Positions 1 to 64,000 of a stretch of DNA of 64,000 nucleotides are shown piece after piece. This stretch comes from Fidelibacterota bacterium (GTDB taxonomy: Bacteria; Fidelibacterota; Marinisomatia; SCGC-AAA003-L08; GCA-2689995). The first letter of the stretch is position 1, and the number at the start of each line of letters is the position of its first letter. The stretch spans positions 1 to 64,000 of the forward strand of contig NZIV01000001.1 of NCBI GenBank assembly GCA_002689995.1. Direction: 5' to 3'. The translations under genes were made by a program, and so were the position numbers. Under the pieces are notes generated by a model that saw nothing but the letters and a program-made list of their open reading frames with translations, searched no databases and was not told the DNA's origin.

Positions 1-2
1 CT

Positions 3-986
3 GTTGGTGGCAATAGGCAAAGAGGAGTCGTTGCTGCTGCATCTTATGAGGCGCGAGGATATGGAGTTAAATCTGCTATGCCCTCCATTTTAGCAAAAAA
101 AAAATGTAGAAATCTAATCTTTATAACCCCCCGATTTAAACGATATAAAGAAATATCAGCTCAAATAAAAAATATATTTTTTGATTATACTGATTTAGTT
201 GAGCCTCTTTCACTTGATGAAGCATTTTTAGATGTTACGGAAAATAAAAAAAATATACATTTAGCTAGTGATATAGCAACTGAAATAAGAAAAAGAATCA
301 AAAATGAAATTGGTTTAACTTCTTCTGCTGGAATCTCAACAAATAAATTTATAGCAAAAATAGCAACTGAAATAAATAAGCCTAATGGGCAAAAGACTAT
401 TCATCCTTCTCAAATAAATGATTTTTTAGAAAAATTACCAATTGAAAAGTTCTTTGGAGTTGGGAAAATCACAGAAAAAAAAATGAATGATTTAGGTATT
501 TATAATGGAGCAGATTTAAAAAAGAATAGTTTGGGTACTCTTAAAAGTCATTTTGGAAAAAGTGGTGAACATTTTTATAATATAATTCGCAATACCCATA
601 AAAGTGAAGTAAATCCAAATCGAATACGAAAATCAATTGGTGCTGAACAGACATTCTCTAAAGATATTAACTCAGAAAGTTTCATATTAGATGAATTAAA
701 TAATATTTCAGAGGAACTTGAAAGCAGATTAATTATATCAAAAAATAAAGGCAAAACAGTAACTATAAAATTAAAATATAGTGATTTTAAACAACAGACT
801 AGAAGTAAAACAGTTAATGAATACCTCCAGAAAAAAGAAGATTTTTTCCCAATCATTAGAGACCTCATTTACCAAGAAACAATAATGAAACCTGTTAGAT
901 TGCTTGGAATATCAATTACCAACCTTTATAGCAACAAGAAATTAGATGAAAAAAAAATCAATATACAGCTTAAATTTAATTTGTAA
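3..986 (+). CDS. dinB: DNA polymerase IV (Y-family), 5' truncated by window edge
   Basis: Frame is open from base 3 (VGGNRQRGVVAAASYEARGYGVKSAMPS), then 'DYTDLVEPLSLDEAFLDVT' and 'SSAGISTNKFIAKIATEINKPNG', Y-family catalytic motifs. The annotated M at 78 is internal. Confidence 0.95.
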   Translation, partial: VGGNRQRGVVAAASYEARGYGVKSAMPSILAKKKCRNLIFITPRFKRYKEISAQIKNIFFDYTDLVEPLSLDEAFLDVTENKKNIHLASDIATEIRKRIKNEIGLTSSAGISTNKFIAKIATEINKPNGQKTIHPSQINDFLEKLPIEKFFGVGKITEKKMNDLGIYNGADLKKNSLGTLKSHFGKSGEHFYNIIRNTHKSEVNPNRIRKSIGAEQTFSKDINSESFILDELNNISEELESRLIISKNKGKTVTIKLKYSDFKQQTRSKTVNEYLQKKEDFFPIIRDLIYQETIMKPVRLLGISITNLYSNKKLDEKKINIQLKFNL

Positions 987-1013
987 TTTTTGCTATAATA
1001 TTTTGGAGCCAGA

Positions 1014-1045
1014 GAGTCACAGGTTGGAATTTTGCCACCACGACA
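1014..1045 (+). other. possible decayed tRNA 3'-end (T-arm/acceptor-like) remnant
   Basis: 'GAGTCACAGGTTGGAATTTTGCCACCACGACA' resembles a tRNA T-arm plus acceptor end (ACAGGTTCGAATCCTGYCACCACGACCA) with C->T type changes; no 5' half found. Confidence 0.25.
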
Positions 1046-1069
1046 GAAGAAAAACTTAAAATACCTGGA

Positions 1070-1088
1070 ATAGGTGGGTTTTACCTAT
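1070..1088 (+). terminator. weak hairpin terminator candidate after dinB
   Basis: ATAGGT-GGGTTTT-ACCTAT followed by CAATTTTT. Confidence 0.35.
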
Positions 1089-1194
1089 CAATTTTTAATT
1101 ATTATCAGATATAATTAATTAGGAATATAATTTTTAAGGATATTAAGAAAACACCTTATTATATTAATAAATAATTTTTTTGTAAATTACAAGT

Positions 1195-2703
1195 ATGAAT
1201 AAATATTTAATTACATTTTTATTTTTAAATATTTTATTTTCAGAATTAAATGAAAATAAAATTCGAAATAGAAACATTCAGCATTTTGTATATCGTCAAA
1301 ATACAAATGTTATAACAAATAATAATCGCAATGAGGAAGAACTCATACAATTTATTCAATCAACAATAGAAACTCATCAAATACCAGGATTATCAATCTC
1401 AATTGTAAAAGATCAATACATTATATGGGAAAAACAATTTGGTTATGCAAATATTAATGATGAGATACAGGTTGATGAGAATACTATGTTTATATTATCA
1501 TCTATTTCAAAGACTATTACTGTAACTGCTTTAATGCAATTATATGAACAAAATATGTTTGAACTTGATGATGATATTAATAATTATTTGCCATTTGATG
1601 TCATTCATCCAACTTATCCTAACACGCAAATTACTTTTAAAATGTTACTATCTCATACATCAGGGATTAAAGATAATTGGAATATTATGACATATTATAA
1701 TAGTGATTCACCTTTATCATTAAATTATTATCTTGAACAGTATTTGACACCAGAAGGAAGTTTTTATAATAGTAATTTAAATTTCACTAATTCAAATCCT
1801 GGTACAAATCATACATACACTAATAATGGTGCTGCGTTAATAGGATTATTAGTTGAAGAAATATCAAATCAATCATTTAGTAATTATTGTAATGAAAATA
1901 TATTTGAACCACTATCAATGGAAAATACATTTTGGTATTTATCTGAAATAAATAATCTTAATCAGGTTGCATTACCATATCAATTAACAGGAGGAAATGG
2001 AGATTCTTGCTTTATTATTGGTTGTGGTATTTATGATCAAAATAATCCGTGTTTTTGTGATTCAGAATGTATTTATTATGATGATTGCTGCTCTGATTAT
2101 AACGAAATTTGCGGAGAAGATGGTACTGGAAGTGATCCTGAAAATCTTACTGAATATGAAAATTACGGTTACTCTGATTATCCATCAGGACAACTTAGAA
2201 CATCCTCAAATAATTTAGCTAAATTTATGGGTGCCTATATGAATGGTGGAACTTATAATGGAGTAAATATTTTAAATTCACAAACAATTGAACTAATTAA
2301 AACTATTCATTATCCAACAATTAATTCAATGCAAGGATTAATGTGGTATTATAAAAATCAAAATGGAAGGATACTTTTTGGGCATAATGGTGGAGATTTA
2401 GGCAGCTTAACAGAAATGTTTATATCATTTTCAGATACTATAGGTATAGTATTATTAAGCAATTCAAATAATTATAATGCAATGATTCAAATAGAAAATG
2501 CATTATTAGAATTTACTGAAGAAACCAATTTTATAATAATAGGAGATATTAATTTAGATAGTATTATTAATATTTTAGATGTAATCCTTATTATAAACAT
2601 TATAATAGATAATCAAAGCTTTACCAATTTAGCTGATTTAAATCAAGATGGACTGATAAATATAATAGATATTCTTCAACTTATAAATTTAATTTTAGAC
2701 TAA
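1195..2703 (+). CDS. secreted class C beta-lactamase-fold serine hydrolase with internal somatomedin-B-like insertion and C-terminal dockerin-like module
   Basis: Signal peptide; 'FILSSISKTITVTALMQLYEQ' (SxxK), 'YTNNGAALIG' (YxN), 'FGHNGGDLG' (HxG); Cys-rich 'SCFIIGCGIYDQNNPCFCDSECIYYDDCCSDYNEIC'; C-term 'GDINLDSIINILDVILIINIII...DLNQDGLINIIDILQLINLILD'. Confidence 0.9.
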   Translation: MNKYLITFLFLNILFSELNENKIRNRNIQHFVYRQNTNVITNNNRNEEELIQFIQSTIETHQIPGLSISIVKDQYIIWEKQFGYANINDEIQVDENTMFILSSISKTITVTALMQLYEQNMFELDDDINNYLPFDVIHPTYPNTQITFKMLLSHTSGIKDNWNIMTYYNSDSPLSLNYYLEQYLTPEGSFYNSNLNFTNSNPGTNHTYTNNGAALIGLLVEEISNQSFSNYCNENIFEPLSMENTFWYLSEINNLNQVALPYQLTGGNGDSCFIIGCGIYDQNNPCFCDSECIYYDDCCSDYNEICGEDGTGSDPENLTEYENYGYSDYPSGQLRTSSNNLAKFMGAYMNGGTYNGVNILNSQTIELIKTIHYPTINSMQGLMWYYKNQNGRILFGHNGGDLGSLTEMFISFSDTIGIVLLSNSNNYNAMIQIENALLEFTEETNFIIIGDINLDSIINILDVILIINIIIDNQSFTNLADLNQDGLINIIDILQLINLILD

Positions 2704-2767
2704 CATATATCCCTTATTTAATAATTAAATAAAAAATTTCATTAAAATATAAAAAGGAAAATAAATA

Positions 2768-3220
2768 ATCAAATTATTAATACCACCACCAATACAAGCA
2801 CTATTATCAGCAATTATGATATGGTTAATAAGTAAATACTTCTATAAAGCTAGTTTCAATTTTAATTTAATAAATGAACTCGCATTGTTATGTTTAATAA
2901 GTGGAATAATTATAATTATTTTAGGCATAAATAAATTTAGATTATCTAAAACTACAATTAGCCCTCTTAAGCCGTCTAAAACATCATATTTAGTTAATGA
3001 TGGAATATATAGTTATACAAGAAATCCTATGTATCTTGGACTCCTTTTAATTTTATTTTCAATTGCTATTTATTTAAAAAACTATATAAGTCTTCTATTT
3101 ATACCATTATTCATATTATTCATAACTAAAAATCAGATTTTACCTGAAGAAAAAACTTTAGAAAATATATTTGGAGAAAGATATAAAAATTATAAAAACA
3201 AGGTTAGACGCTGGATTTAG
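2768..3220 (+). CDS. isoprenylcysteine carboxyl methyltransferase / PEMT-like membrane methyltransferase; start possibly non-AUG (ORF track starts at 2816)
   Basis: 'DGIYSYTRNPMYLGLLLIL' motif and multiple TM helices. In-frame upstream sequence IKLLIPPPIQALLSAI fits the family N-terminus. Confidence 0.75.
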   Translation: MKLLIPPPIQALLSAIMIWLISKYFYKASFNFNLINELALLCLISGIIIIILGINKFRLSKTTISPLKPSKTSYLVNDGIYSYTRNPMYLGLLLILFSIAIYLKNYISLLFIPLFILFITKNQILPEEKTLENIFGERYKNYKNKVRRWI

Positions 3221-3333
3221 ATAGATATTCTACTCTGGGATTAGTATTCTAAAGTTTCGAATACTATTACCTTCACATTAATTATTGAAAAATCCTCTTT
3301 CATATGGACTTTTTATATTTTTAAACTATAGTT

Positions 3334-3855
3334 ATGAAATCTTTAAGTGAAAATGAACATAAATTTCATTGGTGTATAAAAGGAACTTTAGAAACAGCAA
3401 TCTCTTCCTCAGATTTATGGAATATTATCTCTAGTCCTTCAAATTTGGAGTTATTTCATCCTTTTTGTGATAAAAATCCAACGATTAATTGGCCTGGTTT
3501 AAATTCTATTGATCAAATTTATTACTATAGTGGATTGATTTTAGAAAGAAAATTTGTAAAGTGGGTTGATAATCAAGGATATAATTTATTTATTGGTACA
3601 AAAAATGGGAAAAAATCATTTGTTACATGGGAAATTGAAGATAAAGGAAAAAAATCAAAATTAATAATATCAATATATCCACACATTTATAATCAAGGTA
3701 AAAAAATAGTTAATTTTTTACCCTTTTTCTTAATAGTAAAACCTAGTTTGACAAATTATATCAATTCTGTAATTAGCGGTTTAGGTTATTATATTAATAC
3801 AAATAATAAGGTTAAGAAAAATCAATTTGGAACCCACAAATTATTTTCAAATTAA
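3334..3855 (+). CDS. SRPBCC-like (polyketide cyclase/dehydrase fold) protein
   Basis: 'ISSSDLWNIISSPSNLELFHPFCDKNPTINWPG' pattern typical of START/SRPBCC N-termini. Confidence 0.55.
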   Translation: MKSLSENEHKFHWCIKGTLETAISSSDLWNIISSPSNLELFHPFCDKNPTINWPGLNSIDQIYYYSGLILERKFVKWVDNQGYNLFIGTKNGKKSFVTWEIEDKGKKSKLIISIYPHIYNQGKKIVNFLPFFLIVKPSLTNYINSVISGLGYYINTNNKVKKNQFGTHKLFSN

Positions 3856-3858
3856 TTA

Positions 3859-4296
3859 TTGAATAAAAAACACTTTGATAACATAATTAATTGTTATGAC
3901 AATGCTCCAATTAATCAAATTTTTAATCCAAAAATGAAACTAAATTTAGGTGAATGTGAAATTGAAATGAAAATATCTAAAAAATTTCATCACTCAGCTA
4001 ATAGCTTGCATGGTTCTATTTATTTTAAAATGTTGGATGATGCTGCTTGGGCTGCTTCAAATACATATATTGATGATTTTTTTTTATTTACATATAATTT
4101 TAATATATATTTAACTAAACCTGTATCCAATGGTATCATTATTTCTAAAGCTAAAGCAGTTTATGAAAAAAATGGTAAAATTAAAGCAAAATCTTTTCTA
4201 TATGATTCAAAAAACAATGAAATAGCGCATGGAGAAGGACTTTTTATGAAAAGTAAGTACTTATTAAAAGATGCCATTAGTTTTTATAATAAATAA
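3859..4296 (+). CDS. PaaI-like hotdog-fold thioesterase
   Basis: 'HHSANSLHGSIYFKMLDDAAWAASNTYI' and 'FNIYLTKPVSNGIIISKAKAVYEKNGKI'; TTG start. Confidence 0.75.
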   Translation: MNKKHFDNIINCYDNAPINQIFNPKMKLNLGECEIEMKISKKFHHSANSLHGSIYFKMLDDAAWAASNTYIDDFFLFTYNFNIYLTKPVSNGIIISKAKAVYEKNGKIKAKSFLYDSKNNEIAHGEGLFMKSKYLLKDAISFYNK

Positions 4297-4404
4297 ATGA
4301 ATAATGATAAGACCCAAAGAAATCAAAAAAAGTAAATCCTACTACAATTATAATAAATATGAAAGCCTCTTTTATAGAGCTTTTCATATTTTGTAAGTTA
4401 TTTT

Positions 4405-5904
4405 ATGAGAAAATATATATTACTAATATTTTTTATAATAATATATGCAGAAGTTTGGGAAAGCTCCTTTAATGCAGGTAATTATGATTATAACTATAAT
4501 TTTATGGGTGGTTCTGAAGTACTTCAATTAGTTAATCATAAAAATAAATTATTTGCATCAATTAGTTATTGGCAAGATGAATCTAATATATGGTATGGTG
4601 GAAATAATTCTAACATTGGTTGGGCGCAGATAATTTCACTTAGTAGTCCAATTGAAGATTGGTCTGTTGATTTGAATTTAGACTCCTATTATTTAAGACC
4701 AGAAATATTAAAACAAGTTATTTTCACAAAGGATATGTTTAATGATATTTTACCAATTCCTGATACTTTATTAATTGTTGCAGCTTATTCTTCAAATTTT
4801 GTTTTTGGTCCCGTAACTGCAAGTGCATTTGTAAGAAACGATCAAGCTGATAATTGGAATATAACTACTATTTATGAAGGAAACCTTCCAGCTGGTGAAA
4901 GTTATTCAATTAGAGATATGCAAATTTATACGGACCAAATAACAGGTGAGGAGATATTATTTACCTCTGTAGGTACAAATGGAATATTTACAGGTAAATA
5001 TAATCCAAATTTAGAAGGAAAGATTCAATGGGATTCAGTTCCAGAATATGGTCCTCTTGATACAAGACCTCTTAGTATTGTTGTTGCAAATAACGCTTTA
5101 TATTTTTCCTCAGGTAATAAAATATATAAGAGAATTGATGGTTCAAATCCCTCATATTCTATCATACATGATTTTAGTGATTTAAGTTCAAATATCAATT
5201 CATCTGTTGGCGGTATAAGAGGTCTAACGGTCATTGCTAATGAAGAAAACGAATCTATGCTTTTAATGTGGTGTCCTAATAGTCAATCAAAAGGTATAAT
5301 ATTTCGTTTAGATCCTAGTTTAGATGGTAGTTTTGAAAGGGTTTATGAAACTAAACTTTCATTACTTGTAGAAGATTATTTACCGGGTACTTCAGTAAAC
5401 TATATATTAGGAGCATATAATGATTTTCTAAAGATTTTTAATCCTTTAGATAATGAATTCTATCATATAGTTGGCTTTGAATCTACAATTCAAGGAGGGA
5501 ATTACCCTTCTTGGAATAGCTATTATAGTGGAGCCTTATTTGCCGTGAGAAATAGTAATGCTGAATATTCCCTAGAAGAAGTTAATGAATCTATATCATT
5601 TACTGACCCTGAATTAGTAGCAACTAGGTGTTATACAGAATCTCCATTTAACAATGAAAACGCCATTTATTTTGGAGGCTTTGATCCAAATGGTTTCTTA
5701 TCAACAAATAAAGCCTGGATATATAAAAAAAAATATACTTTAAATGGTGATTTAAATAATGATGGAACTATTAACGTAATAGATGTGATCCAATTAGTAA
5801 ATATTATTTTAACAAATGAATATGGAGACAATTTTGATATTAATCAAGATGGAACAGTAAATATTTTAGATATTCTCCAATTAATAAATATAATTTTAAA
5901 TTAA
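4405..5904 (+). CDS. secreted protein of unknown function (possible propeller-like) with C-terminal dockerin-like module
   Basis: Signal peptide MRKYILLIFFIIIYA; C-term 'GDLNNDGTINVIDVIQLVNIIL...DINQDGTVNILDILQLINIILN'. Confidence 0.75.
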   Translation: MRKYILLIFFIIIYAEVWESSFNAGNYDYNYNFMGGSEVLQLVNHKNKLFASISYWQDESNIWYGGNNSNIGWAQIISLSSPIEDWSVDLNLDSYYLRPEILKQVIFTKDMFNDILPIPDTLLIVAAYSSNFVFGPVTASAFVRNDQADNWNITTIYEGNLPAGESYSIRDMQIYTDQITGEEILFTSVGTNGIFTGKYNPNLEGKIQWDSVPEYGPLDTRPLSIVVANNALYFSSGNKIYKRIDGSNPSYSIIHDFSDLSSNINSSVGGIRGLTVIANEENESMLLMWCPNSQSKGIIFRLDPSLDGSFERVYETKLSLLVEDYLPGTSVNYILGAYNDFLKIFNPLDNEFYHIVGFESTIQGGNYPSWNSYYSGALFAVRNSNAEYSLEEVNESISFTDPELVATRCYTESPFNNENAIYFGGFDPNGFLSTNKAWIYKKKYTLNGDLNNDGTINVIDVIQLVNIILTNEYGDNFDINQDGTVNILDILQLINIILN

Positions 5905-6120
5905 TAAATAGAATACAAAACCAATAATAAATAGCATTATTTAAAAAATGTTATTTAACATTGTTTTAATATTTATGATTTCATTGGTATAATGAATATC
6001 TTTTATATTTTATTTCTTTTTTGACTTCAATTGTCGAATAAAATCTATATGAAAATTTTAATTAAATAAGAATCTATTTAATAGGTTATTATAATAACAA
6101 AATAAATAAAACAGGTAAAT

Positions 6121-6441
6121 ATGTCAATTTTAAAAAAATACCAGTATGCTATTGAATTATTAGATAAAAATAAAATTCAAGAATGCCTTCATGATGATTA
6201 CGCTTTTACAAATTATTCTCAAGGAAAAATTTTCACTAAATCTGAAGTAGTAAAATGGGCTATGAGTGGTGACGTAAAAAGAGAAAAAGTTAGAATTTTA
6301 TTTGAGAATGAAGACGTAGCAGTAGAACATGCTTTTGTATCATTCAATGATGGAAACAAACAAGCAGTGCTTGCTTTCTATAGGTTTAAAGATGGTAAGA
6401 TAATTTCCTTAGAAACTGGTGCAACAAATCTTAAACATTAA
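6121..6441 (+). CDS. NTF2-like / SnoaL-like small protein
   Basis: Length and pattern 'VEHAFVSFNDGNKQAVLAFYRFKDGKIISLE'. Confidence 0.6.
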   Translation: MSILKKYQYAIELLDKNKIQECLHDDYAFTNYSQGKIFTKSEVVKWAMSGDVKREKVRILFENEDVAVEHAFVSFNDGNKQAVLAFYRFKDGKIISLETGATNLKH

Positions 6442-6470
6442 TTTTTTTTAAGTATTAAACTTAATTAGTA

Positions 6471-7649
6471 ATGAAGAATTTAAAGGTTCTAATTTATTCA
6501 CTTATTAAACAAAATAATTTTATAAAATTATTAATTTTATTGTCAATTTCTTTAAATATAATTTATGCTGAATGTATTGACCTTAATTATGATAATTGTA
6601 TTTATTGGTCTTCATATTGTGAATGGAATGAATCAACAAATCAATGTCAAAATATAGGTGAAGATACTATTAACCCTAATGATGGTCCTTTTCAATTTGA
6701 TTCATTTAATGAATCTGATGGTTTAATAAGTAGTGATAATTATTTAAGTGCTACAGTTTTTTATCCAATAAATAGCGAGCCACCCTATAGTAGTATAGTC
6801 ATCGTACCAGGTGCATTTTCTCCTGAAACAATATTACATGAATGGGGACAATATTATGCATCTCATGGATTCATTGCAATGACTATAGGAATAAATGATT
6901 ACTTAAATGATGATATGAGTGATTTAGCTTTTAGTCTTTTAGATGCAATAGAAGTTTTAAAGCTAGAAAATAATAGATCAGATTCGCCCATTTTAAACAA
7001 AGTTAATATTCATAGTTTTGCGACAAGCGGTTGGTCAATTGGTGGAGGTTCAGCGCAATATGCAGCAACAATTGATTCTAGTTTGAAAGCAGTAATTGCA
7101 TTAAATCCAGGTCTTTCTATACAAGATTATGAAAACTGTACAAATCCAACTTATGATTATTATTGTCTTGTACCAGAACATTTAAATCATTCTAGCTCTG
7201 TATTAATTATTTCGAGTGAAGGAGATATTGAAAATCCAACGGATTTAGATGCCGCAGTTCACTATAATTATACCCCTGAATCAACATCTAAAATGTTATT
7301 TGAAATAGAAAATGGAAATCATGAAACTGGATTAAATCCCTACTCAGGATCAGGAGAATTAGGAGAAAAGGTTATTAATTGGCTTAAATATCACTTATTA
7401 GAAAATTCTAATTATTGTAATATTTTACTTGATATTCCAATCAGCGCTTCTCAGTTTTATACAAATATAGAGTGTCAAGAACTTTTACTAGGAGACATAA
7501 ATGGAGACAACATCGTTAATGTTCAAGATATTCTTTTAGTAATTGATTATATTTTAAATAATGAGTACAATAACAGTGCTGACTTAAACTTAGACGAATT
7601 TACAGATGTATTAGATATTCTGTTAATTATAAACATTATACTAAGCTAA
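6471..7649 (+). CDS. secreted PET-hydrolase/cutinase-like alpha/beta hydrolase with C-terminal dockerin-like module
   Basis: 'GPFQFDSFNESD...YLSATVFYPINSEPPYSSIVIVPGAFSPETILHEWGQYYASHGFIAMTIGIND', nucleophile 'GWSIGGGS', acid 'SSEGDIENPTD', His 'ENGNHETGLNP'; C-term 'GDINGDNIVNVQDILLVIDYIL...DLNLDEFTDVLDILLIINIILS'. Confidence 0.85.
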   Translation: MKNLKVLIYSLIKQNNFIKLLILLSISLNIIYAECIDLNYDNCIYWSSYCEWNESTNQCQNIGEDTINPNDGPFQFDSFNESDGLISSDNYLSATVFYPINSEPPYSSIVIVPGAFSPETILHEWGQYYASHGFIAMTIGINDYLNDDMSDLAFSLLDAIEVLKLENNRSDSPILNKVNIHSFATSGWSIGGGSAQYAATIDSSLKAVIALNPGLSIQDYENCTNPTYDYYCLVPEHLNHSSSVLIISSEGDIENPTDLDAAVHYNYTPESTSKMLFEIENGNHETGLNPYSGSGELGEKVINWLKYHLLENSNYCNILLDIPISASQFYTNIECQELLLGDINGDNIVNVQDILLVIDYILNNEYNNSADLNLDEFTDVLDILLIINIILS

Positions 7650-7750
7650 TTATATATAAAATTAAAATAAAAAACATAATTCTTCATCTTTGAATAACGA
7701 TAGAATCTAATTATTTTAAAACAAAAATCAATGAAATTTGGTTATTATTA

Positions 7751-8083
7751 TTGAAAACAAAACTATTATATATAGCTCAAAATACAATTGAAGGAAATAT
7801 AATTAAAGATGAACTGAATGAAAGAAATATTGCCTGCTACATAACAGGTAGCAGTTTACAGGCCGGTATTGGTGAGTTGCCTATTGATGCTATGTTTAGT
7901 AAAGTTTATGTAAAAGAAGAAGACTTTGAATCTGCAAAAGTGTTTATAAAAGAATATAAAGTAAATCAAAAACTAGACAAGCCCGGTAATTGGATTTGTG
8001 ATTTTTGTAAGGAAAATTCTCCAAATTACATTACCTCTTGCTGGAACTGTAGTAAAGAAAAAGGTATAAATCTGAATTCTTAA
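7751..8083 (+). CDS. DUF2007-like protein with C-terminal zinc ribbon
   Basis: 'LLYIAQNTIEGNIIKDELNERNIACYITG...VYVKEEDFESAKVFI' followed by 'WICDFCKENSPNYITSCWNCSKE' (CxxC...CxxC); TTG start. Confidence 0.7.
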   Translation: MKTKLLYIAQNTIEGNIIKDELNERNIACYITGSSLQAGIGELPIDAMFSKVYVKEEDFESAKVFIKEYKVNQKLDKPGNWICDFCKENSPNYITSCWNCSKEKGINLNS

Positions 8084-8257
8084 AACCTCACTTGATAATA
8101 TAGTTTTTTCTAATTACAATTAGTTTTTAAAAAAAGAAATTGATTTTTTTAAAATTTAGAATTTAAATTGATTAGTTGTGAATTCTTATTTAAAACACCT
8201 AATTTCCTAGTAAGAAAGTATCTTTTATTCAAGCTTTCATATACAATAGATTTAGCT

Positions 8258-9499
8258 ATGAGAAAATATTTAATAATAATATCGATGGCATTATGTTTTT
8301 CGCAAGATTGTGATGATAATATGTTAATGTTTGATTGCGATGGGCTCGCTTTTTGTAATAATGAAGCTGATTTTGGATTTGATTGCTATGTAAACAATGA
8401 ATATTGTGATGATTTTAATCAAGATGGAATTACTGATTCTTGGGTGGGAGATGGATGGTGTGATGATGGAGAATGGGGTTATGATTTTCAATGTGAGGAG
8501 TATAGTTTTGATTGTGGCGATTGCAGTGATGATTTTTTAAACACTCATGGATATTGTAATGATATTCCTGTAGAACATACTTTTAATCATGAGGGTCTTT
8601 CAAGGCTATATTATATATATGAACCTAATATAATTCAAGATAATCCTCCTCTAGTCTTCATTATGCATGGATTTACTGGATCAGCTTTAGGTATAAGTAA
8701 TTATTCCGGTATGAATACCTTAGCTGATGAATATGGTTTCGTTGTTTGTTATCCTCAAGGAACTTCTGACCAAAATGGTAATAACTTTTGGAATGTAGGA
8801 TATAACTTTCATGACAATATTGAAGTGGATGATGTCTCATTCATAATATCACTTGCTGAATATTTACAAGATGAATATGGTTATGATACTAATAATACTT
8901 TTGTAGCAGGCATGTCAAATGGTGCAGAAATGTCTTATAAATTAGCATGTGAAACTGATAATTTTTTTAAATCTATTGCTGCAGTTGCCGGAACCATGTT
9001 TGGTGTTTCTTGGAATTCCTGTAATCCTAATCCTATACCAGTTATGGAAATACATGGTACAAATGATAATGTAACTTTATGGAATGGTGATTATAATGAT
9101 ACTTACTGGGGTCCTTATCCTGGGGTAGAAGAAGTAATTGATTTTTGGGTCGAAGAAAATGATTGTACTAGAAATGAAGAACTCATTTTGCAAAATACAA
9201 ACACCATTAAGAACAGATATTTTGATTGTATTGATAATGCTGAAGTATGGCTTTATGAAGAGGTAGGAGGTGGACATGATTGGCCAAATTACTCAAGTCA
9301 GGAGATTTGGAATTTTTTTAGCCAATATATCTTTAATTTAGGTGATGTTAATGGTGATAATGAAATTAATATTTTAGATGTTATGCAAGTTATAAACTTA
9401 ATTTTATTAAATCAATTTGAGCAAAGTAGTGATTTAAATGAAGATGAGATCGTAAATGTTATTGATGTAATCCAACTTATAAATATTATTTTAAACTAA
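8258..9499 (+). CDS. secreted PHB-depolymerase/LpqC-like esterase with N-terminal Notch/LNR-like Cys-rich region and C-terminal dockerin-like module
   Basis: ORF opens at 8168 but the signal peptide starts at M 8258 (MRKYLIIISMALCFSQDC). 'VGDGWCDDGEWGYDFQCEEYSFDCGDC'; 'PLVFIMHGFTGSALG', 'FVAGMSNGAEMSYKLAC', 'VMEIHGTNDNVTLW', 'GGGHDWPN'; C-term paired F-hands. Confidence 0.87.
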   Translation: MRKYLIIISMALCFSQDCDDNMLMFDCDGLAFCNNEADFGFDCYVNNEYCDDFNQDGITDSWVGDGWCDDGEWGYDFQCEEYSFDCGDCSDDFLNTHGYCNDIPVEHTFNHEGLSRLYYIYEPNIIQDNPPLVFIMHGFTGSALGISNYSGMNTLADEYGFVVCYPQGTSDQNGNNFWNVGYNFHDNIEVDDVSFIISLAEYLQDEYGYDTNNTFVAGMSNGAEMSYKLACETDNFFKSIAAVAGTMFGVSWNSCNPNPIPVMEIHGTNDNVTLWNGDYNDTYWGPYPGVEEVIDFWVEENDCTRNEELILQNTNTIKNRYFDCIDNAEVWLYEEVGGGHDWPNYSSQEIWNFFSQYIFNLGDVNGDNEINILDVMQVINLILLNQFEQSSDLNEDEIVNVIDVIQLINIILN

Positions 9500-9566
9500 C
9501 ATGACTACTTTAGAAACCTTTTAACTTAATCTTAAATGCTTAATATTTATTTTTTAAATTAATTCA

Positions 9567-10610
9567 ATGAGAAAAAGTTTACTTCTATATTTTTCTATAA
9601 TGTTTTCACAAGATTTATTTGAATCTTCACAACTTAATACATTAACAAATTGGTTTCAAGAGCCTTTAGGATGGACTTATCCATTAGAAATTAATATACC
9701 TGATTTAACTACACCTGAAACTGGTTTCCCAGTTTGCATTTTACTGCATGGTTTTGGTGGTAACGGAAATCAGCTAGTTTACCAATATCAAAATATTTTA
9801 AATACTCAAATTCTTATTGCGCCAACAGGATATATGAATAGTTGGAATATTAGCAATGAACCTAGTAAAGCTCCTGATGTAGAAATGATATCCGATTTAG
9901 TAAATCAACTACAATTATTTAATAACATTAATTCAGATAAAATTAGAATTATTGGATTTTCAAATGGTGCAGCATTAGCTAATAGAATATTCATAGAAAA
10001 TTATAATAGTGGCATAGATATTATATGTTCGATTGTATCTCAATTATCCGAGGCGCAATACCATAATGATAATTTTTATTATCCATCAAATGGGACTAAT
10101 GGTAATCAAGAATTTAACGGATATAATGATATAGCAATTCCTTTAATAGGCAGAAAATATTTGAATATTGGGAATATAAATGACCCTATTATTCCATATT
10201 TTGGAGGTGCAGCAGTTGGAGTAAACTTTTTAAACTCACTAAATTCAATATATCTTATAGCCAAAAGCCAAGGGTATCAAGGTGATATTTTATCTGATGA
10301 AGAAGGCATTGAAATAGATGGTTCATCTACTTATGAATATAATTACTTATCAAATCAAGTAGTTCATTTAAAAGGTAATTCTGGTCATAATCTGAATACT
10401 TATCAGCAACAATATTTAGTTAATTATTTAGAAAGCAGTCCAGATTATGGTGATTTAAATCAGGATAATTTAGTTAATATTTTAGATGTAGTTATTTTGG
10501 TTAATTATGTATTGCAAAATATAAATCAATCAATAGAATATGATCTAAATCAGGATGATAATATTAATATTTTGGATATAATATTGCTCATAAATATCAT
10601 TTTAGTATAA
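9567..10610 (+). CDS. secreted alpha/beta hydrolase (esterase-like) with C-terminal dockerin-like module
   Basis: 'PVCILLHGFGGNGNQLVYQYQNIL', 'IRIIGFSNGAALANRIF'; C-term 'GDLNQDNLVNILDVVILVNYVL...DLNQDDNINILDIILLINIILV'. Confidence 0.82.
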   Translation: MRKSLLLYFSIMFSQDLFESSQLNTLTNWFQEPLGWTYPLEINIPDLTTPETGFPVCILLHGFGGNGNQLVYQYQNILNTQILIAPTGYMNSWNISNEPSKAPDVEMISDLVNQLQLFNNINSDKIRIIGFSNGAALANRIFIENYNSGIDIICSIVSQLSEAQYHNDNFYYPSNGTNGNQEFNGYNDIAIPLIGRKYLNIGNINDPIIPYFGGAAVGVNFLNSLNSIYLIAKSQGYQGDILSDEEGIEIDGSSTYEYNYLSNQVVHLKGNSGHNLNTYQQQYLVNYLESSPDYGDLNQDNLVNILDVVILVNYVLQNINQSIEYDLNQDDNINILDIILLINIILV

Positions 10611-10627
10611 TTATAATTAAATTATAT

Positions 10628-10675
10628 AAAATATTCTGATTAAACTTTTAATAAAAAATAATATCAGAATATTTT
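10628..10675. terminator. inverted repeat, 13-bp arms
   Basis: AAAATATTCTGAT ... ATCAGAATATTTT with 22-nt loop, directly downstream of the CDS ending 10610. Confidence 0.5.
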
Positions 10676-10833
10676 AATTCCTAAAACTTAGCCTAACTAA
10701 ACGGTAATTTTTTAATTTAGAAATATTCAAGTATAATCAATTATTAATAAATAATAAAAATTTAAGGAAATATTATTTAAGTAACTTTTTAAAAGTGTAA
10801 TCAACGTATTAAATTTTAACTAATTATCAAAAA

Positions 10834-12228
10834 ATGAAATTATCTATTTATGTCTTAATATTATTTAATTCTTTATTTTCTGAAGCTGAATTATCAGCAA
10901 ATAAAGATACCCTAATTGTCGGAGAGCATATAGAAGCTCATTTTAATGATTTAAATAGTTATGGTAGTGATTGGATTGGAATATTTTCAATTAATGCTTC
11001 CAATGAGGAATATCTTTATTGGCAGTATACAGATGGAACACAAAATAATAATTATAATTTTATTAGCTCAGGTTTTATAAATTTTTCTCCTATTTCATTA
11101 TCTTCAGGACAATATGAGCTAAGATTATTTTATAATAATAACTATGAGTTGATATCTTCTTATCCATTCACAGTTATTGATAATTGTAATACCAATCTCT
11201 CTTCTGATTTTGAAGATACATTTAATGTTATGACTTTTAATACTTGGTATAGTGCACAATATGGTTATGGTGGATTAGGTCGTGTTGCAGAAATTATTAC
11301 TGAATTAGATATAGATATAATTGGATTTCAAGAAACAAATCCCGGTTCAATTATTGAAATAAAATCATTACTTTATGATTTCGATGGTTATGAAGAATTA
11401 TTTTCAACACCCTCTGAATCAAATATATCAATTATCTCTAGATTTCCTATAATTGATACCATAGACTATAATCTCTATGGAGTTGGTGCTAATGTATTAA
11501 TATCTAATTATGATACACTTAAATTTATTTCCTCACATTTAACCGCCTATCCTTATGGTCCATATGATTTATATCAAGGAGTTTCATCCGAGGATGTTAT
11601 TAATAATGAGTTATCAACTAGATATATTGAAAATTTAGATATTTATAATCAAATAATAACTAACCATGAATATAGTCCTAATTTGCCTATAATATATGTA
11701 GGAGATCATAATACGCCTTCAATATTAGATTGGGGTGAAAATAATATAAATCAAAATTTTGGGTTCCAAATTGATTGGCCAGTTTCTCAATTTTTATTAA
11801 ATAATGGCTTCTATGACTCGTATAGATATATACATCCATTGGTAGAAAATAATATTGGTCTAACCTGGTCTCCAGGATATCCTAAAAATACTTTTGATAA
11901 TGGAGAAATACATGACAGAATTGATATGATATACTTTAAAAATGGTTATTCTAAGAACTTGTATCCTCTAAATTCATATATATATGATTGTGATCCTTGG
12001 CCTTCTGATCATAGAGCTGTTGTTACAGAGTTTGCAATGTGTTTTGATGTAGAAATTGGTGATATAAATTTAGATTTTATAATTAATATTCTTGATATTC
12101 TATCCTTGGTAAATGAAATACTCTACTCCTCAAATTTATATTGTTTATATATTTATGGGGATATTGATAATAATCAAGAATTAAATATTACTGATATAAT
12201 TCAATTAGTATCATTAATATTAAATTAA
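10834..12228 (+). CDS. secreted endonuclease/exonuclease/phosphatase (EEP) family protein with C-terminal dockerin-like module
   Basis: 'FNVMTFNTWYSAQYG', 'DIIGFQETNPG', 'ISSHLTAYP', 'YVGDHNTPS', 'IHDRIDMIYF', 'WPSDHRAVVTEF'; C-term 'GDINLDFIINILDILSLVNEIL...GDIDNNQELNITDIIQLVSLILN'. Confidence 0.88.
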   Translation: MKLSIYVLILFNSLFSEAELSANKDTLIVGEHIEAHFNDLNSYGSDWIGIFSINASNEEYLYWQYTDGTQNNNYNFISSGFINFSPISLSSGQYELRLFYNNNYELISSYPFTVIDNCNTNLSSDFEDTFNVMTFNTWYSAQYGYGGLGRVAEIITELDIDIIGFQETNPGSIIEIKSLLYDFDGYEELFSTPSESNISIISRFPIIDTIDYNLYGVGANVLISNYDTLKFISSHLTAYPYGPYDLYQGVSSEDVINNELSTRYIENLDIYNQIITNHEYSPNLPIIYVGDHNTPSILDWGENNINQNFGFQIDWPVSQFLLNNGFYDSYRYIHPLVENNIGLTWSPGYPKNTFDNGEIHDRIDMIYFKNGYSKNLYPLNSYIYDCDPWPSDHRAVVTEFAMCFDVEIGDINLDFIINILDILSLVNEILYSSNLYCLYIYGDIDNNQELNITDIIQLVSLILN

Positions 12229-12615
12229 ATTTTAATTAAAAATTTATTTGCTTTCGAAAAATTATACCAATAAGCGAAAAATATAGTGGTTACTCATTAA
12301 TCAAAATATTCCACCGTAATTTTAGATTAATTAGTCCTAGATTTAAATCCTAAATTATCATAAACAAATAATTCTATAATTATAAATCAATCAAATATAA
12401 TATCTTTAATATTTCTCAATATAAAGTGTTTTAAATTACTAGATATTTAATGAAAAAAGGATAGTATTTAGTTGCAAAGCAACAATCCAACTTAATAATT
12501 TAATGTACCCTTAATAGTAATTATTCTTATAAAATATCAGATAAAAATTGAATAGATAATTACTAAAATTTATGTTCCAAAATATTTTATTATAAAAATA
12601 TAAAGGTATAAAAAT

Positions 12616-13914
12616 ATGAAAAATATAATCTCTATATTTTTAATATCATCATTAATTTTTTCACATTCATTTTTAGATAATTTCAATATTTTTAATAATA
12701 GAACAGATGGTGATATTAATAATGATGGCGTAGTCAATGTTCAAGATATAATTATATTGGTTAATTTTATTTTAACTAATGGTTCTAATGATAATGCAGA
12801 TATTAATAATGATGGTCTTATCAACGTAATAGATGTTATCCAAGTTGTAAATATTATATTATATGGCCCTATTGCAGATGATTGTAATGAAGAAAATTTT
12901 TCTACTGATGGAATACTTACTAATATAGATGAACAGATTTATAATAATGATGAATCTATAAATTCATATAGTATATACTCCTGGTCTCAAGATGACCAAG
13001 ACAGAATATTATCAGGTAATGGAATACCAAATCATGAGGTTGGTACTTTTCCTAACGCTAATTGCCCTAATTCCATCACAGAACAAAATATAAACCATAG
13101 TTTTTCCCTTTATCCTGAAATAGTATCAGAACAAGGTGAATCTGTCGGTGGTCCTGGAGGAGTAATCGCATATGCTTTGAATAGTGTAAAATTTGATCCA
13201 GGTACTGCTGGTAGATGTAATGACAATGGTGTATGTAGTTTAGCTCAGGGAAATGGTAATTGGAGTATTGAGGCTTTGGGGCATGAAACATTTGATTTTG
13301 GTGATGATATGAATCATGCTCATGTTCAACCAAATGGTGCATATCATTATCATGGAATGCCAGACCTCTTGATTGATTTTTTAAATGATGATGAATCAAT
13401 ATTACTAATAGGATGGGCTTCAGATGGTTTTCCAATTTATGCTGAATATGGATATTCAGATGCTTGTGATAATCAAAGTGAAATTATAGAGCTTCAGCCA
13501 AGTTGGCGGTTAAAAGATTCTCCTGATTTAGGGCGACCAGAAATATTAACAGAATTAACTGGTGGACCAGGTTCAGGTTCAGGGCTTAATATTCCAATAC
13601 CTATGGGTGCTTTTACCCAGGATTTTGAATATATTGAAGGTTCTGGTGATTTAGATGAATGTAATGGTAGAATTGGTGTTACCCCTGAATTTCCTGATGG
13701 GATTTATCATTATATGGTTACTAATCAATTCCCATATTTTTCTAGATGCTTAAAAGGTGATTTTAACGGTACAGGTGGTGGTACAGGTGGTGGTGGTACA
13801 GGCGGTGGTAACCCTCCTGATTGTGAAAATGTCCCCCAAGGTATGCCTTGTTGTGGGGATGGCATCTGTGGAGGTCCTGAAAATAATAGTAATTGCCCTG
13901 AAGATTGTCAATAA
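12616..13914 (+). CDS. secreted YHYH-domain protein with N-terminal dockerin-like module and C-terminal Cys-rich tail
   Basis: 'GDINNDGVVNVQDIIILVNFIL...DINNDGLINVIDVIQVVNIIL' near N-term; 'NGAYHYHGMPDLLI', 'GWASDGFPIYAEYGY'; Gly/Thr-rich linker then 'CCGDGICGGPENNSNCPEDC'. Confidence 0.85.
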   Translation: MKNIISIFLISSLIFSHSFLDNFNIFNNRTDGDINNDGVVNVQDIIILVNFILTNGSNDNADINNDGLINVIDVIQVVNIILYGPIADDCNEENFSTDGILTNIDEQIYNNDESINSYSIYSWSQDDQDRILSGNGIPNHEVGTFPNANCPNSITEQNINHSFSLYPEIVSEQGESVGGPGGVIAYALNSVKFDPGTAGRCNDNGVCSLAQGNGNWSIEALGHETFDFGDDMNHAHVQPNGAYHYHGMPDLLIDFLNDDESILLIGWASDGFPIYAEYGYSDACDNQSEIIELQPSWRLKDSPDLGRPEILTELTGGPGSGSGLNIPIPMGAFTQDFEYIEGSGDLDECNGRIGVTPEFPDGIYHYMVTNQFPYFSRCLKGDFNGTGGGTGGGGTGGGNPPDCENVPQGMPCCGDGICGGPENNSNCPEDCQ

Positions 13915-13966
13915 TCAATTTTGATTTTTTAATATATTTCTAAATACTAAAAGGAATACTTAATAA

Positions 13967-14659
13967 ATGAAGTTAATTTTAATATTTATAATGTCAATTG
14001 TTTTGCAAAACTGTTCAAAAGACTATAAAAATGATGAAAATTTAAGTAATAGTAATATAGAGCTTCCAAATGATATTCGCTGGGTTACTAATTCATCTGA
14101 ATATAAAATTTTATGCGAACAAATTTATTATAATGCATGGAATAATATTTCTCAAATTATAAATAATTCTAATTCCAATTCATGTATTGTGATGGATTTA
14201 GATGAAACAGTCTTAGATAATTCAAACTATCAAATTGATTTAACGGAAAAGAATGAATCATATAATCCAGATAGTTGGTCAAAGTGGGTAAATTTAAAAA
14301 AAGCTAAATTAGTACCAGGTGCAAAAGAATTTATAAATAATATTAGAAAAACAAATGTTAAAATTGTTTTTCTAAGTAATAGAATGGCTAAGAATGAAGA
14401 ACCTACTAAAGAAAATATGAAAGATTTAGGAATCCTACATTCTGATGATATTTTTTTATTAAGAAGAGATAAAAAAGATAAAAAAGATATTAGAAGAAAA
14501 GAAATTTTAAATGGTAAAGGAAGAATGAGTAAAATTGGTAGTCTTGAAGTCATTGCATATTTTGGAGATGCAAAACATGATTTTCCAGATTTAGATAAAT
14601 CATATAAATTTGGAAATAATATGTACATGTTCCCAAACCCAATGTACGGAAAATGGTAA
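13967..14659 (+). CDS. HAD-family acid phosphatase, lipoprotein e(P4)-like 5'-nucleotidase
   Basis: Lipobox-like 'IVLQNCSKD'; 'CIVMDLDETVLDNSNYQ' (DxDET), 'SWSKWVNLKKAKLVPGAKEFINNI', 'VFLSNRM', 'YFGDAKHDFPDL'. Confidence 0.88.
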   Translation: MKLILIFIMSIVLQNCSKDYKNDENLSNSNIELPNDIRWVTNSSEYKILCEQIYYNAWNNISQIINNSNSNSCIVMDLDETVLDNSNYQIDLTEKNESYNPDSWSKWVNLKKAKLVPGAKEFINNIRKTNVKIVFLSNRMAKNEEPTKENMKDLGILHSDDIFLLRRDKKDKKDIRRKEILNGKGRMSKIGSLEVIAYFGDAKHDFPDLDKSYKFGNNMYMFPNPMYGKW

Positions 14660-14773
14660 TAATATAATTTACAGAGCAGTAAAGAAATATTTTTTCTACT
14701 CTTTCCTGTTTTATATAATTATCACCAAAATCAAAAATTAGTTCCAAACAGGAAAAGGATCTGGAAATTTCGC

Positions 14774-15949
14774 CTAATGATTTTTACCAAGCAATAAATC
14801 GTCATCAGTTAATAGACAATTATCTAATTTTTCTGAAATTACTTTTTTATCTAAGCCTTGACCAATAAAAACTAAATCCTGACGCATATCTCCAAAAGGT
14901 TCTACCCATTTATTTTTGATAAAACTAATTGATTCCTTGTCAATAGGCCATCTTTCTTTAGGTATTGCTTTCCAGAAATAACCAGCACATCCATGATGAG
15001 CAATACCACCCGCTTGACTCCAATTACCTGCATATGCTGGACGAGTTGCAAGCCAAAAAAATCCTTTTGACCTGATAAGTTTACCTGCAATGTATTTGCT
15101 ATTTAAAAAATCATGAAACTTTTGTGGATAAAAAGGTTTTCGAGCTTGATATACAAAACTACTTATTCCGTATTCTTCAGTCTCGGGAATGTGCTCACCT
15201 CGCATCTCTTTTAACCATCCTGGAGCTTGTTGTGCGCGATCAAAATCAAATAAACCGGTATTTAAAATTTTATCTATTTCTATTTTCCCATTTGATATTG
15301 GAATAATTTCAGCTGTTGTGTTCAAAGTTTTTAGTATAGCGGTTAGCTTTTTAATATCATATTTTTTTACTAAATCTTTTTTACTTATTAAAATTATATC
15401 AGCAAATTCAACTTGATCCACAAGTAAATCAGCAACACTGCGATGGTCATCTTCTCCTAGAGACTCGCCAACTTCCTTCAAGTTTTTTGCCTCATCATAA
15501 TTTCTCAAAAAATTAACGGAGTCTACAATTGTTACCATTGTATCTAAATCTGAAACCTTTGATAATGAACGACCATTTTCATCTTCAAAAGTAAATGTCT
15601 CAGCAACAGGCAATGGCTCTGAAATACCCGTTGATTCAATTAGTAAATAATCAAATCGGCCCGTCTCTGCTAATTTAGCTACCTCAATTAATAAATCTTC
15701 TCTAAGAGTACAGCAAATACAACCATTACTCATTTCAACTAATTTTTCTTGTTTATGGTTCAATGTCAATGATACATCATTTTTAATCAAACTATGATCA
15801 ATATTAATCTCGCTCATATCATTAACTATTACAGCGACTTTTTTTCCTTCACGATTATTTAATACATGAGATAATACAGTAGTCTTTCCCGCACCCAGAA
15901 AGCCTGAAAGGACAGTAACAGGTAACTTTTTTATTTTTATATTTTCCAT
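14774..15949 (-). CDS. CobW/ZigA-family GTP-binding metallochaperone
   Basis: Walker A '[17 protein letters not shown]', '[12 protein letters not shown]' (CxCC), '[18 protein letters not shown]'. Confidence 0.93.
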
Positions 15950-15959
15950 TTCTAATTAA

Positions 15960-16700
15960 TTAAATATTTTTGTTTAATCGGTTATGATTTAACTTATGAT
16001 AAAATTCTACAAAATCAATCGTCATGTAAAGACGTTTATATTCAGTATTTTTGTGAGGCGACCTATGTACTAATCCATTACCTTCATTACCTTGCCAACC
16101 TTCACCCTTTAGTAATGCTACATGCCCAATATCAAGCTCCATAATATCAGATTCTTTTATATTTTTATCAATTAGATTTTGTGGTATCCATTGTGTTCCT
16201 GGCCCTCTATATGTGGTTACCATTCTACATCGAACATCATCAGTATGAAATTTTGGACACATTGGTTTATTAATAGCATCTAATCTTAACCAAACACTTT
16301 TAATATTAAATAAATCACAAAATTCATTAACTAATTTATTTATATCTTCAATTATAATTAATATTTTATAATCAAATTCAATTTCAGAACACATCTTTTT
16401 TAAAGAATTTTTTTTAATAACTTTTGAAAATTCTAAATTTGGATTTTTTAGAATAAAATGATTGCTTGCTTTAATTAAATCAGTATTTAATTTTCTTTTC
16501 CAAATTGCTATATTATTCTCTTTTTTAAAAATTTCTGAAAGGTATGTGGAATAATTACTAATATGGTGATTTTTAAAATCATTAACTTTAGTAGTTTTTG
16601 TTTTAATTTTTATCGATTTATCTGTTTTTTTCGTAATAAAAAATGAATCATTTAAAATATGGTGATTATTAGAAGTGATTTTTTCGTGATTTTTTTGCAT
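15960..16700 (-). CDS. DUF1826-like protein
   Basis: 'PKFHTDDVRCRMVTTYRGPGTQWIP', 'HVALLKGEGWQGNEGNGLVHRSPHK...RLYMTIDF', immediately upstream of the CobW/ZigA gene. Confidence 0.7.
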   Translation of the reverse strand: MQKNHEKITSNNHHILNDSFFITKKTDKSIKIKTKTTKVNDFKNHHISNYSTYLSEIFKKENNIAIWKRKLNTDLIKASNHFILKNPNLEFSKVIKKNSLKKMCSEIEFDYKILIIIEDINKLVNEFCDLFNIKSVWLRLDAINKPMCPKFHTDDVRCRMVTTYRGPGTQWIPQNLIDKNIKESDIMELDIGHVALLKGEGWQGNEGNGLVHRSPHKNTEYKRLYMTIDFVEFYHKLNHNRLNKNI

Positions 16701-16897
16701 TATACTTTATTTTTAAGAGTTTAATTAAAATATTTTTTTTATTTTGAACTAAAATATTACAGTTAAAATTAAATAGCTTTAAATCTTTATTGCAACTAAA
16801 TTGCATTAGAGGTTTATTAAAATTATAACTAATTTTTACCAAAATAATGAAAAAATTTAGATTAATAGCCATTATAAAACGCATGAATATTTAACTT

Positions 16898-17761
16898 ATG
16901 AATATGAAAATAACTATTCAAAATGATAATAAAGCAAAATTATTAATGATAGTTTCTGCTTTATCTTTTTCAATTATGGCATCTTTTGTAAAGGCAACGC
17001 CACATAGTACAGCAATTAAAGCATTTTCTCGACAGATAATTAGCTGTATCTTCATACTAATAATAATTTTCATATTTAATACTAGAATTATTCCTCTCAA
17101 AAAAAGTCGAATTAAATTATTTTTTAGATGTTTATTTGGATCATTAGGTATTTATCTGTATTTCTTTTCGATAGATAATTTGCTTCTAGCGAATGCATCA
17201 ATGCTTACTAGACTTTCTCCGTTTTTTGTTACTCTATTTGCATATCTTTTTTTAAAAGAATCTATTAATAAGTTAAATTGGTTGATATTTATCCCCTTAA
17301 TGATTGGATGCTTATTTATTATAAAACCTAATAGTAATCTTTTTAATCCCGTATCTATCTATGCAATACTTTCAGCTATTTCAGGTGCTTTAGCTTACAC
17401 TATGATTAAATCGATTGGTAAAGATGAATCTGCATATACAATAATATTCTGGTTTACATTATCTTCATCTGTACTTTATGCTCTAATTGCCGGCGAAGAA
17501 TTATTCAAAATGAATAATATTGAATATTTGAACCTTACAATGATTGGAATTTTTGGTCTTTTAGGCCAAATTAGTTTAACATTATCATATCAGCTATCAA
17601 AAGCAAGTAATGTTGCTCCATATAGTTATTTTTATATCTTATTTTCTGGTTTCATAGGTTATCATTTGTGGAATGAATTACCTGATAATTTATCATTATT
17701 TGGATATTTTTTGATAATCTGCTCTTACTCTATTTTATTAAGATTAAATAATAAAATATAA
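16898..17761 (+). CDS. EamA/DMT-family transporter
   Basis: About 10 hydrophobic segments; 'LLLANASMLTRLSPFFVTLFAYLFLKESI' EamA signature. Confidence 0.87.
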   Translation: MNMKITIQNDNKAKLLMIVSALSFSIMASFVKATPHSTAIKAFSRQIISCIFILIIIFIFNTRIIPLKKSRIKLFFRCLFGSLGIYLYFFSIDNLLLANASMLTRLSPFFVTLFAYLFLKESINKLNWLIFIPLMIGCLFIIKPNSNLFNPVSIYAILSAISGALAYTMIKSIGKDESAYTIIFWFTLSSSVLYALIAGEELFKMNNIEYLNLTMIGIFGLLGQISLTLSYQLSKASNVAPYSYFYILFSGFIGYHLWNELPDNLSLFGYFLIICSYSILLRLNNKI

Positions 17762-18065
17762 TTTTATAAATATTCCTATAATTAATACAGTTATAAAAAA
17801 ATTAACTAGAACTTATAAAAAACTAGAATTACTTTCCACAACTAAAAAAAATATATAAGTAATATCAATTTAAAATTAAAAATGTGATATTGCTAGATCC
17901 ATATTTAAGTGTTTTTTTACAATCAGTTTAAAAAAATAAATATTTTTGATACATAATTAATTGTTAATATTATTTCAATTAATTAAAAGAAATAATAAAT
18001 AAATGATTTTATAAAAACAAAAAATAATTTATTATATAGATAAGGTCTTATTATTAAAATAAAAT

Positions 18066-18566
18066 ATGTACAAAATAACATTATTATTTATCCTAGTTTT
18101 CGGTGCTTGTGTAAAAGAATTATCAGAATATGAATTATTACATAAATCCAATCCAGTCGGTAAATATGGAGATATAATTAATTCATCTGAATTTATAAAA
18201 ATTGAAGAGTTAATAAATAATTCTAAAAATTATTTAGATAAAAGAGTCTTAATATCAGGAGAAATTATAGAGGTTTGCCCTATGCGAGGCTGTTGGATTA
18301 AAGTAAAAAATAAAAATTTAAATACCGATATTAGAGTTAAGGTTACCGATGGAGAAATAGTATTTCCTCTTTCAGCCAAAGGAAAGAATGTTAACGTAGA
18401 AGGAATATTTTCAAAATTAGAATTTTCTAAAGAACAAGCAATAAAATGGAAAATTCATTTAGCAGAAGAAAAGGGTATTGAATTATTACATGAAGATGTT
18501 GTTATTAATCCATCTGATTTAATTGAATATAGGATAATAGGAAAAGCTGCTGAAATATATAATTAA
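18066..18566 (+). CDS. DUF4920-like lipoprotein
   Basis: 'LVFGACVKE' lipobox; 'DKRVLISGEIIEVCPMRGCWIKVKNK...IRVKVTDGEIVFPLSAKGKNVNVEGIF'. Confidence 0.75.
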   Translation: MYKITLLFILVFGACVKELSEYELLHKSNPVGKYGDIINSSEFIKIEELINNSKNYLDKRVLISGEIIEVCPMRGCWIKVKNKNLNTDIRVKVTDGEIVFPLSAKGKNVNVEGIFSKLEFSKEQAIKWKIHLAEEKGIELLHEDVVINPSDLIEYRIIGKAAEIYN

Positions 18567-18567
18567 T

Positions 18568-19518
18568 ATGAATCGAATAGTATTATTATCTATATTTTAT
18601 TTGGCATTTGGTCAGGCAAATCAAGTGGTAACAGGATATTTAATGCAAAATGAAATATCTATTTGTATGGAGTATTGTGGTGAGTATTATATAGAAACTT
18701 ATGACGATATATATTGGCCTGTCGTTTTTGATGACAACATACAAAATATCAATCTTTATCTAAATAGATATATTGAAGTCTTGATTGGGAGTGAAGTTAA
18801 TTGCACTGAATGTAACGCACATCAAATTCAAGAAATTAATTTTTCTGACGATTGTGTTTATATTCCTGACTGCTTCGTAGACCCATGTGAAATAGCTCCT
18901 GAATGTCAAATTAATACTCAAACAGAATGTATATCTAACTTCTGTGGTGGATGTTATGCAGACTTCTATGATTATAACGGTAATCTTATTGATTGTAATT
19001 CAGTAGAATGTGAAAATGGAGAAATCAACAATAATAATCCATGTAATCCACTAGAGTGCTGGAATGGAGAATGGTTTGAAATAATTATAGATTGTCAAGA
19101 ACAAATGGGAGTTCCTTGTTTAGGAGGAGTTTATATACCTCCTGTAGAAGGAGAATGTTGTTCAATATGCAGTCTATTTGGCGATTTAAATAATGATTTA
19201 GAAGTAAATGTTTTAGATATAGTTCTGATAGTAAGCTTTATATTAATTACAAATGAGCCTACAAATGCTGAGCTGACTGTAGGAGATATTAACTCAGATG
19301 GGCAGCTTAATGTATTGGATATAGTTGCAATTGTTCAAATAATTTTAAATCCTATGAACGAAGAATGCTATATTGAGCCAGAAATTGGTCCTTGCGAGGG
19401 AATCTGTCCCACCTATTATTTTAATCATAATACTAATGAATGTGTAGAATTCATAACTGGATGTTGTGGTCTTGAAGCATTCTATACTCTAGAAGAATGT
19501 GAGATTACATGTGAATAA
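18568..19518 (+). CDS. secreted Cys-rich protein: CGGC/VWC-like region, internal dockerin-like module, C-terminal Kunitz/BPTI-like domain
   Basis: Signal peptide; '[34 protein letters not shown]'; '[13 protein letters not shown]...[21 protein letters not shown]'; '[22 protein letters not shown]...[22 protein letters not shown]'; '[49 protein letters not shown]'. Confidence 0.8.
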
Positions 19519-20035
19519 ATATATATTAATATTATTATTATCTGTTTCATTTAATAGTGAGATTATTGAAGACAATAAAATAGAGAAATATAAATTGGAA
19601 AAAGAAAAACTGACTAAGCTTCAATTTGAAGTTACTCAAAATTGTGGCACGGAGCCACCATTTCAAAATGAATACTGGGATAACAAACAAAATGGAATAT
19701 ATGTTGATATAATATCAGGAAAACCATTATTTTGTTCAATTCATAAATTTGATTCAGGAACTGGATGGCCTTCATTTTATGAAGTCATCGATAAAAACGA
19801 AATTAAAAAGGATGTTGATTATAATATTGGTTATAAAAGAACTGAACTGAAATCTTCATCCTCTAATGCACATCTAGGGCATTTATTTAATGATGGTCCT
19901 AATCCAACTGGACAGAGATATTGTATTAATTCAGCTTCACTGAATTTTATTAAATATGAGGATCTTGATGAAAAAGGGTATTCAGAATATAAATACCTTT
20001 TCAAATCAAATATAAAAGAAAATAAAAATAAATAA
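19511..20035 (+). CDS. msrB: exported peptide-methionine (R)-S-oxide reductase
   Basis: '[14 protein letters not shown]', '[27 protein letters not shown]' (catalytic RYCINS). Signal peptide begins at GTG 19511; the ORF-track start at 19499 is too early. Confidence 0.9.
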
Positions 20036-20055
20036 ATTTATTTATAATATAAAAT

Positions 20056-21105
20056 ATGTATAAGTTAAAAATTTTTATTATTACCTCTTTTTTATTCATG
20101 CAAGATTTTGATCAGCTAGAATTTGGTAATCAAAATCATTTAGATATTATTACATGGAATATAGAATGGTTCCCTAAAAATGAACAAATTACAATAGATT
20201 ACGTAGCACAAATTATAGAAGCACTTGATGTTGATCTTATTGCTATGCAAGAATTAGATGATACCGTCCTTTTTAATCAGATGATTAATGATTTAGATAA
20301 TTACAATTCATATTATGAATCCTCTTGGTTTGCAGGATTAGCATTCATATATAAAAGTAATGAAATTGAAATTAATAATATTTATGAAATATATACAACA
20401 TCAGAATACTGGAGTCCCTTCCCAAGATCTCCTATGGTTTTAGATATGAACTTTTTAGGTGAAAATTATATAATAATTAATAACCATTTTAAGTGCTGTG
20501 GTGATGGCATTTTAGATCTTAATGATAATGGCGATGAAGAAATGAGAAGATATATCGCTAATAATCTTTTAAAAGAATATATAGAATTAAATTTCAATGA
20601 GAATAATGTAATTTTACTGGGCGATCTTAATGATTCCTTGACAGATGAAGTAGAAAATAATATTTTCCAAATGTTTATTGATGATAGCGAAAACTATTTA
20701 TTTGTAGATATGCCAATTGCCCAAGGCGATATTATCGAATGGTCATTCCCTAATTGGCCATCTCACTTAGACCATATAATTATATCAAACGAACTGTTTT
20801 CAATTTTTGAAAATGGAAATTCTTATTGTGAAACAATAAAAATTGATGATTATTTTGATGGTGGATTCTATGAGTATGATCAAAATATATCTGACCATAG
20901 ACCTATAGCTTTAAAACTAGCAGTACAGAATAGTATATTAGGAGATATTAATGAAGATAGCTTAATTAATATTCAAGATATTTTATTAATTATAAATATT
21001 ATACTAAGTAATGAATATAATTATAATGGTGATATTAATACTGACAATACAATTGATATACTTGATGTAATACAAATTATTAATATAATATTATATCAGT
21101 CATGA
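20056..21105 (+). CDS. secreted EEP-family nuclease/phosphatase with C-terminal dockerin-like module
   Basis: 'LDIITWNIEWFPKN', 'LIAMQELDD', 'IINNHFKCCGDG', 'ILLGDLNDS', 'SHLDHIIIS', 'ISDHRPIAL'; C-term 'GDINEDSLINIQDILLIINIIL...DINTDNTIDILDVIQIINIILYQS'. Confidence 0.9.
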   Translation: MYKLKIFIITSFLFMQDFDQLEFGNQNHLDIITWNIEWFPKNEQITIDYVAQIIEALDVDLIAMQELDDTVLFNQMINDLDNYNSYYESSWFAGLAFIYKSNEIEINNIYEIYTTSEYWSPFPRSPMVLDMNFLGENYIIINNHFKCCGDGILDLNDNGDEEMRRYIANNLLKEYIELNFNENNVILLGDLNDSLTDEVENNIFQMFIDDSENYLFVDMPIAQGDIIEWSFPNWPSHLDHIIISNELFSIFENGNSYCETIKIDDYFDGGFYEYDQNISDHRPIALKLAVQNSILGDINEDSLINIQDILLIINIILSNEYNYNGDINTDNTIDILDVIQIINIILYQS

Positions 21106-21242
21106 ATATATCAGGCTACAAATATAAAGACATAAATATTACTCCATGAAACCCATTTATATTAAATTAAATAGTAATATGTTCAACTATATGATTCAGA
21201 ATCTACATAAAAAGTTAATAACTAATTAAAAATTATAATTCT

Positions 21243-22364
21243 ATGATAAAATATATTAAATATTATTTTCCTATCTTTTCAGTGTTATTTACAATGTTTA
21301 CAATAACACAAGGCTCTTATTATCCTACATTGTATGCAATTTTTTTCTCTTCAATTTTTATTTTTGGAGATTGGCTTGTTCAGCCAGATAAAGAATTAGA
21401 AATATTTTCTCATACTTTTATTTTAGACTTATCAATTTATTTAGCATTACCAGTATTATTTATTTCTACTTTTTTTACTGTATCTTTATTTAGTAATAGT
21501 TTGCCATTATGGTATACAGATGGATTAAAATATGCACTAAATATAGATTTTATACAAATAAAGCAATCAATGATTCTAATTGATAAAATTTCAATAATTT
21601 ATATGGCTTTTATTGGAGCAGGTGCAATGGCAATTACTGCAGGCCATGAAATGGCTCATAGAAAAAAAAATAAATTTGACTTATTCGTAGCGAACTGGTT
21701 ACTTGCTTTTTCTTTTGATTGTAATTTTGCAATTGAACATGTATATGGTCATCATAAAAATGTATGTCTTCCTGAAGACCCAGCATCTGCAAAGAGAGGT
21801 GAAAGTATATATCTTTTTATCATCAAAGCTATAATTAATGAGCATATCTCAGGCTGGAGCATTGAATTAAAAAGACTAAAAAGAAAAAAAATAAATTTCT
21901 TTTCATTTAATAATAGAATGCTTGTTGGGTACTCTAAAAGTATTATCATTGCTTTATCAATTTTAATATTTGGAGGAGTAAATGCAATACTTACCTTCAT
22001 TTTAATTGCCTTTTTATCTAAATCAACATTAGAAGGAATAAATTATATTGAGCATTATGGATTAGTAAGAGAACGAGGGAAACCAGTTAGAATGAGACAT
22101 TCATGGAACTCAAATCATTTTTTTAGTAGTATTTATCTTTTTAATGTTACAAGACATTCGGATCATCATAGAAATGCCAATTTAAAATTTTGGGAACTTA
22201 AGCCAATAGACAAAGATTCTCCATTATTACCATATGGATATTTAACAATGTTATATTTAGTTATTTTTTTTCCATTTTTATATAAAAAAATAATGAAAAA
22301 AGAATTAGATAATTGGGATAAAAACTTTGCTAATGAATTTGAAAGGAACTTAGCTAAGTATTAA
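21243..22364 (+). CDS. AlkB-like alkane 1-monooxygenase / membrane di-iron hydroxylase
   Basis: His boxes 'GHEMAHR', 'EHVYGHHKNV', 'NVTRHSDHH'; 'NYIEHYGLVRERGKPVRMRHSWNSNHF'; TM segments. Confidence 0.88.
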   Translation: MIKYIKYYFPIFSVLFTMFTITQGSYYPTLYAIFFSSIFIFGDWLVQPDKELEIFSHTFILDLSIYLALPVLFISTFFTVSLFSNSLPLWYTDGLKYALNIDFIQIKQSMILIDKISIIYMAFIGAGAMAITAGHEMAHRKKNKFDLFVANWLLAFSFDCNFAIEHVYGHHKNVCLPEDPASAKRGESIYLFIIKAIINEHISGWSIELKRLKRKKINFFSFNNRMLVGYSKSIIIALSILIFGGVNAILTFILIAFLSKSTLEGINYIEHYGLVRERGKPVRMRHSWNSNHFFSSIYLFNVTRHSDHHRNANLKFWELKPIDKDSPLLPYGYLTMLYLVIFFPFLYKKIMKKELDNWDKNFANEFERNLAKY

Positions 22365-22476
22365 ATATATAAACTATATTAAACTTATCTCTCCGACAAT
22401 TTAAAGATTAATATATTCAGCTTAATCACTAAGTAATAATCATTCTTAAAATTAAAAAATTCGGCGGCTAATTAAT

Positions 22477-24201
22477 TTGGATATATTACATAATTCAATT
22501 CTTAAATATATAAAAGATAGTTTCTCTAAAATAAATCCAAAGACTAATTTCAATTCATTGAATAAAAATATTAGTGGCGATATTTTAGCAGGTATAACTG
22601 TTGGTATTATTGCATTACCCTTAGCTCTAGCATTTGGACAAGTTTCTCAATTAGGTCCAATTTCAGGAATACTTGGAGCTATTTCTGGGGGAATTATTGG
22701 AGGATTATTTGGAGGATGTGCTTTAAGCGTCAGTGGTCCAACCGCTCCAACCTCCTCACAAATTGCTTCATTTTTGAGTGTATTTATAATTGGAACAATA
22801 AATCAACCAGATTTTGTTGCTGTATTTTCAATTATTTTTTTAAGTGGAATTATTATTGTTGGAATTTCATTATTAAGAATTTCACATTATATACATTTTA
22901 TACCATATTCTGTAGTAGCTGGATTTATGTGTGGAATTGGATTGATGGTAATATTAGGGCAAATAAATTCTTTTGTAGGTTTAGAATCAAAAAAAAATGT
23001 ATATCAAGTCTTACAAGAATTAAATAATACATTAAAAAATATTAATAAAGATGCTTTATTGATAGGTATAGTTTCTTTATTTTTTATGTTTTTGTGGCCA
23101 AAATTAAAACAAAAATATAAACTTTTGTTCAATATTCCCGCACCATTGATTGCTTTACTTATAGGTACTAGTATTTCATATTTTCTAAACTTAAATATTC
23201 CATATATAGGCGATCAATTCAGTACATCAATACAAAGTGAAACGTTTAAAATTTACTTCCCAAATCTTTCAAGACTTAATGAATTTATTGCACCTGCATT
23301 CACTGTAGCGGGCTTAATAATTATAGATAGTTTACTAACTTGTATCATTTCTGATAATTTGACGGGAACAAGGCATATAAGTGATAGAGAAATATTTGGA
23401 CAGGGAATAGCAAATATGGTTTCTGGTTTAATAGGTGGTGTTTCAACGGCAACAGCAACTATGTTTACTGTATCAAATATTAAATTTGGTGGTAAAACAC
23501 CTTTATCATCAATAGTATATGGCCTGACTCTAGTAGGTATTTTACTTGGTTTAAAATCTTTTGTAGAAGCTATACCAATTGCTTGTATAGCAGCGATACT
23601 AATAAAAATTGGTTTAGATATATTAGATTATCGAGTTTTACCAATATTAAGAAAATTACCTAAAATTGATTTATTTATTTTTACAATTGTTCTATTTATT
23701 ACAATTACTTATAATTTAATGGTAGCTGTAAGTATTGGTGTATTTATCGCAGTACTTTTTTATTTTAAAGACTTAAAATATATATTTAATTCAAAATATC
23801 ATCATAATATGATTTCATTTTCTGAATCAAATTTTATTTTTGATAGTCAACAGGATAAATTCACTAAACTTCCTATTGTTGTTTTAAAGCTACAAAAAGC
23901 TTTATTTTTTGGCTCTATTGAAAAACTTCTTAATGTTTATAGGACTGCCCAGAATCATAAAATTTTAATTGTTGATATGGGACAGACCTCAAAAATAGAT
24001 CTCTCTGGAGCCTATGCACTTGAAGATATAATTAAAAGTGCTAAGATAAAAGGAATATCGGTAATCGTATATAACCCAAATAATAAAATAAATAAAATAT
24101 TTCAGAAACTAAATTTTGTTGATATACTAGGAAAAAACAATTATTTTGATAAACCAGAGCTAGTTTTTTCTTATCTCAAAAAACAATTTAATATCAATTA
24201 A
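22477..24201 (+). CDS. SulP-family anion transporter with STAS domain
   Basis: 'DILAGITVGIIALPLALAFG', 'GCALSVSGPTAP', C-terminal 'ILIVDMGQTSKIDLSGAYALEDII' STAS. Confidence 0.93.
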   Translation: MDILHNSILKYIKDSFSKINPKTNFNSLNKNISGDILAGITVGIIALPLALAFGQVSQLGPISGILGAISGGIIGGLFGGCALSVSGPTAPTSSQIASFLSVFIIGTINQPDFVAVFSIIFLSGIIIVGISLLRISHYIHFIPYSVVAGFMCGIGLMVILGQINSFVGLESKKNVYQVLQELNNTLKNINKDALLIGIVSLFFMFLWPKLKQKYKLLFNIPAPLIALLIGTSISYFLNLNIPYIGDQFSTSIQSETFKIYFPNLSRLNEFIAPAFTVAGLIIIDSLLTCIISDNLTGTRHISDREIFGQGIANMVSGLIGGVSTATATMFTVSNIKFGGKTPLSSIVYGLTLVGILLGLKSFVEAIPIACIAAILIKIGLDILDYRVLPILRKLPKIDLFIFTIVLFITITYNLMVAVSIGVFIAVLFYFKDLKYIFNSKYHHNMISFSESNFIFDSQQDKFTKLPIVVLKLQKALFFGSIEKLLNVYRTAQNHKILIVDMGQTSKIDLSGAYALEDIIKSAKIKGISVIVYNPNNKINKIFQKLNFVDILGKNNYFDKPELVFSYLKKQFNIN

Positions 24202-24228
24202 TTATGATTTAAAATCAAACAGGAAAAC

Positions 24229-24645
24229 ATGGAAGCTAAATTAATTTTATATCCTACATTTCTAATGGTTCTTTTAACTGCAATTTTATACGTAAAAAAT
24301 TATTTTGATAATAAAAAAGCATACAAAGATAAGCAAGTTTCTGCAGACTATTTTAAAACTTACCTTGAAATTCCCCCTGAAAAAATTGCTATTTCTCAAC
24401 AAACACTTAAAAATCAATTTGAATTACCAATAATATTCTATATATTAATCTCAATTCTTATTTCAATGAATAAAATCACAATATTTGATATATTTTTTGC
24501 ATGGATTTTTGTTATTTCACGCTACTTTCATTGTTACGTTAGATTATCATCTAACTTTGTCCCTTTAAGAGCAAGAGTATTTAAAATAGGTTTATTAATA
24601 TTAATAATTTGGTGGGTATATTTTATAATTAAAATTTCAATATAG
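24229..24645 (+). CDS. MAPEG-family membrane protein
   Basis: 'LKNQFELPIIFYILISILI...FAWIFVISRYFHCYVRL' typical MAPEG. Confidence 0.8.
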   Translation: MEAKLILYPTFLMVLLTAILYVKNYFDNKKAYKDKQVSADYFKTYLEIPPEKIAISQQTLKNQFELPIIFYILISILISMNKITIFDIFFAWIFVISRYFHCYVRLSSNFVPLRARVFKIGLLILIIWWVYFIIKISI

Positions 24646-24655
24646 GATAATAATT

Positions 24656-25990
24656 ATGCAGAAGTTTTTTGTTTTTTATTTTTTATCTCTAATATTTTCA
24701 GAACCAACAATAGATTGGTTTAATACTTATAATGGTTCCGGAGAAGAATCTCATGGCCATTATATATTAACATGTGAAGACGGTGGATACCTTCAGGTTG
24801 GTGAAACAGATTTTTTACCGAACTCAAAAATTTATATAGTAAAAACGAATTCAAATGGACAGCTATTGTGGGAAAGAGAGATCTATAATGGTGGTCATAA
24901 TTTAGGAAATAGCGCAATAGAAATGACTGATGGATACCTTATTTGTGGTGCGATAAATAGAAATAGTGTAGTAATAAAACTTGATAAAGAATCTGGTGAA
25001 ACTATTTTCTCTGAAACTTATAATAATGGTGGTACCGATGCATTTGAACATGCTGCAGTGACACCAAATGGTATAGTTGCAGTGGGTTATAAAAATTCTC
25101 AAGACTCAAACAATACTTTTTACACTGAAGGACAAGGGCTAGTGACTTTTCTTAATTATGATGGTACTCAAATAAATAGTATTAATATAAATAATTACAT
25201 TTCACAAGCATATCGAATTTTCAATATTAATAATGAATTAATAATTTCAGGATTAACAGAAGAAGCCTTCGACTATAAATTGATAAAAATGTCATTAGAT
25301 GGTGAAATAATTTGGCATTATGAATATGGTGGAAATAATTATGACCACTGTTTTGGTATGGATATAAATGATAATGGAGATATTTTTTTAACTGGACATA
25401 CATTATCTGGAACAGAAAATTGGGATACTTATACAATAAAAATAGATAATAATGGAAACCAGTTATGGGAGAAAAAAGTTGGAAATCCTAGACAGTTTAA
25501 TCCACAATATATTCATGATGAAGCTTGGGGAATAAAAGCCACATATGATGGTGGTTGTGTAGTAATTGCTGGTACAGGAGATGAGTATGGAAACTATTCA
25601 GAATGTAATGGTTCTGATTGCTCTGATACCTGGAATGCATATTTAATTAAATTTGATAATCTTGGGAATATAGAATGGGAGAACACCTTTTCATCTTTAG
25701 ATATTTCTAATCAATCCTATGATTGGGCCGGTGAAGATATAGACTTAACAGAAGATGGTGGAGCTATAATTGCAATTGATAGTGGACAATTTGGATTCTT
25801 AAAAATATCAAACATTCAAAATAATCTTATCGGTGATATAAATTTAGATAATACCATAGACGTTCTTGATATTATACTAATTGTTAATATGATTCTATCA
25901 AACACAGAAAATGATTCAGGAGATTTAAATTCTGATAATGAAATAGATATATTAGATATTGTTATTTTAGTAAATATAATTTTAGAATAA
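24656..25990 (+). CDS. secreted beta-propeller-like protein with C-terminal dockerin-like module
   Basis: Repeated 'IKTNSNGQLLWEREIYNGG...', 'KIDNNGNQLWEKKVGN', 'KFDNLGNIEWENTF' blades; C-term 'GDINLDNTIDVLDIILIVNMIL...DLNSDNEIDILDIVILVNIILE'. Confidence 0.83.
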   Translation: MQKFFVFYFLSLIFSEPTIDWFNTYNGSGEESHGHYILTCEDGGYLQVGETDFLPNSKIYIVKTNSNGQLLWEREIYNGGHNLGNSAIEMTDGYLICGAINRNSVVIKLDKESGETIFSETYNNGGTDAFEHAAVTPNGIVAVGYKNSQDSNNTFYTEGQGLVTFLNYDGTQINSININNYISQAYRIFNINNELIISGLTEEAFDYKLIKMSLDGEIIWHYEYGGNNYDHCFGMDINDNGDIFLTGHTLSGTENWDTYTIKIDNNGNQLWEKKVGNPRQFNPQYIHDEAWGIKATYDGGCVVIAGTGDEYGNYSECNGSDCSDTWNAYLIKFDNLGNIEWENTFSSLDISNQSYDWAGEDIDLTEDGGAIIAIDSGQFGFLKISNIQNNLIGDINLDNTIDVLDIILIVNMILSNTENDSGDLNSDNEIDILDIVILVNIILE

Positions 25991-26073
25991 TTATAAAATA
26001 TTATTTAGATATAAAAAACAATTCATTACATAGTTTTACTTATATTATTATCCTATAAATCGTAGTTTTATCT

Positions 26074-28422
26074 ATGAAAAACTACATATTAATCACACTA
26101 TTATTCACACTTTCTTATACTCAAATCCAGCAAGAAGGATTTCCAAATTTTATTAATTCAAATAATATTAAAAATATTGAATCAATCAAAGTAAATAAAA
26201 ACCAATTAATTGAAAAAAAATTTCATCCAATGGTTTTGAAATATGGAGATGAATTTTCAATAAATTTTAACATAGTGAATAATATAAACCCCATTCAATC
26301 TAATAATACACTCACCTATTTGTTAAAAATTGAATCTAAGGGTGCCCTTGGAATAGGGCTTATCTTTGATGATTTTTATTTATCAGATAATTCTACCTTG
26401 TACTTATATAATGAAGATGGTAGTATGTACATTGGAGCATTTACATCTAAAAATAATAAAAAATCAAATATTTTCCCCACGAGTATTGTAAAAAATGATA
26501 AAATAATTATTGAATTAAATATACCTGAAGATGAAATTGGGCAATCGAGATTAAATATTGGTTCTCTAATACATGACTACACAGATATAATGGGCTATTT
26601 TTCAGATTTAGAAAACACAACAAGAGAAGATTGTAATATAAATGTTTCATGCCCTGAAAGTGCTGGCTTCGAAGACCAAATTAATGGTACAATTAGAGTT
26701 ACAATGGGTGGTGGATTATGCTCTGCTTCTTTAATAAATAATACACTTAATGATAGGACGCCATACGTTTTATTTGCAGACCATTGTGTCAGTGGTAGCC
26801 CAAATAGTTATGTGTTTTTGTTCAACTATCAATCAGCAACATGTAATGGAACTACGGGATTACAGACTCAAAGTGTAAGTGGCTCAAACCTACTTGCAAA
26901 CGCTGATATTGATTCTGGGCCGGACTTTGCTCTATTAGAAATTACATCAAATATACCAGATTCTTATAATCCTTATTTTGTTGGATGGTCAAATATAAGT
27001 ATTACTCCACAAAATGTATTAGGTATTCATCATCCGGGTGGTGACATAAAAAAGATAACCCAAGATGCTACAAATATAAATGCAAATGGATATTATTGGG
27101 AATTCCAATATAATGATGGAAGAGTTATACCCGGCTCATCTGGTTCTCCAATGTTTAATCAAAATAAAAGACAAGTAGGTATTGCAAGTTATATTTATAC
27201 TAATTATTGCGATCCATCTCCGGATTGTTATTGTTCCCAACAATATAATCATGGATATGGTCGTTTTGATCAAGCATGGAATATGGGACTTAGCCAATAC
27301 TTAGATCCGATTAATTCTGGTGTAAGTTTTATTGATGGTATTGGAATTAGTGGAATAAATATAGCTCATGAAAATTTAAATGATATACCTTATGAAGAAA
27401 CTTCCATATCAATCAGTGCTGAAGTAACTTCTTATTTAGGAAATATTGAAGTTGTTGAACTATCCTATGATATTGGTGAAGGATGGAATACAACGGAAAT
27501 GACTCTGAACTTAGATCAATATGAAGGAAATATATCTGGATTATATGATGGAATGATAGTTGAATATTTTTTAATGGCATTAAATTCAGATGGTATAACT
27601 CAATACTATCCACCAAATGGTACTGAAAATCCCATTTATTTTACAGTGGGAGATTTACCAGATTTTTATTCAACAGAATTTGAAACAGAATTAAATAATT
27701 GGACAATTGGAAGCGATGAAGATAATGCGACAGCAGGGATATGGGAGCTAGCAGATCCAGTAGGAACATATAATGATAATAATTTACTAATTCAACCAGA
27801 TTCTGATCACACTTTAAATGGTACTCAGTGTTTTATTACTGGAAATGGTTATGAAAGTGGAAATGGTGGATTTGATGATGTTGATGGAGGTAAGACAACC
27901 CTATCTAGTCCAACTTTTGATTTAAGTAATACTAATGAGGTATTAGTCACTTATTGGTATTGGTATACAAACAACATTGGAGATAATGGTGGAAGTGATA
28001 AATGGAAAGTTCAAGTTTCCTCTAATGGAGGTAATAGTTGGAATGATCTTCACATTACTGCTAATTCAAATACTGAATGGATAAAGAAGAGAATAAAACT
28101 ATCAGATTATACTAATCTAACTAATAATATTAAATTTCAATTTATCGCTGAGGATATATCTTATAATGGTGATACTGGTAGTGGAGGTTCACTTGTAGAG
28201 GCTGCTTTAGATGATTTTCTAATTGAGATTGTTAATTCTAATTTAGGTATTACAGGTGATATAAATAGTGACAATTTAGTCAATATTTTAGATGCAGTGA
28301 TTATTATCAATATGATATTGGATTTAATCCCTTCTGATTTTTCTACAGCAGATTTAAATTCAGATAATACAATTAATATTTTAGATATTATAATTTTAAT
28401 TAATATAATTTTAAATTCTTAA
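26074..28422 (+). CDS. secreted trypsin-fold serine protease (lysyl-endopeptidase-like) with C-terminal dockerin-like module
   Basis: 'CSASLINNTLNDRTPYVLFADHCVSG', 'GPDFALLEI', 'VIPGSSGSPMFNQNKRQVGIASY' triad context; later beta-sandwich-like 'FYSTEFETELNNWTIGSDEDNATAGIWELADP'; C-term paired F-hands. Confidence 0.85.
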   Translation: MKNYILITLLFTLSYTQIQQEGFPNFINSNNIKNIESIKVNKNQLIEKKFHPMVLKYGDEFSINFNIVNNINPIQSNNTLTYLLKIESKGALGIGLIFDDFYLSDNSTLYLYNEDGSMYIGAFTSKNNKKSNIFPTSIVKNDKIIIELNIPEDEIGQSRLNIGSLIHDYTDIMGYFSDLENTTREDCNINVSCPESAGFEDQINGTIRVTMGGGLCSASLINNTLNDRTPYVLFADHCVSGSPNSYVFLFNYQSATCNGTTGLQTQSVSGSNLLANADIDSGPDFALLEITSNIPDSYNPYFVGWSNISITPQNVLGIHHPGGDIKKITQDATNINANGYYWEFQYNDGRVIPGSSGSPMFNQNKRQVGIASYIYTNYCDPSPDCYCSQQYNHGYGRFDQAWNMGLSQYLDPINSGVSFIDGIGISGINIAHENLNDIPYEETSISISAEVTSYLGNIEVVELSYDIGEGWNTTEMTLNLDQYEGNISGLYDGMIVEYFLMALNSDGITQYYPPNGTENPIYFTVGDLPDFYSTEFETELNNWTIGSDEDNATAGIWELADPVGTYNDNNLLIQPDSDHTLNGTQCFITGNGYESGNGGFDDVDGGKTTLSSPTFDLSNTNEVLVTYWYWYTNNIGDNGGSDKWKVQVSSNGGNSWNDLHITANSNTEWIKKRIKLSDYTNLTNNIKFQFIAEDISYNGDTGSGGSLVEAALDDFLIEIVNSNLGITGDINSDNLVNILDAVIIINMILDLIPSDFSTADLNSDNTINILDIIILINIILNS

Positions 28423-28461
28423 AAGTTATTCCATTAATTTTAAAATTAATGGAATAACTTT
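28422..28461. terminator. perfect 40-bp palindrome, bidirectional terminator candidate
   Basis: AAAGTTATTCCATTAATTTT|AAAATTAATGGAATAACTTT between convergent CDS (26074-28422 + and 28463-29857 -). Confidence 0.75.
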
Positions 28462-28462
28462 A

Positions 28463-29857
28463 TTAAGTTTTATTAATAATTTTTTTAAAATATAAAGAAC
28501 CTGTTCTTAATTTTCGTATTTGTGTAGTAAAATCAACTTCATGTAGGCCGAATTTCATATCATAGCCAAACGCCCATTCAAAATTATCTAATAAACTCCA
28601 ATAAAAATAGCCTCTAACATCATAACCACTTTTTATTGCCTCTGAAACTGCATATAAATAACGTTTAATAAATAATTCTCTTCTATTATCTTTTGCATCA
28701 GCGATTCCATTTTCAGTTATATAAATTGGTAAATTCAATTTAGATATATCTTCAATAGCTCTGTAAATTCCTTCACCATAAATTGTATATGGCATATCTG
28801 TCATTATATCTTGATTTTTATATTTTACTATAAATGGTTCTTTAAATGACCAATTAAATTGTAAATAATTATGAGAATAATAATTTAATCCAATAAAATC
28901 ATTAGCATTTTTTGCCAAATCATTTCTACTTGAATACCACATTATTCCTGGAATTTTTACACTATATTTCCCTGTTTTAAAATATTGAATTGTTGAATTA
29001 TTAAAAAATGTATTTACAGCCCAAGTTACTACCCAATCTAGAATATTCCACCTACGCCATGGATCAAAATGATTGATGTTTTTAACTATTCCAATTTGAG
29101 ATTCACTTCCGTTATTTAATTTTTTTAATGCATGATAAACTTCAACATGAGCATCTAAAAGATTATTTAAAACAATAGCTGATAATTGAGGATTTCGCTT
29201 TCCTGGAGGAAACTCACCATTGAAATATCCCATACTTGTCATCACTGCAGGTTCATTAATTGTACACCAAAAATTTACTTTTGATGAATATTGATTAAAA
29301 ATTAATTCACAAAAATCTCTAAAAAATAATATATTAGATTTTTTTTCAAATGCACCTTTTTTTTCAAACCAAATAGGATGGGTAAAGTGATATAATGTTA
29401 TAACTGGTATTATATTATTTTTAATTAAACTATTAATCATTTTATGATAATGATTAATTGCAGATTTATCAATAATGTTTTCTTTGGGTTGAATTTTACT
29501 CCATTCAATTGAGAAACGATAATGACTTACACCTAATTCTTTCATTAACTTAATATCTTCATCATATCTATTCCAACTATCACAAGCTAATCCAGATTTT
29601 TGACTACCTTTTATATTAGGATCACCATTTCCTTTAATACCTTTTTCAAATTCTGACCAATTATTCGTACAATTTCCTTCAATTTGATGAGCAGCAGTTG
29701 CTGTACCCCAAATAAAATTTTTTGGAAATTTCATATCATCAAATGATATTTTATTCCAATCCCAAGTTAATTCTGGAAATTTTTTATGAAAATAATATGT
29801 AAAATAAATTATTATTAATATTATAAAAAATATTTTAAATATGCCAATATCAATCAT
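28463..29857 (-). CDS. GH1 family beta-glycosidase with N-terminal membrane segment
   Basis: 'FPKNFIWGTATAAHQIEGN', 'WCTINEPAVMT' (acid/base), 'IYITENGIAD' (nucleophile), 'GYFYWSLLDNFEWAFGY'; N-term hydrophobic IGIFKIFFIILIIIYFTYYF. Confidence 0.93.
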   Translation of the reverse strand: MIDIGIFKIFFIILIIIYFTYYFHKKFPELTWDWNKISFDDMKFPKNFIWGTATAAHQIEGNCTNNWSEFEKGIKGNGDPNIKGSQKSGLACDSWNRYDEDIKLMKELGVSHYRFSIEWSKIQPKENIIDKSAINHYHKMINSLIKNNIIPVITLYHFTHPIWFEKKGAFEKKSNILFFRDFCELIFNQYSSKVNFWCTINEPAVMTSMGYFNGEFPPGKRNPQLSAIVLNNLLDAHVEVYHALKKLNNGSESQIGIVKNINHFDPWRRWNILDWVVTWAVNTFFNNSTIQYFKTGKYSVKIPGIMWYSSRNDLAKNANDFIGLNYYSHNYLQFNWSFKEPFIVKYKNQDIMTDMPYTIYGEGIYRAIEDISKLNLPIYITENGIADAKDNRRELFIKRYLYAVSEAIKSGYDVRGYFYWSLLDNFEWAFGYDMKFGLHEVDFTTQIRKLRTGSLYFKKIINKT

Positions 29858-31095
29858 TACTTATCCTTAATATCTTCAGATGGAAATGTTTTTACCATCA
29901 TTAAAATAAAAATACCACAAATTAGCCAAAAGCCATTTGCAATGTTAAAAGCCATATTTCTTCCAAAAAAATAAATCAAAAAACTACTTATTATAAATGG
30001 ACCAAATCCTCTTCCTAAATCATCGGCAAGATTATACATTGAAAAAACTGTTCCACGAGTAAAAGAATTGTTAACATTCATTAATATTACTTTAATATTT
30101 GGTGGAGTCATTGCAATAAAAATACCACTCAAAATAGCGTATATGATTAATAATTGCTCATTGATATCACTATGTGAAGGAATATTAATTAGCATTCCAG
30201 TTGGTATTACACCTATTATTGTTGTTAATCCACAAAAGATTGGTAAATATTTTGGATTTTTTTTATATATTTTATTTCCTAAAAAACCACCAAGAAGGGA
30301 ACTAAGAATAGCCATTCCACCAATTAATGTCAAAATCAATGTTGCAGTTGTTTTAAGATAGCCTTTTTCAATAACAAGAAAATCAATAAGAAAAATCGAG
30401 AATACGCTCCATGGAATCGTACCAAATATTCCTTGAAGAAATACAAGAATATTTGTTTTTATTTTAAAAATAAATAAAAAATCTTTTACTGTTTTTATTT
30501 TAAACTCATTCTTTTTTATTTTTTTCCTTTTTGGTTCATTCATAATAAAATAAAAAACAATTGCTAATAATAAGTTGGGAATAGAAAATAAAATAAACGG
30601 AAATCGCCAACCATGTGAATCTCCAAGAAATCCAGCAGTCAACTGTCCTACAGCAATACCTAACCCAGAGCAAAAACCAATAATAGTTACAATTTTTATT
30701 CTTTCATCAGAGCTATAAAAGTCACCTAATAATGAATAGGTTAATGGAATAATTCCACCAATTCCAATCCCAGTTAAAATACGCAATATGGCAAATTGAT
30801 AATAATTAGTAGAAAATCCTGAGAGTAAACAGGGTATTTCACCAAAAAAAATAATTATACAGAATAAAATTTTACGAGATTTAATATCGGTATAATAACC
30901 AATAATTAGTGTAATTAAACCCCCGAAAATCCAAAAGAGTAATGGTATTAATCCGCCTAAATATTGATCTTTATACTCTAAAATATCAAATTCAGTGGCA
31001 ATTAAAGTTAAATTTGGTCCCATTAAATTTTGATCTGCAAACATAAAAAAGGATATTAAGCCTATCAAAATTGTTGTAATTAATCTATTTTTCAT
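29857..31095 (-). CDS. MFS transporter
   Basis: 12-TM pattern; 'ILRILTGIGIGGIIPLTYSLLGDFYSSDERIKIVTIIGFCSGLGIAVGQLTAGFLGD'. Confidence 0.9.
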   Translation of the reverse strand: MKNRLITTILIGLISFFMFADQNLMGPNLTLIATEFDILEYKDQYLGGLIPLLFWIFGGLITLIIGYYTDIKSRKILFCIIIFFGEIPCLLSGFSTNYYQFAILRILTGIGIGGIIPLTYSLLGDFYSSDERIKIVTIIGFCSGLGIAVGQLTAGFLGDSHGWRFPFILFSIPNLLLAIVFYFIMNEPKRKKIKKNEFKIKTVKDFLFIFKIKTNILVFLQGIFGTIPWSVFSIFLIDFLVIEKGYLKTTATLILTLIGGMAILSSLLGGFLGNKIYKKNPKYLPIFCGLTTIIGVIPTGMLINIPSHSDINEQLLIIYAILSGIFIAMTPPNIKVILMNVNNSFTRGTVFSMYNLADDLGRGFGPFIISSFLIYFFGRNMAFNIANGFWLICGIFILMMVKTFPSEDIKDK

Positions 31096-31146
31096 CTTAT
31101 TAATTTATTAAGAAAATACCTCATAACTAATCATTACCCTTTAAAA

Positions 31147-31569
31147 TTATTGTCCATATATTGTAATGATAATCTTTCTAGAACTACCATAGTTTCGATG
31201 TTCACATAGATAAATCCCTTGCCAAGCTCCCATATTTAAATTTCCATTTGTAATTGGAATTTGTATACTAGAACCTAATATACTAGCCTTTAAATGAGCA
31301 GGCATATCATCTTTGCCTTCCATAGTATGTCTATAATATGATTGATTTTCAGGAACCATTTTATTAAAATGAGATTCAAAATCCTTCCTTACTGTTGAAT
31401 CAGCATTTTCATTAATAGTAATTGATGCTGATGTATGTTTGATGAATATATTCATCATACCAATATTTATCGAATTTATTTCTGATAATTCATTATAAAT
31501 TTCATCTGTAATTAAATGAAATCCTCTTGGTTTTGATTTTAATTGAATTTCTTTTTGTATCCAATTCAA
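31147..31569 (-). CDS. YjbQ-family protein (UPF0047)
   Basis: 'GMMNIFIKHTSASITINENADSTVRKDFESHFNKMVPEN...YRHTMEGKDDMPAHLKASILGSSIQIPITNGNLNMGAWQGIYLCEHR'. Confidence 0.93.
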   Translation of the reverse strand: MNWIQKEIQLKSKPRGFHLITDEIYNELSEINSINIGMMNIFIKHTSASITINENADSTVRKDFESHFNKMVPENQSYYRHTMEGKDDMPAHLKASILGSSIQIPITNGNLNMGAWQGIYLCEHRNYGSSRKIIITIYGQ

Positions 31570-32378
31570 GTTTTATTTCCTCCCTTAGATTCAAACGCTC
31601 TTTTCTTAGATAATTCAGGTACGCCAAACCAATTAATAATTGTGTCACTCAACCTTGGAAAAATTTGTCCAATTGCAATTAATGGTCTTATTGGTCCACT
31701 ATTAACAATAATTTCTTTTTTATTTTTTACAATTGCATCTATTACTGCTTTGCTTACTTTACGTGGATTTGATTTTCCTAATAAAGGTGGTGGTGGATAC
31801 CCACCATCATTAAACATTCCAGTTTCAGCAATATAGCCAGGACAGACCGAAGTCACTCCTACACCACTTTGTTTTAATTCTTGATCTAATGCATCACTCC
31901 ATAAAATTAATCCAGATTTTGTTGCAGAATATACACCATTGAATACTACACCTTTCTTTCCTGCAAGTGAAGCGATATTAACAATATGTCCCTTATTTTC
32001 TTTAATTTTAGGAATTAATTGTCGAGTTAATTCCATTGGTCCAATCAAATTAACTTTTATAATATTTTCAATTTCATTAAGTTGATAATTTTCAAATTCT
32101 TTATAAATCTCAATTCCCGCATTATTAATCAGAAAATCAACATCCTTAAATTTATTAACTAATTCTGAAATTTTTAAAGCTTGTGAAAGATCAAATTCTA
32201 AATATGAAAATTCCCCCTGATTATTGGCAACAATTTTTGCTGTTTCTTTAAGTCCTTCAATACTTCGTGCGATTCCAATTACATTAACTCCATTTTTTGT
32301 TAAAGAATCTACAATATGAACACCAATCCCACGTGAAGCACCTGTTACAATAGCATTTTTACCATTTAAGTTTTTCAT
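31566..32378 (-). CDS. SDR-family short-chain dehydrogenase/reductase
   Basis: 'AIVTGASRGIGVHIV', 'LINNAGIEIY', 'GVYSATKSGLI'. Confidence 0.93.
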   Translation of the reverse strand: MKNLNGKNAIVTGASRGIGVHIVDSLTKNGVNVIGIARSIEGLKETAKIVANNQGEFSYLEFDLSQALKISELVNKFKDVDFLINNAGIEIYKEFENYQLNEIENIIKVNLIGPMELTRQLIPKIKENKGHIVNIASLAGKKGVVFNGVYSATKSGLILWSDALDQELKQSGVGVTSVCPGYIAETGMFNDGGYPPPPLLGKSNPRKVSKAVIDAIVKNKKEIIVNSGPIRPLIAIGQIFPRLSDTIINWFGVPELSKKRAFESKGGNKT

Positions 32379-32431
32379 AATATTCTCATTTCGTTGTAAA
32401 ATTATATTAAAATTTAAATGGATTTAAGTTT

Positions 32432-33010
32432 ATGACAAAAGAACGACAAACTGTTGCTGTAAATGAATTTGTTTTACGGCAAGTCGAAGGCTCAGGAAAA
32501 ACCTATTCGAAGGATTTGACATTTCAGGAAATTGCAGAATATGCTGAAAATCAATTGAATTATTATCCAAATTCAATTCAAAAAGGCTATCGAGAAGGCG
32601 TTTTAAAAATAAAATGTGAAAATAAAATGAATTCGCACTTTTATTCACCGATGGTTAAAATTAATGAAGATACAAAATTAGAAGCAATTGTAACAAAAAG
32701 AAGAAAAGAAGAAAGACCTTATATTCAAATTAGAGCCATTAAAGGAGAACTATTACCAACTGGAAGAGTAGATTTAATTCTTTATAGAAATGATGTTTTA
32801 GCAGAGAATAACGAACAATCTACAGATGCAGATTGGGAATTAATTGCTTTTCAAGCAGTTCCAGAAGGTATTGATAGTCTACCAATGGGATCTGTAACCA
32901 TGATGAGGAATCAATTAGAAGATATAGGTGGAACTGCCGCACATTATTCTTCTGAAGAATGGGTAGAATCAGTTAATTTTTGGCAACAATATGCTTTTTT
33001 AAAACCATAA
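32432..33010 (+). CDS. conserved protein, DUF3228-like
   Basis: 'VNEFVLRQVEGSGKTYSKDLTFQEIAEYAENQL...FYSPMVKI...IQIRAIKGELLPTGRVDLILYRNDVLAENNEQSTDADWELIAFQA'. Confidence 0.6.
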   Translation: MTKERQTVAVNEFVLRQVEGSGKTYSKDLTFQEIAEYAENQLNYYPNSIQKGYREGVLKIKCENKMNSHFYSPMVKINEDTKLEAIVTKRRKEERPYIQIRAIKGELLPTGRVDLILYRNDVLAENNEQSTDADWELIAFQAVPEGIDSLPMGSVTMMRNQLEDIGGTAAHYSSEEWVESVNFWQQYAFLKP

Positions 33011-33025
33011 AAAATTATAATTAAA

Positions 33026-33240
33026 TTGGAAGTAATAATATTAATTATTTCAACATTGATTACATCTGGAATTTCAGCAGTCTTAGGGAATGGAATGAGT
33101 GTAGGTATAATTCTTATGGGTAATGGCTGCTTTAATCCCAGAAGGTTATATAGTAATTACTCTTTATGGAATAATCTAACTAGTTAGTAATACGACAAGA
33201 ACATTTGTATTTAGGAAATATCTTAAGTCTGCAAAAGAAT
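33026..33240 (+). pseudogene. decayed TSUP (TauE/SafE-family) transporter fragment
   Basis: Frame 1 LEVIILIISTLITSGISAVLGNGMSVGIILMG, then +1 shifted frame MAALIPEGYIVITLYGII*LVSNTTRTFVFRKYL; in-frame TAA where Q is expected. Confidence 0.7.
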
Positions 33241-33286
33241 TGAAAATATTATTAATTTTAATTTCTTTAAAACTTATATTGATAGT

Positions 33287-33595
33287 CTAATTATAAAATT
33301 CTATTTTTTTCAACATCTCATAAGAATAAATTCCCGTGCTATGATTATCTCCCCAAGATATTCTAATAGCATAGTGACCAACTTTTACAATGTTAATAAT
33401 TCTAAAGGCATCTGAAGATAATGACTGATTTGGTCCTTTATACACATTCCCAAAAACATCTGTTTCACCTGAACAATATGCACATGGACATAAAGTCCTT
33501 AACTTTTTATAATCAAGTAATGAATCAGATTCATCATCCCATTTTATTGCTAGTCCTGTTGGAAATAATTGAATATCTACAATTCTAGTACTCAT
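33287..33595 (-). CDS. DUF971 domain protein
   Basis: 'LFPTGLAIKWDDESDSLLDYKKLRTLCPCAYC...VGHYAIRISWGDNHSTGIYSYEML'. Confidence 0.85.
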   Translation of the reverse strand: MSTRIVDIQLFPTGLAIKWDDESDSLLDYKKLRTLCPCAYCSGETDVFGNVYKGPNQSLSSDAFRIINIVKVGHYAIRISWGDNHSTGIYSYEMLKKIEFYN

Positions 33596-33596
33596 T

Positions 33597-34973
33597 TTAA
33601 TCTCTTTTAGGTATGAATAATGTTAAGGTTTCTTTCTTAGTTTCTCCAATATCCAAACTTATGCTAGCATTAAATTCAAATATATTTTCTTTATTAAAAT
33701 CTACTGAACTATTTAAGATTTCAGCAAATTTACCTGGTTTTTCCTGCCATATAATTTCAGATTTTTTATTTTTTAAATTTTTAAACTTTGCTTCAATTGT
33801 AATTTTATAACCTCTATTATTCTCTTCATATTCAATTTGATTAAATGAATGTAAAATATCATCAGACTTTTTAAAATAAAAATAAATTTGATTGCCTTTT
33901 GATGTTTTTGGAAATGATTTGTTACCTATAAAGATTTTCTGACCATCCTTAATTTGATAAATATTTAAATTACCCTCAGGAAGATGATATTTTATTTTAT
34001 TTATTGAATTTAATTCTATAAATATATCTGTTGATTTTAATGAGTTTGAGGAATAATTTCTACGATTTCTATCGAAGTAAACTGGGGAATGTAAAGCAAT
34101 ATATTTTTTTTTCATTTGAAGCTGTGTTGGCGCAATAAAAGAAGAATTAATATTTGATTTTTTTTCTAAACTCATTTTACTTGGTACTTTATATATCATC
34201 ACATCATCTATATCCAAAGATAATGGTTGATTAGAAGAATTTTCAATATTTTCAACAGATGTCATTTTAGTCATTGCTCTATAATTTTTTGGACTTGTTA
34301 CTGCTATATCTTTACCAGCTATTAAAAACACTTCAGATGGTGGAAAGGATTTATCTGTTTTATTTTGAACTTGATAATTTGCACTTAATGTGGCCTTATC
34401 ATCATCCTTCAAAATTAAATGATATTCTGCTTCCCAATTCACTTTTTCTGTAAAATAAGATAATTTTAAAATACTTGTTCCAATATTACCAATTCCAGTA
34501 GCCTCAATATAAATTTCTTCTTTTAAATCTTTTGGAATAAATGGAAAAATAGGTTCTAATTTTGGATTGATAATTACTCCATTTTCTGTTCCATAAACTG
34601 CTGTATTATTCTTATAGGAAATTAAAGTAGCATCAATTTTTATATTATTCTTATAATCTTTCAGAATTATTTTATTACCTACGAAATGATTTAATAAATC
34701 TTTTTCTGTTATTAAATCTCTTACTATTGAAAATGTATTTAATTTAAAATTATTTGCATTAATTTGGATTCCGGAATCAAGTAATTGGCTTGGTAAACCA
34801 ATAATTTCTAAATCTAATTTACCATTTTTCTCAATCTTTAATTCTCTATTATCATTTACTAATGTCTTTCCAGATTGATAAATAAAAATTGTATTTTTAC
34901 TATCATAGCCATCTTCTATTAAATAACTAGAATATAAATATGATAGTAAAAAAAATATATAAAGTTGTTTCAC
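33597..34973 (-). CDS. DUF4139-like exported protein
   Basis: 'KLSYFTEKVNWEAEYHLILKDDDKATLSANYQVQNKTDKSFPPSEVFLIAG'. Confidence 0.75.
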   Translation of the reverse strand: MKQLYIFFLLSYLYSSYLIEDGYDSKNTIFIYQSGKTLVNDNRELKIEKNGKLDLEIIGLPSQLLDSGIQINANNFKLNTFSIVRDLITEKDLLNHFVGNKIILKDYKNNIKIDATLISYKNNTAVYGTENGVIINPKLEPIFPFIPKDLKEEIYIEATGIGNIGTSILKLSYFTEKVNWEAEYHLILKDDDKATLSANYQVQNKTDKSFPPSEVFLIAGKDIAVTSPKNYRAMTKMTSVENIENSSNQPLSLDIDDVMIYKVPSKMSLEKKSNINSSFIAPTQLQMKKKYIALHSPVYFDRNRRNYSSNSLKSTDIFIELNSINKIKYHLPEGNLNIYQIKDGQKIFIGNKSFPKTSKGNQIYFYFKKSDDILHSFNQIEYEENNRGYKITIEAKFKNLKNKKSEIIWQEKPGKFAEILNSSVDFNKENIFEFNASISLDIGETKKETLTLFIPKRD

Positions 34974-36001
34974 TTTTTCTCCTTAATAATAGAATTTATT
35001 TTATTAATGAATAAGTTCTTATCTTCAAATATATGATTTATCCGTATTGTAAAGATATGATGATTTTTCAAAAAAAATTCTGGAAGTTTTACAATATCTT
35101 TTTCTGTTGTAATAACATTTTTTGTTTTCTTATTTGAAATTTCTTTAGATAATTGTTTAATATTTTTTTTTGAATATGGCTCATGATCTTTAAAAACTTT
35201 TAAACCAGATAAACTAATACAATTTTTATCTAGAACCTGTTGAAATGAGTTTGGATCTGCAATTCCACAAAATGCAAACAAGTTTTTAGGTAAATCATAT
35301 ATTTTTTGATAATTATTATCTTTATACTCCCATACTTCTGCATCATACTTTGAATTAAAAGTTGGACAATCTATATTTATTTCACTACTCCATTTGGGTT
35401 TCTGAAAATTCTTTGTTTTTGTATAAATTAAAATATCGGCTCTTTTTAATTTACTAATTGGCTCTCTTCCATTTCCAATTGGTAAAACTTTAAATTCTGA
35501 AAATGACTTTGATGCATTCAACAAAACAATATCAATAGTTTTATGAATTCCTAATTGTTGGAACCCATCATCTAAAATAACTAAATCTGGCTTAAACTCT
35601 TCTTCTAAATTCTTAATGCCTCTTACTCTATTTTCATCCACCGCAACAATACAATTTCCTAATTTATTTGCAAGTAAAAATGGTTCATCTCCGGAATTTC
35701 TTGGAGATGATAAAAGTTTATTTCCATCGTTTACAAGATGAAATCCTTTAGTTTTTCTTCCATAACCCCTGCTTAAAATTGAAATTTTTGGATATTTTTT
35801 TTGTAATTCTTTTACTAAATAATAGACCATTGGAGTTTTACCTGTACCTCCAACTGTTATATTACCAACTGAAATTATGGGAGTTTTAAATTTTACAGCC
35901 TTTTTAAATCCATTTCTATATAAAAAATACCGTATAGTAATAACTATTCTATATAATAGTGCTATTGGGATAAAAATTATATATTTAATTAATCGAAGCA
36001 C
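34970..36001 (-). CDS. lpxK: tetraacyldisaccharide 4'-kinase
   Basis: 'PIISVGNITVGGTGKTPMVYYLVKEL', 'ILSRGYGRKTKGF', 'SGDEPFLLANKL', 'LVILDDGFQQLGIHKTIDIVLLNA'. Confidence 0.95.
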   Translation of the reverse strand: MLRLIKYIIFIPIALLYRIVITIRYFLYRNGFKKAVKFKTPIISVGNITVGGTGKTPMVYYLVKELQKKYPKISILSRGYGRKTKGFHLVNDGNKLLSSPRNSGDEPFLLANKLGNCIVAVDENRVRGIKNLEEEFKPDLVILDDGFQQLGIHKTIDIVLLNASKSFSEFKVLPIGNGREPISKLKRADILIYTKTKNFQKPKWSSEINIDCPTFNSKYDAEVWEYKDNNYQKIYDLPKNLFAFCGIADPNSFQQVLDKNCISLSGLKVFKDHEPYSKKNIKQLSKEISNKKTKNVITTEKDIVKLPEFFLKNHHIFTIRINHIFEDKNLFINKINSIIKEKK

Positions 36002-36636
36002 TTATCTGCTTCTAATTGATTCTCATTCATAAAATTTGATAAATACTTAGAACCTTCACCCTGCTTTATATCTTTTGAAAATTGCATTGGAGGAGATATA
36101 GTTATTTTAATTTTCCCAAATGGCATAGGTAATCTGAATTTATCCCATGAATTTACTTCTTTATATCCTGTAGATGTACCAGTGATTGCTAGAATTTGTG
36201 CGCCAAACTTTCTTGCAAGTGTAATCGAACCCGGCTTTGCAATATTCCGAGGTCCTTTAGGCCCGTCATTAGTTATACAAATATATGGTGAATCCGAATT
36301 AAAAATTTTAGTCATTTTTCGTAATACTTCTTTGCCTCCTTTATTACTAGATCCACGGATCAATCTATACCCCCAAGACTCTAAAATTCGGCCCATTATT
36401 TCTGCATCTTTATGCTTACTTGCAATTGCCCATAAACCTTTTTGTATTTTTGATAATCCAAAGCTTGCATAAATTAATCTACCATGCCAACAGCAAAATA
36501 AAATTGGCTTTTTAGTACTTATTGCATTTAAAGCATATTTTTTACCTTTAATTTCAATTCGATTTGTAATAAGTAAAAAATTCAATAGAAATTTACCTAA
36601 AAAAATTAAAATTTTAATTTTAATATATTCACGCAT
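35989..36636 (-). CDS. DUF374/lysophospholipid acyltransferase-like protein
   Basis: 'KPILFCCWHGRLIYASFGL', 'ASKHKDAEIMGRILESWGYRLIRGSSNKGGKEVLRKM', 'ITNDGPKGPRNIAKPGSITLAR'. Confidence 0.88.
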   Translation of the reverse strand: MREYIKIKILIFLGKFLLNFLLITNRIEIKGKKYALNAISTKKPILFCCWHGRLIYASFGLSKIQKGLWAIASKHKDAEIMGRILESWGYRLIRGSSNKGGKEVLRKMTKIFNSDSPYICITNDGPKGPRNIAKPGSITLARKFGAQILAITGTSTGYKEVNSWDKFRLPMPFGKIKITISPPMQFSKDIKQGEGSKYLSNFMNENQLEADKCFD

Positions 36637-36638
36637 AA

Positions 36639-37760
36639 TTAATTAAGAATATTATTAGAAATTTTATTAAAAACCCCAACATTCCCCAAACTATCTTTAA
36701 CTTTTTTAAGCTGAATTAGTTTTTTATTATACTTTTTTTTATTTTTCAACAAGGACAATATCTCTGTAGAAATATTGTGTACAGTTGCATTTTTCTGTAA
36801 ATATTCAGGCATAATTTCTTTATTAGCAATTAAATTAACCATCCCTGCAAATTTAACCTTTACAAATAATTTAGAAAGCCACCATGATATTGGTGATAAT
36901 TTATATACAACAACTCCAGGTGTACCATAAACAGCAGCTTCAAGTGTTGAGGTTCCAGAGGCAATTATTGCGATATCGGCTACCTCTAAAGAGTACTGAG
37001 GATTATTGATTTCAACTTTTAACCAGCTTGGAATAATATTTTTATAAGACGTTAAATCAATTGAACTGGCACATCCTAATACTACTTGTAAATCTTTAAT
37101 TTGACTGCGAATTATGCTAGCTGATTCTAGAAATAAAGGGAAATGTTTAGAAAATTCTTGATTTCTACTACCAGGATACAAGGTTAAAGTTTGACTTTTT
37201 GGATTTAATTTAAGATTTTGTACTAATTTATCTCTATTCTTAGGCTGCCATTCGTCCATTATTGGATGACCAGAAAAAAATACATTAACTCCTCTTTTAT
37301 TATACCAATCTTGTTCAAATGGGAAAATAACTATTCTGTTATCTACGTATTTTTTTAAAATTTCAATTCTTTTTTCTTTCCAAGCCCAAATTTGTGGACA
37401 GATAAAATATGTGATTTTCGCTTTTGTTATTTTTTTTAAATTAGGTAAAAGATTAAGATTAAATCCAGGATAATCAATTAAAATAATGTGATCGTATTGT
37501 TCATTTGAAATTATTGAAATTACCTTATTCTTAACTTTAATAAAAAATGGTAGATGTTTAATAACTTCTACAAATCCCATAACGGATAATTTATTTATAG
37601 GAAATAATGATTTTAATCCTTCTTTTTCCATCATTTTTCCTCCAATTCCATTAAAATAAATTTTTGGATTTTTAATTTTTAAAGATTTAATAAGATAACT
37701 TCCATGTAAATCACCAGAAGATTCTCCAGCAATTATAAAAATTTTGTAAGATTGGGACAT
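36639..37760 (-). CDS. lpxB: lipid-A-disaccharide synthase
   Basis: 'IFIIAGESSGDLHGSYLIKSLK', 'MEKEGLKSLFPINKLSVMGFVEVIKHLP', 'YFICPQIWAWKEKRI', 'LTLYPGSRNQEF'. Confidence 0.96.
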   Translation of the reverse strand: MSQSYKIFIIAGESSGDLHGSYLIKSLKIKNPKIYFNGIGGKMMEKEGLKSLFPINKLSVMGFVEVIKHLPFFIKVKNKVISIISNEQYDHIILIDYPGFNLNLLPNLKKITKAKITYFICPQIWAWKEKRIEILKKYVDNRIVIFPFEQDWYNKRGVNVFFSGHPIMDEWQPKNRDKLVQNLKLNPKSQTLTLYPGSRNQEFSKHFPLFLESASIIRSQIKDLQVVLGCASSIDLTSYKNIIPSWLKVEINNPQYSLEVADIAIIASGTSTLEAAVYGTPGVVVYKLSPISWWLSKLFVKVKFAGMVNLIANKEIMPEYLQKNATVHNISTEILSLLKNKKKYNKKLIQLKKVKDSLGNVGVFNKISNNILN

Positions 37761-38735
37761 TTATTTAGATTCAATTATATTTTGAATTTGAATAGCTAAC
37801 TTTAATGCCTTTGTTGCTTCTTCTCCACTATAACCTGTATTATATTCTGTATTTATAGTGTTTATAAAATGGTCAAATTCAGTTGAAAGAGCATCAGATT
37901 TTTTTACATCAACGTTATTATATTGGATATATTTTTTGTTAGGTCCGTCAATTGTATATATTTTTTGATTTAAACTAGTAGTTTTTGGTAAATTATCAAA
38001 AGAATGGTAATCATCAACTATTTGATTTAAAAAATCAATAGTTAAATATCTGTGTTGTTGAAAAATTCTCATCTTTCTCATTTTTTTTAAAGAAACTCTG
38101 CTAGTAGTTAAATTAACAACACAACCATTTTTAAACTCAATTCTCGCATTTGCTAAATCTGTTGTATCAGATACTACTGATTGTCCAAAGGCTTTTAAAT
38201 CTTTTACATCAGAATTAACTATAGAAAGAATAATTCCAATATCATGAATCATTAAATCAAGTACAACTGGAACATCAATTCCTCTTCCCGGAAATGGTGA
38301 CAAACGATGAGCTTCAATAAACATTGGATTTATATCTGAAAAATCTATCGCTGTGATAGCAGGGTTAAATTGTTCTATGTGTCCTACTTGAATAAATTTA
38401 TTTAACTTTTCGGCATGTTTTAATAATTGGTGAGCTTCTTCAATAGTATATGTAATTGGCTTCTCAATGAATACATGACAATTCATATCTATTGATAATT
38501 TAGCAACCTCATAATGAAAAATGGTCGGAGTAGCTATTGTAACAGCATCACATTTATTTAATAAAGATTCTATATTTAAAAATGATTTAACGTTCAATTC
38601 TTGTTTAATAAAATTGCTTCGATCCTCATTTTGATCATAAAAACCAATAAAGTTAACATCTTTTCTTAATTTTAACTTTTCAATATGGTATTTACCAAGA
38701 TGTCCTGCGCCTATTACGCCAATTTGTAGATTCAT
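37761..38735 (-). CDS. Gfo/Idh/MocA-family oxidoreductase
   Basis: 'IGVIGAGHLGKYHIEKL', 'HVFIEKPITYTIEEAHQLL', 'VLDLMIHDIGIILSI'. Confidence 0.92.
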   Translation of the reverse strand: MNLQIGVIGAGHLGKYHIEKLKLRKDVNFIGFYDQNEDRSNFIKQELNVKSFLNIESLLNKCDAVTIATPTIFHYEVAKLSIDMNCHVFIEKPITYTIEEAHQLLKHAEKLNKFIQVGHIEQFNPAITAIDFSDINPMFIEAHRLSPFPGRGIDVPVVLDLMIHDIGIILSIVNSDVKDLKAFGQSVVSDTTDLANARIEFKNGCVVNLTTSRVSLKKMRKMRIFQQHRYLTIDFLNQIVDDYHSFDNLPKTTSLNQKIYTIDGPNKKYIQYNNVDVKKSDALSTEFDHFINTINTEYNTGYSGEEATKALKLAIQIQNIIESK

Positions 38736-38944
38736 ATTCAGAGAAATTCTATAATTTTTATTATATTAAAATTTAAGATGATTTATATAAATTTTTTTGA
38801 TTAGTTGTGTAAGAATATTTTATAAAAAATAAATTAGATTTAAATTAATATTGAAATCAAATTAAAGAAAAACGTCTAATAGCGACTATATTAATGATTA
38901 ATTATTGATAAATTCCATTTTTAAGGAAAATTATTCCTATTTAA

Positions 38945-38990
38945 TTTTATTATATTTTTTATATTTTTATTATATTTTTTATATTTTTAT
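38945..38990. repeat. short AT tandem repeat, 20-bp unit about 2.3 copies
   Basis: (TTTTATTATATTTTTTATAT)x2 + TTTTAT in the flagellin upstream region. Confidence 0.8.
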
Positions 38991-39061
38991 TTATTATTTA
39001 TATATTTTTATAATTATACAAGTTTGCTACTACCTATTATACTCTATTATTGTTTTTAATT

Positions 39062-39069
39062 GTCGATAA
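39062..39069 (+). promoter_or_regulatory. possible sigma-28-like -10 element upstream of flagellin
   Basis: GTCGATAA vs consensus GCCGATAA; no convincing -35 (TAAAGTTT) at the expected distance. Confidence 0.3.
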
Positions 39070-39124
39070 ATGAATTAGGTTCATTTTTATTAAAAATTAA
39101 GTGGATCTTTATCAGGACATAATT

Positions 39125-39143
39125 GAGCAAGGATGCTCTTTTT
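39125..39143 (+). promoter_or_regulatory. leader hairpin with U-tract upstream of flagellin
   Basis: GAGCA-AGGA-TGCTC-TTTTT, 31 nt before the flagellin ATG and just upstream of a strong SD (AAGGAGGT). Confidence 0.5.
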
Positions 39144-39173
39144 AAACTTATATAATAACAAGGAGGTAATCAC

Positions 39174-40133
39174 ATGTTTGGTGATTTAACAAGAGTAGGT
39201 GCAAATTTTCATGCAATGGAAGCGTGGAGTAACCTTAAAAAAGTAAATGGTGATATTGGACAAATTCAGTCAAGATTATCATCAGGTAAACGAATAAATT
39301 CAGCTGAAGATGATACTTCAGGGTATGCTTTATCAAAACATTTAGAAAGTAGAGTTCGTGGATTAAGTCAAGCTTTAGATAATGTTGGGACCGCTAAAAA
39401 TGTTTTAAACATTGCTGAGGGTGGTTTTCAATCACAAATGACAATTCTTCAAACTGTTAAAGAAAAGTTAACACAAGCTGCCGATGGTTCATTAAGTAAT
39501 GCCCAAAGAGGTGCAATTGGAGACCAGATTGATGCACTTTTAACAGAAATAGATGATATTAATTCTGATACTAAATTTAATGATAACTCATTAATGGGTG
39601 GTGGTAGAACTAGAAATGCTGCCGATAATGGTTGGGACGTTAGTGGTAATGGCTCAATGACATTTCAAGTTGGTGAAGGTAATGGAGACATATTATCTGT
39701 TACTTTAGACAACTCATATCGTAGAGATATTGGCGAATCTACAACAGCTGTAGATTTAGATAGTATTGTTGTTCAAGATGCCGATACAGCTAATGGTTCT
39801 GCAACAGCAACAAGCACAGAAACATCAACTGCATGGGCGGCACTTAGTCAAACTGAAGCAGCAGCAGGTATTTCAACTGCTGATAGCGCTATTAAAGCAT
39901 TAGCAAAATCTATTCAGAGTGTTGGTGATTATAATGCTAGACTTTCTTCAAAAGAAGAATCTCTATCATTAGCTGTTAGTAATACTGAAGCGACTAGAAG
40001 TCGAATCGAAGATGCAGATTTTGCAAAAGAACAAATGAGTATGATGAAATTGCAGATTTTACAACAGACTTCTGTTTCTGCTTTTTCACAAGCGAATGCA
40101 GCTCCACAAGTTGTTATGTCATTATTTAGATAA
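39174..40133 (+). CDS. fliC: flagellin
   Basis: N-term 'IGQIQSRLSSGKRINSAEDDTSGYALSKHLESRVRGLSQALDNVGTAKNVLNIAEGG', C-term 'RSRIEDADFAKEQMSMMKLQILQQTSVSAFSQANAAPQVVMSLFR'. Confidence 0.96.
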   Translation: MFGDLTRVGANFHAMEAWSNLKKVNGDIGQIQSRLSSGKRINSAEDDTSGYALSKHLESRVRGLSQALDNVGTAKNVLNIAEGGFQSQMTILQTVKEKLTQAADGSLSNAQRGAIGDQIDALLTEIDDINSDTKFNDNSLMGGGRTRNAADNGWDVSGNGSMTFQVGEGNGDILSVTLDNSYRRDIGESTTAVDLDSIVVQDADTANGSATATSTETSTAWAALSQTEAAAGISTADSAIKALAKSIQSVGDYNARLSSKEESLSLAVSNTEATRSRIEDADFAKEQMSMMKLQILQQTSVSAFSQANAAPQVVMSLFR

Positions 40134-40156
40134 ATATATATCTAAATAAATTACTG

Positions 40157-40184
40157 GGGGAGATGCTATCATCTCCCCTTTTTT
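40157..40184 (+). terminator. Rho-independent terminator of flagellin
   Basis: GGGGAGAT-GCTATC-ATCTCCCC-TTTTTT. Confidence 0.93.
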
Positions 40185-40247
40185 ATTTTATAAAATTTTT
40201 TCATTATATAATATTTAAATTTCCATTAATGCAATTATATTATTTTA

Positions 40248-42275
40248 ATGAAGATTATTAAAAATATAAGTAAAATATATTTGATTTATTATATATTTGT
40301 AGCAAGTTCACTAATTTTTGCTGAAAATATTCTATTTCAATTTAAAAATGAATTTATAAATTATAATAAAAATGAGCTTATGGAACTTATTCAAATACCA
40401 CATAACCTAAAAATCGAAAAGTGGTTAAGCACATCTACTCCCCAAGATATTTATAAAAACTCTAACCTTTCTTTAATATATCGTATTTCATTACCTAAAG
40501 ACTATGTTAACAAAGAGGGAATTATATTCAAACTAAATAATACTCCCGAAATTAGATTTGTTGAATTTGAAAATATCCATAAGATTCATTATTTACCCAA
40601 TGATCCACAATTCTCCGAACAATGGTATTTAAACCAAATAAAATTACAAGAAGCATTAGATAACTGGGATATAACTAATGGAGAACTACCAAATTCAGAA
40701 AATATTATCCTTGCTGCAGTAGATGTTGGTGTTGATTGGACACATGAAGATTTAATTAATAATATTTGGCAAAATTTAGATGAAGATGCAGATAATGATG
40801 GAAAAACTATTGAATGTAATGGTTTTTTAGAAAATAATATATGTAATGGTAATTGGATATTAGACCCTGATGATTTAAATGGCATTGATGATGATAATTG
40901 GGATGGTGATCAATCAACACTTATAGATGATTTAATTGGCTGGGACTTTGTTGGAGAAGTTGGAATTTCTGATAATAATCCAAAGCCTAATTTAGAAAAT
41001 GAATATTATAGTGGCTGGAATCATGGAACACATGTTGCAGGCTTATTATCATCCAGAACAGACAACTTTTTAGGAATTGCATCACCTGCCTTTAATGGTA
41101 AAATTATGCCTTTAAAATGTACTATGGAAAGTTCAGGTTCTAATTTGACTGTGATAAATGGTTTTGATGCAATGCTATATGCGGCAAAAAAAGGATATTA
41201 TTCTGACAACTTGACCATAATTAATGCATCTTGGGGTAGTAATATTTTTTCACAATTTGAATTAGAAATTATTTCCTTGATAAGTGAAAATTATAATTCA
41301 ATTATTGTAGCATCTGCAGGAAATGGGTATAATAATTTGCAAATTAATGCAATGACATTCCCAGCATCTTATGAACCAGTCATATCTGTTTCACCACTGG
41401 GAATAAATGATAATTGGAATCACTGGGCAAACTATCATAATACCATAGATATTTCTGCCCCAGGAGAATCTATAATTTCTACTTCTATGAATAATCAATA
41501 CTCAATTTATACAGGCTCATCGCAGGCAAGCCCATTAGTGGCATCAAGTATCGCTCTTTTATCAGCAAATTTTCCAGAATATAATACAAAACAATTAATA
41601 AGAATGATTTTAGAAACCGCGGATTCCTCAATATATGAAATTAATAATGAAAGTTATTTACAAAACAATTTAGGTCATGGTCGAATCGATTTAAAAACAT
41701 CATTAATGACTCCTCTCTTCCCCAAATTTTCTACATCAATTAATACGTTTGAAGTTTTAAATGATTTAGATGGTTTACCTAGTGCAGGCGACTCGATAAA
41801 AATTACACTAAATATACATAACTCAGAAAACTGGGGCGATGCAGACAGTATTACTATATCACCATACGTTTTAAATCCATTTATATCTTTAATTGCAGAA
41901 GATATTTTTATCTCAAATTTAAATTCTGGTCAAACTAGTTCAATAACTGATAATGAACTAAAAATATACTTTTCAACTGAACTATTATCTGGAAATTATT
42001 ATTTATATTTGTCTATTTATGCTAATCAATATTCTCCTGGGTTAGATTATTATCAAGAACTCTCTATTCCTTTATTTATTTATGATATGATTTATTATGG
42101 TGATGTGAATAATGACCAAAATGTTGATATTATGGATGCAATAATTACTCAAGAGATTATATATGATAATCTTTCTGAAATTGATTATTCCATATCTAAT
42201 GCAAATTTAAATTTTGATGATACTATTAATATTTTTGATATTGTTTTAATAATTGAAAAAATAATAAATAATTAA
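40248..42275 (+). CDS. secreted subtilisin-family (S8) serine protease with C-terminal dockerin-like module
   Basis: 'LAAVDVGVDWTHEDL' (Asp), 'WNHGTHVAGLLSS' (His), 'YTGSSQASPLVASSIALL' (Ser); C-term 'GDVNNDQNVDIMDAIITQEII...ANLNFDDTINIFDIVLIIEKIINN'. Confidence 0.92.
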   Translation: MKIIKNISKIYLIYYIFVASSLIFAENILFQFKNEFINYNKNELMELIQIPHNLKIEKWLSTSTPQDIYKNSNLSLIYRISLPKDYVNKEGIIFKLNNTPEIRFVEFENIHKIHYLPNDPQFSEQWYLNQIKLQEALDNWDITNGELPNSENIILAAVDVGVDWTHEDLINNIWQNLDEDADNDGKTIECNGFLENNICNGNWILDPDDLNGIDDDNWDGDQSTLIDDLIGWDFVGEVGISDNNPKPNLENEYYSGWNHGTHVAGLLSSRTDNFLGIASPAFNGKIMPLKCTMESSGSNLTVINGFDAMLYAAKKGYYSDNLTIINASWGSNIFSQFELEIISLISENYNSIIVASAGNGYNNLQINAMTFPASYEPVISVSPLGINDNWNHWANYHNTIDISAPGESIISTSMNNQYSIYTGSSQASPLVASSIALLSANFPEYNTKQLIRMILETADSSIYEINNESYLQNNLGHGRIDLKTSLMTPLFPKFSTSINTFEVLNDLDGLPSAGDSIKITLNIHNSENWGDADSITISPYVLNPFISLIAEDIFISNLNSGQTSSITDNELKIYFSTELLSGNYYLYLSIYANQYSPGLDYYQELSIPLFIYDMIYYGDVNNDQNVDIMDAIITQEIIYDNLSEIDYSISNANLNFDDTINIFDIVLIIEKIINN

Positions 42276-42276
42276 A

Positions 42277-42549
42277 ATGGAATTTTATTTATTTGGAATT
42301 ATTATTTTATTTTTTGGTGGATATTTAATTATCCAATACTTTAAAGGCATAATAATTAAAAAAGAAATTATTACTGAGCCCTCTCTTCAAATAGAAAGGT
42401 TAAAGATTTGTGATGAATGTATACATGTTCGTTTAAAAGAAACGTTATATAAAAGGTGTACAGAATGTGGATGTTTCCTAAGACCTAAAACAAAGTTATT
42501 CCATCAAAAATGTCCAATTGGAAAGTGGGATAACTTAGAAAAACCATGA
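42277..42549 (+). CDS. small membrane-anchored Cys-rich (zinc-ribbon-like) protein
   Basis: One TM then 'CDECIHVRLKETLYKRCTECGCFLRPKTKLFHQKCPIGKW'. Confidence 0.65.
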   Translation: MEFYLFGIIILFFGGYLIIQYFKGIIIKKEIITEPSLQIERLKICDECIHVRLKETLYKRCTECGCFLRPKTKLFHQKCPIGKWDNLEKP

Positions 42550-42567
42550 TATATTAAATATTATATT

Positions 42568-43599
42568 TTATTCAATCATATCTGCTTCAAAAATATCGTC
42601 TACAGTAAATACACCACTCTCAACTAGTTCATAGGCTATCGATCTGATATTACTTCTAGCTTTCATTACTTCTGCTTTTGCAACTGGGGTGTCTGATAAA
42701 TTATCAAACATAGCTTTTTGCCTCTCAGTTAATAAAGAAGTTATACAGCGATCATAGTCTTCTTCACCTATACCTTTAAATGCTAAAGATACTAAATTGG
42801 GTGTATTTGATAATTCTATAGCGTCATTACTAACAATTGCAGTCCATATTTTTTCACAAGTTTCAGGAGGACCAGAAATTAAATGATCAAATGTAAAAAT
42901 TGCTTTTTTTACCTGTCCATATAATACAGGATTATCTTTTTCAATTTCAGATAAAAATTCAATAGCTTCTGATTCAGGTAATTCTCTTAGTATATCTTCT
43001 ACTGAAGTTTTCCCACCACGTTTAAACTCGGTTGGATTAGCTAATTTTTTTGATTTTTTCTCTAACTCATTTGCTAAAGTAATTATTGCATCTAAAGGAT
43101 TATTATTAATTTCAGATATTTCAATCATAACTTTTTTTCTGATATTTTTATCTAATCTCCGTAAAACATCCATCTTATTTTGAGCGTCTAATTGCTCGAC
43201 AACAATAGCCTGTATAGATGGTTTTTCTTCTTTAATTAAATAAAAAATCTGTTCTGAAGTTAAATCATTAAGAAAATTGAAAATATGATTATATACAATT
43301 TCTAATTTACTATTTGAATCTTCCTCATCTTGATCATTTTTTGATATAACTACTGTACTTTCATCAAATGCTAATAAACTATTATAATACTGTTCAAGAA
43401 TCATACGCTGTAATGCTGGAGCAACATATTCAATACGCTTTGATCTATTTTTTACTTTTAACAACTTATCTTCAGAAATTTTTCCTCGAAACATTGTTAA
43501 AGCTAAATCTTCACCCAAAACTTTAAATAAAATTGCGACTTTTACCTCGCCCTTAAGATTCGGATAATCTTTAAGTAAATACTTTTCCCTCTCTGTCAT
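42568..43599 (-). CDS. FliG-like motor switch protein (divergent)
   Basis: N-term 'KVAILFKVLGEDLALTMFRGKISEDKLL'; middle 'VEDILRELPESEAIEFLSEIEKDNPVLYGQVKKAIFTFDHLISGPPETCEKIWTAIVSND'; C-term 'LVSLAFKGIGEEDYDRCITSLLTERQKAMFDNLSDTPVAKAEVMKARSNIRSIAYELVESGVF'. Confidence 0.85.
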   Translation of the reverse strand: MTEREKYLLKDYPNLKGEVKVAILFKVLGEDLALTMFRGKISEDKLLKVKNRSKRIEYVAPALQRMILEQYYNSLLAFDESTVVISKNDQDEEDSNSKLEIVYNHIFNFLNDLTSEQIFYLIKEEKPSIQAIVVEQLDAQNKMDVLRRLDKNIRKKVMIEISEINNNPLDAIITLANELEKKSKKLANPTEFKRGGKTSVEDILRELPESEAIEFLSEIEKDNPVLYGQVKKAIFTFDHLISGPPETCEKIWTAIVSNDAIELSNTPNLVSLAFKGIGEEDYDRCITSLLTERQKAMFDNLSDTPVAKAEVMKARSNIRSIAYELVESGVFTVDDIFEADMIE

Positions 43600-43614
43600 T
43601 TCTCCGAAATCTCC

Positions 43615-45135
43615 CTATTTCTTTTTATTCTTACCTTTACTTGTACCATCGGCTTTATTATCAGTAAGCTGTTCATCTTTTGATTCAGCTTTTTTCTCAT
43701 TTACCTCATTTTCATCATCTAGCCAATTACTAATGATGTTTACAGCACCTTTCTTTTCACGGATACTTTCTGCTACAGCTGCTTGTCTAATATTTTTTAC
43801 TTCATTTCTAATAACATCATTATCTTCGTCAAACTCTTGCTTTTCTACCATAATTGGTTCACTACTCTTATCGGTAGGTGGAGCACTAACATATTTTGGT
43901 TTAAGATATACTGGTTTTGGTCTTTTAAAAATTGCCAAACCTAATAGTAATGTCATTAATATTGCAACAGCCCATGGTAAATATTCTAAAATACTTTTAG
44001 TACCAAGTTTTTGCATACCTAAATCTGCTCTATCATATGCGGGATTAATCATATCTGAATCGTCTTTAGACATAACTCTTTCCAATTGTTCCTCTGCAAA
44101 TTTCAAAATATCTTGAGCATATTTTTCTTCAGTTTCTAATCTTTTTTGAGTTAGCTCCATCATCATATCATCTTGACGTTTTTGATATTCATTTTCTCTT
44201 TTAATGAATTCAGACCACATAGTAGAATCGTTTACATGACTTTTTCTATCTCTCAAATACATATCTGCTTCAAGTTTTTCACGAACATCATTTGCTATTT
44301 GATTTAAACTTTCTTCTAGTGATAATTGTAAATTTGATATTTCTTGTGAACGTGAAAGACCTAATTCATTAAATCTATCTTCTAAATCTAATTTATCATT
44401 TTCACTACTCAATGCATAGTCAGCAAATTTATTTTCAATATTACCTTTTAAATTATCATTTGACAGTTTTATAGAATTAAATTGATTAGAGATTTCTTCT
44501 TTCAATAATTCTTGGTCTTCTAAAAATTTGTTTAGTTGATTACTAAGTGTTTGCGTTAAGAAGTTTTTCAACTCATAATCAACACAGTCAAAGCAATTTT
44601 CAATACCTGGAATTACGCTTCTGATAGTTGTAGTAATTTCCTGTTTCGTATTAGGACTTGAAATTGATTCATCTAAACGGACCATAACTTCAATTTTATC
44701 AATAATATATTCACTTGGGATGCTTTCAAATCTTGATTCATCTTTAATTTCTTTTTTAGTGTCAATTGCCATACCTTTTTCATCTACAGAGGCGGTAGGA
44801 ATCGACGGTAGTCCGGGTAATAATCCTGGTGAAGTTTTAACCGGTTTTTGTTCTTCTAATTGTATCTTTTCTTCAACTTCTTCAAATGTACTTTTTGACT
44901 GAATTGTTAAATAGTCTGTATATTCAGCATTATCTTCTAAAATTACATTTACTTGAATATCAAATAAACTTGCATCTACAATTCTAGCAACAGCAAATTC
45001 TACTTTATTTTTATAAGAATTTTCTAATGTTGCTTTTTTAAAAATTTTATCAAAATCTGTAGCATATAATAAGCTACTTAAGAGTACTATGGTTTTAACT
45101 GAAATTTTAATTTTATCATTTAATTTCATAATCAT
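43615..45135 (-). CDS. divergent FliF-like protein (RBM3-like region, coiled coil, TM, C-terminal FliG-binding-like motif)
   Basis: Signal-like N-term; 'KVEFAVARIVDASLFDIQVNVILEDNAEYTDYLTIQSKS', 'PGLLPGLPSIP', 'YIIDKIEVMVRLDESI', TM 'LPWAVAILMTLLLGLAIF', C-terminal 'KGAVNIISNWLDDE' near the C-terminus. Directly upstream of the FliG-like gene. Confidence 0.55.
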   Translation of the reverse strand: MIMKLNDKIKISVKTIVLLSSLLYATDFDKIFKKATLENSYKNKVEFAVARIVDASLFDIQVNVILEDNAEYTDYLTIQSKSTFEEVEEKIQLEEQKPVKTSPGLLPGLPSIPTASVDEKGMAIDTKKEIKDESRFESIPSEYIIDKIEVMVRLDESISSPNTKQEITTTIRSVIPGIENCFDCVDYELKNFLTQTLSNQLNKFLEDQELLKEEISNQFNSIKLSNDNLKGNIENKFADYALSSENDKLDLEDRFNELGLSRSQEISNLQLSLEESLNQIANDVREKLEADMYLRDRKSHVNDSTMWSEFIKRENEYQKRQDDMMMELTQKRLETEEKYAQDILKFAEEQLERVMSKDDSDMINPAYDRADLGMQKLGTKSILEYLPWAVAILMTLLLGLAIFKRPKPVYLKPKYVSAPPTDKSSEPIMVEKQEFDEDNDVIRNEVKNIRQAAVAESIREKKGAVNIISNWLDDENEVNEKKAESKDEQLTDNKADGTSKGKNKKK

Positions 45136-45146
45136 TTCCTGATGTG

Positions 45147-45899
45147 TTATAGTTTTCTTGTCTGAAAGACAATTTTAATTCTTCTATTTGCCTGCCTATC
45201 CTCTGGCGTAACATTTGCTTGATCGATATACGTCTTATCAATTTTACCAAGTCTACGAAGTACATATGTTGCTTTAGCTGGCCATTGATCAGCATAACCA
45301 CCTGAAACTAATCTACCTGCTTTAATCCCCTGCTCAATTAAATATTGTGTAACCTGTCCAGCTCTTGCTGTTGATAAATGCCAATTTGTAGGATATTTTT
45401 TCCAAACAGCCGATCCTGGGGCTGGATCTTGATTATCAGAATGCCCTTCAATTAATATAGGCCTGATATCAGTTGGATGATTTAAGTCATCCATCACTCT
45501 ATCTAAAATTCTTTTTATTTCTGGTTTTAGATTTATACTTCCAGATCCAAAACATACCGCTCCGTCAAATTCAATCGCCATTCCTCTTGGGTCCTGAACA
45601 ATTTTAGCTTGTTCATCTATATCCATTTCTTCAACAATTTTTTTGAGTTTCTTTTTAATATCAACCTCTCTATCAAGAGGTCTCTTCTGAATTTGTGCAG
45701 AACTTGCATTATCAACCTTTAAGCCCAATCTTTTCTGTGCTGAATCTTGCATCATTTGAATTTTAACCGGGTCTAATGAAGACATAGCAAATAATAATAC
45801 AAAGAAACACATAAGCAGTGTCATCATATCTGCAAATGTACCCATCCATCCAGGCAATCCTTCATCTGGACATTTAGGACATTCCTTGTTATCAGACAT
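45147..45899 (-). CDS. motB: MotB-like stator protein (OmpA-type peptidoglycan-binding domain)
   Basis: 'PGWMGTFADMMTLLMCFFVLLFAMSSLDPVK' plug/TM; 'ILIEGHSDNQDP...WHLSTARAGQVTQYLIEQGIKAGRLVSGGYADQWP'. Confidence 0.92.
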   Translation of the reverse strand: MSDNKECPKCPDEGLPGWMGTFADMMTLLMCFFVLLFAMSSLDPVKIQMMQDSAQKRLGLKVDNASSAQIQKRPLDREVDIKKKLKKIVEEMDIDEQAKIVQDPRGMAIEFDGAVCFGSGSINLKPEIKRILDRVMDDLNHPTDIRPILIEGHSDNQDPAPGSAVWKKYPTNWHLSTARAGQVTQYLIEQGIKAGRLVSGGYADQWPAKATYVLRRLGKIDKTYIDQANVTPEDRQANRRIKIVFQTRKL

Positions 45900-46699
45900 T
45901 ATTGATTCCTTATCCTTTCTGCTGGCTGAAGATATGAGTTTAATCTTTCTGTTACTGCTAGTGGATGTACCTTTCTAGCTAGCAATGTGACACCCTCTAT
46001 TATTAAGGTTTGAACTTTTTTATTCTCATCATTTTTATTATTCAATTTCTCAGCAAAAGGTAAAAAAATTAAATTAGAAAATAATGCTCCATAAAAAGTA
46101 GTAATAAGTGCAACCCCCATAGACAAACCAAGCTTAGCCGCCATATCACCACCCTCATCATCTCCTCCTGCTCCCATTGAGAACATCATAATAACCAAGC
46201 CAATCAATGTCCCAACCATACCAAACGCTGGAGAAAAATCACCTAATTTTTTCATCACATTAGCTTCTGATGACTCTTTTTCATCTCTAGTAGCCTCCCT
46301 AATCTCCATCATTTCTCTTATTTCTTCTGCCTTAACACCATCTACTATCATTTGAACACCATCTTTTAAGAACCAATTTCGAATGCCATCCATTTCATTC
46401 TGTAAATCTTTAGGGTTTTTTCTTGCAACGTCAGCTAATTCAATAATTTTTTGAGCTAATTCTTTTGTTTCCCAAGGTGGTTTTTGGAATACCATACCCA
46501 TTAACTTAAACACTGCGATAACCTTTGGAAGAGGAAATGCTATAGCGGTAGCTGCTAATGAACCACCTAATACAATAATTGCAGAAGTAGAATCCCAATA
46601 TAGTCCTACTGACAATCCACCGCCATCTGCAGCCATAAACATGGCTACTCCAAGTAATACCACACCTAAAAGGGTCCCTACTATCGATGCTATATCCAT
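45899..46699 (-). CDS. motA: MotA-like stator protein
   Basis: 'DIASIVGTLLGVVLLGVAMF', 'STSAIIVLGGSLAATAIAFPLPKV', 'FSPAFGMVGTLIGLVIMMFSM', 'GLSMGVALITTFYGALFSNLIFLPFAEKL'. Confidence 0.94.
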   Translation of the reverse strand: MDIASIVGTLLGVVLLGVAMFMAADGGGLSVGLYWDSTSAIIVLGGSLAATAIAFPLPKVIAVFKLMGMVFQKPPWETKELAQKIIELADVARKNPKDLQNEMDGIRNWFLKDGVQMIVDGVKAEEIREMMEIREATRDEKESSEANVMKKLGDFSPAFGMVGTLIGLVIMMFSMGAGGDDEGGDMAAKLGLSMGVALITTFYGALFSNLIFLPFAEKLNNKNDENKKVQTLIIEGVTLLARKVHPLAVTERLNSYLQPAERIRNQ

Positions 46700-46718
46700 T
46701 AATTATTCCTTTTTAATT

Positions 46719-48188
46719 TTATAATCGATCTCTATCTAAGCTATTATTTACTGAACTTAAAATTTCTCTAACCTCATCATAGCTTTGATCAATTTTTAAT
46801 GCCATATTCCAATTAATTCGAGCTCTTTTAATATCTCCAAGTTGATAATATATTGACCCTCTTCGAGCAAAAGCTACTGCTAAATTAGGGTTTAATTCTA
46901 TTGCAATTTCAGCTTCTTGAAGTGCACTAATATAATCACCTTCATAATAATGTTTTAATGATTTTGTTAAATGCTTAACAATTTTATTCTGATTTTTGTC
47001 AGACATTGATTGACGAATTTTTAGAGCTTCAGTTGAATCACCTAAAAAACTTAGTTTCTGATTTAATAAGCGATTATGATTTTGTAAAGTTTTAACTTTA
47101 AAATTTACTAATCTTAATGAATCTCTCAATTGCCCTACTGCTTCATCAAAGTAAATTAGAGATGAATCTAATTCTTCTTTATAAACACGTTCTGCAAAAC
47201 TCTTTCCACTAGTCCCAACTCTCCTTAAAGATGATGGAATAACTACTGTCTTACCAGTTTTCGGAAGTTTTACATTGACTCCAAAATGAACTGATGGAGA
47301 GGAATATATCAACGCCGTATTCTGTAATGGAAAATTTTCTGTCAATGATTGCATGTTTAAGTCTGCAATATTATTGAGATTTCTAAGTCCTGTTGTGATA
47401 ATATATCGTGGTGATAATGGTACTCTCATCCCTATATTTAAACCATTACCATCATATTCACCTATTAAATCTAAGCCACCATTCTTAACCAAATATGGGG
47501 TTTTTAATATAAATCCTAAAAAAACATTAACGCCTTGTTCTCGAATATAATTATCGAAACTAACTATTTCCGTACCACCATATGTTCCAATTTGGACACC
47601 ATTTGAATCTAAAATTGGTTCTCCGAAATTAGGATGCTCTTCAATAATTTTAGAATCTTCATAGAAAAAATTATTTGAGGCAATTTTACCTGTTCCAGCA
47701 CCAATATACGAACCAAGAGTATATTGCTCAAATTTTCGTTCACTTGAGAATACAGTAAAAACAGATGCATAATTCGGTTCAAATCCATTTATACTATTAA
47801 AAATTAAATCTTGTATACCTACTGAAATACTAACATCTTTAAAACTATACACACGATGTTGATAATGTAATCCAAATTCAACAGGTGTTTTAAATTGTGT
47901 TGAATTCATCAAATCATTTGATGGATTTGCAAGCGTTCCAATAGAAATACCCATATTAATATTATGTGTGATAAATGTATTAAAGTTGACCGCTGAGCTA
48001 TGATTAAAATTTGTGAAATTATAAATATCTATAGAGGAACTGATGGTAAATAAATCCGTATCAACATAATTGGTACTTGATGGTATATTCATCATATTTC
48101 CTGGGCGTGAATATGATACCCTTGATGTTGCATTAAGAGTACTAAATACAATCAATCCTATTCCTACAATTTTATAAATTTTTCTCAT
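46719..48188 (-). CDS. outer-membrane beta-barrel-like protein with C-terminal TPR
   Basis: Signal peptide, 'SRPGNMMNIPSSTNYVDTDLFTISSSIDIYNF...', beta-rich; C-term 'YYEGDYISALQEAEIAIELNPNLAVAFARRGSIYYQLGDIKRARINWNMALKID'. Confidence 0.65.
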   Translation of the reverse strand: MRKIYKIVGIGLIVFSTLNATSRVSYSRPGNMMNIPSSTNYVDTDLFTISSSIDIYNFTNFNHSSAVNFNTFITHNINMGISIGTLANPSNDLMNSTQFKTPVEFGLHYQHRVYSFKDVSISVGIQDLIFNSINGFEPNYASVFTVFSSERKFEQYTLGSYIGAGTGKIASNNFFYEDSKIIEEHPNFGEPILDSNGVQIGTYGGTEIVSFDNYIREQGVNVFLGFILKTPYLVKNGGLDLIGEYDGNGLNIGMRVPLSPRYIITTGLRNLNNIADLNMQSLTENFPLQNTALIYSSPSVHFGVNVKLPKTGKTVVIPSSLRRVGTSGKSFAERVYKEELDSSLIYFDEAVGQLRDSLRLVNFKVKTLQNHNRLLNQKLSFLGDSTEALKIRQSMSDKNQNKIVKHLTKSLKHYYEGDYISALQEAEIAIELNPNLAVAFARRGSIYYQLGDIKRARINWNMALKIDQSYDEVREILSSVNNSLDRDRL

Positions 48189-48220
48189 TTAAACCCTTAT
48201 TTTCCAAATAAAACTAATAT

Positions 48221-49126
48221 TTATTGGTATTCATCCCATTCAATATCATATGAATAACCAATAAAAGGACCAAATGATGATGGAATAATTAATTCAAAGG
48301 AAGCTGATGCCCCAGGCAAAACAGAAGAATTTGCTGTAACGCCAGATTCGAAAGTATAATATGTACCTTGTGCAAATGCTGTCATTGTTTTTGTATCACC
48401 ATTCCAATTCTTTTTTATATTGAAAGTTACTTTTACAAAGTCAGCTCTTTCTGTTCCAATATTTTTTATATCACCGGATAAAATAGTATTCCCTGAGTTA
48501 TCTTTAATTTCATCAATATTACCTACTAAAACTAAGTTAGCACTATTATTAATCGGCTGACTATTATCTGACTGAACCCCTAAAGTACCTATAAAACCAT
48601 TATCTGCATAATCATATTCAGCTTTAGCTGCTTGTGTTTGAGCAATAGCCTGCTCCACTGTATTAGGTGCAAGAGGTGATTTTTCAACTACTCTAATAAT
48701 AGTATTCCTATCTACCGTCAAAGTACCAATTATGGTTTCTACTCTAAGCTCGGTAGGATCTTGGTATATAATTTTACCTTGAATTGTTGATCCGTTATTT
48801 AATAAAATTTCTTTATTAAATGACTTATATGGATCTGATAAATCCGAAGTTATTTTTTTAAGATTATTAATTTCAGATACTGCATTGTTTAATTCTGCTC
48901 GAAGTTTTTTAATTTCAAAAGTTAATTCATTTATTACAAATTCTTTTTCTTCCAAAAGTTTTGATGAAACACTGAAGCTATTATCAGGTGTTTCTACAAC
49001 TTCTAAGTTTTTTATTTCTTTGTTTTTTTCTTCTTTAGAATCATCACCAATTAAAAATTGAAGGTGTACACAATTCATTGAAAAAAGGCATAATAATATA
49101 ATTTTTATTAAATAAGGATAGCTCAT
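48221..49126 (-). CDS. lipoprotein-like protein with coiled coil and FxLYD-like C-terminal domain
   Basis: 'LLCLFSMNCVHLQF' lipobox-like; 'ILLNNGSTIQGKIIYQDPTELRVETIIGTLTVDRNTI'; 'NTILSGDIKNIGTERADFVKVTFNIKKNWNGDT'. Confidence 0.6.
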   Translation of the reverse strand: MSYPYLIKIILLCLFSMNCVHLQFLIGDDSKEEKNKEIKNLEVVETPDNSFSVSSKLLEEKEFVINELTFEIKKLRAELNNAVSEINNLKKITSDLSDPYKSFNKEILLNNGSTIQGKIIYQDPTELRVETIIGTLTVDRNTIIRVVEKSPLAPNTVEQAIAQTQAAKAEYDYADNGFIGTLGVQSDNSQPINNSANLVLVGNIDEIKDNSGNTILSGDIKNIGTERADFVKVTFNIKKNWNGDTKTMTAFAQGTYYTFESGVTANSSVLPGASASFELIIPSSFGPFIGYSYDIEWDEYQ

Positions 49127-49371
49127 CCTAAATCCTTTGATTAGTTTCTATATAGTTTCCTCGAAAATTACCCGTTAAATCTTAAAACTTTACAGGTACT
49201 AGAATATATTAAGTATAGAATTCTATAGCCAAGAAAAATTTCAGTATGTATCAGAAAAATTTACAACTAAAACACAAGATGTTGTAGTGTAATTTTTAAT
49301 AGCACAATTAAAGTGTAATTTATTGTAACTTTTTAATTTCTTCGAACAATACTAAATTATTTAGCAAAATA

Positions 49372-49758
49372 ATGGAGAAGTTTTTGCAAAGATATTTCCT
49401 TAAATGCAAAATTCATAGAGCAACTGTTACCCAAGCTAATCTTAATTATGTTGGATCCATAACGATTGATGAAGATTTATTAGATGCCGCGGGTATGATA
49501 GAACATGAAAAAGTTCATGTATTAGATATTACAAATGGTAACCGATTAGAAACCTATATCATAAAAGGTCAGCGAGGTACTGGTGAAATATGTATTAATG
49601 GTGCAGCAGCTCATTTAATTAAAGAAAATCATCTTATTATAATAGTAGCTTATTGCGTTATTGATGAATCTGAAATTAAAAATCATAACCCAATAGTTGT
49701 TCATGTTGATGAAAAAAATAAAATTAAAGATAAATTATCTAAATCAAGTAAGCAATAA
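49372..49758 (+). CDS. panD: aspartate 1-decarboxylase
   Basis: '[33 protein letters not shown]' with GS cleavage site; '[11 protein letters not shown]'. Confidence 0.96.
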
Positions 49759-49767
49759 AAATTAGTT

Positions 49768-50598
49768 TTGAAAAAAATTACTATTCAAGATATTCTAGAT
49801 TATAAAAAATCTAAAACTCCTTTTGCTGCGTTAACTGCTTATGACTATACCTCTGCAAAAATAGTCGATTCTGCTGAAATTCCACTTATTTTGGTTGGAG
49901 ATAGTGCTGCAATGGTTATGTTGGGACATAAAAACACACTCCCAATTTCAATGCAAGAGATGAAATTATTTGTTAAATCAGTTTCTAATGGTGCTAAAAA
50001 TGCTTTAATAGTTGCAGATATGCCATTTATGTCTTATCAATCCTCTGTTAAAACTGCATTAGAAAATGCAGGACAATTTATAAAAGAATGTGGCGCAAAT
50101 GCCGTCAAACTTGAAGGTGGTGAAAGTATTATTCCTCAGATCAAAGCTATAGTCAATTCAGGAATTCCAGTTATTGGTCATATCGGACTCATGCCTCAAT
50201 CAATTCATCAAATGTCTGGATTTAAAATCCAAGGCAAGGGTGTCTCTTCTGCAAAAAAATTGATCCAAGACTCACTAAAAATTCAAAAATCAGGTGCGTT
50301 CGCTTTGGTACTTGAAGGAATTCCAGTAGAACTAGCCCAAATTATTACTAATAAACTAGACATCCCAACTATTGGTATTGGTGCTGGTCCATTTTGCGAT
50401 GGACAAATCCAAGTTTTTCATGATATTTTAGGATTAGATAATTCGTTTCATCCAAAACATTGTAAGGTATACATTAACCTTCAAGATAAAATAAATCAAG
50501 CTGTGAAATCCTATATAGTAGAAGTATCAACTAAAACATTTCCAACATCTAAAAATTCAATTAATCTACATCCGTCTGTCTTAAAATCGATTTCTTAA
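49768..50598 (+). CDS. panB: 3-methyl-2-oxobutanoate hydroxymethyltransferase
   Basis: 'FAALTAYDYTSAKIVDSAEIPLILVGDSAAMVMLGHKNTLPIS', 'GHIGLMPQSIHQMSGFKIQGK', 'TIGIGAGPFCDGQIQVFHDILGL'. Confidence 0.97.
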   Translation: MKKITIQDILDYKKSKTPFAALTAYDYTSAKIVDSAEIPLILVGDSAAMVMLGHKNTLPISMQEMKLFVKSVSNGAKNALIVADMPFMSYQSSVKTALENAGQFIKECGANAVKLEGGESIIPQIKAIVNSGIPVIGHIGLMPQSIHQMSGFKIQGKGVSSAKKLIQDSLKIQKSGAFALVLEGIPVELAQIITNKLDIPTIGIGAGPFCDGQIQVFHDILGLDNSFHPKHCKVYINLQDKINQAVKSYIVEVSTKTFPTSKNSINLHPSVLKSIS

Positions 50599-51438
50599 AT
50601 GAAAATCTTTAAAGATATTAAATCATTTAGAGATTGGCGTAAATCACAATCTGGAACAATAGGATTTATCCCTACAATGGGTGCTTTACATGAAGGTCAT
50701 CTTTCATTAATAGAAAAATCAAAAAGAAATTGTAATATTACAGTCATCAGTATTTTTGTAAATCCACTTCAATTTAATAATATTCAAGATTTAGAAAATT
50801 ATCCTAATAAGACTGATGATGATTTATTAAAATTAAAATTAAAAAAAGTTGATGCCGTTTTTTTACCTAATAAATCTATAATGTATCCTAAAAACTCTTC
50901 AACTATTGTTCAAGAACTTACTCTTAGTAATAGCTTAGAAGGACAATCGCGCCCAGGACATTTTAAGGGGGTTACAACTATTGTCTCTAAACTATTTAAT
51001 ATTATTAAACCAACTCATGCATATTTTGGGAAAAAAGATGCACAACAGTTAAGAATAATCCAAAGAATGGTTCAAGATTTAAATTTTGATATTGAAATAA
51101 TCCCATGTAAAACACTAAGAGAAAAATCTGGCTTAGCATTTAGTTCTCGTAATCAAAATTTAGCTTTAGAATATCGAAAAAAAGCCAATATAATAAAAAA
51201 AGGATTAGATCTTGCTAAAATTTCATTAAACAATGGGGAAAAATCTGCAACAATTTTAAAAAATATTATTAGTTCAAAAATTAATTCTGAACCAGAATTT
51301 GATATAATTTATATATCTGTAGCTGAAAGCAATTCATTGAAAGAATTAGAAAATATTCAAGCAAAAGAAATTTTAATAAGTGTTGCAGTTAAAATTGATG
51401 GCATAAGATTAATTGATAATTTCACCTATTCTTCTTGA
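50599..51438 (+). CDS. panC: pantoate--beta-alanine ligase
   Basis: 'IGFIPTMGALHEGHLSLIEKSKRN', 'SIFVNPLQFN', 'HFKGVTTIVSKLFNIIKPTHAYFGKKDAQQLRII'. Confidence 0.97.
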   Translation: MKIFKDIKSFRDWRKSQSGTIGFIPTMGALHEGHLSLIEKSKRNCNITVISIFVNPLQFNNIQDLENYPNKTDDDLLKLKLKKVDAVFLPNKSIMYPKNSSTIVQELTLSNSLEGQSRPGHFKGVTTIVSKLFNIIKPTHAYFGKKDAQQLRIIQRMVQDLNFDIEIIPCKTLREKSGLAFSSRNQNLALEYRKKANIIKKGLDLAKISLNNGEKSATILKNIISSKINSEPEFDIIYISVAESNSLKELENIQAKEILISVAVKIDGIRLIDNFTYSS

Positions 51439-52967
51439 ATATAATGTGTTCCTCTACTTTCTCGAGATTTTAAAGTAGCCAAAACAATCGATAGTGCAGT
51501 TTGCACACCATTTCTTAATTCTAAGATTTCTCTTGTCATTTTTGCTTTTTGATAAAACTCCTCAATATCACTTTGTAAATGTCTTAAGATTATTTTTGCT
51601 CTAAGTAGTCGATCTTTAGTTCTAACTAATCCCACATAATTCCACATTGTATTTTTGATGGTTAACCAATCCTGAGAAATTAGTGCAGGGTCAATTTCTT
51701 GAAACTCCTGCTTCCAAGACCAAATATCAGGAAAATAATTAATCTCTTCATTATTTTTTGAAACATCAATACCTGCATTTATCCCCCAAACTAAACATTC
51801 TAATAATGATGCGCTTGCTAATCGATTTGCTCCATGTACCCCTGTACAAGAAACTTCTCCAACAGCATATAATCGCCGCAATGAAGTCCTACCTTTTAAA
51901 TTAACTCCAATTCCACCACATGAATAATGTGCAGAAGGAACTACAGGGATAGGCTCTTTTGTGATGTCAATACCAACCTCCAAACATTTACTATATATTG
52001 CAGGAAATCGATTTTTTATTTTTCTTTCTGATTTAAAGCTTATATCTAAATAAACACATGGATGTCCAGTTTCTAACATTGTTTGATGAATACCACGGGA
52101 TACTATATCTCGAGGTGCCAATGGACCTAATTCATGAAATTTATCCATAAATTCATTTCCTTCTACATCAATAAGAATTGCACCTTCACCTCTCAATGCT
52201 TCGCTAATTAGAAATCTTCCCGAATCATGAAACAAAGTAGTTGGATGGAATTGAATATATTCCATGTTAAAGCAGCGCGCCCCTGCTCGCCATGCCATAG
52301 CAATTCCATCACCCTTAGCTTCTTCAGGATTTGAAGTATGCAGATAAATTTGACCAAGGCCACCAGTCGCTAAAATCGTATTTTGAGATACAATAGGAAA
52401 AACTTCATTACTATTTATATCAAGCACAATTGCACCAAAACAAGCTGGTTTTTTATATATATCTTTTGGATTTTTTGAATGATGGGAGAGTGTGAGCAAA
52501 TCAACCGCAAAATGTTCTACTAAAACCTTAATTTTTGAATTAGTTTCAACTTCTTCTAAAATTTTTTGTTGAATTCCTTTACCTGTCTGGTCTTTTACAT
52601 GAATTATTCTAGCATCTGAATGAGCAGCTTCAGAAGTAAAATGAAACTCAGTTCCATTTAAATCAAAAGGAATATTAAATTTATTAATTAGCCATTCTTG
52701 AATATATTTAGGACCTTTAAGAATTAATTCTTTTATTGCATTTTCACAACAAATTCCGTCTCCAGCACTTAAAATATCTGATTTTAAAGAATCAGGAGTA
52801 TCATCATGTCCTTTAAAAATGATTCCACCTTGGGCATATGGTGTATTTCCACTTAAAAGACTTTTTGTCTTGGTTATAATTGTAACATTTTTTCCATTTT
52901 CAGCAGCAATAATTGCAGAAATGGCTCCTGCAAGCCCACATCCAATTATAAGTACATCTGTTTTCAA
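51426..52967 (-). CDS. nadB: L-aspartate oxidase
   Basis: 'DVLIIGCGLAGAISAIIAAENGKNVTIITK', 'GNTPYAQGGI', 'EYIQFHPTTLF', 'SCTGVHGANRLASASLLECLVWG'. Confidence 0.97.
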   Translation of the reverse strand: MKTDVLIIGCGLAGAISAIIAAENGKNVTIITKTKSLLSGNTPYAQGGIIFKGHDDTPDSLKSDILSAGDGICCENAIKELILKGPKYIQEWLINKFNIPFDLNGTEFHFTSEAAHSDARIIHVKDQTGKGIQQKILEEVETNSKIKVLVEHFAVDLLTLSHHSKNPKDIYKKPACFGAIVLDINSNEVFPIVSQNTILATGGLGQIYLHTSNPEEAKGDGIAMAWRAGARCFNMEYIQFHPTTLFHDSGRFLISEALRGEGAILIDVEGNEFMDKFHELGPLAPRDIVSRGIHQTMLETGHPCVYLDISFKSERKIKNRFPAIYSKCLEVGIDITKEPIPVVPSAHYSCGGIGVNLKGRTSLRRLYAVGEVSCTGVHGANRLASASLLECLVWGINAGIDVSKNNEEINYFPDIWSWKQEFQEIDPALISQDWLTIKNTMWNYVGLVRTKDRLLRAKIILRHLQSDIEEFYQKAKMTREILELRNGVQTALSIVLATLKSRESRGTHYIQEE

Positions 52968-53830
52968 ATAGTTTTAAACTCCAAACGAATATCAGAGCTT
53001 TTAATACTATGAGTCAAACCACCAATTGAAATCGCATTAACTCCTGTTTTCAAATAACTTTGAAAATTATCATAATTCATATTACCAGATGATTCTATAA
53101 AAATATTTTCACCTTGTTTTGAGTTTCGAATTATATCAACTGCTTTAACCGTTTCCTCTGGAGTCATATTATCTAAAAGAAATCCATCAACACCAATATC
53201 CAAAGCTTCAGAGATTTGACCTAAATAATCTACTTCTAGCTCTATGGGTAAATTGAAGTCTTTACTTCTTATCATTTCAATTGCAGGCTTTACTCCTCCT
53301 GCAGCTTTTAAGTGATTATCTTTAATTAAAATTCCATGCGAAAGAGAATAGCGATGATTTATCCCACCACCACAAACAACTGCATATTTTTCAAACTTTC
53401 TTAATCCAGGAGTTGTTTTTCGAGTGTCTAAAATTAATATTTTATGTGGATTTGCTAGTTTTGTAAATTTCTGAACATTTGTGGCAATTCCTGACATACG
53501 TTGAATTAGATTTAACATTACTCTTTCTCGCGATAATATTTCAATTGCATTTCCTTTTATTCTTGCAATGATATCCCCTGAGTCTGCTTTTGCTCCATCT
53601 TTTATAAAAATTTCAACTTCATTAAGATTTTTAAAGATTGCTTTAATTATTGGTCCACCAGAAAAAATCAAATTTTCAACAGCTTGAATTTCAGCAGTAA
53701 TTTCTGTGTTTTTAGGTACAATACCTATTGAGGTTTTATCTCCTAAGGGAATATCCTCCTTAAGAAATTCATTTAATTTTTGAATTATAAATTCTTCTAC
53801 TAAATCTGATTGTTGTTCGTATGAAATCAA
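52964..53830 (-). CDS. nadC: nicotinate-nucleotide pyrophosphorylase (carboxylating)
   Basis: 'EDIPLGDKTSIGIVPKN', 'LNLIQRMSGIATNVQKFTKLA', 'LDTRKTTPGLRKFEKYAVVCGGGINHRYSL'. Confidence 0.97.
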   Translation of the reverse strand: MISYEQQSDLVEEFIIQKLNEFLKEDIPLGDKTSIGIVPKNTEITAEIQAVENLIFSGGPIIKAIFKNLNEVEIFIKDGAKADSGDIIARIKGNAIEILSRERVMLNLIQRMSGIATNVQKFTKLANPHKILILDTRKTTPGLRKFEKYAVVCGGGINHRYSLSHGILIKDNHLKAAGGVKPAIEMIRSKDFNLPIELEVDYLGQISEALDIGVDGFLLDNMTPEETVKAVDIIRNSKQGENIFIESSGNMNYDNFQSYLKTGVNAISIGGLTHSIKSSDIRLEFKTI

Positions 53831-54744
53831 CTTAGTGCTAACATCCTTTCTAGTGGTTTTAATGCTTTTAAACGTAAACTTTCTGGAATTTCAATTTGTG
53901 GCTCTAAATTTTCTAATGCAAAAACCATTTTTTCTAATGTATTCAAGCGCATATGAGGGCATTCATTACATGAACATCCTTCTTGATTTGGAGCGGTAAT
54001 ATAATTTTTATTAGGCGCAATCTTTTCCATTTGATGAATTACTCCTGGCTCAGTTACAATAATGAAAGATTGAATTTCAGATTGTGTTGCATAATTTATA
54101 ATTTTAGTAGTCGAACCAATCATACTTGCATGTTGTAAAATATTTTCACTACATTCTGGATGAGCTAAAATCTCAGCTTCAGGATTTCTAGTTTTTAATT
54201 TTATTAATTCTTTTTCAGAAAATATTTCATGAACTTGACAGGCACCATCCCACAAAAGCATCTCTCGACCGGTTTTTTTTACTAAATATGATCCTAAAAG
54301 TTTATCTGGTGCAAAAATAATTTTTTCATCCTCAGGCAAGCTGTTTATAATTTTTTCAGCATTTGATGATGTACAAATGATATCTGACATCGCTTTAACT
54401 TCTGCTGAACAATTTATATAAGAAATAACTGTATGTTCTGAATTTTTATTGATCCAACTTTTAAACTTCTTTGGAGGTGCACTATCAGCTAAAGAACAAC
54501 CCGCATTCAAATCAGGCAAAATTACTATTTTTGTAGGATTTAAAATTTTCGCAGTCTCACACATAAAGTGAACTCCGCAAAACAGTATAACATCTGCGTC
54601 TGTTTGTTGTGCATACTGGGCCAACGCCAAACTATCACCCATGAAATCTGCTACATCCTGAATATCTGGATCCTGGTAAAAATGAGCTAAAATTACCGCA
54701 TTACGTTTTTTTTTCAATTTTTTAATTTTATTGAATATATCCAT
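53827..54744 (-). CDS. nadA: quinolinate synthase
   Basis: 'AVILAHFYQDPDIQDVADFMGDSLALAQYA', 'ILFCGVHFMCETAKILNPTKIVILPDLNAGCSLAD', 'CSCNECPHMRLNTLEKM'. Confidence 0.97.
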   Translation of the reverse strand: MDIFNKIKKLKKKRNAVILAHFYQDPDIQDVADFMGDSLALAQYAQQTDADVILFCGVHFMCETAKILNPTKIVILPDLNAGCSLADSAPPKKFKSWINKNSEHTVISYINCSAEVKAMSDIICTSSNAEKIINSLPEDEKIIFAPDKLLGSYLVKKTGREMLLWDGACQVHEIFSEKELIKLKTRNPEAEILAHPECSENILQHASMIGSTTKIINYATQSEIQSFIIVTEPGVIHQMEKIAPNKNYITAPNQEGCSCNECPHMRLNTLEKMVFALENLEPQIEIPESLRLKALKPLERMLALS

Positions 54745-54759
54745 TTATTATATATTAAA

Positions 54760-55230
54760 TCAAATAGTAGTTGCGTGAAAATTCACCGAATGTGTGATTA
54801 AATTTTTATTTTTATAAATAAATTTTGCTGAGAATAATTGGTCTCTATTCAACCAATTCATAAATATTTTATCACCTTCCCAGAGATTTAGAAAGGATAG
54901 CTTCTCATCATCAATCCATTTAAGAATTCCTTCATCTGATTCAATGATATGACCAGTGAATTCATTAGCAGAGAATATGAATACAAACCAATCCTGAATT
55001 TCATCAAATAACGGGAAAGAAATAAATCCATGCAATTTAGGATTAATAATGTTTAATCCACTTTCTTCTTTTACCTCTCTTATTATGCATTCTTCAGGTG
55101 TTTCACCTGCCTCAAACTTTCCTCCAAGACCGTTCCATTTCCCTTCATGAATATCATTTTCTTTTTTCACTCTGTGTAGCATCAAAGTTTGATTATTTTT
55201 TTTTATATAACACAATGTTGCAAGCTGCAT
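54760..55230 (-). CDS. NUDIX hydrolase (MutT/8-oxo-dGTPase-like)
   Basis: Nudix box 'GGKFEAGETPEECIIREVKEESGL'. Confidence 0.93.
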   Translation of the reverse strand: MQLATLCYIKKNNQTLMLHRVKKENDIHEGKWNGLGGKFEAGETPEECIIREVKEESGLNIINPKLHGFISFPLFDEIQDWFVFIFSANEFTGHIIESDEGILKWIDDEKLSFLNLWEGDKIFMNWLNRDQLFSAKFIYKNKNLITHSVNFHATTI

Positions 55231-55432
55231 TTATCTGAAATTCATTTTTAATTCATTAAATTTTAAGTGAAAATAAATAATTTTTTCTGTTTAAATTCCT
55301 TCATATTATAAGACGTTTTTATTTTATATTAGATCTTATTCTATATAAATCAATTTTTAGTTATTATGTTTTAAATTTTCACCCATTTTATCATAATAAT
55401 TTACCTTAAAATCACAGATAGGAAAAATATTA

Positions 55433-55948
55433 ATGAGTACATCAAAAATGGTAATTTTTTGCATACTTTTAATTTTAATAAATGTTTTACATTCTGAAAA
55501 TTGTGAAATAGAAATTGGGCAAATTGCTCCAGACTTTGCCTTGAAAAATCAAAATGGTAAAATAGAATCATTATCTAAATATAAGGGTCATAAAGTTGCA
55601 ATATATTTTTACCCTAAAAATAATACTCGTGGCTGTACAAAAGAAGCATGTAATATTCGGGATAACTTTGAAATTTTAAATCAAAAAAAAATAAAAGTTT
55701 TTGGTATTAGCTACGATAATCAGAAAAAACATAAAGATTTTATTAAAGAATACAACCTCCAATTTGATTTATTGAGTGATTCAGATAAAACAGTCTCTAA
55801 GCTATATTGCGCAGACGGATGGTTTTTACCAAAACGAATAACTTATTTAGTGGATGAAGGTGGCTATTTCTATAAAATCATAAAAGATATAGATGTTGAT
55901 AATCATGCCCAACAAATTTTAGAAGGATTTTTTTCCTCAAAACATTAG
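55433..55948 (+). CDS. exported Bcp-type peroxiredoxin
   Basis: 'GQIAPDFALKNQNGKIESLSKYKGHKVAIYFYPKNNTRGCTKEACNIRDNF'; N-terminal signal peptide MVIFCILLILINVLHSE. Confidence 0.9.
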   Translation: MSTSKMVIFCILLILINVLHSENCEIEIGQIAPDFALKNQNGKIESLSKYKGHKVAIYFYPKNNTRGCTKEACNIRDNFEILNQKKIKVFGISYDNQKKHKDFIKEYNLQFDLLSDSDKTVSKLYCADGWFLPKRITYLVDEGGYFYKIIKDIDVDNHAQQILEGFFSSKH

Positions 55949-56004
55949 TTTGATTATATAAATAGAATATTTCAGCAGATTCTATATTAAATGAATAATA
56001 TTTT

Positions 56005-56484
56005 TTATTCTGATTTTATCCTATCAATTCCTATAATTTTAAAAGTTGTTTCTTTTCTCTTAATAGTTAAGCTAAATTCATCATTAATTTTTTTACCATA
56101 AATCGTATTACCAAATGGTGAGTGATAAGTGATTATATTTGGATAAAGATCTAATTCAAATTCAATAGGGCCTAGTAGATAATACTCCTCAGGATTATCT
56201 GTTCCTTGTTCCTGAATTGTAACTATGTTTCCAAATCCTACATCTTCTATTCCAATGTATTGAAAGTCTACAAACTCGAAAGGCATATAAGAATGTAATA
56301 ATTCTTTTTTATTTAAGATTAAATTCATTTTCTCTTTTGCTGCTTTATAATCATAATTTTCTTTTAAATCACCATGACTTGCTGCCTCTTTTATCTCATG
56401 TGATGTCTGTATTTTTAATTTATCAATTAATTTCATTTCTTCAATTAATTTGTTATGCGTTTCTCTTAAAATTAGTGTAGCCAT
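56005..56484 (-). CDS. GreA/GreB-family transcription elongation factor-like protein (likely start at internal M; ORF opens at 56559)
   Basis: 'MATLILRETHNKLIEEMKLIDKLKIQTSHEIKEAASHGDLKENYDYKAAKEKMNLI' GreA coiled coil; C-terminal 'LLGPIEFE...ITYHSPFGNTIYGKKINDEF'. Confidence 0.87.
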   Translation of the reverse strand: MATLILRETHNKLIEEMKLIDKLKIQTSHEIKEAASHGDLKENYDYKAAKEKMNLILNKKELLHSYMPFEFVDFQYIGIEDVGFGNIVTIQEQGTDNPEEYYLLGPIEFELDLYPNIITYHSPFGNTIYGKKINDEFSLTIKRKETTFKIIGIDRIKSE

Positions 56485-56588
56485 AAAAGTTCGTTCAATC
56501 CTGTTAATTTCTTTGTATAAATTATATTCAAATTTTAAGAGGTTTTTAATTATCAACACAAATAGTTCTCATCGTATTTTTAGGTATT

Positions 56589-57251
56589 ATGAATATGAAA
56601 AAAATTAAATTTATATTAATATTATTTGGATTAATATATTCTACTGATGTTCCATTTGGTGCATTTTCAATTACTCGAATTCACTATGATGGAGGTGGAG
56701 ATTGGTATTCAGATCCAAGTTCTTTGCCGAACTTATTAAATTTTGTTCAGGAAGAAACAACAATAATTTTAAATCCAACCGAAAAACAAGCTAAAATTGG
56801 TGATGATATTTTTACTGGCTCATCCTATTTATATTTAACAGGACATGGAAATATTTCATTTTCAAAGGATGAAGTCTTCAGCTTAAGAAAGCACTTAAAG
56901 GCTGGTGCATTTTTACATGCTGATGACAACTATGGTATGGATATATCATTCAGAGAGCAAATAAAAAAAGTATTCCCAGATAAAGACTGGGTGGAATTAC
57001 CCCCTAATCATGAAATTTTCAATAATTATTTTAACTTTGAAAATGGTTTACCAAAAGTTCACGAACACAATAACAAACGGCCACAGGCATTGGCATTATT
57101 TGATAAAGAAAAAATGATTGTTTTATATACTTACGAATCAGACTTAGGGGATGGTTGGGAAGATTCTGAAGTACATCAAGATGGTGAATTAATCCGAAAA
57201 GAAGCTTTGAAAATGGGAACAAATATAATTATTTATGCTTTAACCCGTTAA
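56589..57251 (+). CDS. DUF4159-like exported protein
   Basis: 'FSITRIHYDGGGDWYSDPSSLPNLLNFVQEET', 'YLYLTGHGNISFSKDEVFSLRKHLKAGAFLHADDNYGMD'. Confidence 0.85.
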   Translation: MNMKKIKFILILFGLIYSTDVPFGAFSITRIHYDGGGDWYSDPSSLPNLLNFVQEETTIILNPTEKQAKIGDDIFTGSSYLYLTGHGNISFSKDEVFSLRKHLKAGAFLHADDNYGMDISFREQIKKVFPDKDWVELPPNHEIFNNYFNFENGLPKVHEHNNKRPQALALFDKEKMIVLYTYESDLGDGWEDSEVHQDGELIRKEALKMGTNIIIYALTR

Positions 57252-60200
57252 ATGGAAAATTCACTCTACAATTTCATAAAAGAAGTAAGAATACAAAAAG
57301 CGAATCATAATTTAGTTTATTCAATTTCAATTTTTATTTTTATTTATGTTTTATTACTATCTTTTTTAGGTGGTATTGAATATACTTTTCATTTTGAAAA
57401 ACATATTAGACTTTTATTTTTTGAATCTCTTTTATTTATACTTTTTAGTAGCCTTTTTTATTTAATTGCAAGATGGATTATCCAATCTAAATCACTCTTT
57501 GGAAATTACTCAGACTCAGAAATTGCTCAATGGATTGGTGAACAAAATCCAGAAATTGCGGATAGATTATTAAATTGTATTCAACTTGAAAGAACGAAGA
57601 CTTTAGAAAATGAAGATTTAGTCAATCATGCAATAAAAAAATTAGTCAGTCAAATTGAAAGCTCTGCAGATAATAATTTAAATCAGGATAAAGGCAATTC
57701 TCATCTTGTTTTTTTCTCTTTATCAATTTTTATCTTTATATCTTGCTGGAATATTTTTAAGGAAAATCCGGAAAATGCAATTTTTCGAATTTTAAATCCA
57801 AATATCGAATATGAAATACCAGTTCCTTTTAAATTAATTTCTATTACTAAAAATCAATTCATTTTAGGAGGAGATACTACTAAAATAAAAATTGCAGGAA
57901 CTGGCATATTACCAGATTCTATTGATATTTATATTCTGTCCAAAGATGAGATTAAAACGTTGAAATCCTATTTAAATGAAGAAACTTATTCGATAGAAAT
58001 TCCAAATATTAAAAAAGATTTAATTGTTTGGGGACTATATGAATCAAATTCATGGTTTTCTCCGTGGAATGAAATTAAATCCAAAGAAGATACAATATTT
58101 GTCCAAGACCGCCCAATAATTGAAAAAATTAATTTTACAATCATCTCACCAGAATATACAAAACTAGAAAACCGTGAACATCCCGGAAATATCACAAATA
58201 TTTCACTCCTTCCTGGAAGTAAAATTAAAATCAATGCTGAAGCGACAAAATCAATAGTCTCAGCCAAAGCATCTCTTGGAAAATTTGAAAAAAAATTATT
58301 CACAAACGAAAAACTAATCTCAGGTATTTTTTCAATTTTTGAAGACGATACTTTGAAAATAAAATGTGTAGATGAAAATGGAATTGATAATAACTCACCA
58401 ACTCATTTCAATATCCAAACCTATATTGACATGCCTCCAGAAATTCTAATATTTGAACCAAAGATTAAAGTGGAATTAAATGAGTCAATGGAAATTCCAT
58501 TAAAACTGATGGTGAATGATGATTTTGGTATTTCTAAGATGATGATTGAATATTCAATTCTTCATCCAGATTATCTTCCTGCAGATACTAATACCTACCA
58601 GGTTCTATTAGATGACTTTAAAAGAAATGTCAAATCTCAAAACTTTTCATTAAATTGGGATATTGATTTTCTTTCACTAATGCCTGAAGATGAAATCCAT
58701 TTTAGAATTGGTGTTGCAGATAATAATATTTTTCCTAGACCTAGCTGGTCCTTTTCAAAAGAATTAAAAGCATATTACCCTTCACTTGAAGAAATGTTTT
58801 TTGATATGGAAGAAGACCAAAGTGAAATTATTGAAAACGTAGAAGAAATAAATTTATCAATAGACGAAGTTCAGGAATTAGTTGAGGATTTAAAATTAGA
58901 TTTATTAAAATCTGAAGATATGGATTGGGAGCAAACACAGCAGACTGAAGAAATAATCCAAAAAATGGAAAATGTTTTTGAAGAAATGGCTCAAATGTCT
59001 GAGGTAATGGATGCAGTAAAAGAACAAATTGAAAAAAATGATTTACTAAATGAAAACCTTACAGAAAAATTTCAGAATTTACAGGAATTATTAAACCAAT
59101 TAATGACACCTGAAATGAAAGAAGCATTAGAAAAAATGCGTGATGCGGCTGAAGAACTAGACCCTGAAAAAATGTTGCAGGCATTAGAAGAATTTGAATT
59201 TAATGCTCAGGATTTTGAGGAACAGTTAGATAGATTCATCGAAATGTTTGAGTTAGCTATGGCTGAGCAAAAAATGGATGAAATTCAGAAAAAGCTTGAA
59301 CAGATGATAAATGAACAACAAGCAATAATGGAAGAGCTCAAAAAAGAAGATTCAAATTCAGAAGATTTAGCAGCAAGAGAGAAACGTCAACAACAAGAAA
59401 TAGAAAATTTACAAAATACGATAAATGATGCACAAAATATGATGGAAGACATTTCTCCTTCTACTTCAGAAAATATGGATAAAATGAATGAATCTAATTT
59501 AATGGAAAATGCTGAAAAAGATATTGATGAAGCTCAAAAAGAATTCTCTGATGGCGAAAAACAGAAAGGTGGTGACAAAGCCCAATCCGCAAAAGAAAAT
59601 TTAGAAGAATTAGCTTCACAATTTTCAGATATGAAAAAATCTTTCCAAATGGAAACTGTAGCAATGATGACAAAAGAATTTCAGAGAGTTGTTCATAATA
59701 TTCTTTCTATCTCCAAAGATCAAGAAGAAATTTTCAAAACTACAAAACAGTTAAAATCTAAAAGCCCTATTTTAATTGAAACTGCTGTTCGGCAAAATGA
59801 TGTTCAACGCCAAATGAGAAAACTGATGGATCAAGTTATGGAGCTTTCTACAAAAACCTTCTATATTACACCAGAAATTGGAAAAATGCTTGGTAGAACA
59901 ATTTTGGACATGAATAAATCTATCGGTGCATTGGAACAAAAGCAAATCACAACTGCTAAAAAACATCAAAATAAAGCTACAGAAACATTAAACGATGCGG
60001 CCTATGTTTTATTAGATGCAATGAGTCAAATGAATTCTTCAGGTTCAGCTTCTGGAATGGAACAATTTATGGAACAAATGGCACAAATGTCTCAGCAACA
60101 GCAAGGCATCAATCAAGGTACAATGCAAATGGGACAAATGGGTATGATGGCACAGCAGGCTATGATGCAACAACTCATGCAACAACAACAGGCATTACAA

Positions 60201-60602
60201 CAATCCTTAGAAGAATTGCTAGGTAATAATCCTAGTAAAAAAGGTGGTGGATTAGAAAAAGCTAGACAAGATATGGAAGAAGTCATAAAAGATTTCAAAA
60301 AACGGAAAGTCGACCAAAGAACTATAGATAGACAAGAAAAAATCCTATCTAGAATGCTGGATAGTCAGAGATCTATGACGCAGCGTGATTTATCTAAAAA
60401 AAGAAAATCTAAAGAAGCAGAAGAATTTTTATATATTGGTCCTGATGGTTTACCACTAGATTATGGTGAACGTAAACTTATCTTAATGGAAGCAATGGAA
60501 CAGGCACTTCAGGAAGGATATTCACAGGATTACAATAAAATGATTCGTGAATATTTTCAAGCACTTCAGGAGCAAATGGAAACGGAATATGAAAACCAAT
60601 AA
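57252..60602 (+). CDS. DUF4175-like large membrane-anchored coiled-coil protein, Met/Gln-rich C-terminus
   Basis: N-terminal TM pair, 'SDSEIAQWIGEQNPEIADRLLNCIQLE', extended coiled coil, 'MEQFMEQMAQMSQQQQGINQGTMQMGQMGMMAQQAMMQQLMQQQQALQQ'. Confidence 0.65.
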   Translation: MENSLYNFIKEVRIQKANHNLVYSISIFIFIYVLLLSFLGGIEYTFHFEKHIRLLFFESLLFILFSSLFYLIARWIIQSKSLFGNYSDSEIAQWIGEQNPEIADRLLNCIQLERTKTLENEDLVNHAIKKLVSQIESSADNNLNQDKGNSHLVFFSLSIFIFISCWNIFKENPENAIFRILNPNIEYEIPVPFKLISITKNQFILGGDTTKIKIAGTGILPDSIDIYILSKDEIKTLKSYLNEETYSIEIPNIKKDLIVWGLYESNSWFSPWNEIKSKEDTIFVQDRPIIEKINFTIISPEYTKLENREHPGNITNISLLPGSKIKINAEATKSIVSAKASLGKFEKKLFTNEKLISGIFSIFEDDTLKIKCVDENGIDNNSPTHFNIQTYIDMPPEILIFEPKIKVELNESMEIPLKLMVNDDFGISKMMIEYSILHPDYLPADTNTYQVLLDDFKRNVKSQNFSLNWDIDFLSLMPEDEIHFRIGVADNNIFPRPSWSFSKELKAYYPSLEEMFFDMEEDQSEIIENVEEINLSIDEVQELVEDLKLDLLKSEDMDWEQTQQTEEIIQKMENVFEEMAQMSEVMDAVKEQIEKNDLLNENLTEKFQNLQELLNQLMTPEMKEALEKMRDAAEELDPEKMLQALEEFEFNAQDFEEQLDRFIEMFELAMAEQKMDEIQKKLEQMINEQQAIMEELKKEDSNSEDLAAREKRQQQEIENLQNTINDAQNMMEDISPSTSENMDKMNESNLMENAEKDIDEAQKEFSDGEKQKGGDKAQSAKENLEELASQFSDMKKSFQMETVAMMTKEFQRVVHNILSISKDQEEIFKTTKQLKSKSPILIETAVRQNDVQRQMRKLMDQVMELSTKTFYITPEIGKMLGRTILDMNKSIGALEQKQITTAKKHQNKATETLNDAAYVLLDAMSQMNSSGSASGMEQFMEQMAQMSQQQQGINQGTMQMGQMGMMAQQAMMQQLMQQQQALQQSLEELLGNNPSKKGGGLEKARQDMEEVIKDFKKRKVDQRTIDRQEKILSRMLDSQRSMTQRDLSKKRKSKEAEEFLYIGPDGLPLDYGERKLILMEAMEQALQEGYSQDYNKMIREYFQALQEQMETEYENQ

Positions 60603-62415
60603 ATCTATATTTTTAATTTTTGGACTTTCTATTGTTTTCATATTTGCGCAATCGCGTTCCGGAGAGAATGCTCAATTATATAAAAGAGCTCGATCACTAG
60701 AACAGGCGGGACTTGTAGAAGAAGCTATTGATTTATATGAAAAGCTCATTAAAAATGATCCTAAGAATAATCAATATTTTAATACCTATAAACGGTTTCT
60801 AAAAAATACCGGTAACCAGGAAAAAATTATAGGCCTCGCATATAATTATTATCAAAACAATAGAAAAGATCCAACAGCATATTATGAGTGGATTTACGCT
60901 CTCATAATAAATCAAGATGACAATTGGAAAGCACAAGTTGAATTGTTCATAGATAAACATTTTACAAATAAGAATTTAATGAGGCAGATTCTTTATGCCA
61001 TGTATTCTGGAGGTCTATCTCATGAAATTAAACCTGTAATTGAAAAAATCCGAATGCTTACAAAAACGCCATCATTTTTATCAAGAGAATTGGGTGATAT
61101 TTATTTTATGCGAATGGATTATCAATATGGGATAATAGAGTTTTTATTATTTCTTGAAAAAAATCCACAAGACTTTAAATATATTTCTGATAAAGTAATG
61201 ACTATTCCTGCTGAGGACTATGTTGTAAATATTATCCGGGATGCTTTAAATAAAAAGGAATCTACTCATTCACAGTTATTATTATCGAACTTAGAGTTTA
61301 GAGAAAAGAATTACATTTTAGCATGGGATATTTTAAAAATCCAGCCAAACAGTGATGAGTTACAAATTGAAATGGGAAATGATCTCATTGAAAATAAAGA
61401 ATACGAATTTGGGGAAAAAGTCTTCCAAGAAATTTTAGAAACGACAAATAATAAAAAAATAATCGAGAAATGTATTTTCAATATCGGTAGAGCATTAGAG
61501 TTAAAGAGTATCCAAAATGTAAATAAATTACCCATTTCTGGATTTTTTAGAGGTAATTCATTTTTCACTTCTCCATTTATCAGTATTGGCAATGAAGATA
61601 ATTCTTTATCAATTGCTGTTGCAATTTTTGATTCTTTAAGTCAAAATTCAAAAAGTAAAAATGATGCTAAACTCAGATTGGCAGAAATAAAATTTAGAGC
61701 ATTAGGAGATTTGGATGGAGCAAATATAATTTTTTCTAATGTTCTTCAATCTACGAACAAATTTAAAGTGAAAAAAAATTGTATTTTAAGTATGATTGAA
61801 ATTGATATTGCAAAAGGTAATTTAATTTCCGCCAAAGATAAAATCGAAAAATACTCAGATATATTTAAAAAGAATAAAGATAAAGTAAATTTGAAAATGA
61901 AGTATGCTCAAATTCTTATGTATGAAGGTAAGAAGGATTCTTTAAACAGCTTCCTAAGAAATTCTATGAAATTAATGAAATCCACTGATGAACACTTTAA
62001 TGATGTTCTAGATATTTTATCTTTGAATTTGACATTTGAAACTATGGGAAATTTATATTCTGAATTTGGGAAAGCCCAATTTTTAATTCAACAAAATAAA
62101 AGGCAGGAAGCAATTTACACCTTAGAAGGAATGGGTGAAATTGAAGACCCACTTCTTTATGAGTTAGTTCAGTACCAAATTATTTATTTATATTTAATGC
62201 AAAAAGAATATTTTATAGCAATTCAAATAGCTACATTATTGAGCGGTGAAACTGTGTATTCTGAACTTGCATTTATTCTACAAGGTGAAATTGCCGATTA
62301 TATTCATAATGATTATAAATTAGCAGTAGATTTATATTTAGAATTTTTAGATAACTATCCTGATAGTATTTATTATGATAATATTCGATTAAGATTACGA
62401 GAGTTAGCAGGTTAA
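60589..62415 (+). CDS. TPR-containing exported protein
   Basis: Signal peptide from M at 60589 (MKTNKSIFLIFGLSIVFIFAQ); 'YKRARSLEQAGLVEEAIDLYEKLIKNDPKNNQYF' TPR. Overlaps the preceding CDS by 14 bp; ORF-track start at 60547 too early. Confidence 0.82.
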   Translation: MKTNKSIFLIFGLSIVFIFAQSRSGENAQLYKRARSLEQAGLVEEAIDLYEKLIKNDPKNNQYFNTYKRFLKNTGNQEKIIGLAYNYYQNNRKDPTAYYEWIYALIINQDDNWKAQVELFIDKHFTNKNLMRQILYAMYSGGLSHEIKPVIEKIRMLTKTPSFLSRELGDIYFMRMDYQYGIIEFLLFLEKNPQDFKYISDKVMTIPAEDYVVNIIRDALNKKESTHSQLLLSNLEFREKNYILAWDILKIQPNSDELQIEMGNDLIENKEYEFGEKVFQEILETTNNKKIIEKCIFNIGRALELKSIQNVNKLPISGFFRGNSFFTSPFISIGNEDNSLSIAVAIFDSLSQNSKSKNDAKLRLAEIKFRALGDLDGANIIFSNVLQSTNKFKVKKNCILSMIEIDIAKGNLISAKDKIEKYSDIFKKNKDKVNLKMKYAQILMYEGKKDSLNSFLRNSMKLMKSTDEHFNDVLDILSLNLTFETMGNLYSEFGKAQFLIQQNKRQEAIYTLEGMGEIEDPLLYELVQYQIIYLYLMQKEYFIAIQIATLLSGETVYSELAFILQGEIADYIHNDYKLAVDLYLEFLDNYPDSIYYDNIRLRLRELAG

Positions 62416-63666
62416 ATGAAAAAATATCTTTTATTTATTTTTATTACATTTTCTCTTTTTGGACAGAAAATTTTAATCCCAATGGATGCTGTACAAACAG
62501 ACCATTTAAAAGCATATGGCATTGTTCATGGAATAATTAAAAAAGGCATTATGGTTGAATGGCTTTTAAATTATCGTGGTGGTTCATTTTTAATGGATTC
62601 TCACGATTTTATTTCACGAGAAGGTATGCTAAAAGGTGTAACTATGGAATCAGTAAATACTGGAAATTTGAGTCAGATTTATATATCAATTGAATCCAAT
62701 AATATGGATATTATAAAATTAGAAAAATCAGCAAAAATTGCAGTTTATTCTCCACCTGACAAGCAGCCTTGGGATGATGCTGTTACCCTAGCATTAACAT
62801 ATGCAGAAATTGATTATGATGTAATTTTTGATGATGAGATTTTTCTAGGTTCTCTCAATAAATATGACTGGCTTCATCTACATCATGAGGATTTTACAGG
62901 ACAATATGGGAAATTCTATAAAAATTATAATAGAGCAAACTGGTATGTTCAGCAAAAAGCAGATTTTGAAAAAAGAGCATTGAAATATGGATTTTCATCA
63001 GTAAGTGAAATGAAAAAAGCTGTTGCTAGGACAATCAAAGATTATGTTTTAGATGGTGGATTTCTCTTTGCAATGTGTTCTGCAACTGACTCTTATGATA
63101 TTGCTTTAGCAGCAGAAAATGTAGATATTGTTGAAAGTGTTTATGATGGAAGTCCTGTTGATCCAAATTATCGGCAAAAATTAGATTATTCAAAATCATT
63201 TGCATTCGAAAATTTTGATCTATACACTAGTCCACTTACTTATGAATATTCAACAATTGATTTTCCATCTAGTCATAGACCTATTGCAAAAGGAGCTGAA
63301 GCTGATTACTTTACGTTATTTAATTTTTCTGCAAAATGGGATCCCGTTCCAACGATGCTTACCCAAAATCATGTAAATGTTGTAAATGGTTTTATGGGGC
63401 AAACAACTGGATTTAATCGTAATACTATAAAAAAACATGTGGTAATTATGGGTGATGTACCTAATGACGATATGGTAAAATATATCCACGGTAGAGTTGG
63501 GAAAGGTACATTCACTTTTTTTGGAGGTCACGACCCTGAAGATTATAGACATTTTGTTGGAGATCCTGTAACGGATTTATCTCTACATCGAAACTCACCA
63601 GGATATAGACTGATTCTAAATAATGTACTTTTCCCAGCAGCTAGAAAAAAGGAACGTAAAACATAA
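62416..63666 (+). CDS. exported glutamine-amidotransferase-like fold protein (family often labelled asparagine synthetase B-like)
   Basis: 'KILIPMDAVQTDHLKAYGIVHGIIKKGIMVEWLLNYRGGSFLMD', 'VLDGGFLFAMCSATDSYDIALAAENVDIVE', 'VGKGTFTFFGGHDPEDYRHFVGDP'. Confidence 0.6.
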   Translation: MKKYLLFIFITFSLFGQKILIPMDAVQTDHLKAYGIVHGIIKKGIMVEWLLNYRGGSFLMDSHDFISREGMLKGVTMESVNTGNLSQIYISIESNNMDIIKLEKSAKIAVYSPPDKQPWDDAVTLALTYAEIDYDVIFDDEIFLGSLNKYDWLHLHHEDFTGQYGKFYKNYNRANWYVQQKADFEKRALKYGFSSVSEMKKAVARTIKDYVLDGGFLFAMCSATDSYDIALAAENVDIVESVYDGSPVDPNYRQKLDYSKSFAFENFDLYTSPLTYEYSTIDFPSSHRPIAKGAEADYFTLFNFSAKWDPVPTMLTQNHVNVVNGFMGQTTGFNRNTIKKHVVIMGDVPNDDMVKYIHGRVGKGTFTFFGGHDPEDYRHFVGDPVTDLSLHRNSPGYRLILNNVLFPAARKKERKT

Positions 63667-63671
63667 AGATA

Positions 63672-63986
63672 TTATAAATTATGTCTCGTTATGCGTCCTT
63701 CAATCAAATATTCTACATCTTCAGCAATATTTGTACAATGGTCAGCAATTCTCTCTAAACACCTTGAAACTGATAAAATAGAAAACAATTGTTCTATATC
63801 ATTTGAATTTTCTTTAAATGCTTTTTGAATAATCTTATACATTTCTGAATGATAATTATCAACAATATCATCTGATTTCTGAACTAATTTTGCAATTTTA
63901 ACATCTTTTTCAAATAATGCGTCCAAACAATTTTTTAACATTTTTAAAACTATTTTAGTCATATTTGGTATTTGACCTGGTATCAC
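63672..63986 (-). CDS. phoU: PhoU-family phosphate signalling protein, truncated by window edge
   Basis: 'LSVSRCLERIADHCTNIAEDVEYLIEGR' PhoU C-terminal motif. Confidence 0.85.
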   Translation of the reverse strand: MIPGQIPNMTKIVLKMLKNCLDALFEKDVKIAKLVQKSDDIVDNYHSEMYKIIQKAFKENSNDIEQLFSILSVSRCLERIADHCTNIAEDVEYLIEGRITRHNL

Positions 63987-64000
63987 TATTTGCCTCTTCT

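Follow-up and report, generated by a model that had tools for sequence, protein, structure and literature searches.

Single-cohesin anchoring scaffoldins of cellulosomes are known from Clostridium thermocellum (OlpA and SdbA) and from Ruminococcus flavefaciens (ScaE). Cohesin and dockerin modules of noncellulosomal kind were reportedly treated by Peer et al. in 2009, and the cohesins of the Clostridium perfringens NagJ and sialidase proteins belong to this kind. Among the T9SS cargo of Bacteroidota, the gingipains and PAD possess a CTD. Marinimicrobia (SAR406) abound in the dark ocean, yet hardly any of them have been cultured, and their mode of attack on particles is largely obscure. Fidelibacter multiformis is a relative in culture. 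Our search of the open literature found no paper linking dockerins with Marinimicrobia/SAR406. For Ca. Stygibacter (Cloacimonadota), a cellulosome-like complex consisting of a T9SS-anchored scaffoldin and dockerin enzymes has been inferred (Williams et al. 2021; PMC8542988). In the light of that complex, "undescribed", the word that the original prediction for the present DNA applied to a supposed display system, is too strong.

Dockerins in the window

The window, i.e. the whole stretch of 64,000 nucleotides that was analysed, encodes twelve proteins with a paired F-hand dockerin (Table 1), all of them where the original prediction had placed them. As also predicted, ten of the proteins have their dockerin at the C-terminus. 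In the product of CDS 12616 it is N-terminal and in that of CDS 18568 internal. Pfam Dockerin_1 (PF00404) matched 11 of the 12 (E 2e-4 to 3e-10). The twelfth, in CDS 10834, gave no Pfam match at E 0.01 and was recognised by its two D-x-N/D-x-D/N-x-x-x-N-x-x-D loops, which are visible by eye, and by its alignment with the remaining dockerins. The start of CDS 8258 is an in-frame ATG within an ORF that opens with TTG at 8168; the signal peptide is better when read from the ATG.

Table 1. Dockerins encoded in the window, with the proteins that carry them
Dockerin and protein	CDS	Dockerin position	Strand	Evidence
C-terminal; beta-lactamase-family serine hydrolase	1195-2703	2542..2697	+	PF00404 E 1.6e-7; PF00144 E 7e-48
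C-terminal; secreted protein without other Pfam domain	4405-5904	5746..5898	+	PF00404 E 2.5e-10
C-terminal; PETase-like alpha/beta hydrolase	6471-7649	7488..7643	+	PF00404 E 3e-7; PF12740 E 2e-29
C-terminal; PHB-depolymerase-type esterase	8258-9499 (ORF from 8168)	9338..9493	+	PF00404 E 9e-9; PF10503 E 7e-12
C-terminal; alpha/beta hydrolase-like protein	9567-10610	10446..10604	+	PF00404 E 8e-8
Divergent, C-terminal; endonuclease/exonuclease/phosphatase-family protein	10834-12228	12058..12225	+	both F-hand loops; aligns with the other 84
N-terminal; YHYH-domain protein	12616-13914	12709..12861	+	PF00404 E 4e-6; PF14240 E 2e-60
Internal, followed by Kunitz-type domain	18568-19518	19180..19338	+	PF00404 E 1.6e-8; PF00014 E 3e-6
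C-terminal; endonuclease/exonuclease/phosphatase-family protein	20056-21105	20938..21093	+	PF00404 E 1.7e-6; PF03372 E 2e-11
C-terminal; secreted protein (propeller in the original prediction, no other Pfam match)	24656-25990	25832..25984	+	PF00404 E 2.4e-4
C-terminal; trypsin-like peptidase	26074-28422	28255..28413	+	PF00404 E 4e-9; PF13365/PF00089
C-terminal; S8 subtilase	40248-42275	42096..42263	+	PF00404 E 2e-4; PF00082 E 1e-33

Dockerin proteins of the whole genome

Because the genome as a whole contains 86 Dockerin_1 matches, 84 of them above the curated cut-off, the dockerins of the window are not a chance occurrence. The total of 86 is slightly too high, since contig C80 duplicates positions 1-4232 of the window (99.7%) and contigs C6/C31 hold another near-identical copy; the estimated contamination of the MAG is 7.3%. 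When 85 dockerin copies were aligned, the Asp at position 12 proved invariant in both loops and the Asp at position 1 was present in at least 84. The alignment and the Pfam matches show the hallmarks of type I dockerins, namely two F-hand calcium loops with conserved D1, N3, D5, N9 and D12. A signal-like N-terminus was found in 73 of 81 dockerin proteins versus 17 of 45 other CDSs of the window (p=9e-10), which bears out the predicted correlation of the tag with secretion signals. Judged by its sequence, the tag belongs to the dockerins. It occurs on about 80 proteins predicted to be exported by Sec and would bind cohesins in a calcium-dependent manner.

Cohesins, scaffoldins and a conserved adapter

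The statement that there is no cohesin, scaffoldin or T9SS-type CTD holds within the window and fails for the genome, where cohesin-CTD proteins are encoded elsewhere. Among the roles first proposed for the tag, the one to stand is that of a probable binding partner of an unlinked cohesin. PF00963 (cohesin) matched at two loci. Two large CTD proteins contain several cohesins, at least six in C59 and at least three in C74, and single-cohesin proteins ending in a T9SS CTD are likewise encoded outside the window. Single-cohesin proteins are also encoded on C41.

The main adapter is a protein of 253 aa composed of a signal peptide, exactly one cohesin and one CTD. Its gene (L122:3416-4177, minus strand) lies between murA and trkA in a conserved murA-adapter-trkA-trkH operon, and the order recN-murA-adapter-trkA-trkH is conserved across families. 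Searched against PDB sequences, the adapter profile had its top matches in the noncellulosomal cohesins 2vo8 and 2jh2 (E 1e-4), and in a Foldseek search the structures nearest to the AlphaFold model of the adapter (pLDDT 79) were the cohesins 2jh2, 2vo8, 6kge and 3ul4, with a TM of about 0.7. Taken together, the PF00963, PDB and Foldseek matches identify a predicted cohesin beta-sandwich in adapter and scaffoldins alike. Matches of adapter relatives in viral contigs were almost wholly confined to the CTD region and were not informative.

Of 27 dockerin-rich relatives, 26 have the adapter; of the 11 dockerin-poor genomes of the sister family f5, none does (genus-level Fisher p=1e-4, calculated without phylogenetic correction). 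Genome G001 (family f2; 49 dockerins; 72% complete) is without the small adapter. Four outgroup genomes of families f7 and f9 that are poor in dockerins (0-3 each) encode the adapter as well, so its original role may have been something other than the docking of dockerins.

T9SS genes and exchange of tags

The gene for the SprA translocon was found in 59 of 60 genomes, the present one included. Six genes of the PorV family scored above the cut-off, and a PorU-like sortase reached 283 bits, under the curated cut-off of 420 bits. The genome gave 82 CTD matches, and the CTDs bear the motif YPNPFNP. Adapter and scaffoldins both combine a signal peptide with a CTD (TIGR04183/PF18962/PF13860), as expected of proteins delivered by a T9SS. 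Of the 85 dockerin proteins, 68 lack a CTD of their own and to that extent do not look like T9SS cargo.

C25 peptidases and PAD, classic cargo families of the T9SS, nevertheless occur among the dockerin-ended proteins without a CTD. C25 peptidases carry either tag, a dockerin in L198, L222 and L241 and a CTD in L374. The β-propeller paralogues L228 (dockerin) and L378 (CTD) are 42% identical over 417 aa, the similarity stopping near both tags. Thus paralogous cargo proteins exchange dockerin and CTD tags.

A model for surface assembly and its alternatives

The computed features, namely dockerins on proteins with signal-like N-termini, predicted cohesin folds, CTDs and T9SS genes, together with co-occurrence, conserved gene order and the exchange of tags between paralogues, lead us to infer that the genome probably encodes a T9SS-anchored cohesin-dockerin system for assembly at the cell surface. 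About 80 Sec-exported proteins would dock via their dockerins on the cohesins of CTD-ended proteins, which would be of two types: the conserved adapter with related small proteins, and the large multi-cohesin scaffoldins. Guided by its CTD, the cohesin protein would cross the outer membrane via SprA and be attached or released there, and the cargo with dockerins, for the most part peptidases, esterases and nucleases, would be held in surface or secreted complexes. Physical binding, surface location and the passage of the cargo across the outer membrane are the inferred parts of this picture.

It is possible, though we think it rather unlikely, that the dockerin acts as a detachable signal for T9SS export instead of an anchor that acts after export. 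Folded dockerin cargo would then associate with a cohesin-CTD adapter while still periplasmic, and the two would cross SprA jointly as a complex. The occurrence of classic T9SS cargo families with a dockerin in place of a CTD, the exchange of both tags between paralogues and the one-to-one build of the small adapter would all fit such a route. A search for GspD gave none over the cut-off, which also counts for this route and speaks against an exit through the T2SS; it concerns the T2SS only, and other outer-membrane routes are possible. On the other hand, the existence of large CTD proteins with several cohesins points to assembly outside the cell, some cargo proteins exceed 1500 aa and would form very big complexes, and a literature search found no precedent for co-translocation of this type. 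If it did operate, a single small adapter would account for the export of about 80 proteins that are unrelated to one another.

That the dockerin itself might be the export or sorting signal, for the T9SS or for another machine and independently of cohesins, was the display system of the original prediction. The dockerin is indeed highly uniform and near-terminal in 58 of 85 proteins, but about 27 dockerins are not terminal, the genome has cohesins with CTDs, the adapter tracks dockerin richness, and a dedicated receptor other than a cohesin was not seen. The data can be explained without a self-sufficient signal, which we regard as improbable.

A conventional cellulosome, with enzymes for plant-type polysaccharides on a scaffoldin, is likewise improbable. 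Its general plan of several-cohesin scaffoldins (C59 and C74) plus dockerin enzymes is present, and the cargo includes one GH5, one GH81 and two CBM6 proteins. However, peptidases, esterases, nucleases and deiminases dominate the cargo, not glycoside hydrolases for plant cell walls; CBM3 is absent from both scaffoldins scanned, and neither SLH nor sortase anchoring was seen in the proteins read. The original prediction had reserved the cellulosome for the case that an ordinary scaffoldin with matching cohesins turned up in the genome. The multi-cohesin CTD proteins, as putative matches, largely answer to that description, but what they form would not be a classical cellulosome.

Some proteins carry an adjacent dockerin and cohesin in one chain (C-D, D-C-T), so that pairing in cis is possible; in relatives, dockerin, cohesin and CTD follow each other in L261, L277, L278, L280 and L286, for example. 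About 14 proteins of the genome itself have between dockerin and CTD a module of ~95 aa that is weakly cohesin-like (hhalign 79%, E 1.6e-5; weak HMM matches). Foldseek of such a dockerin-linker-CTD tail gave mostly tandem Ig matches, with clear recognition for the CTD only (8qb1, 8glk). It is nonetheless hard to believe that the dockerins are merely calcium-stabilised spacers or intramolecular partners without assembly in trans, as most are terminal on cohesin-free proteins and stand-alone single-cohesin proteins are conserved. A further idea, that cis pairing is ancestral and trans pairing came later, was rejected: dockerin-poor outgroups should have their dockerins mainly in dockerin-cohesin-CTD chains, but of 30 dockerins sampled there, 22 were terminal and 7 in cis. 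The corresponding figures for dockerin-rich genomes are 29 of 35 and 1 of 35.

Comparison with known systems

If T9SS-anchored surface assembly is correct, the 30 to >100 dockerin proteins per genome together with the conserved anchored cohesin would make cohesin-dockerin assembly a general surface strategy in Marinimicrobia, and such assembly would not be confined to cellulose degraders. The existence of a single adapter puts export across the outer membrane within reach of a direct test.

The system resembles a large relative of the cellulosome, one that serves general purposes. With OlpA, SdbA and ScaE the adapter shares a signal peptide, one cohesin and a cell-surface anchor; those proteins bind dockerins directly, and by analogy the adapter may do the same. 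The anchor differs, being SLH or sortase in the Gram-positive proteins and a T9SS CTD here, in a diderm. The first PDB matches of the adapter profile are cohesins of the noncellulosomal type, but those sit on glycosidases, and none of them is known to possess a T9SS tail or to be accompanied by so large a dockerin secretome. Cargo families, SprA, PorV-family machinery and CTDs with the YPNPFNP motif are common to this genome and the T9SS of Bacteroidota; unlike there, several such cargo types end here in a dockerin and not in a CTD. In common with Ca. Stygibacter there are signal-peptide enzymes with C-terminal dockerins (in that organism peptidases S8 and C25, GH18 and GH57) and a large scaffoldin that combines a T9SS-type CTD with cohesins in tandem (PMC8542988). 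Ca. Stygibacter as described has one scaffoldin of 3,755 aa, which includes CBM2/CBM3, and a small number of enzymes (PMC8542988), whereas the present genome, from another phylum, has about 80 cargo proteins and a conserved single-cohesin CTD adapter encoded in a housekeeping operon.

Dockerin-tagged proteins

All twelve tagged coding sequences of the original prediction were present, and the tag proved to be a paired F-hand dockerin: Pfam Dockerin_1 matched 11 of them at E < 0.001, and in the twelfth, CDS 10834, both loops were recognised by eye and in the alignment. The tag was C-terminal in ten proteins, N-terminal in 12616 and internal in 18568. As predicted, the partners were unrelated by Pfam, comprising a beta-lactamase-family hydrolase, a PETase-like hydrolase, a PHB-depolymerase-type esterase, two endonuclease/exonuclease/phosphatase proteins, and YHYH, Kunitz, trypsin-like and subtilase proteins. 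In an earlier survey 47 of 98 FCB-group PETase homologues came from Marinimicrobia (PMC8767016).

The genome (2.91 Mb, 87 contigs) contained 86 Dockerin_1 matches, a count slightly inflated by strain-variant duplicates. Judged from duplicated stretches (Table), strain variants are contained in this MAG, and they may be the cause of its 7.3% contamination. We read, wholly or partly, 85 dockerin proteins (the 12 of the window and the ORFs of the remaining matches, minus one); the dockerin was the protein end in 58, a type IX secretion system (T9SS) C-terminal domain (CTD) was additionally present in 17, and ten were arranged otherwise. By a simple hydropathy rule, 73 of the 81 dockerin proteins with a complete N-terminus had a signal-peptide-like start, compared with 17 of 45 further CDSs from the window (Fisher p=9e-10), so that tag and secretion signal are correlated; several of the eight exceptions were short duplicated ORFs or had uncertain starts. 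LpxB and LpxK, encoded in the window, indicate a diderm host with lipid A. Flagellin and MotA/MotB genes are also present, implying flagellar motility.

Cohesins and the T9SS

The reported lack of cohesin, scaffoldin and CTD holds inside the window but not in the genome, where several CTD proteins, and also some dockerin proteins, carry cohesins (Table). Pfam detected two cohesin loci; the others were found with a profile iterated on relatives. With the profile of the adapter family (alignment A1) noncellulosomal cohesins ranked first in the PDB, and the structures nearest to the adapter's AlphaFold model were cohesins. The genome had 82 CTD matches, SprA (C67, 599 bits) and six PorV-family genes above cut-off; a PorU-like protein scored under its cut-off, and no type II GspD in the genome scored above its own.

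Features of the window, its genome (G000) and relatives (G, genome; C, contig; L, DNA stretch)
Feature	Location	Length	Remarks
Beta-lactamase-family serine hydrolase	window 1195-2703		somatomedin-B-like domain (PF01033) inserted upstream of dockerin
PETase-like hydrolase	window 6471-7649		dockerin
Secreted protein	window 18568-19518		cysteine-rich regions, dockerin, Kunitz/BPTI-type domain (uncommon for bacteria)
Flagellin, MotA/MotB	window 39174-40133, 45147-46699
Duplicated stretch	window 1-4232; L220 (G000:C80:3298-7529)		99.7% identity
Second such stretch	C6, C31
Adapter	C7	253 aa	signal peptide, one cohesin, CTD
Single-cohesin CTD protein	C41	281 aa
Tandem neighbour	C41	272 aa	resembles 281-aa protein, by eye
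Multi-cohesin CTD protein	C59	1,764 aa	at least 6 cohesins
Multi-cohesin CTD protein	C74	2,291 aa	at least 3 cohesins
Dockerin protein	L231		cohesin-cohesin-dockerin
Dockerin protein	L253		cohesin-dockerin
Dockerin proteins	L200, L240		cohesin-dockerin-x-CTD
Dockerin–cohesin–CTD chains	L261, L171 (G054); L277 (G050); L278 (G056); L280 (G057); L286 (G007); L279/L281/L282 (G006); L285 (G012); L292 (G009)
Small cohesins, second type	L125, L126, L129, L137, L138, L140		relatives; no CTD

Dockerin and CTD appear on similar proteins. Two proteins, one ending in a dockerin (L228:237-3464) and the other in a CTD (L378:117-2855), share 42% identity across 417 aa; the similarity stops some 5 residues short of the dockerin in the first and some 20 short of the CTD motif in the second. 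C25 (gingipain-type) peptidases carry dockerin in L198, L222 and L241 and CTD in L374, and three PAD-type deiminases are among the dockerin proteins; C25 peptidases and PAD belong to the classic T9SS cargo of Bacteroidota. Single chains of dockerin, clear cohesin and CTD occur in relatives from several families. In about 14 proteins of the window's genome dockerin and CTD flank a module of ~95 aa that resembles cohesin weakly; structural matches of the modelled tail were mostly to tandem Ig folds, with clear recognition of the CTD alone.

Cohesin-dockerin-cohesin(-CTD) proteins in Hydrothermota (L191) and Zixiibacteriota (L192) hint at a wider distribution of the T9SS-linked arrangement across the FCB group. 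The second type of small cohesin, with a lipoprotein-like Cys in the signal peptide, then a DNP(L/I)-rich stretch and one cohesin, occurs also in genomes without dockerins and so represents a second class, perhaps lipid-anchored.

Distribution of the adapter

Among 60 genomes, the adapter was present in 26 of the 27 that were dockerin-rich (30 or more matches), the exception being G001 (family f2), which is 72% complete. At genus level it occurred in 13 of 14 rich and 5 of 20 other genera (Fisher p=1e-4; phylogeny ignored, and the profile trained on sequences from f1, f3 and f4). It was found in none of 11 genomes of the sister family f5, which have 0-2 dockerins each. Because four outgroup genomes (f7, f9) with at most 3 dockerins also carry it, the adapter probably predates the dockerin expansion. 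Its named matches are nearly all Candidatus (Neo)Marinimicrobia MAGs. In f1, f3 and f4 its neighbours are genes that we take, from their sequences, to be murA on one side, followed further out by recN, and trkA–trkH on the other; the trkA–trkH flank is conserved in f7 and f9. This neighbourhood argues for a vertically inherited gene rather than a casual duplication.

Proposed mechanism and known systems

What the sequences themselves show are the Sec-type export signals, the dockerins, the CTD proteins with cohesins and the T9SS genes. The dockerin would bind the cohesin, which the CTD would carry to the cell surface, where cargo would be retained; cargo might ride piggyback on the adapter through the outer membrane, or take a different route and dock afterwards.

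A search of an open-access collection of papers found none linking dockerins to Marinimicrobia or SAR406. Dockerin enzymes and a scaffoldin with T9SS CTD have been inferred in Ca. Stygibacter (Cloacimonadota; PMC8542988), and the present system is therefore a variant of a known one rather than wholly new. What distinguishes it is a much larger cargo set rich in peptidases, an adapter with one cohesin whose place in a housekeeping operon is conserved, and the interchange of dockerin and CTD as tags.
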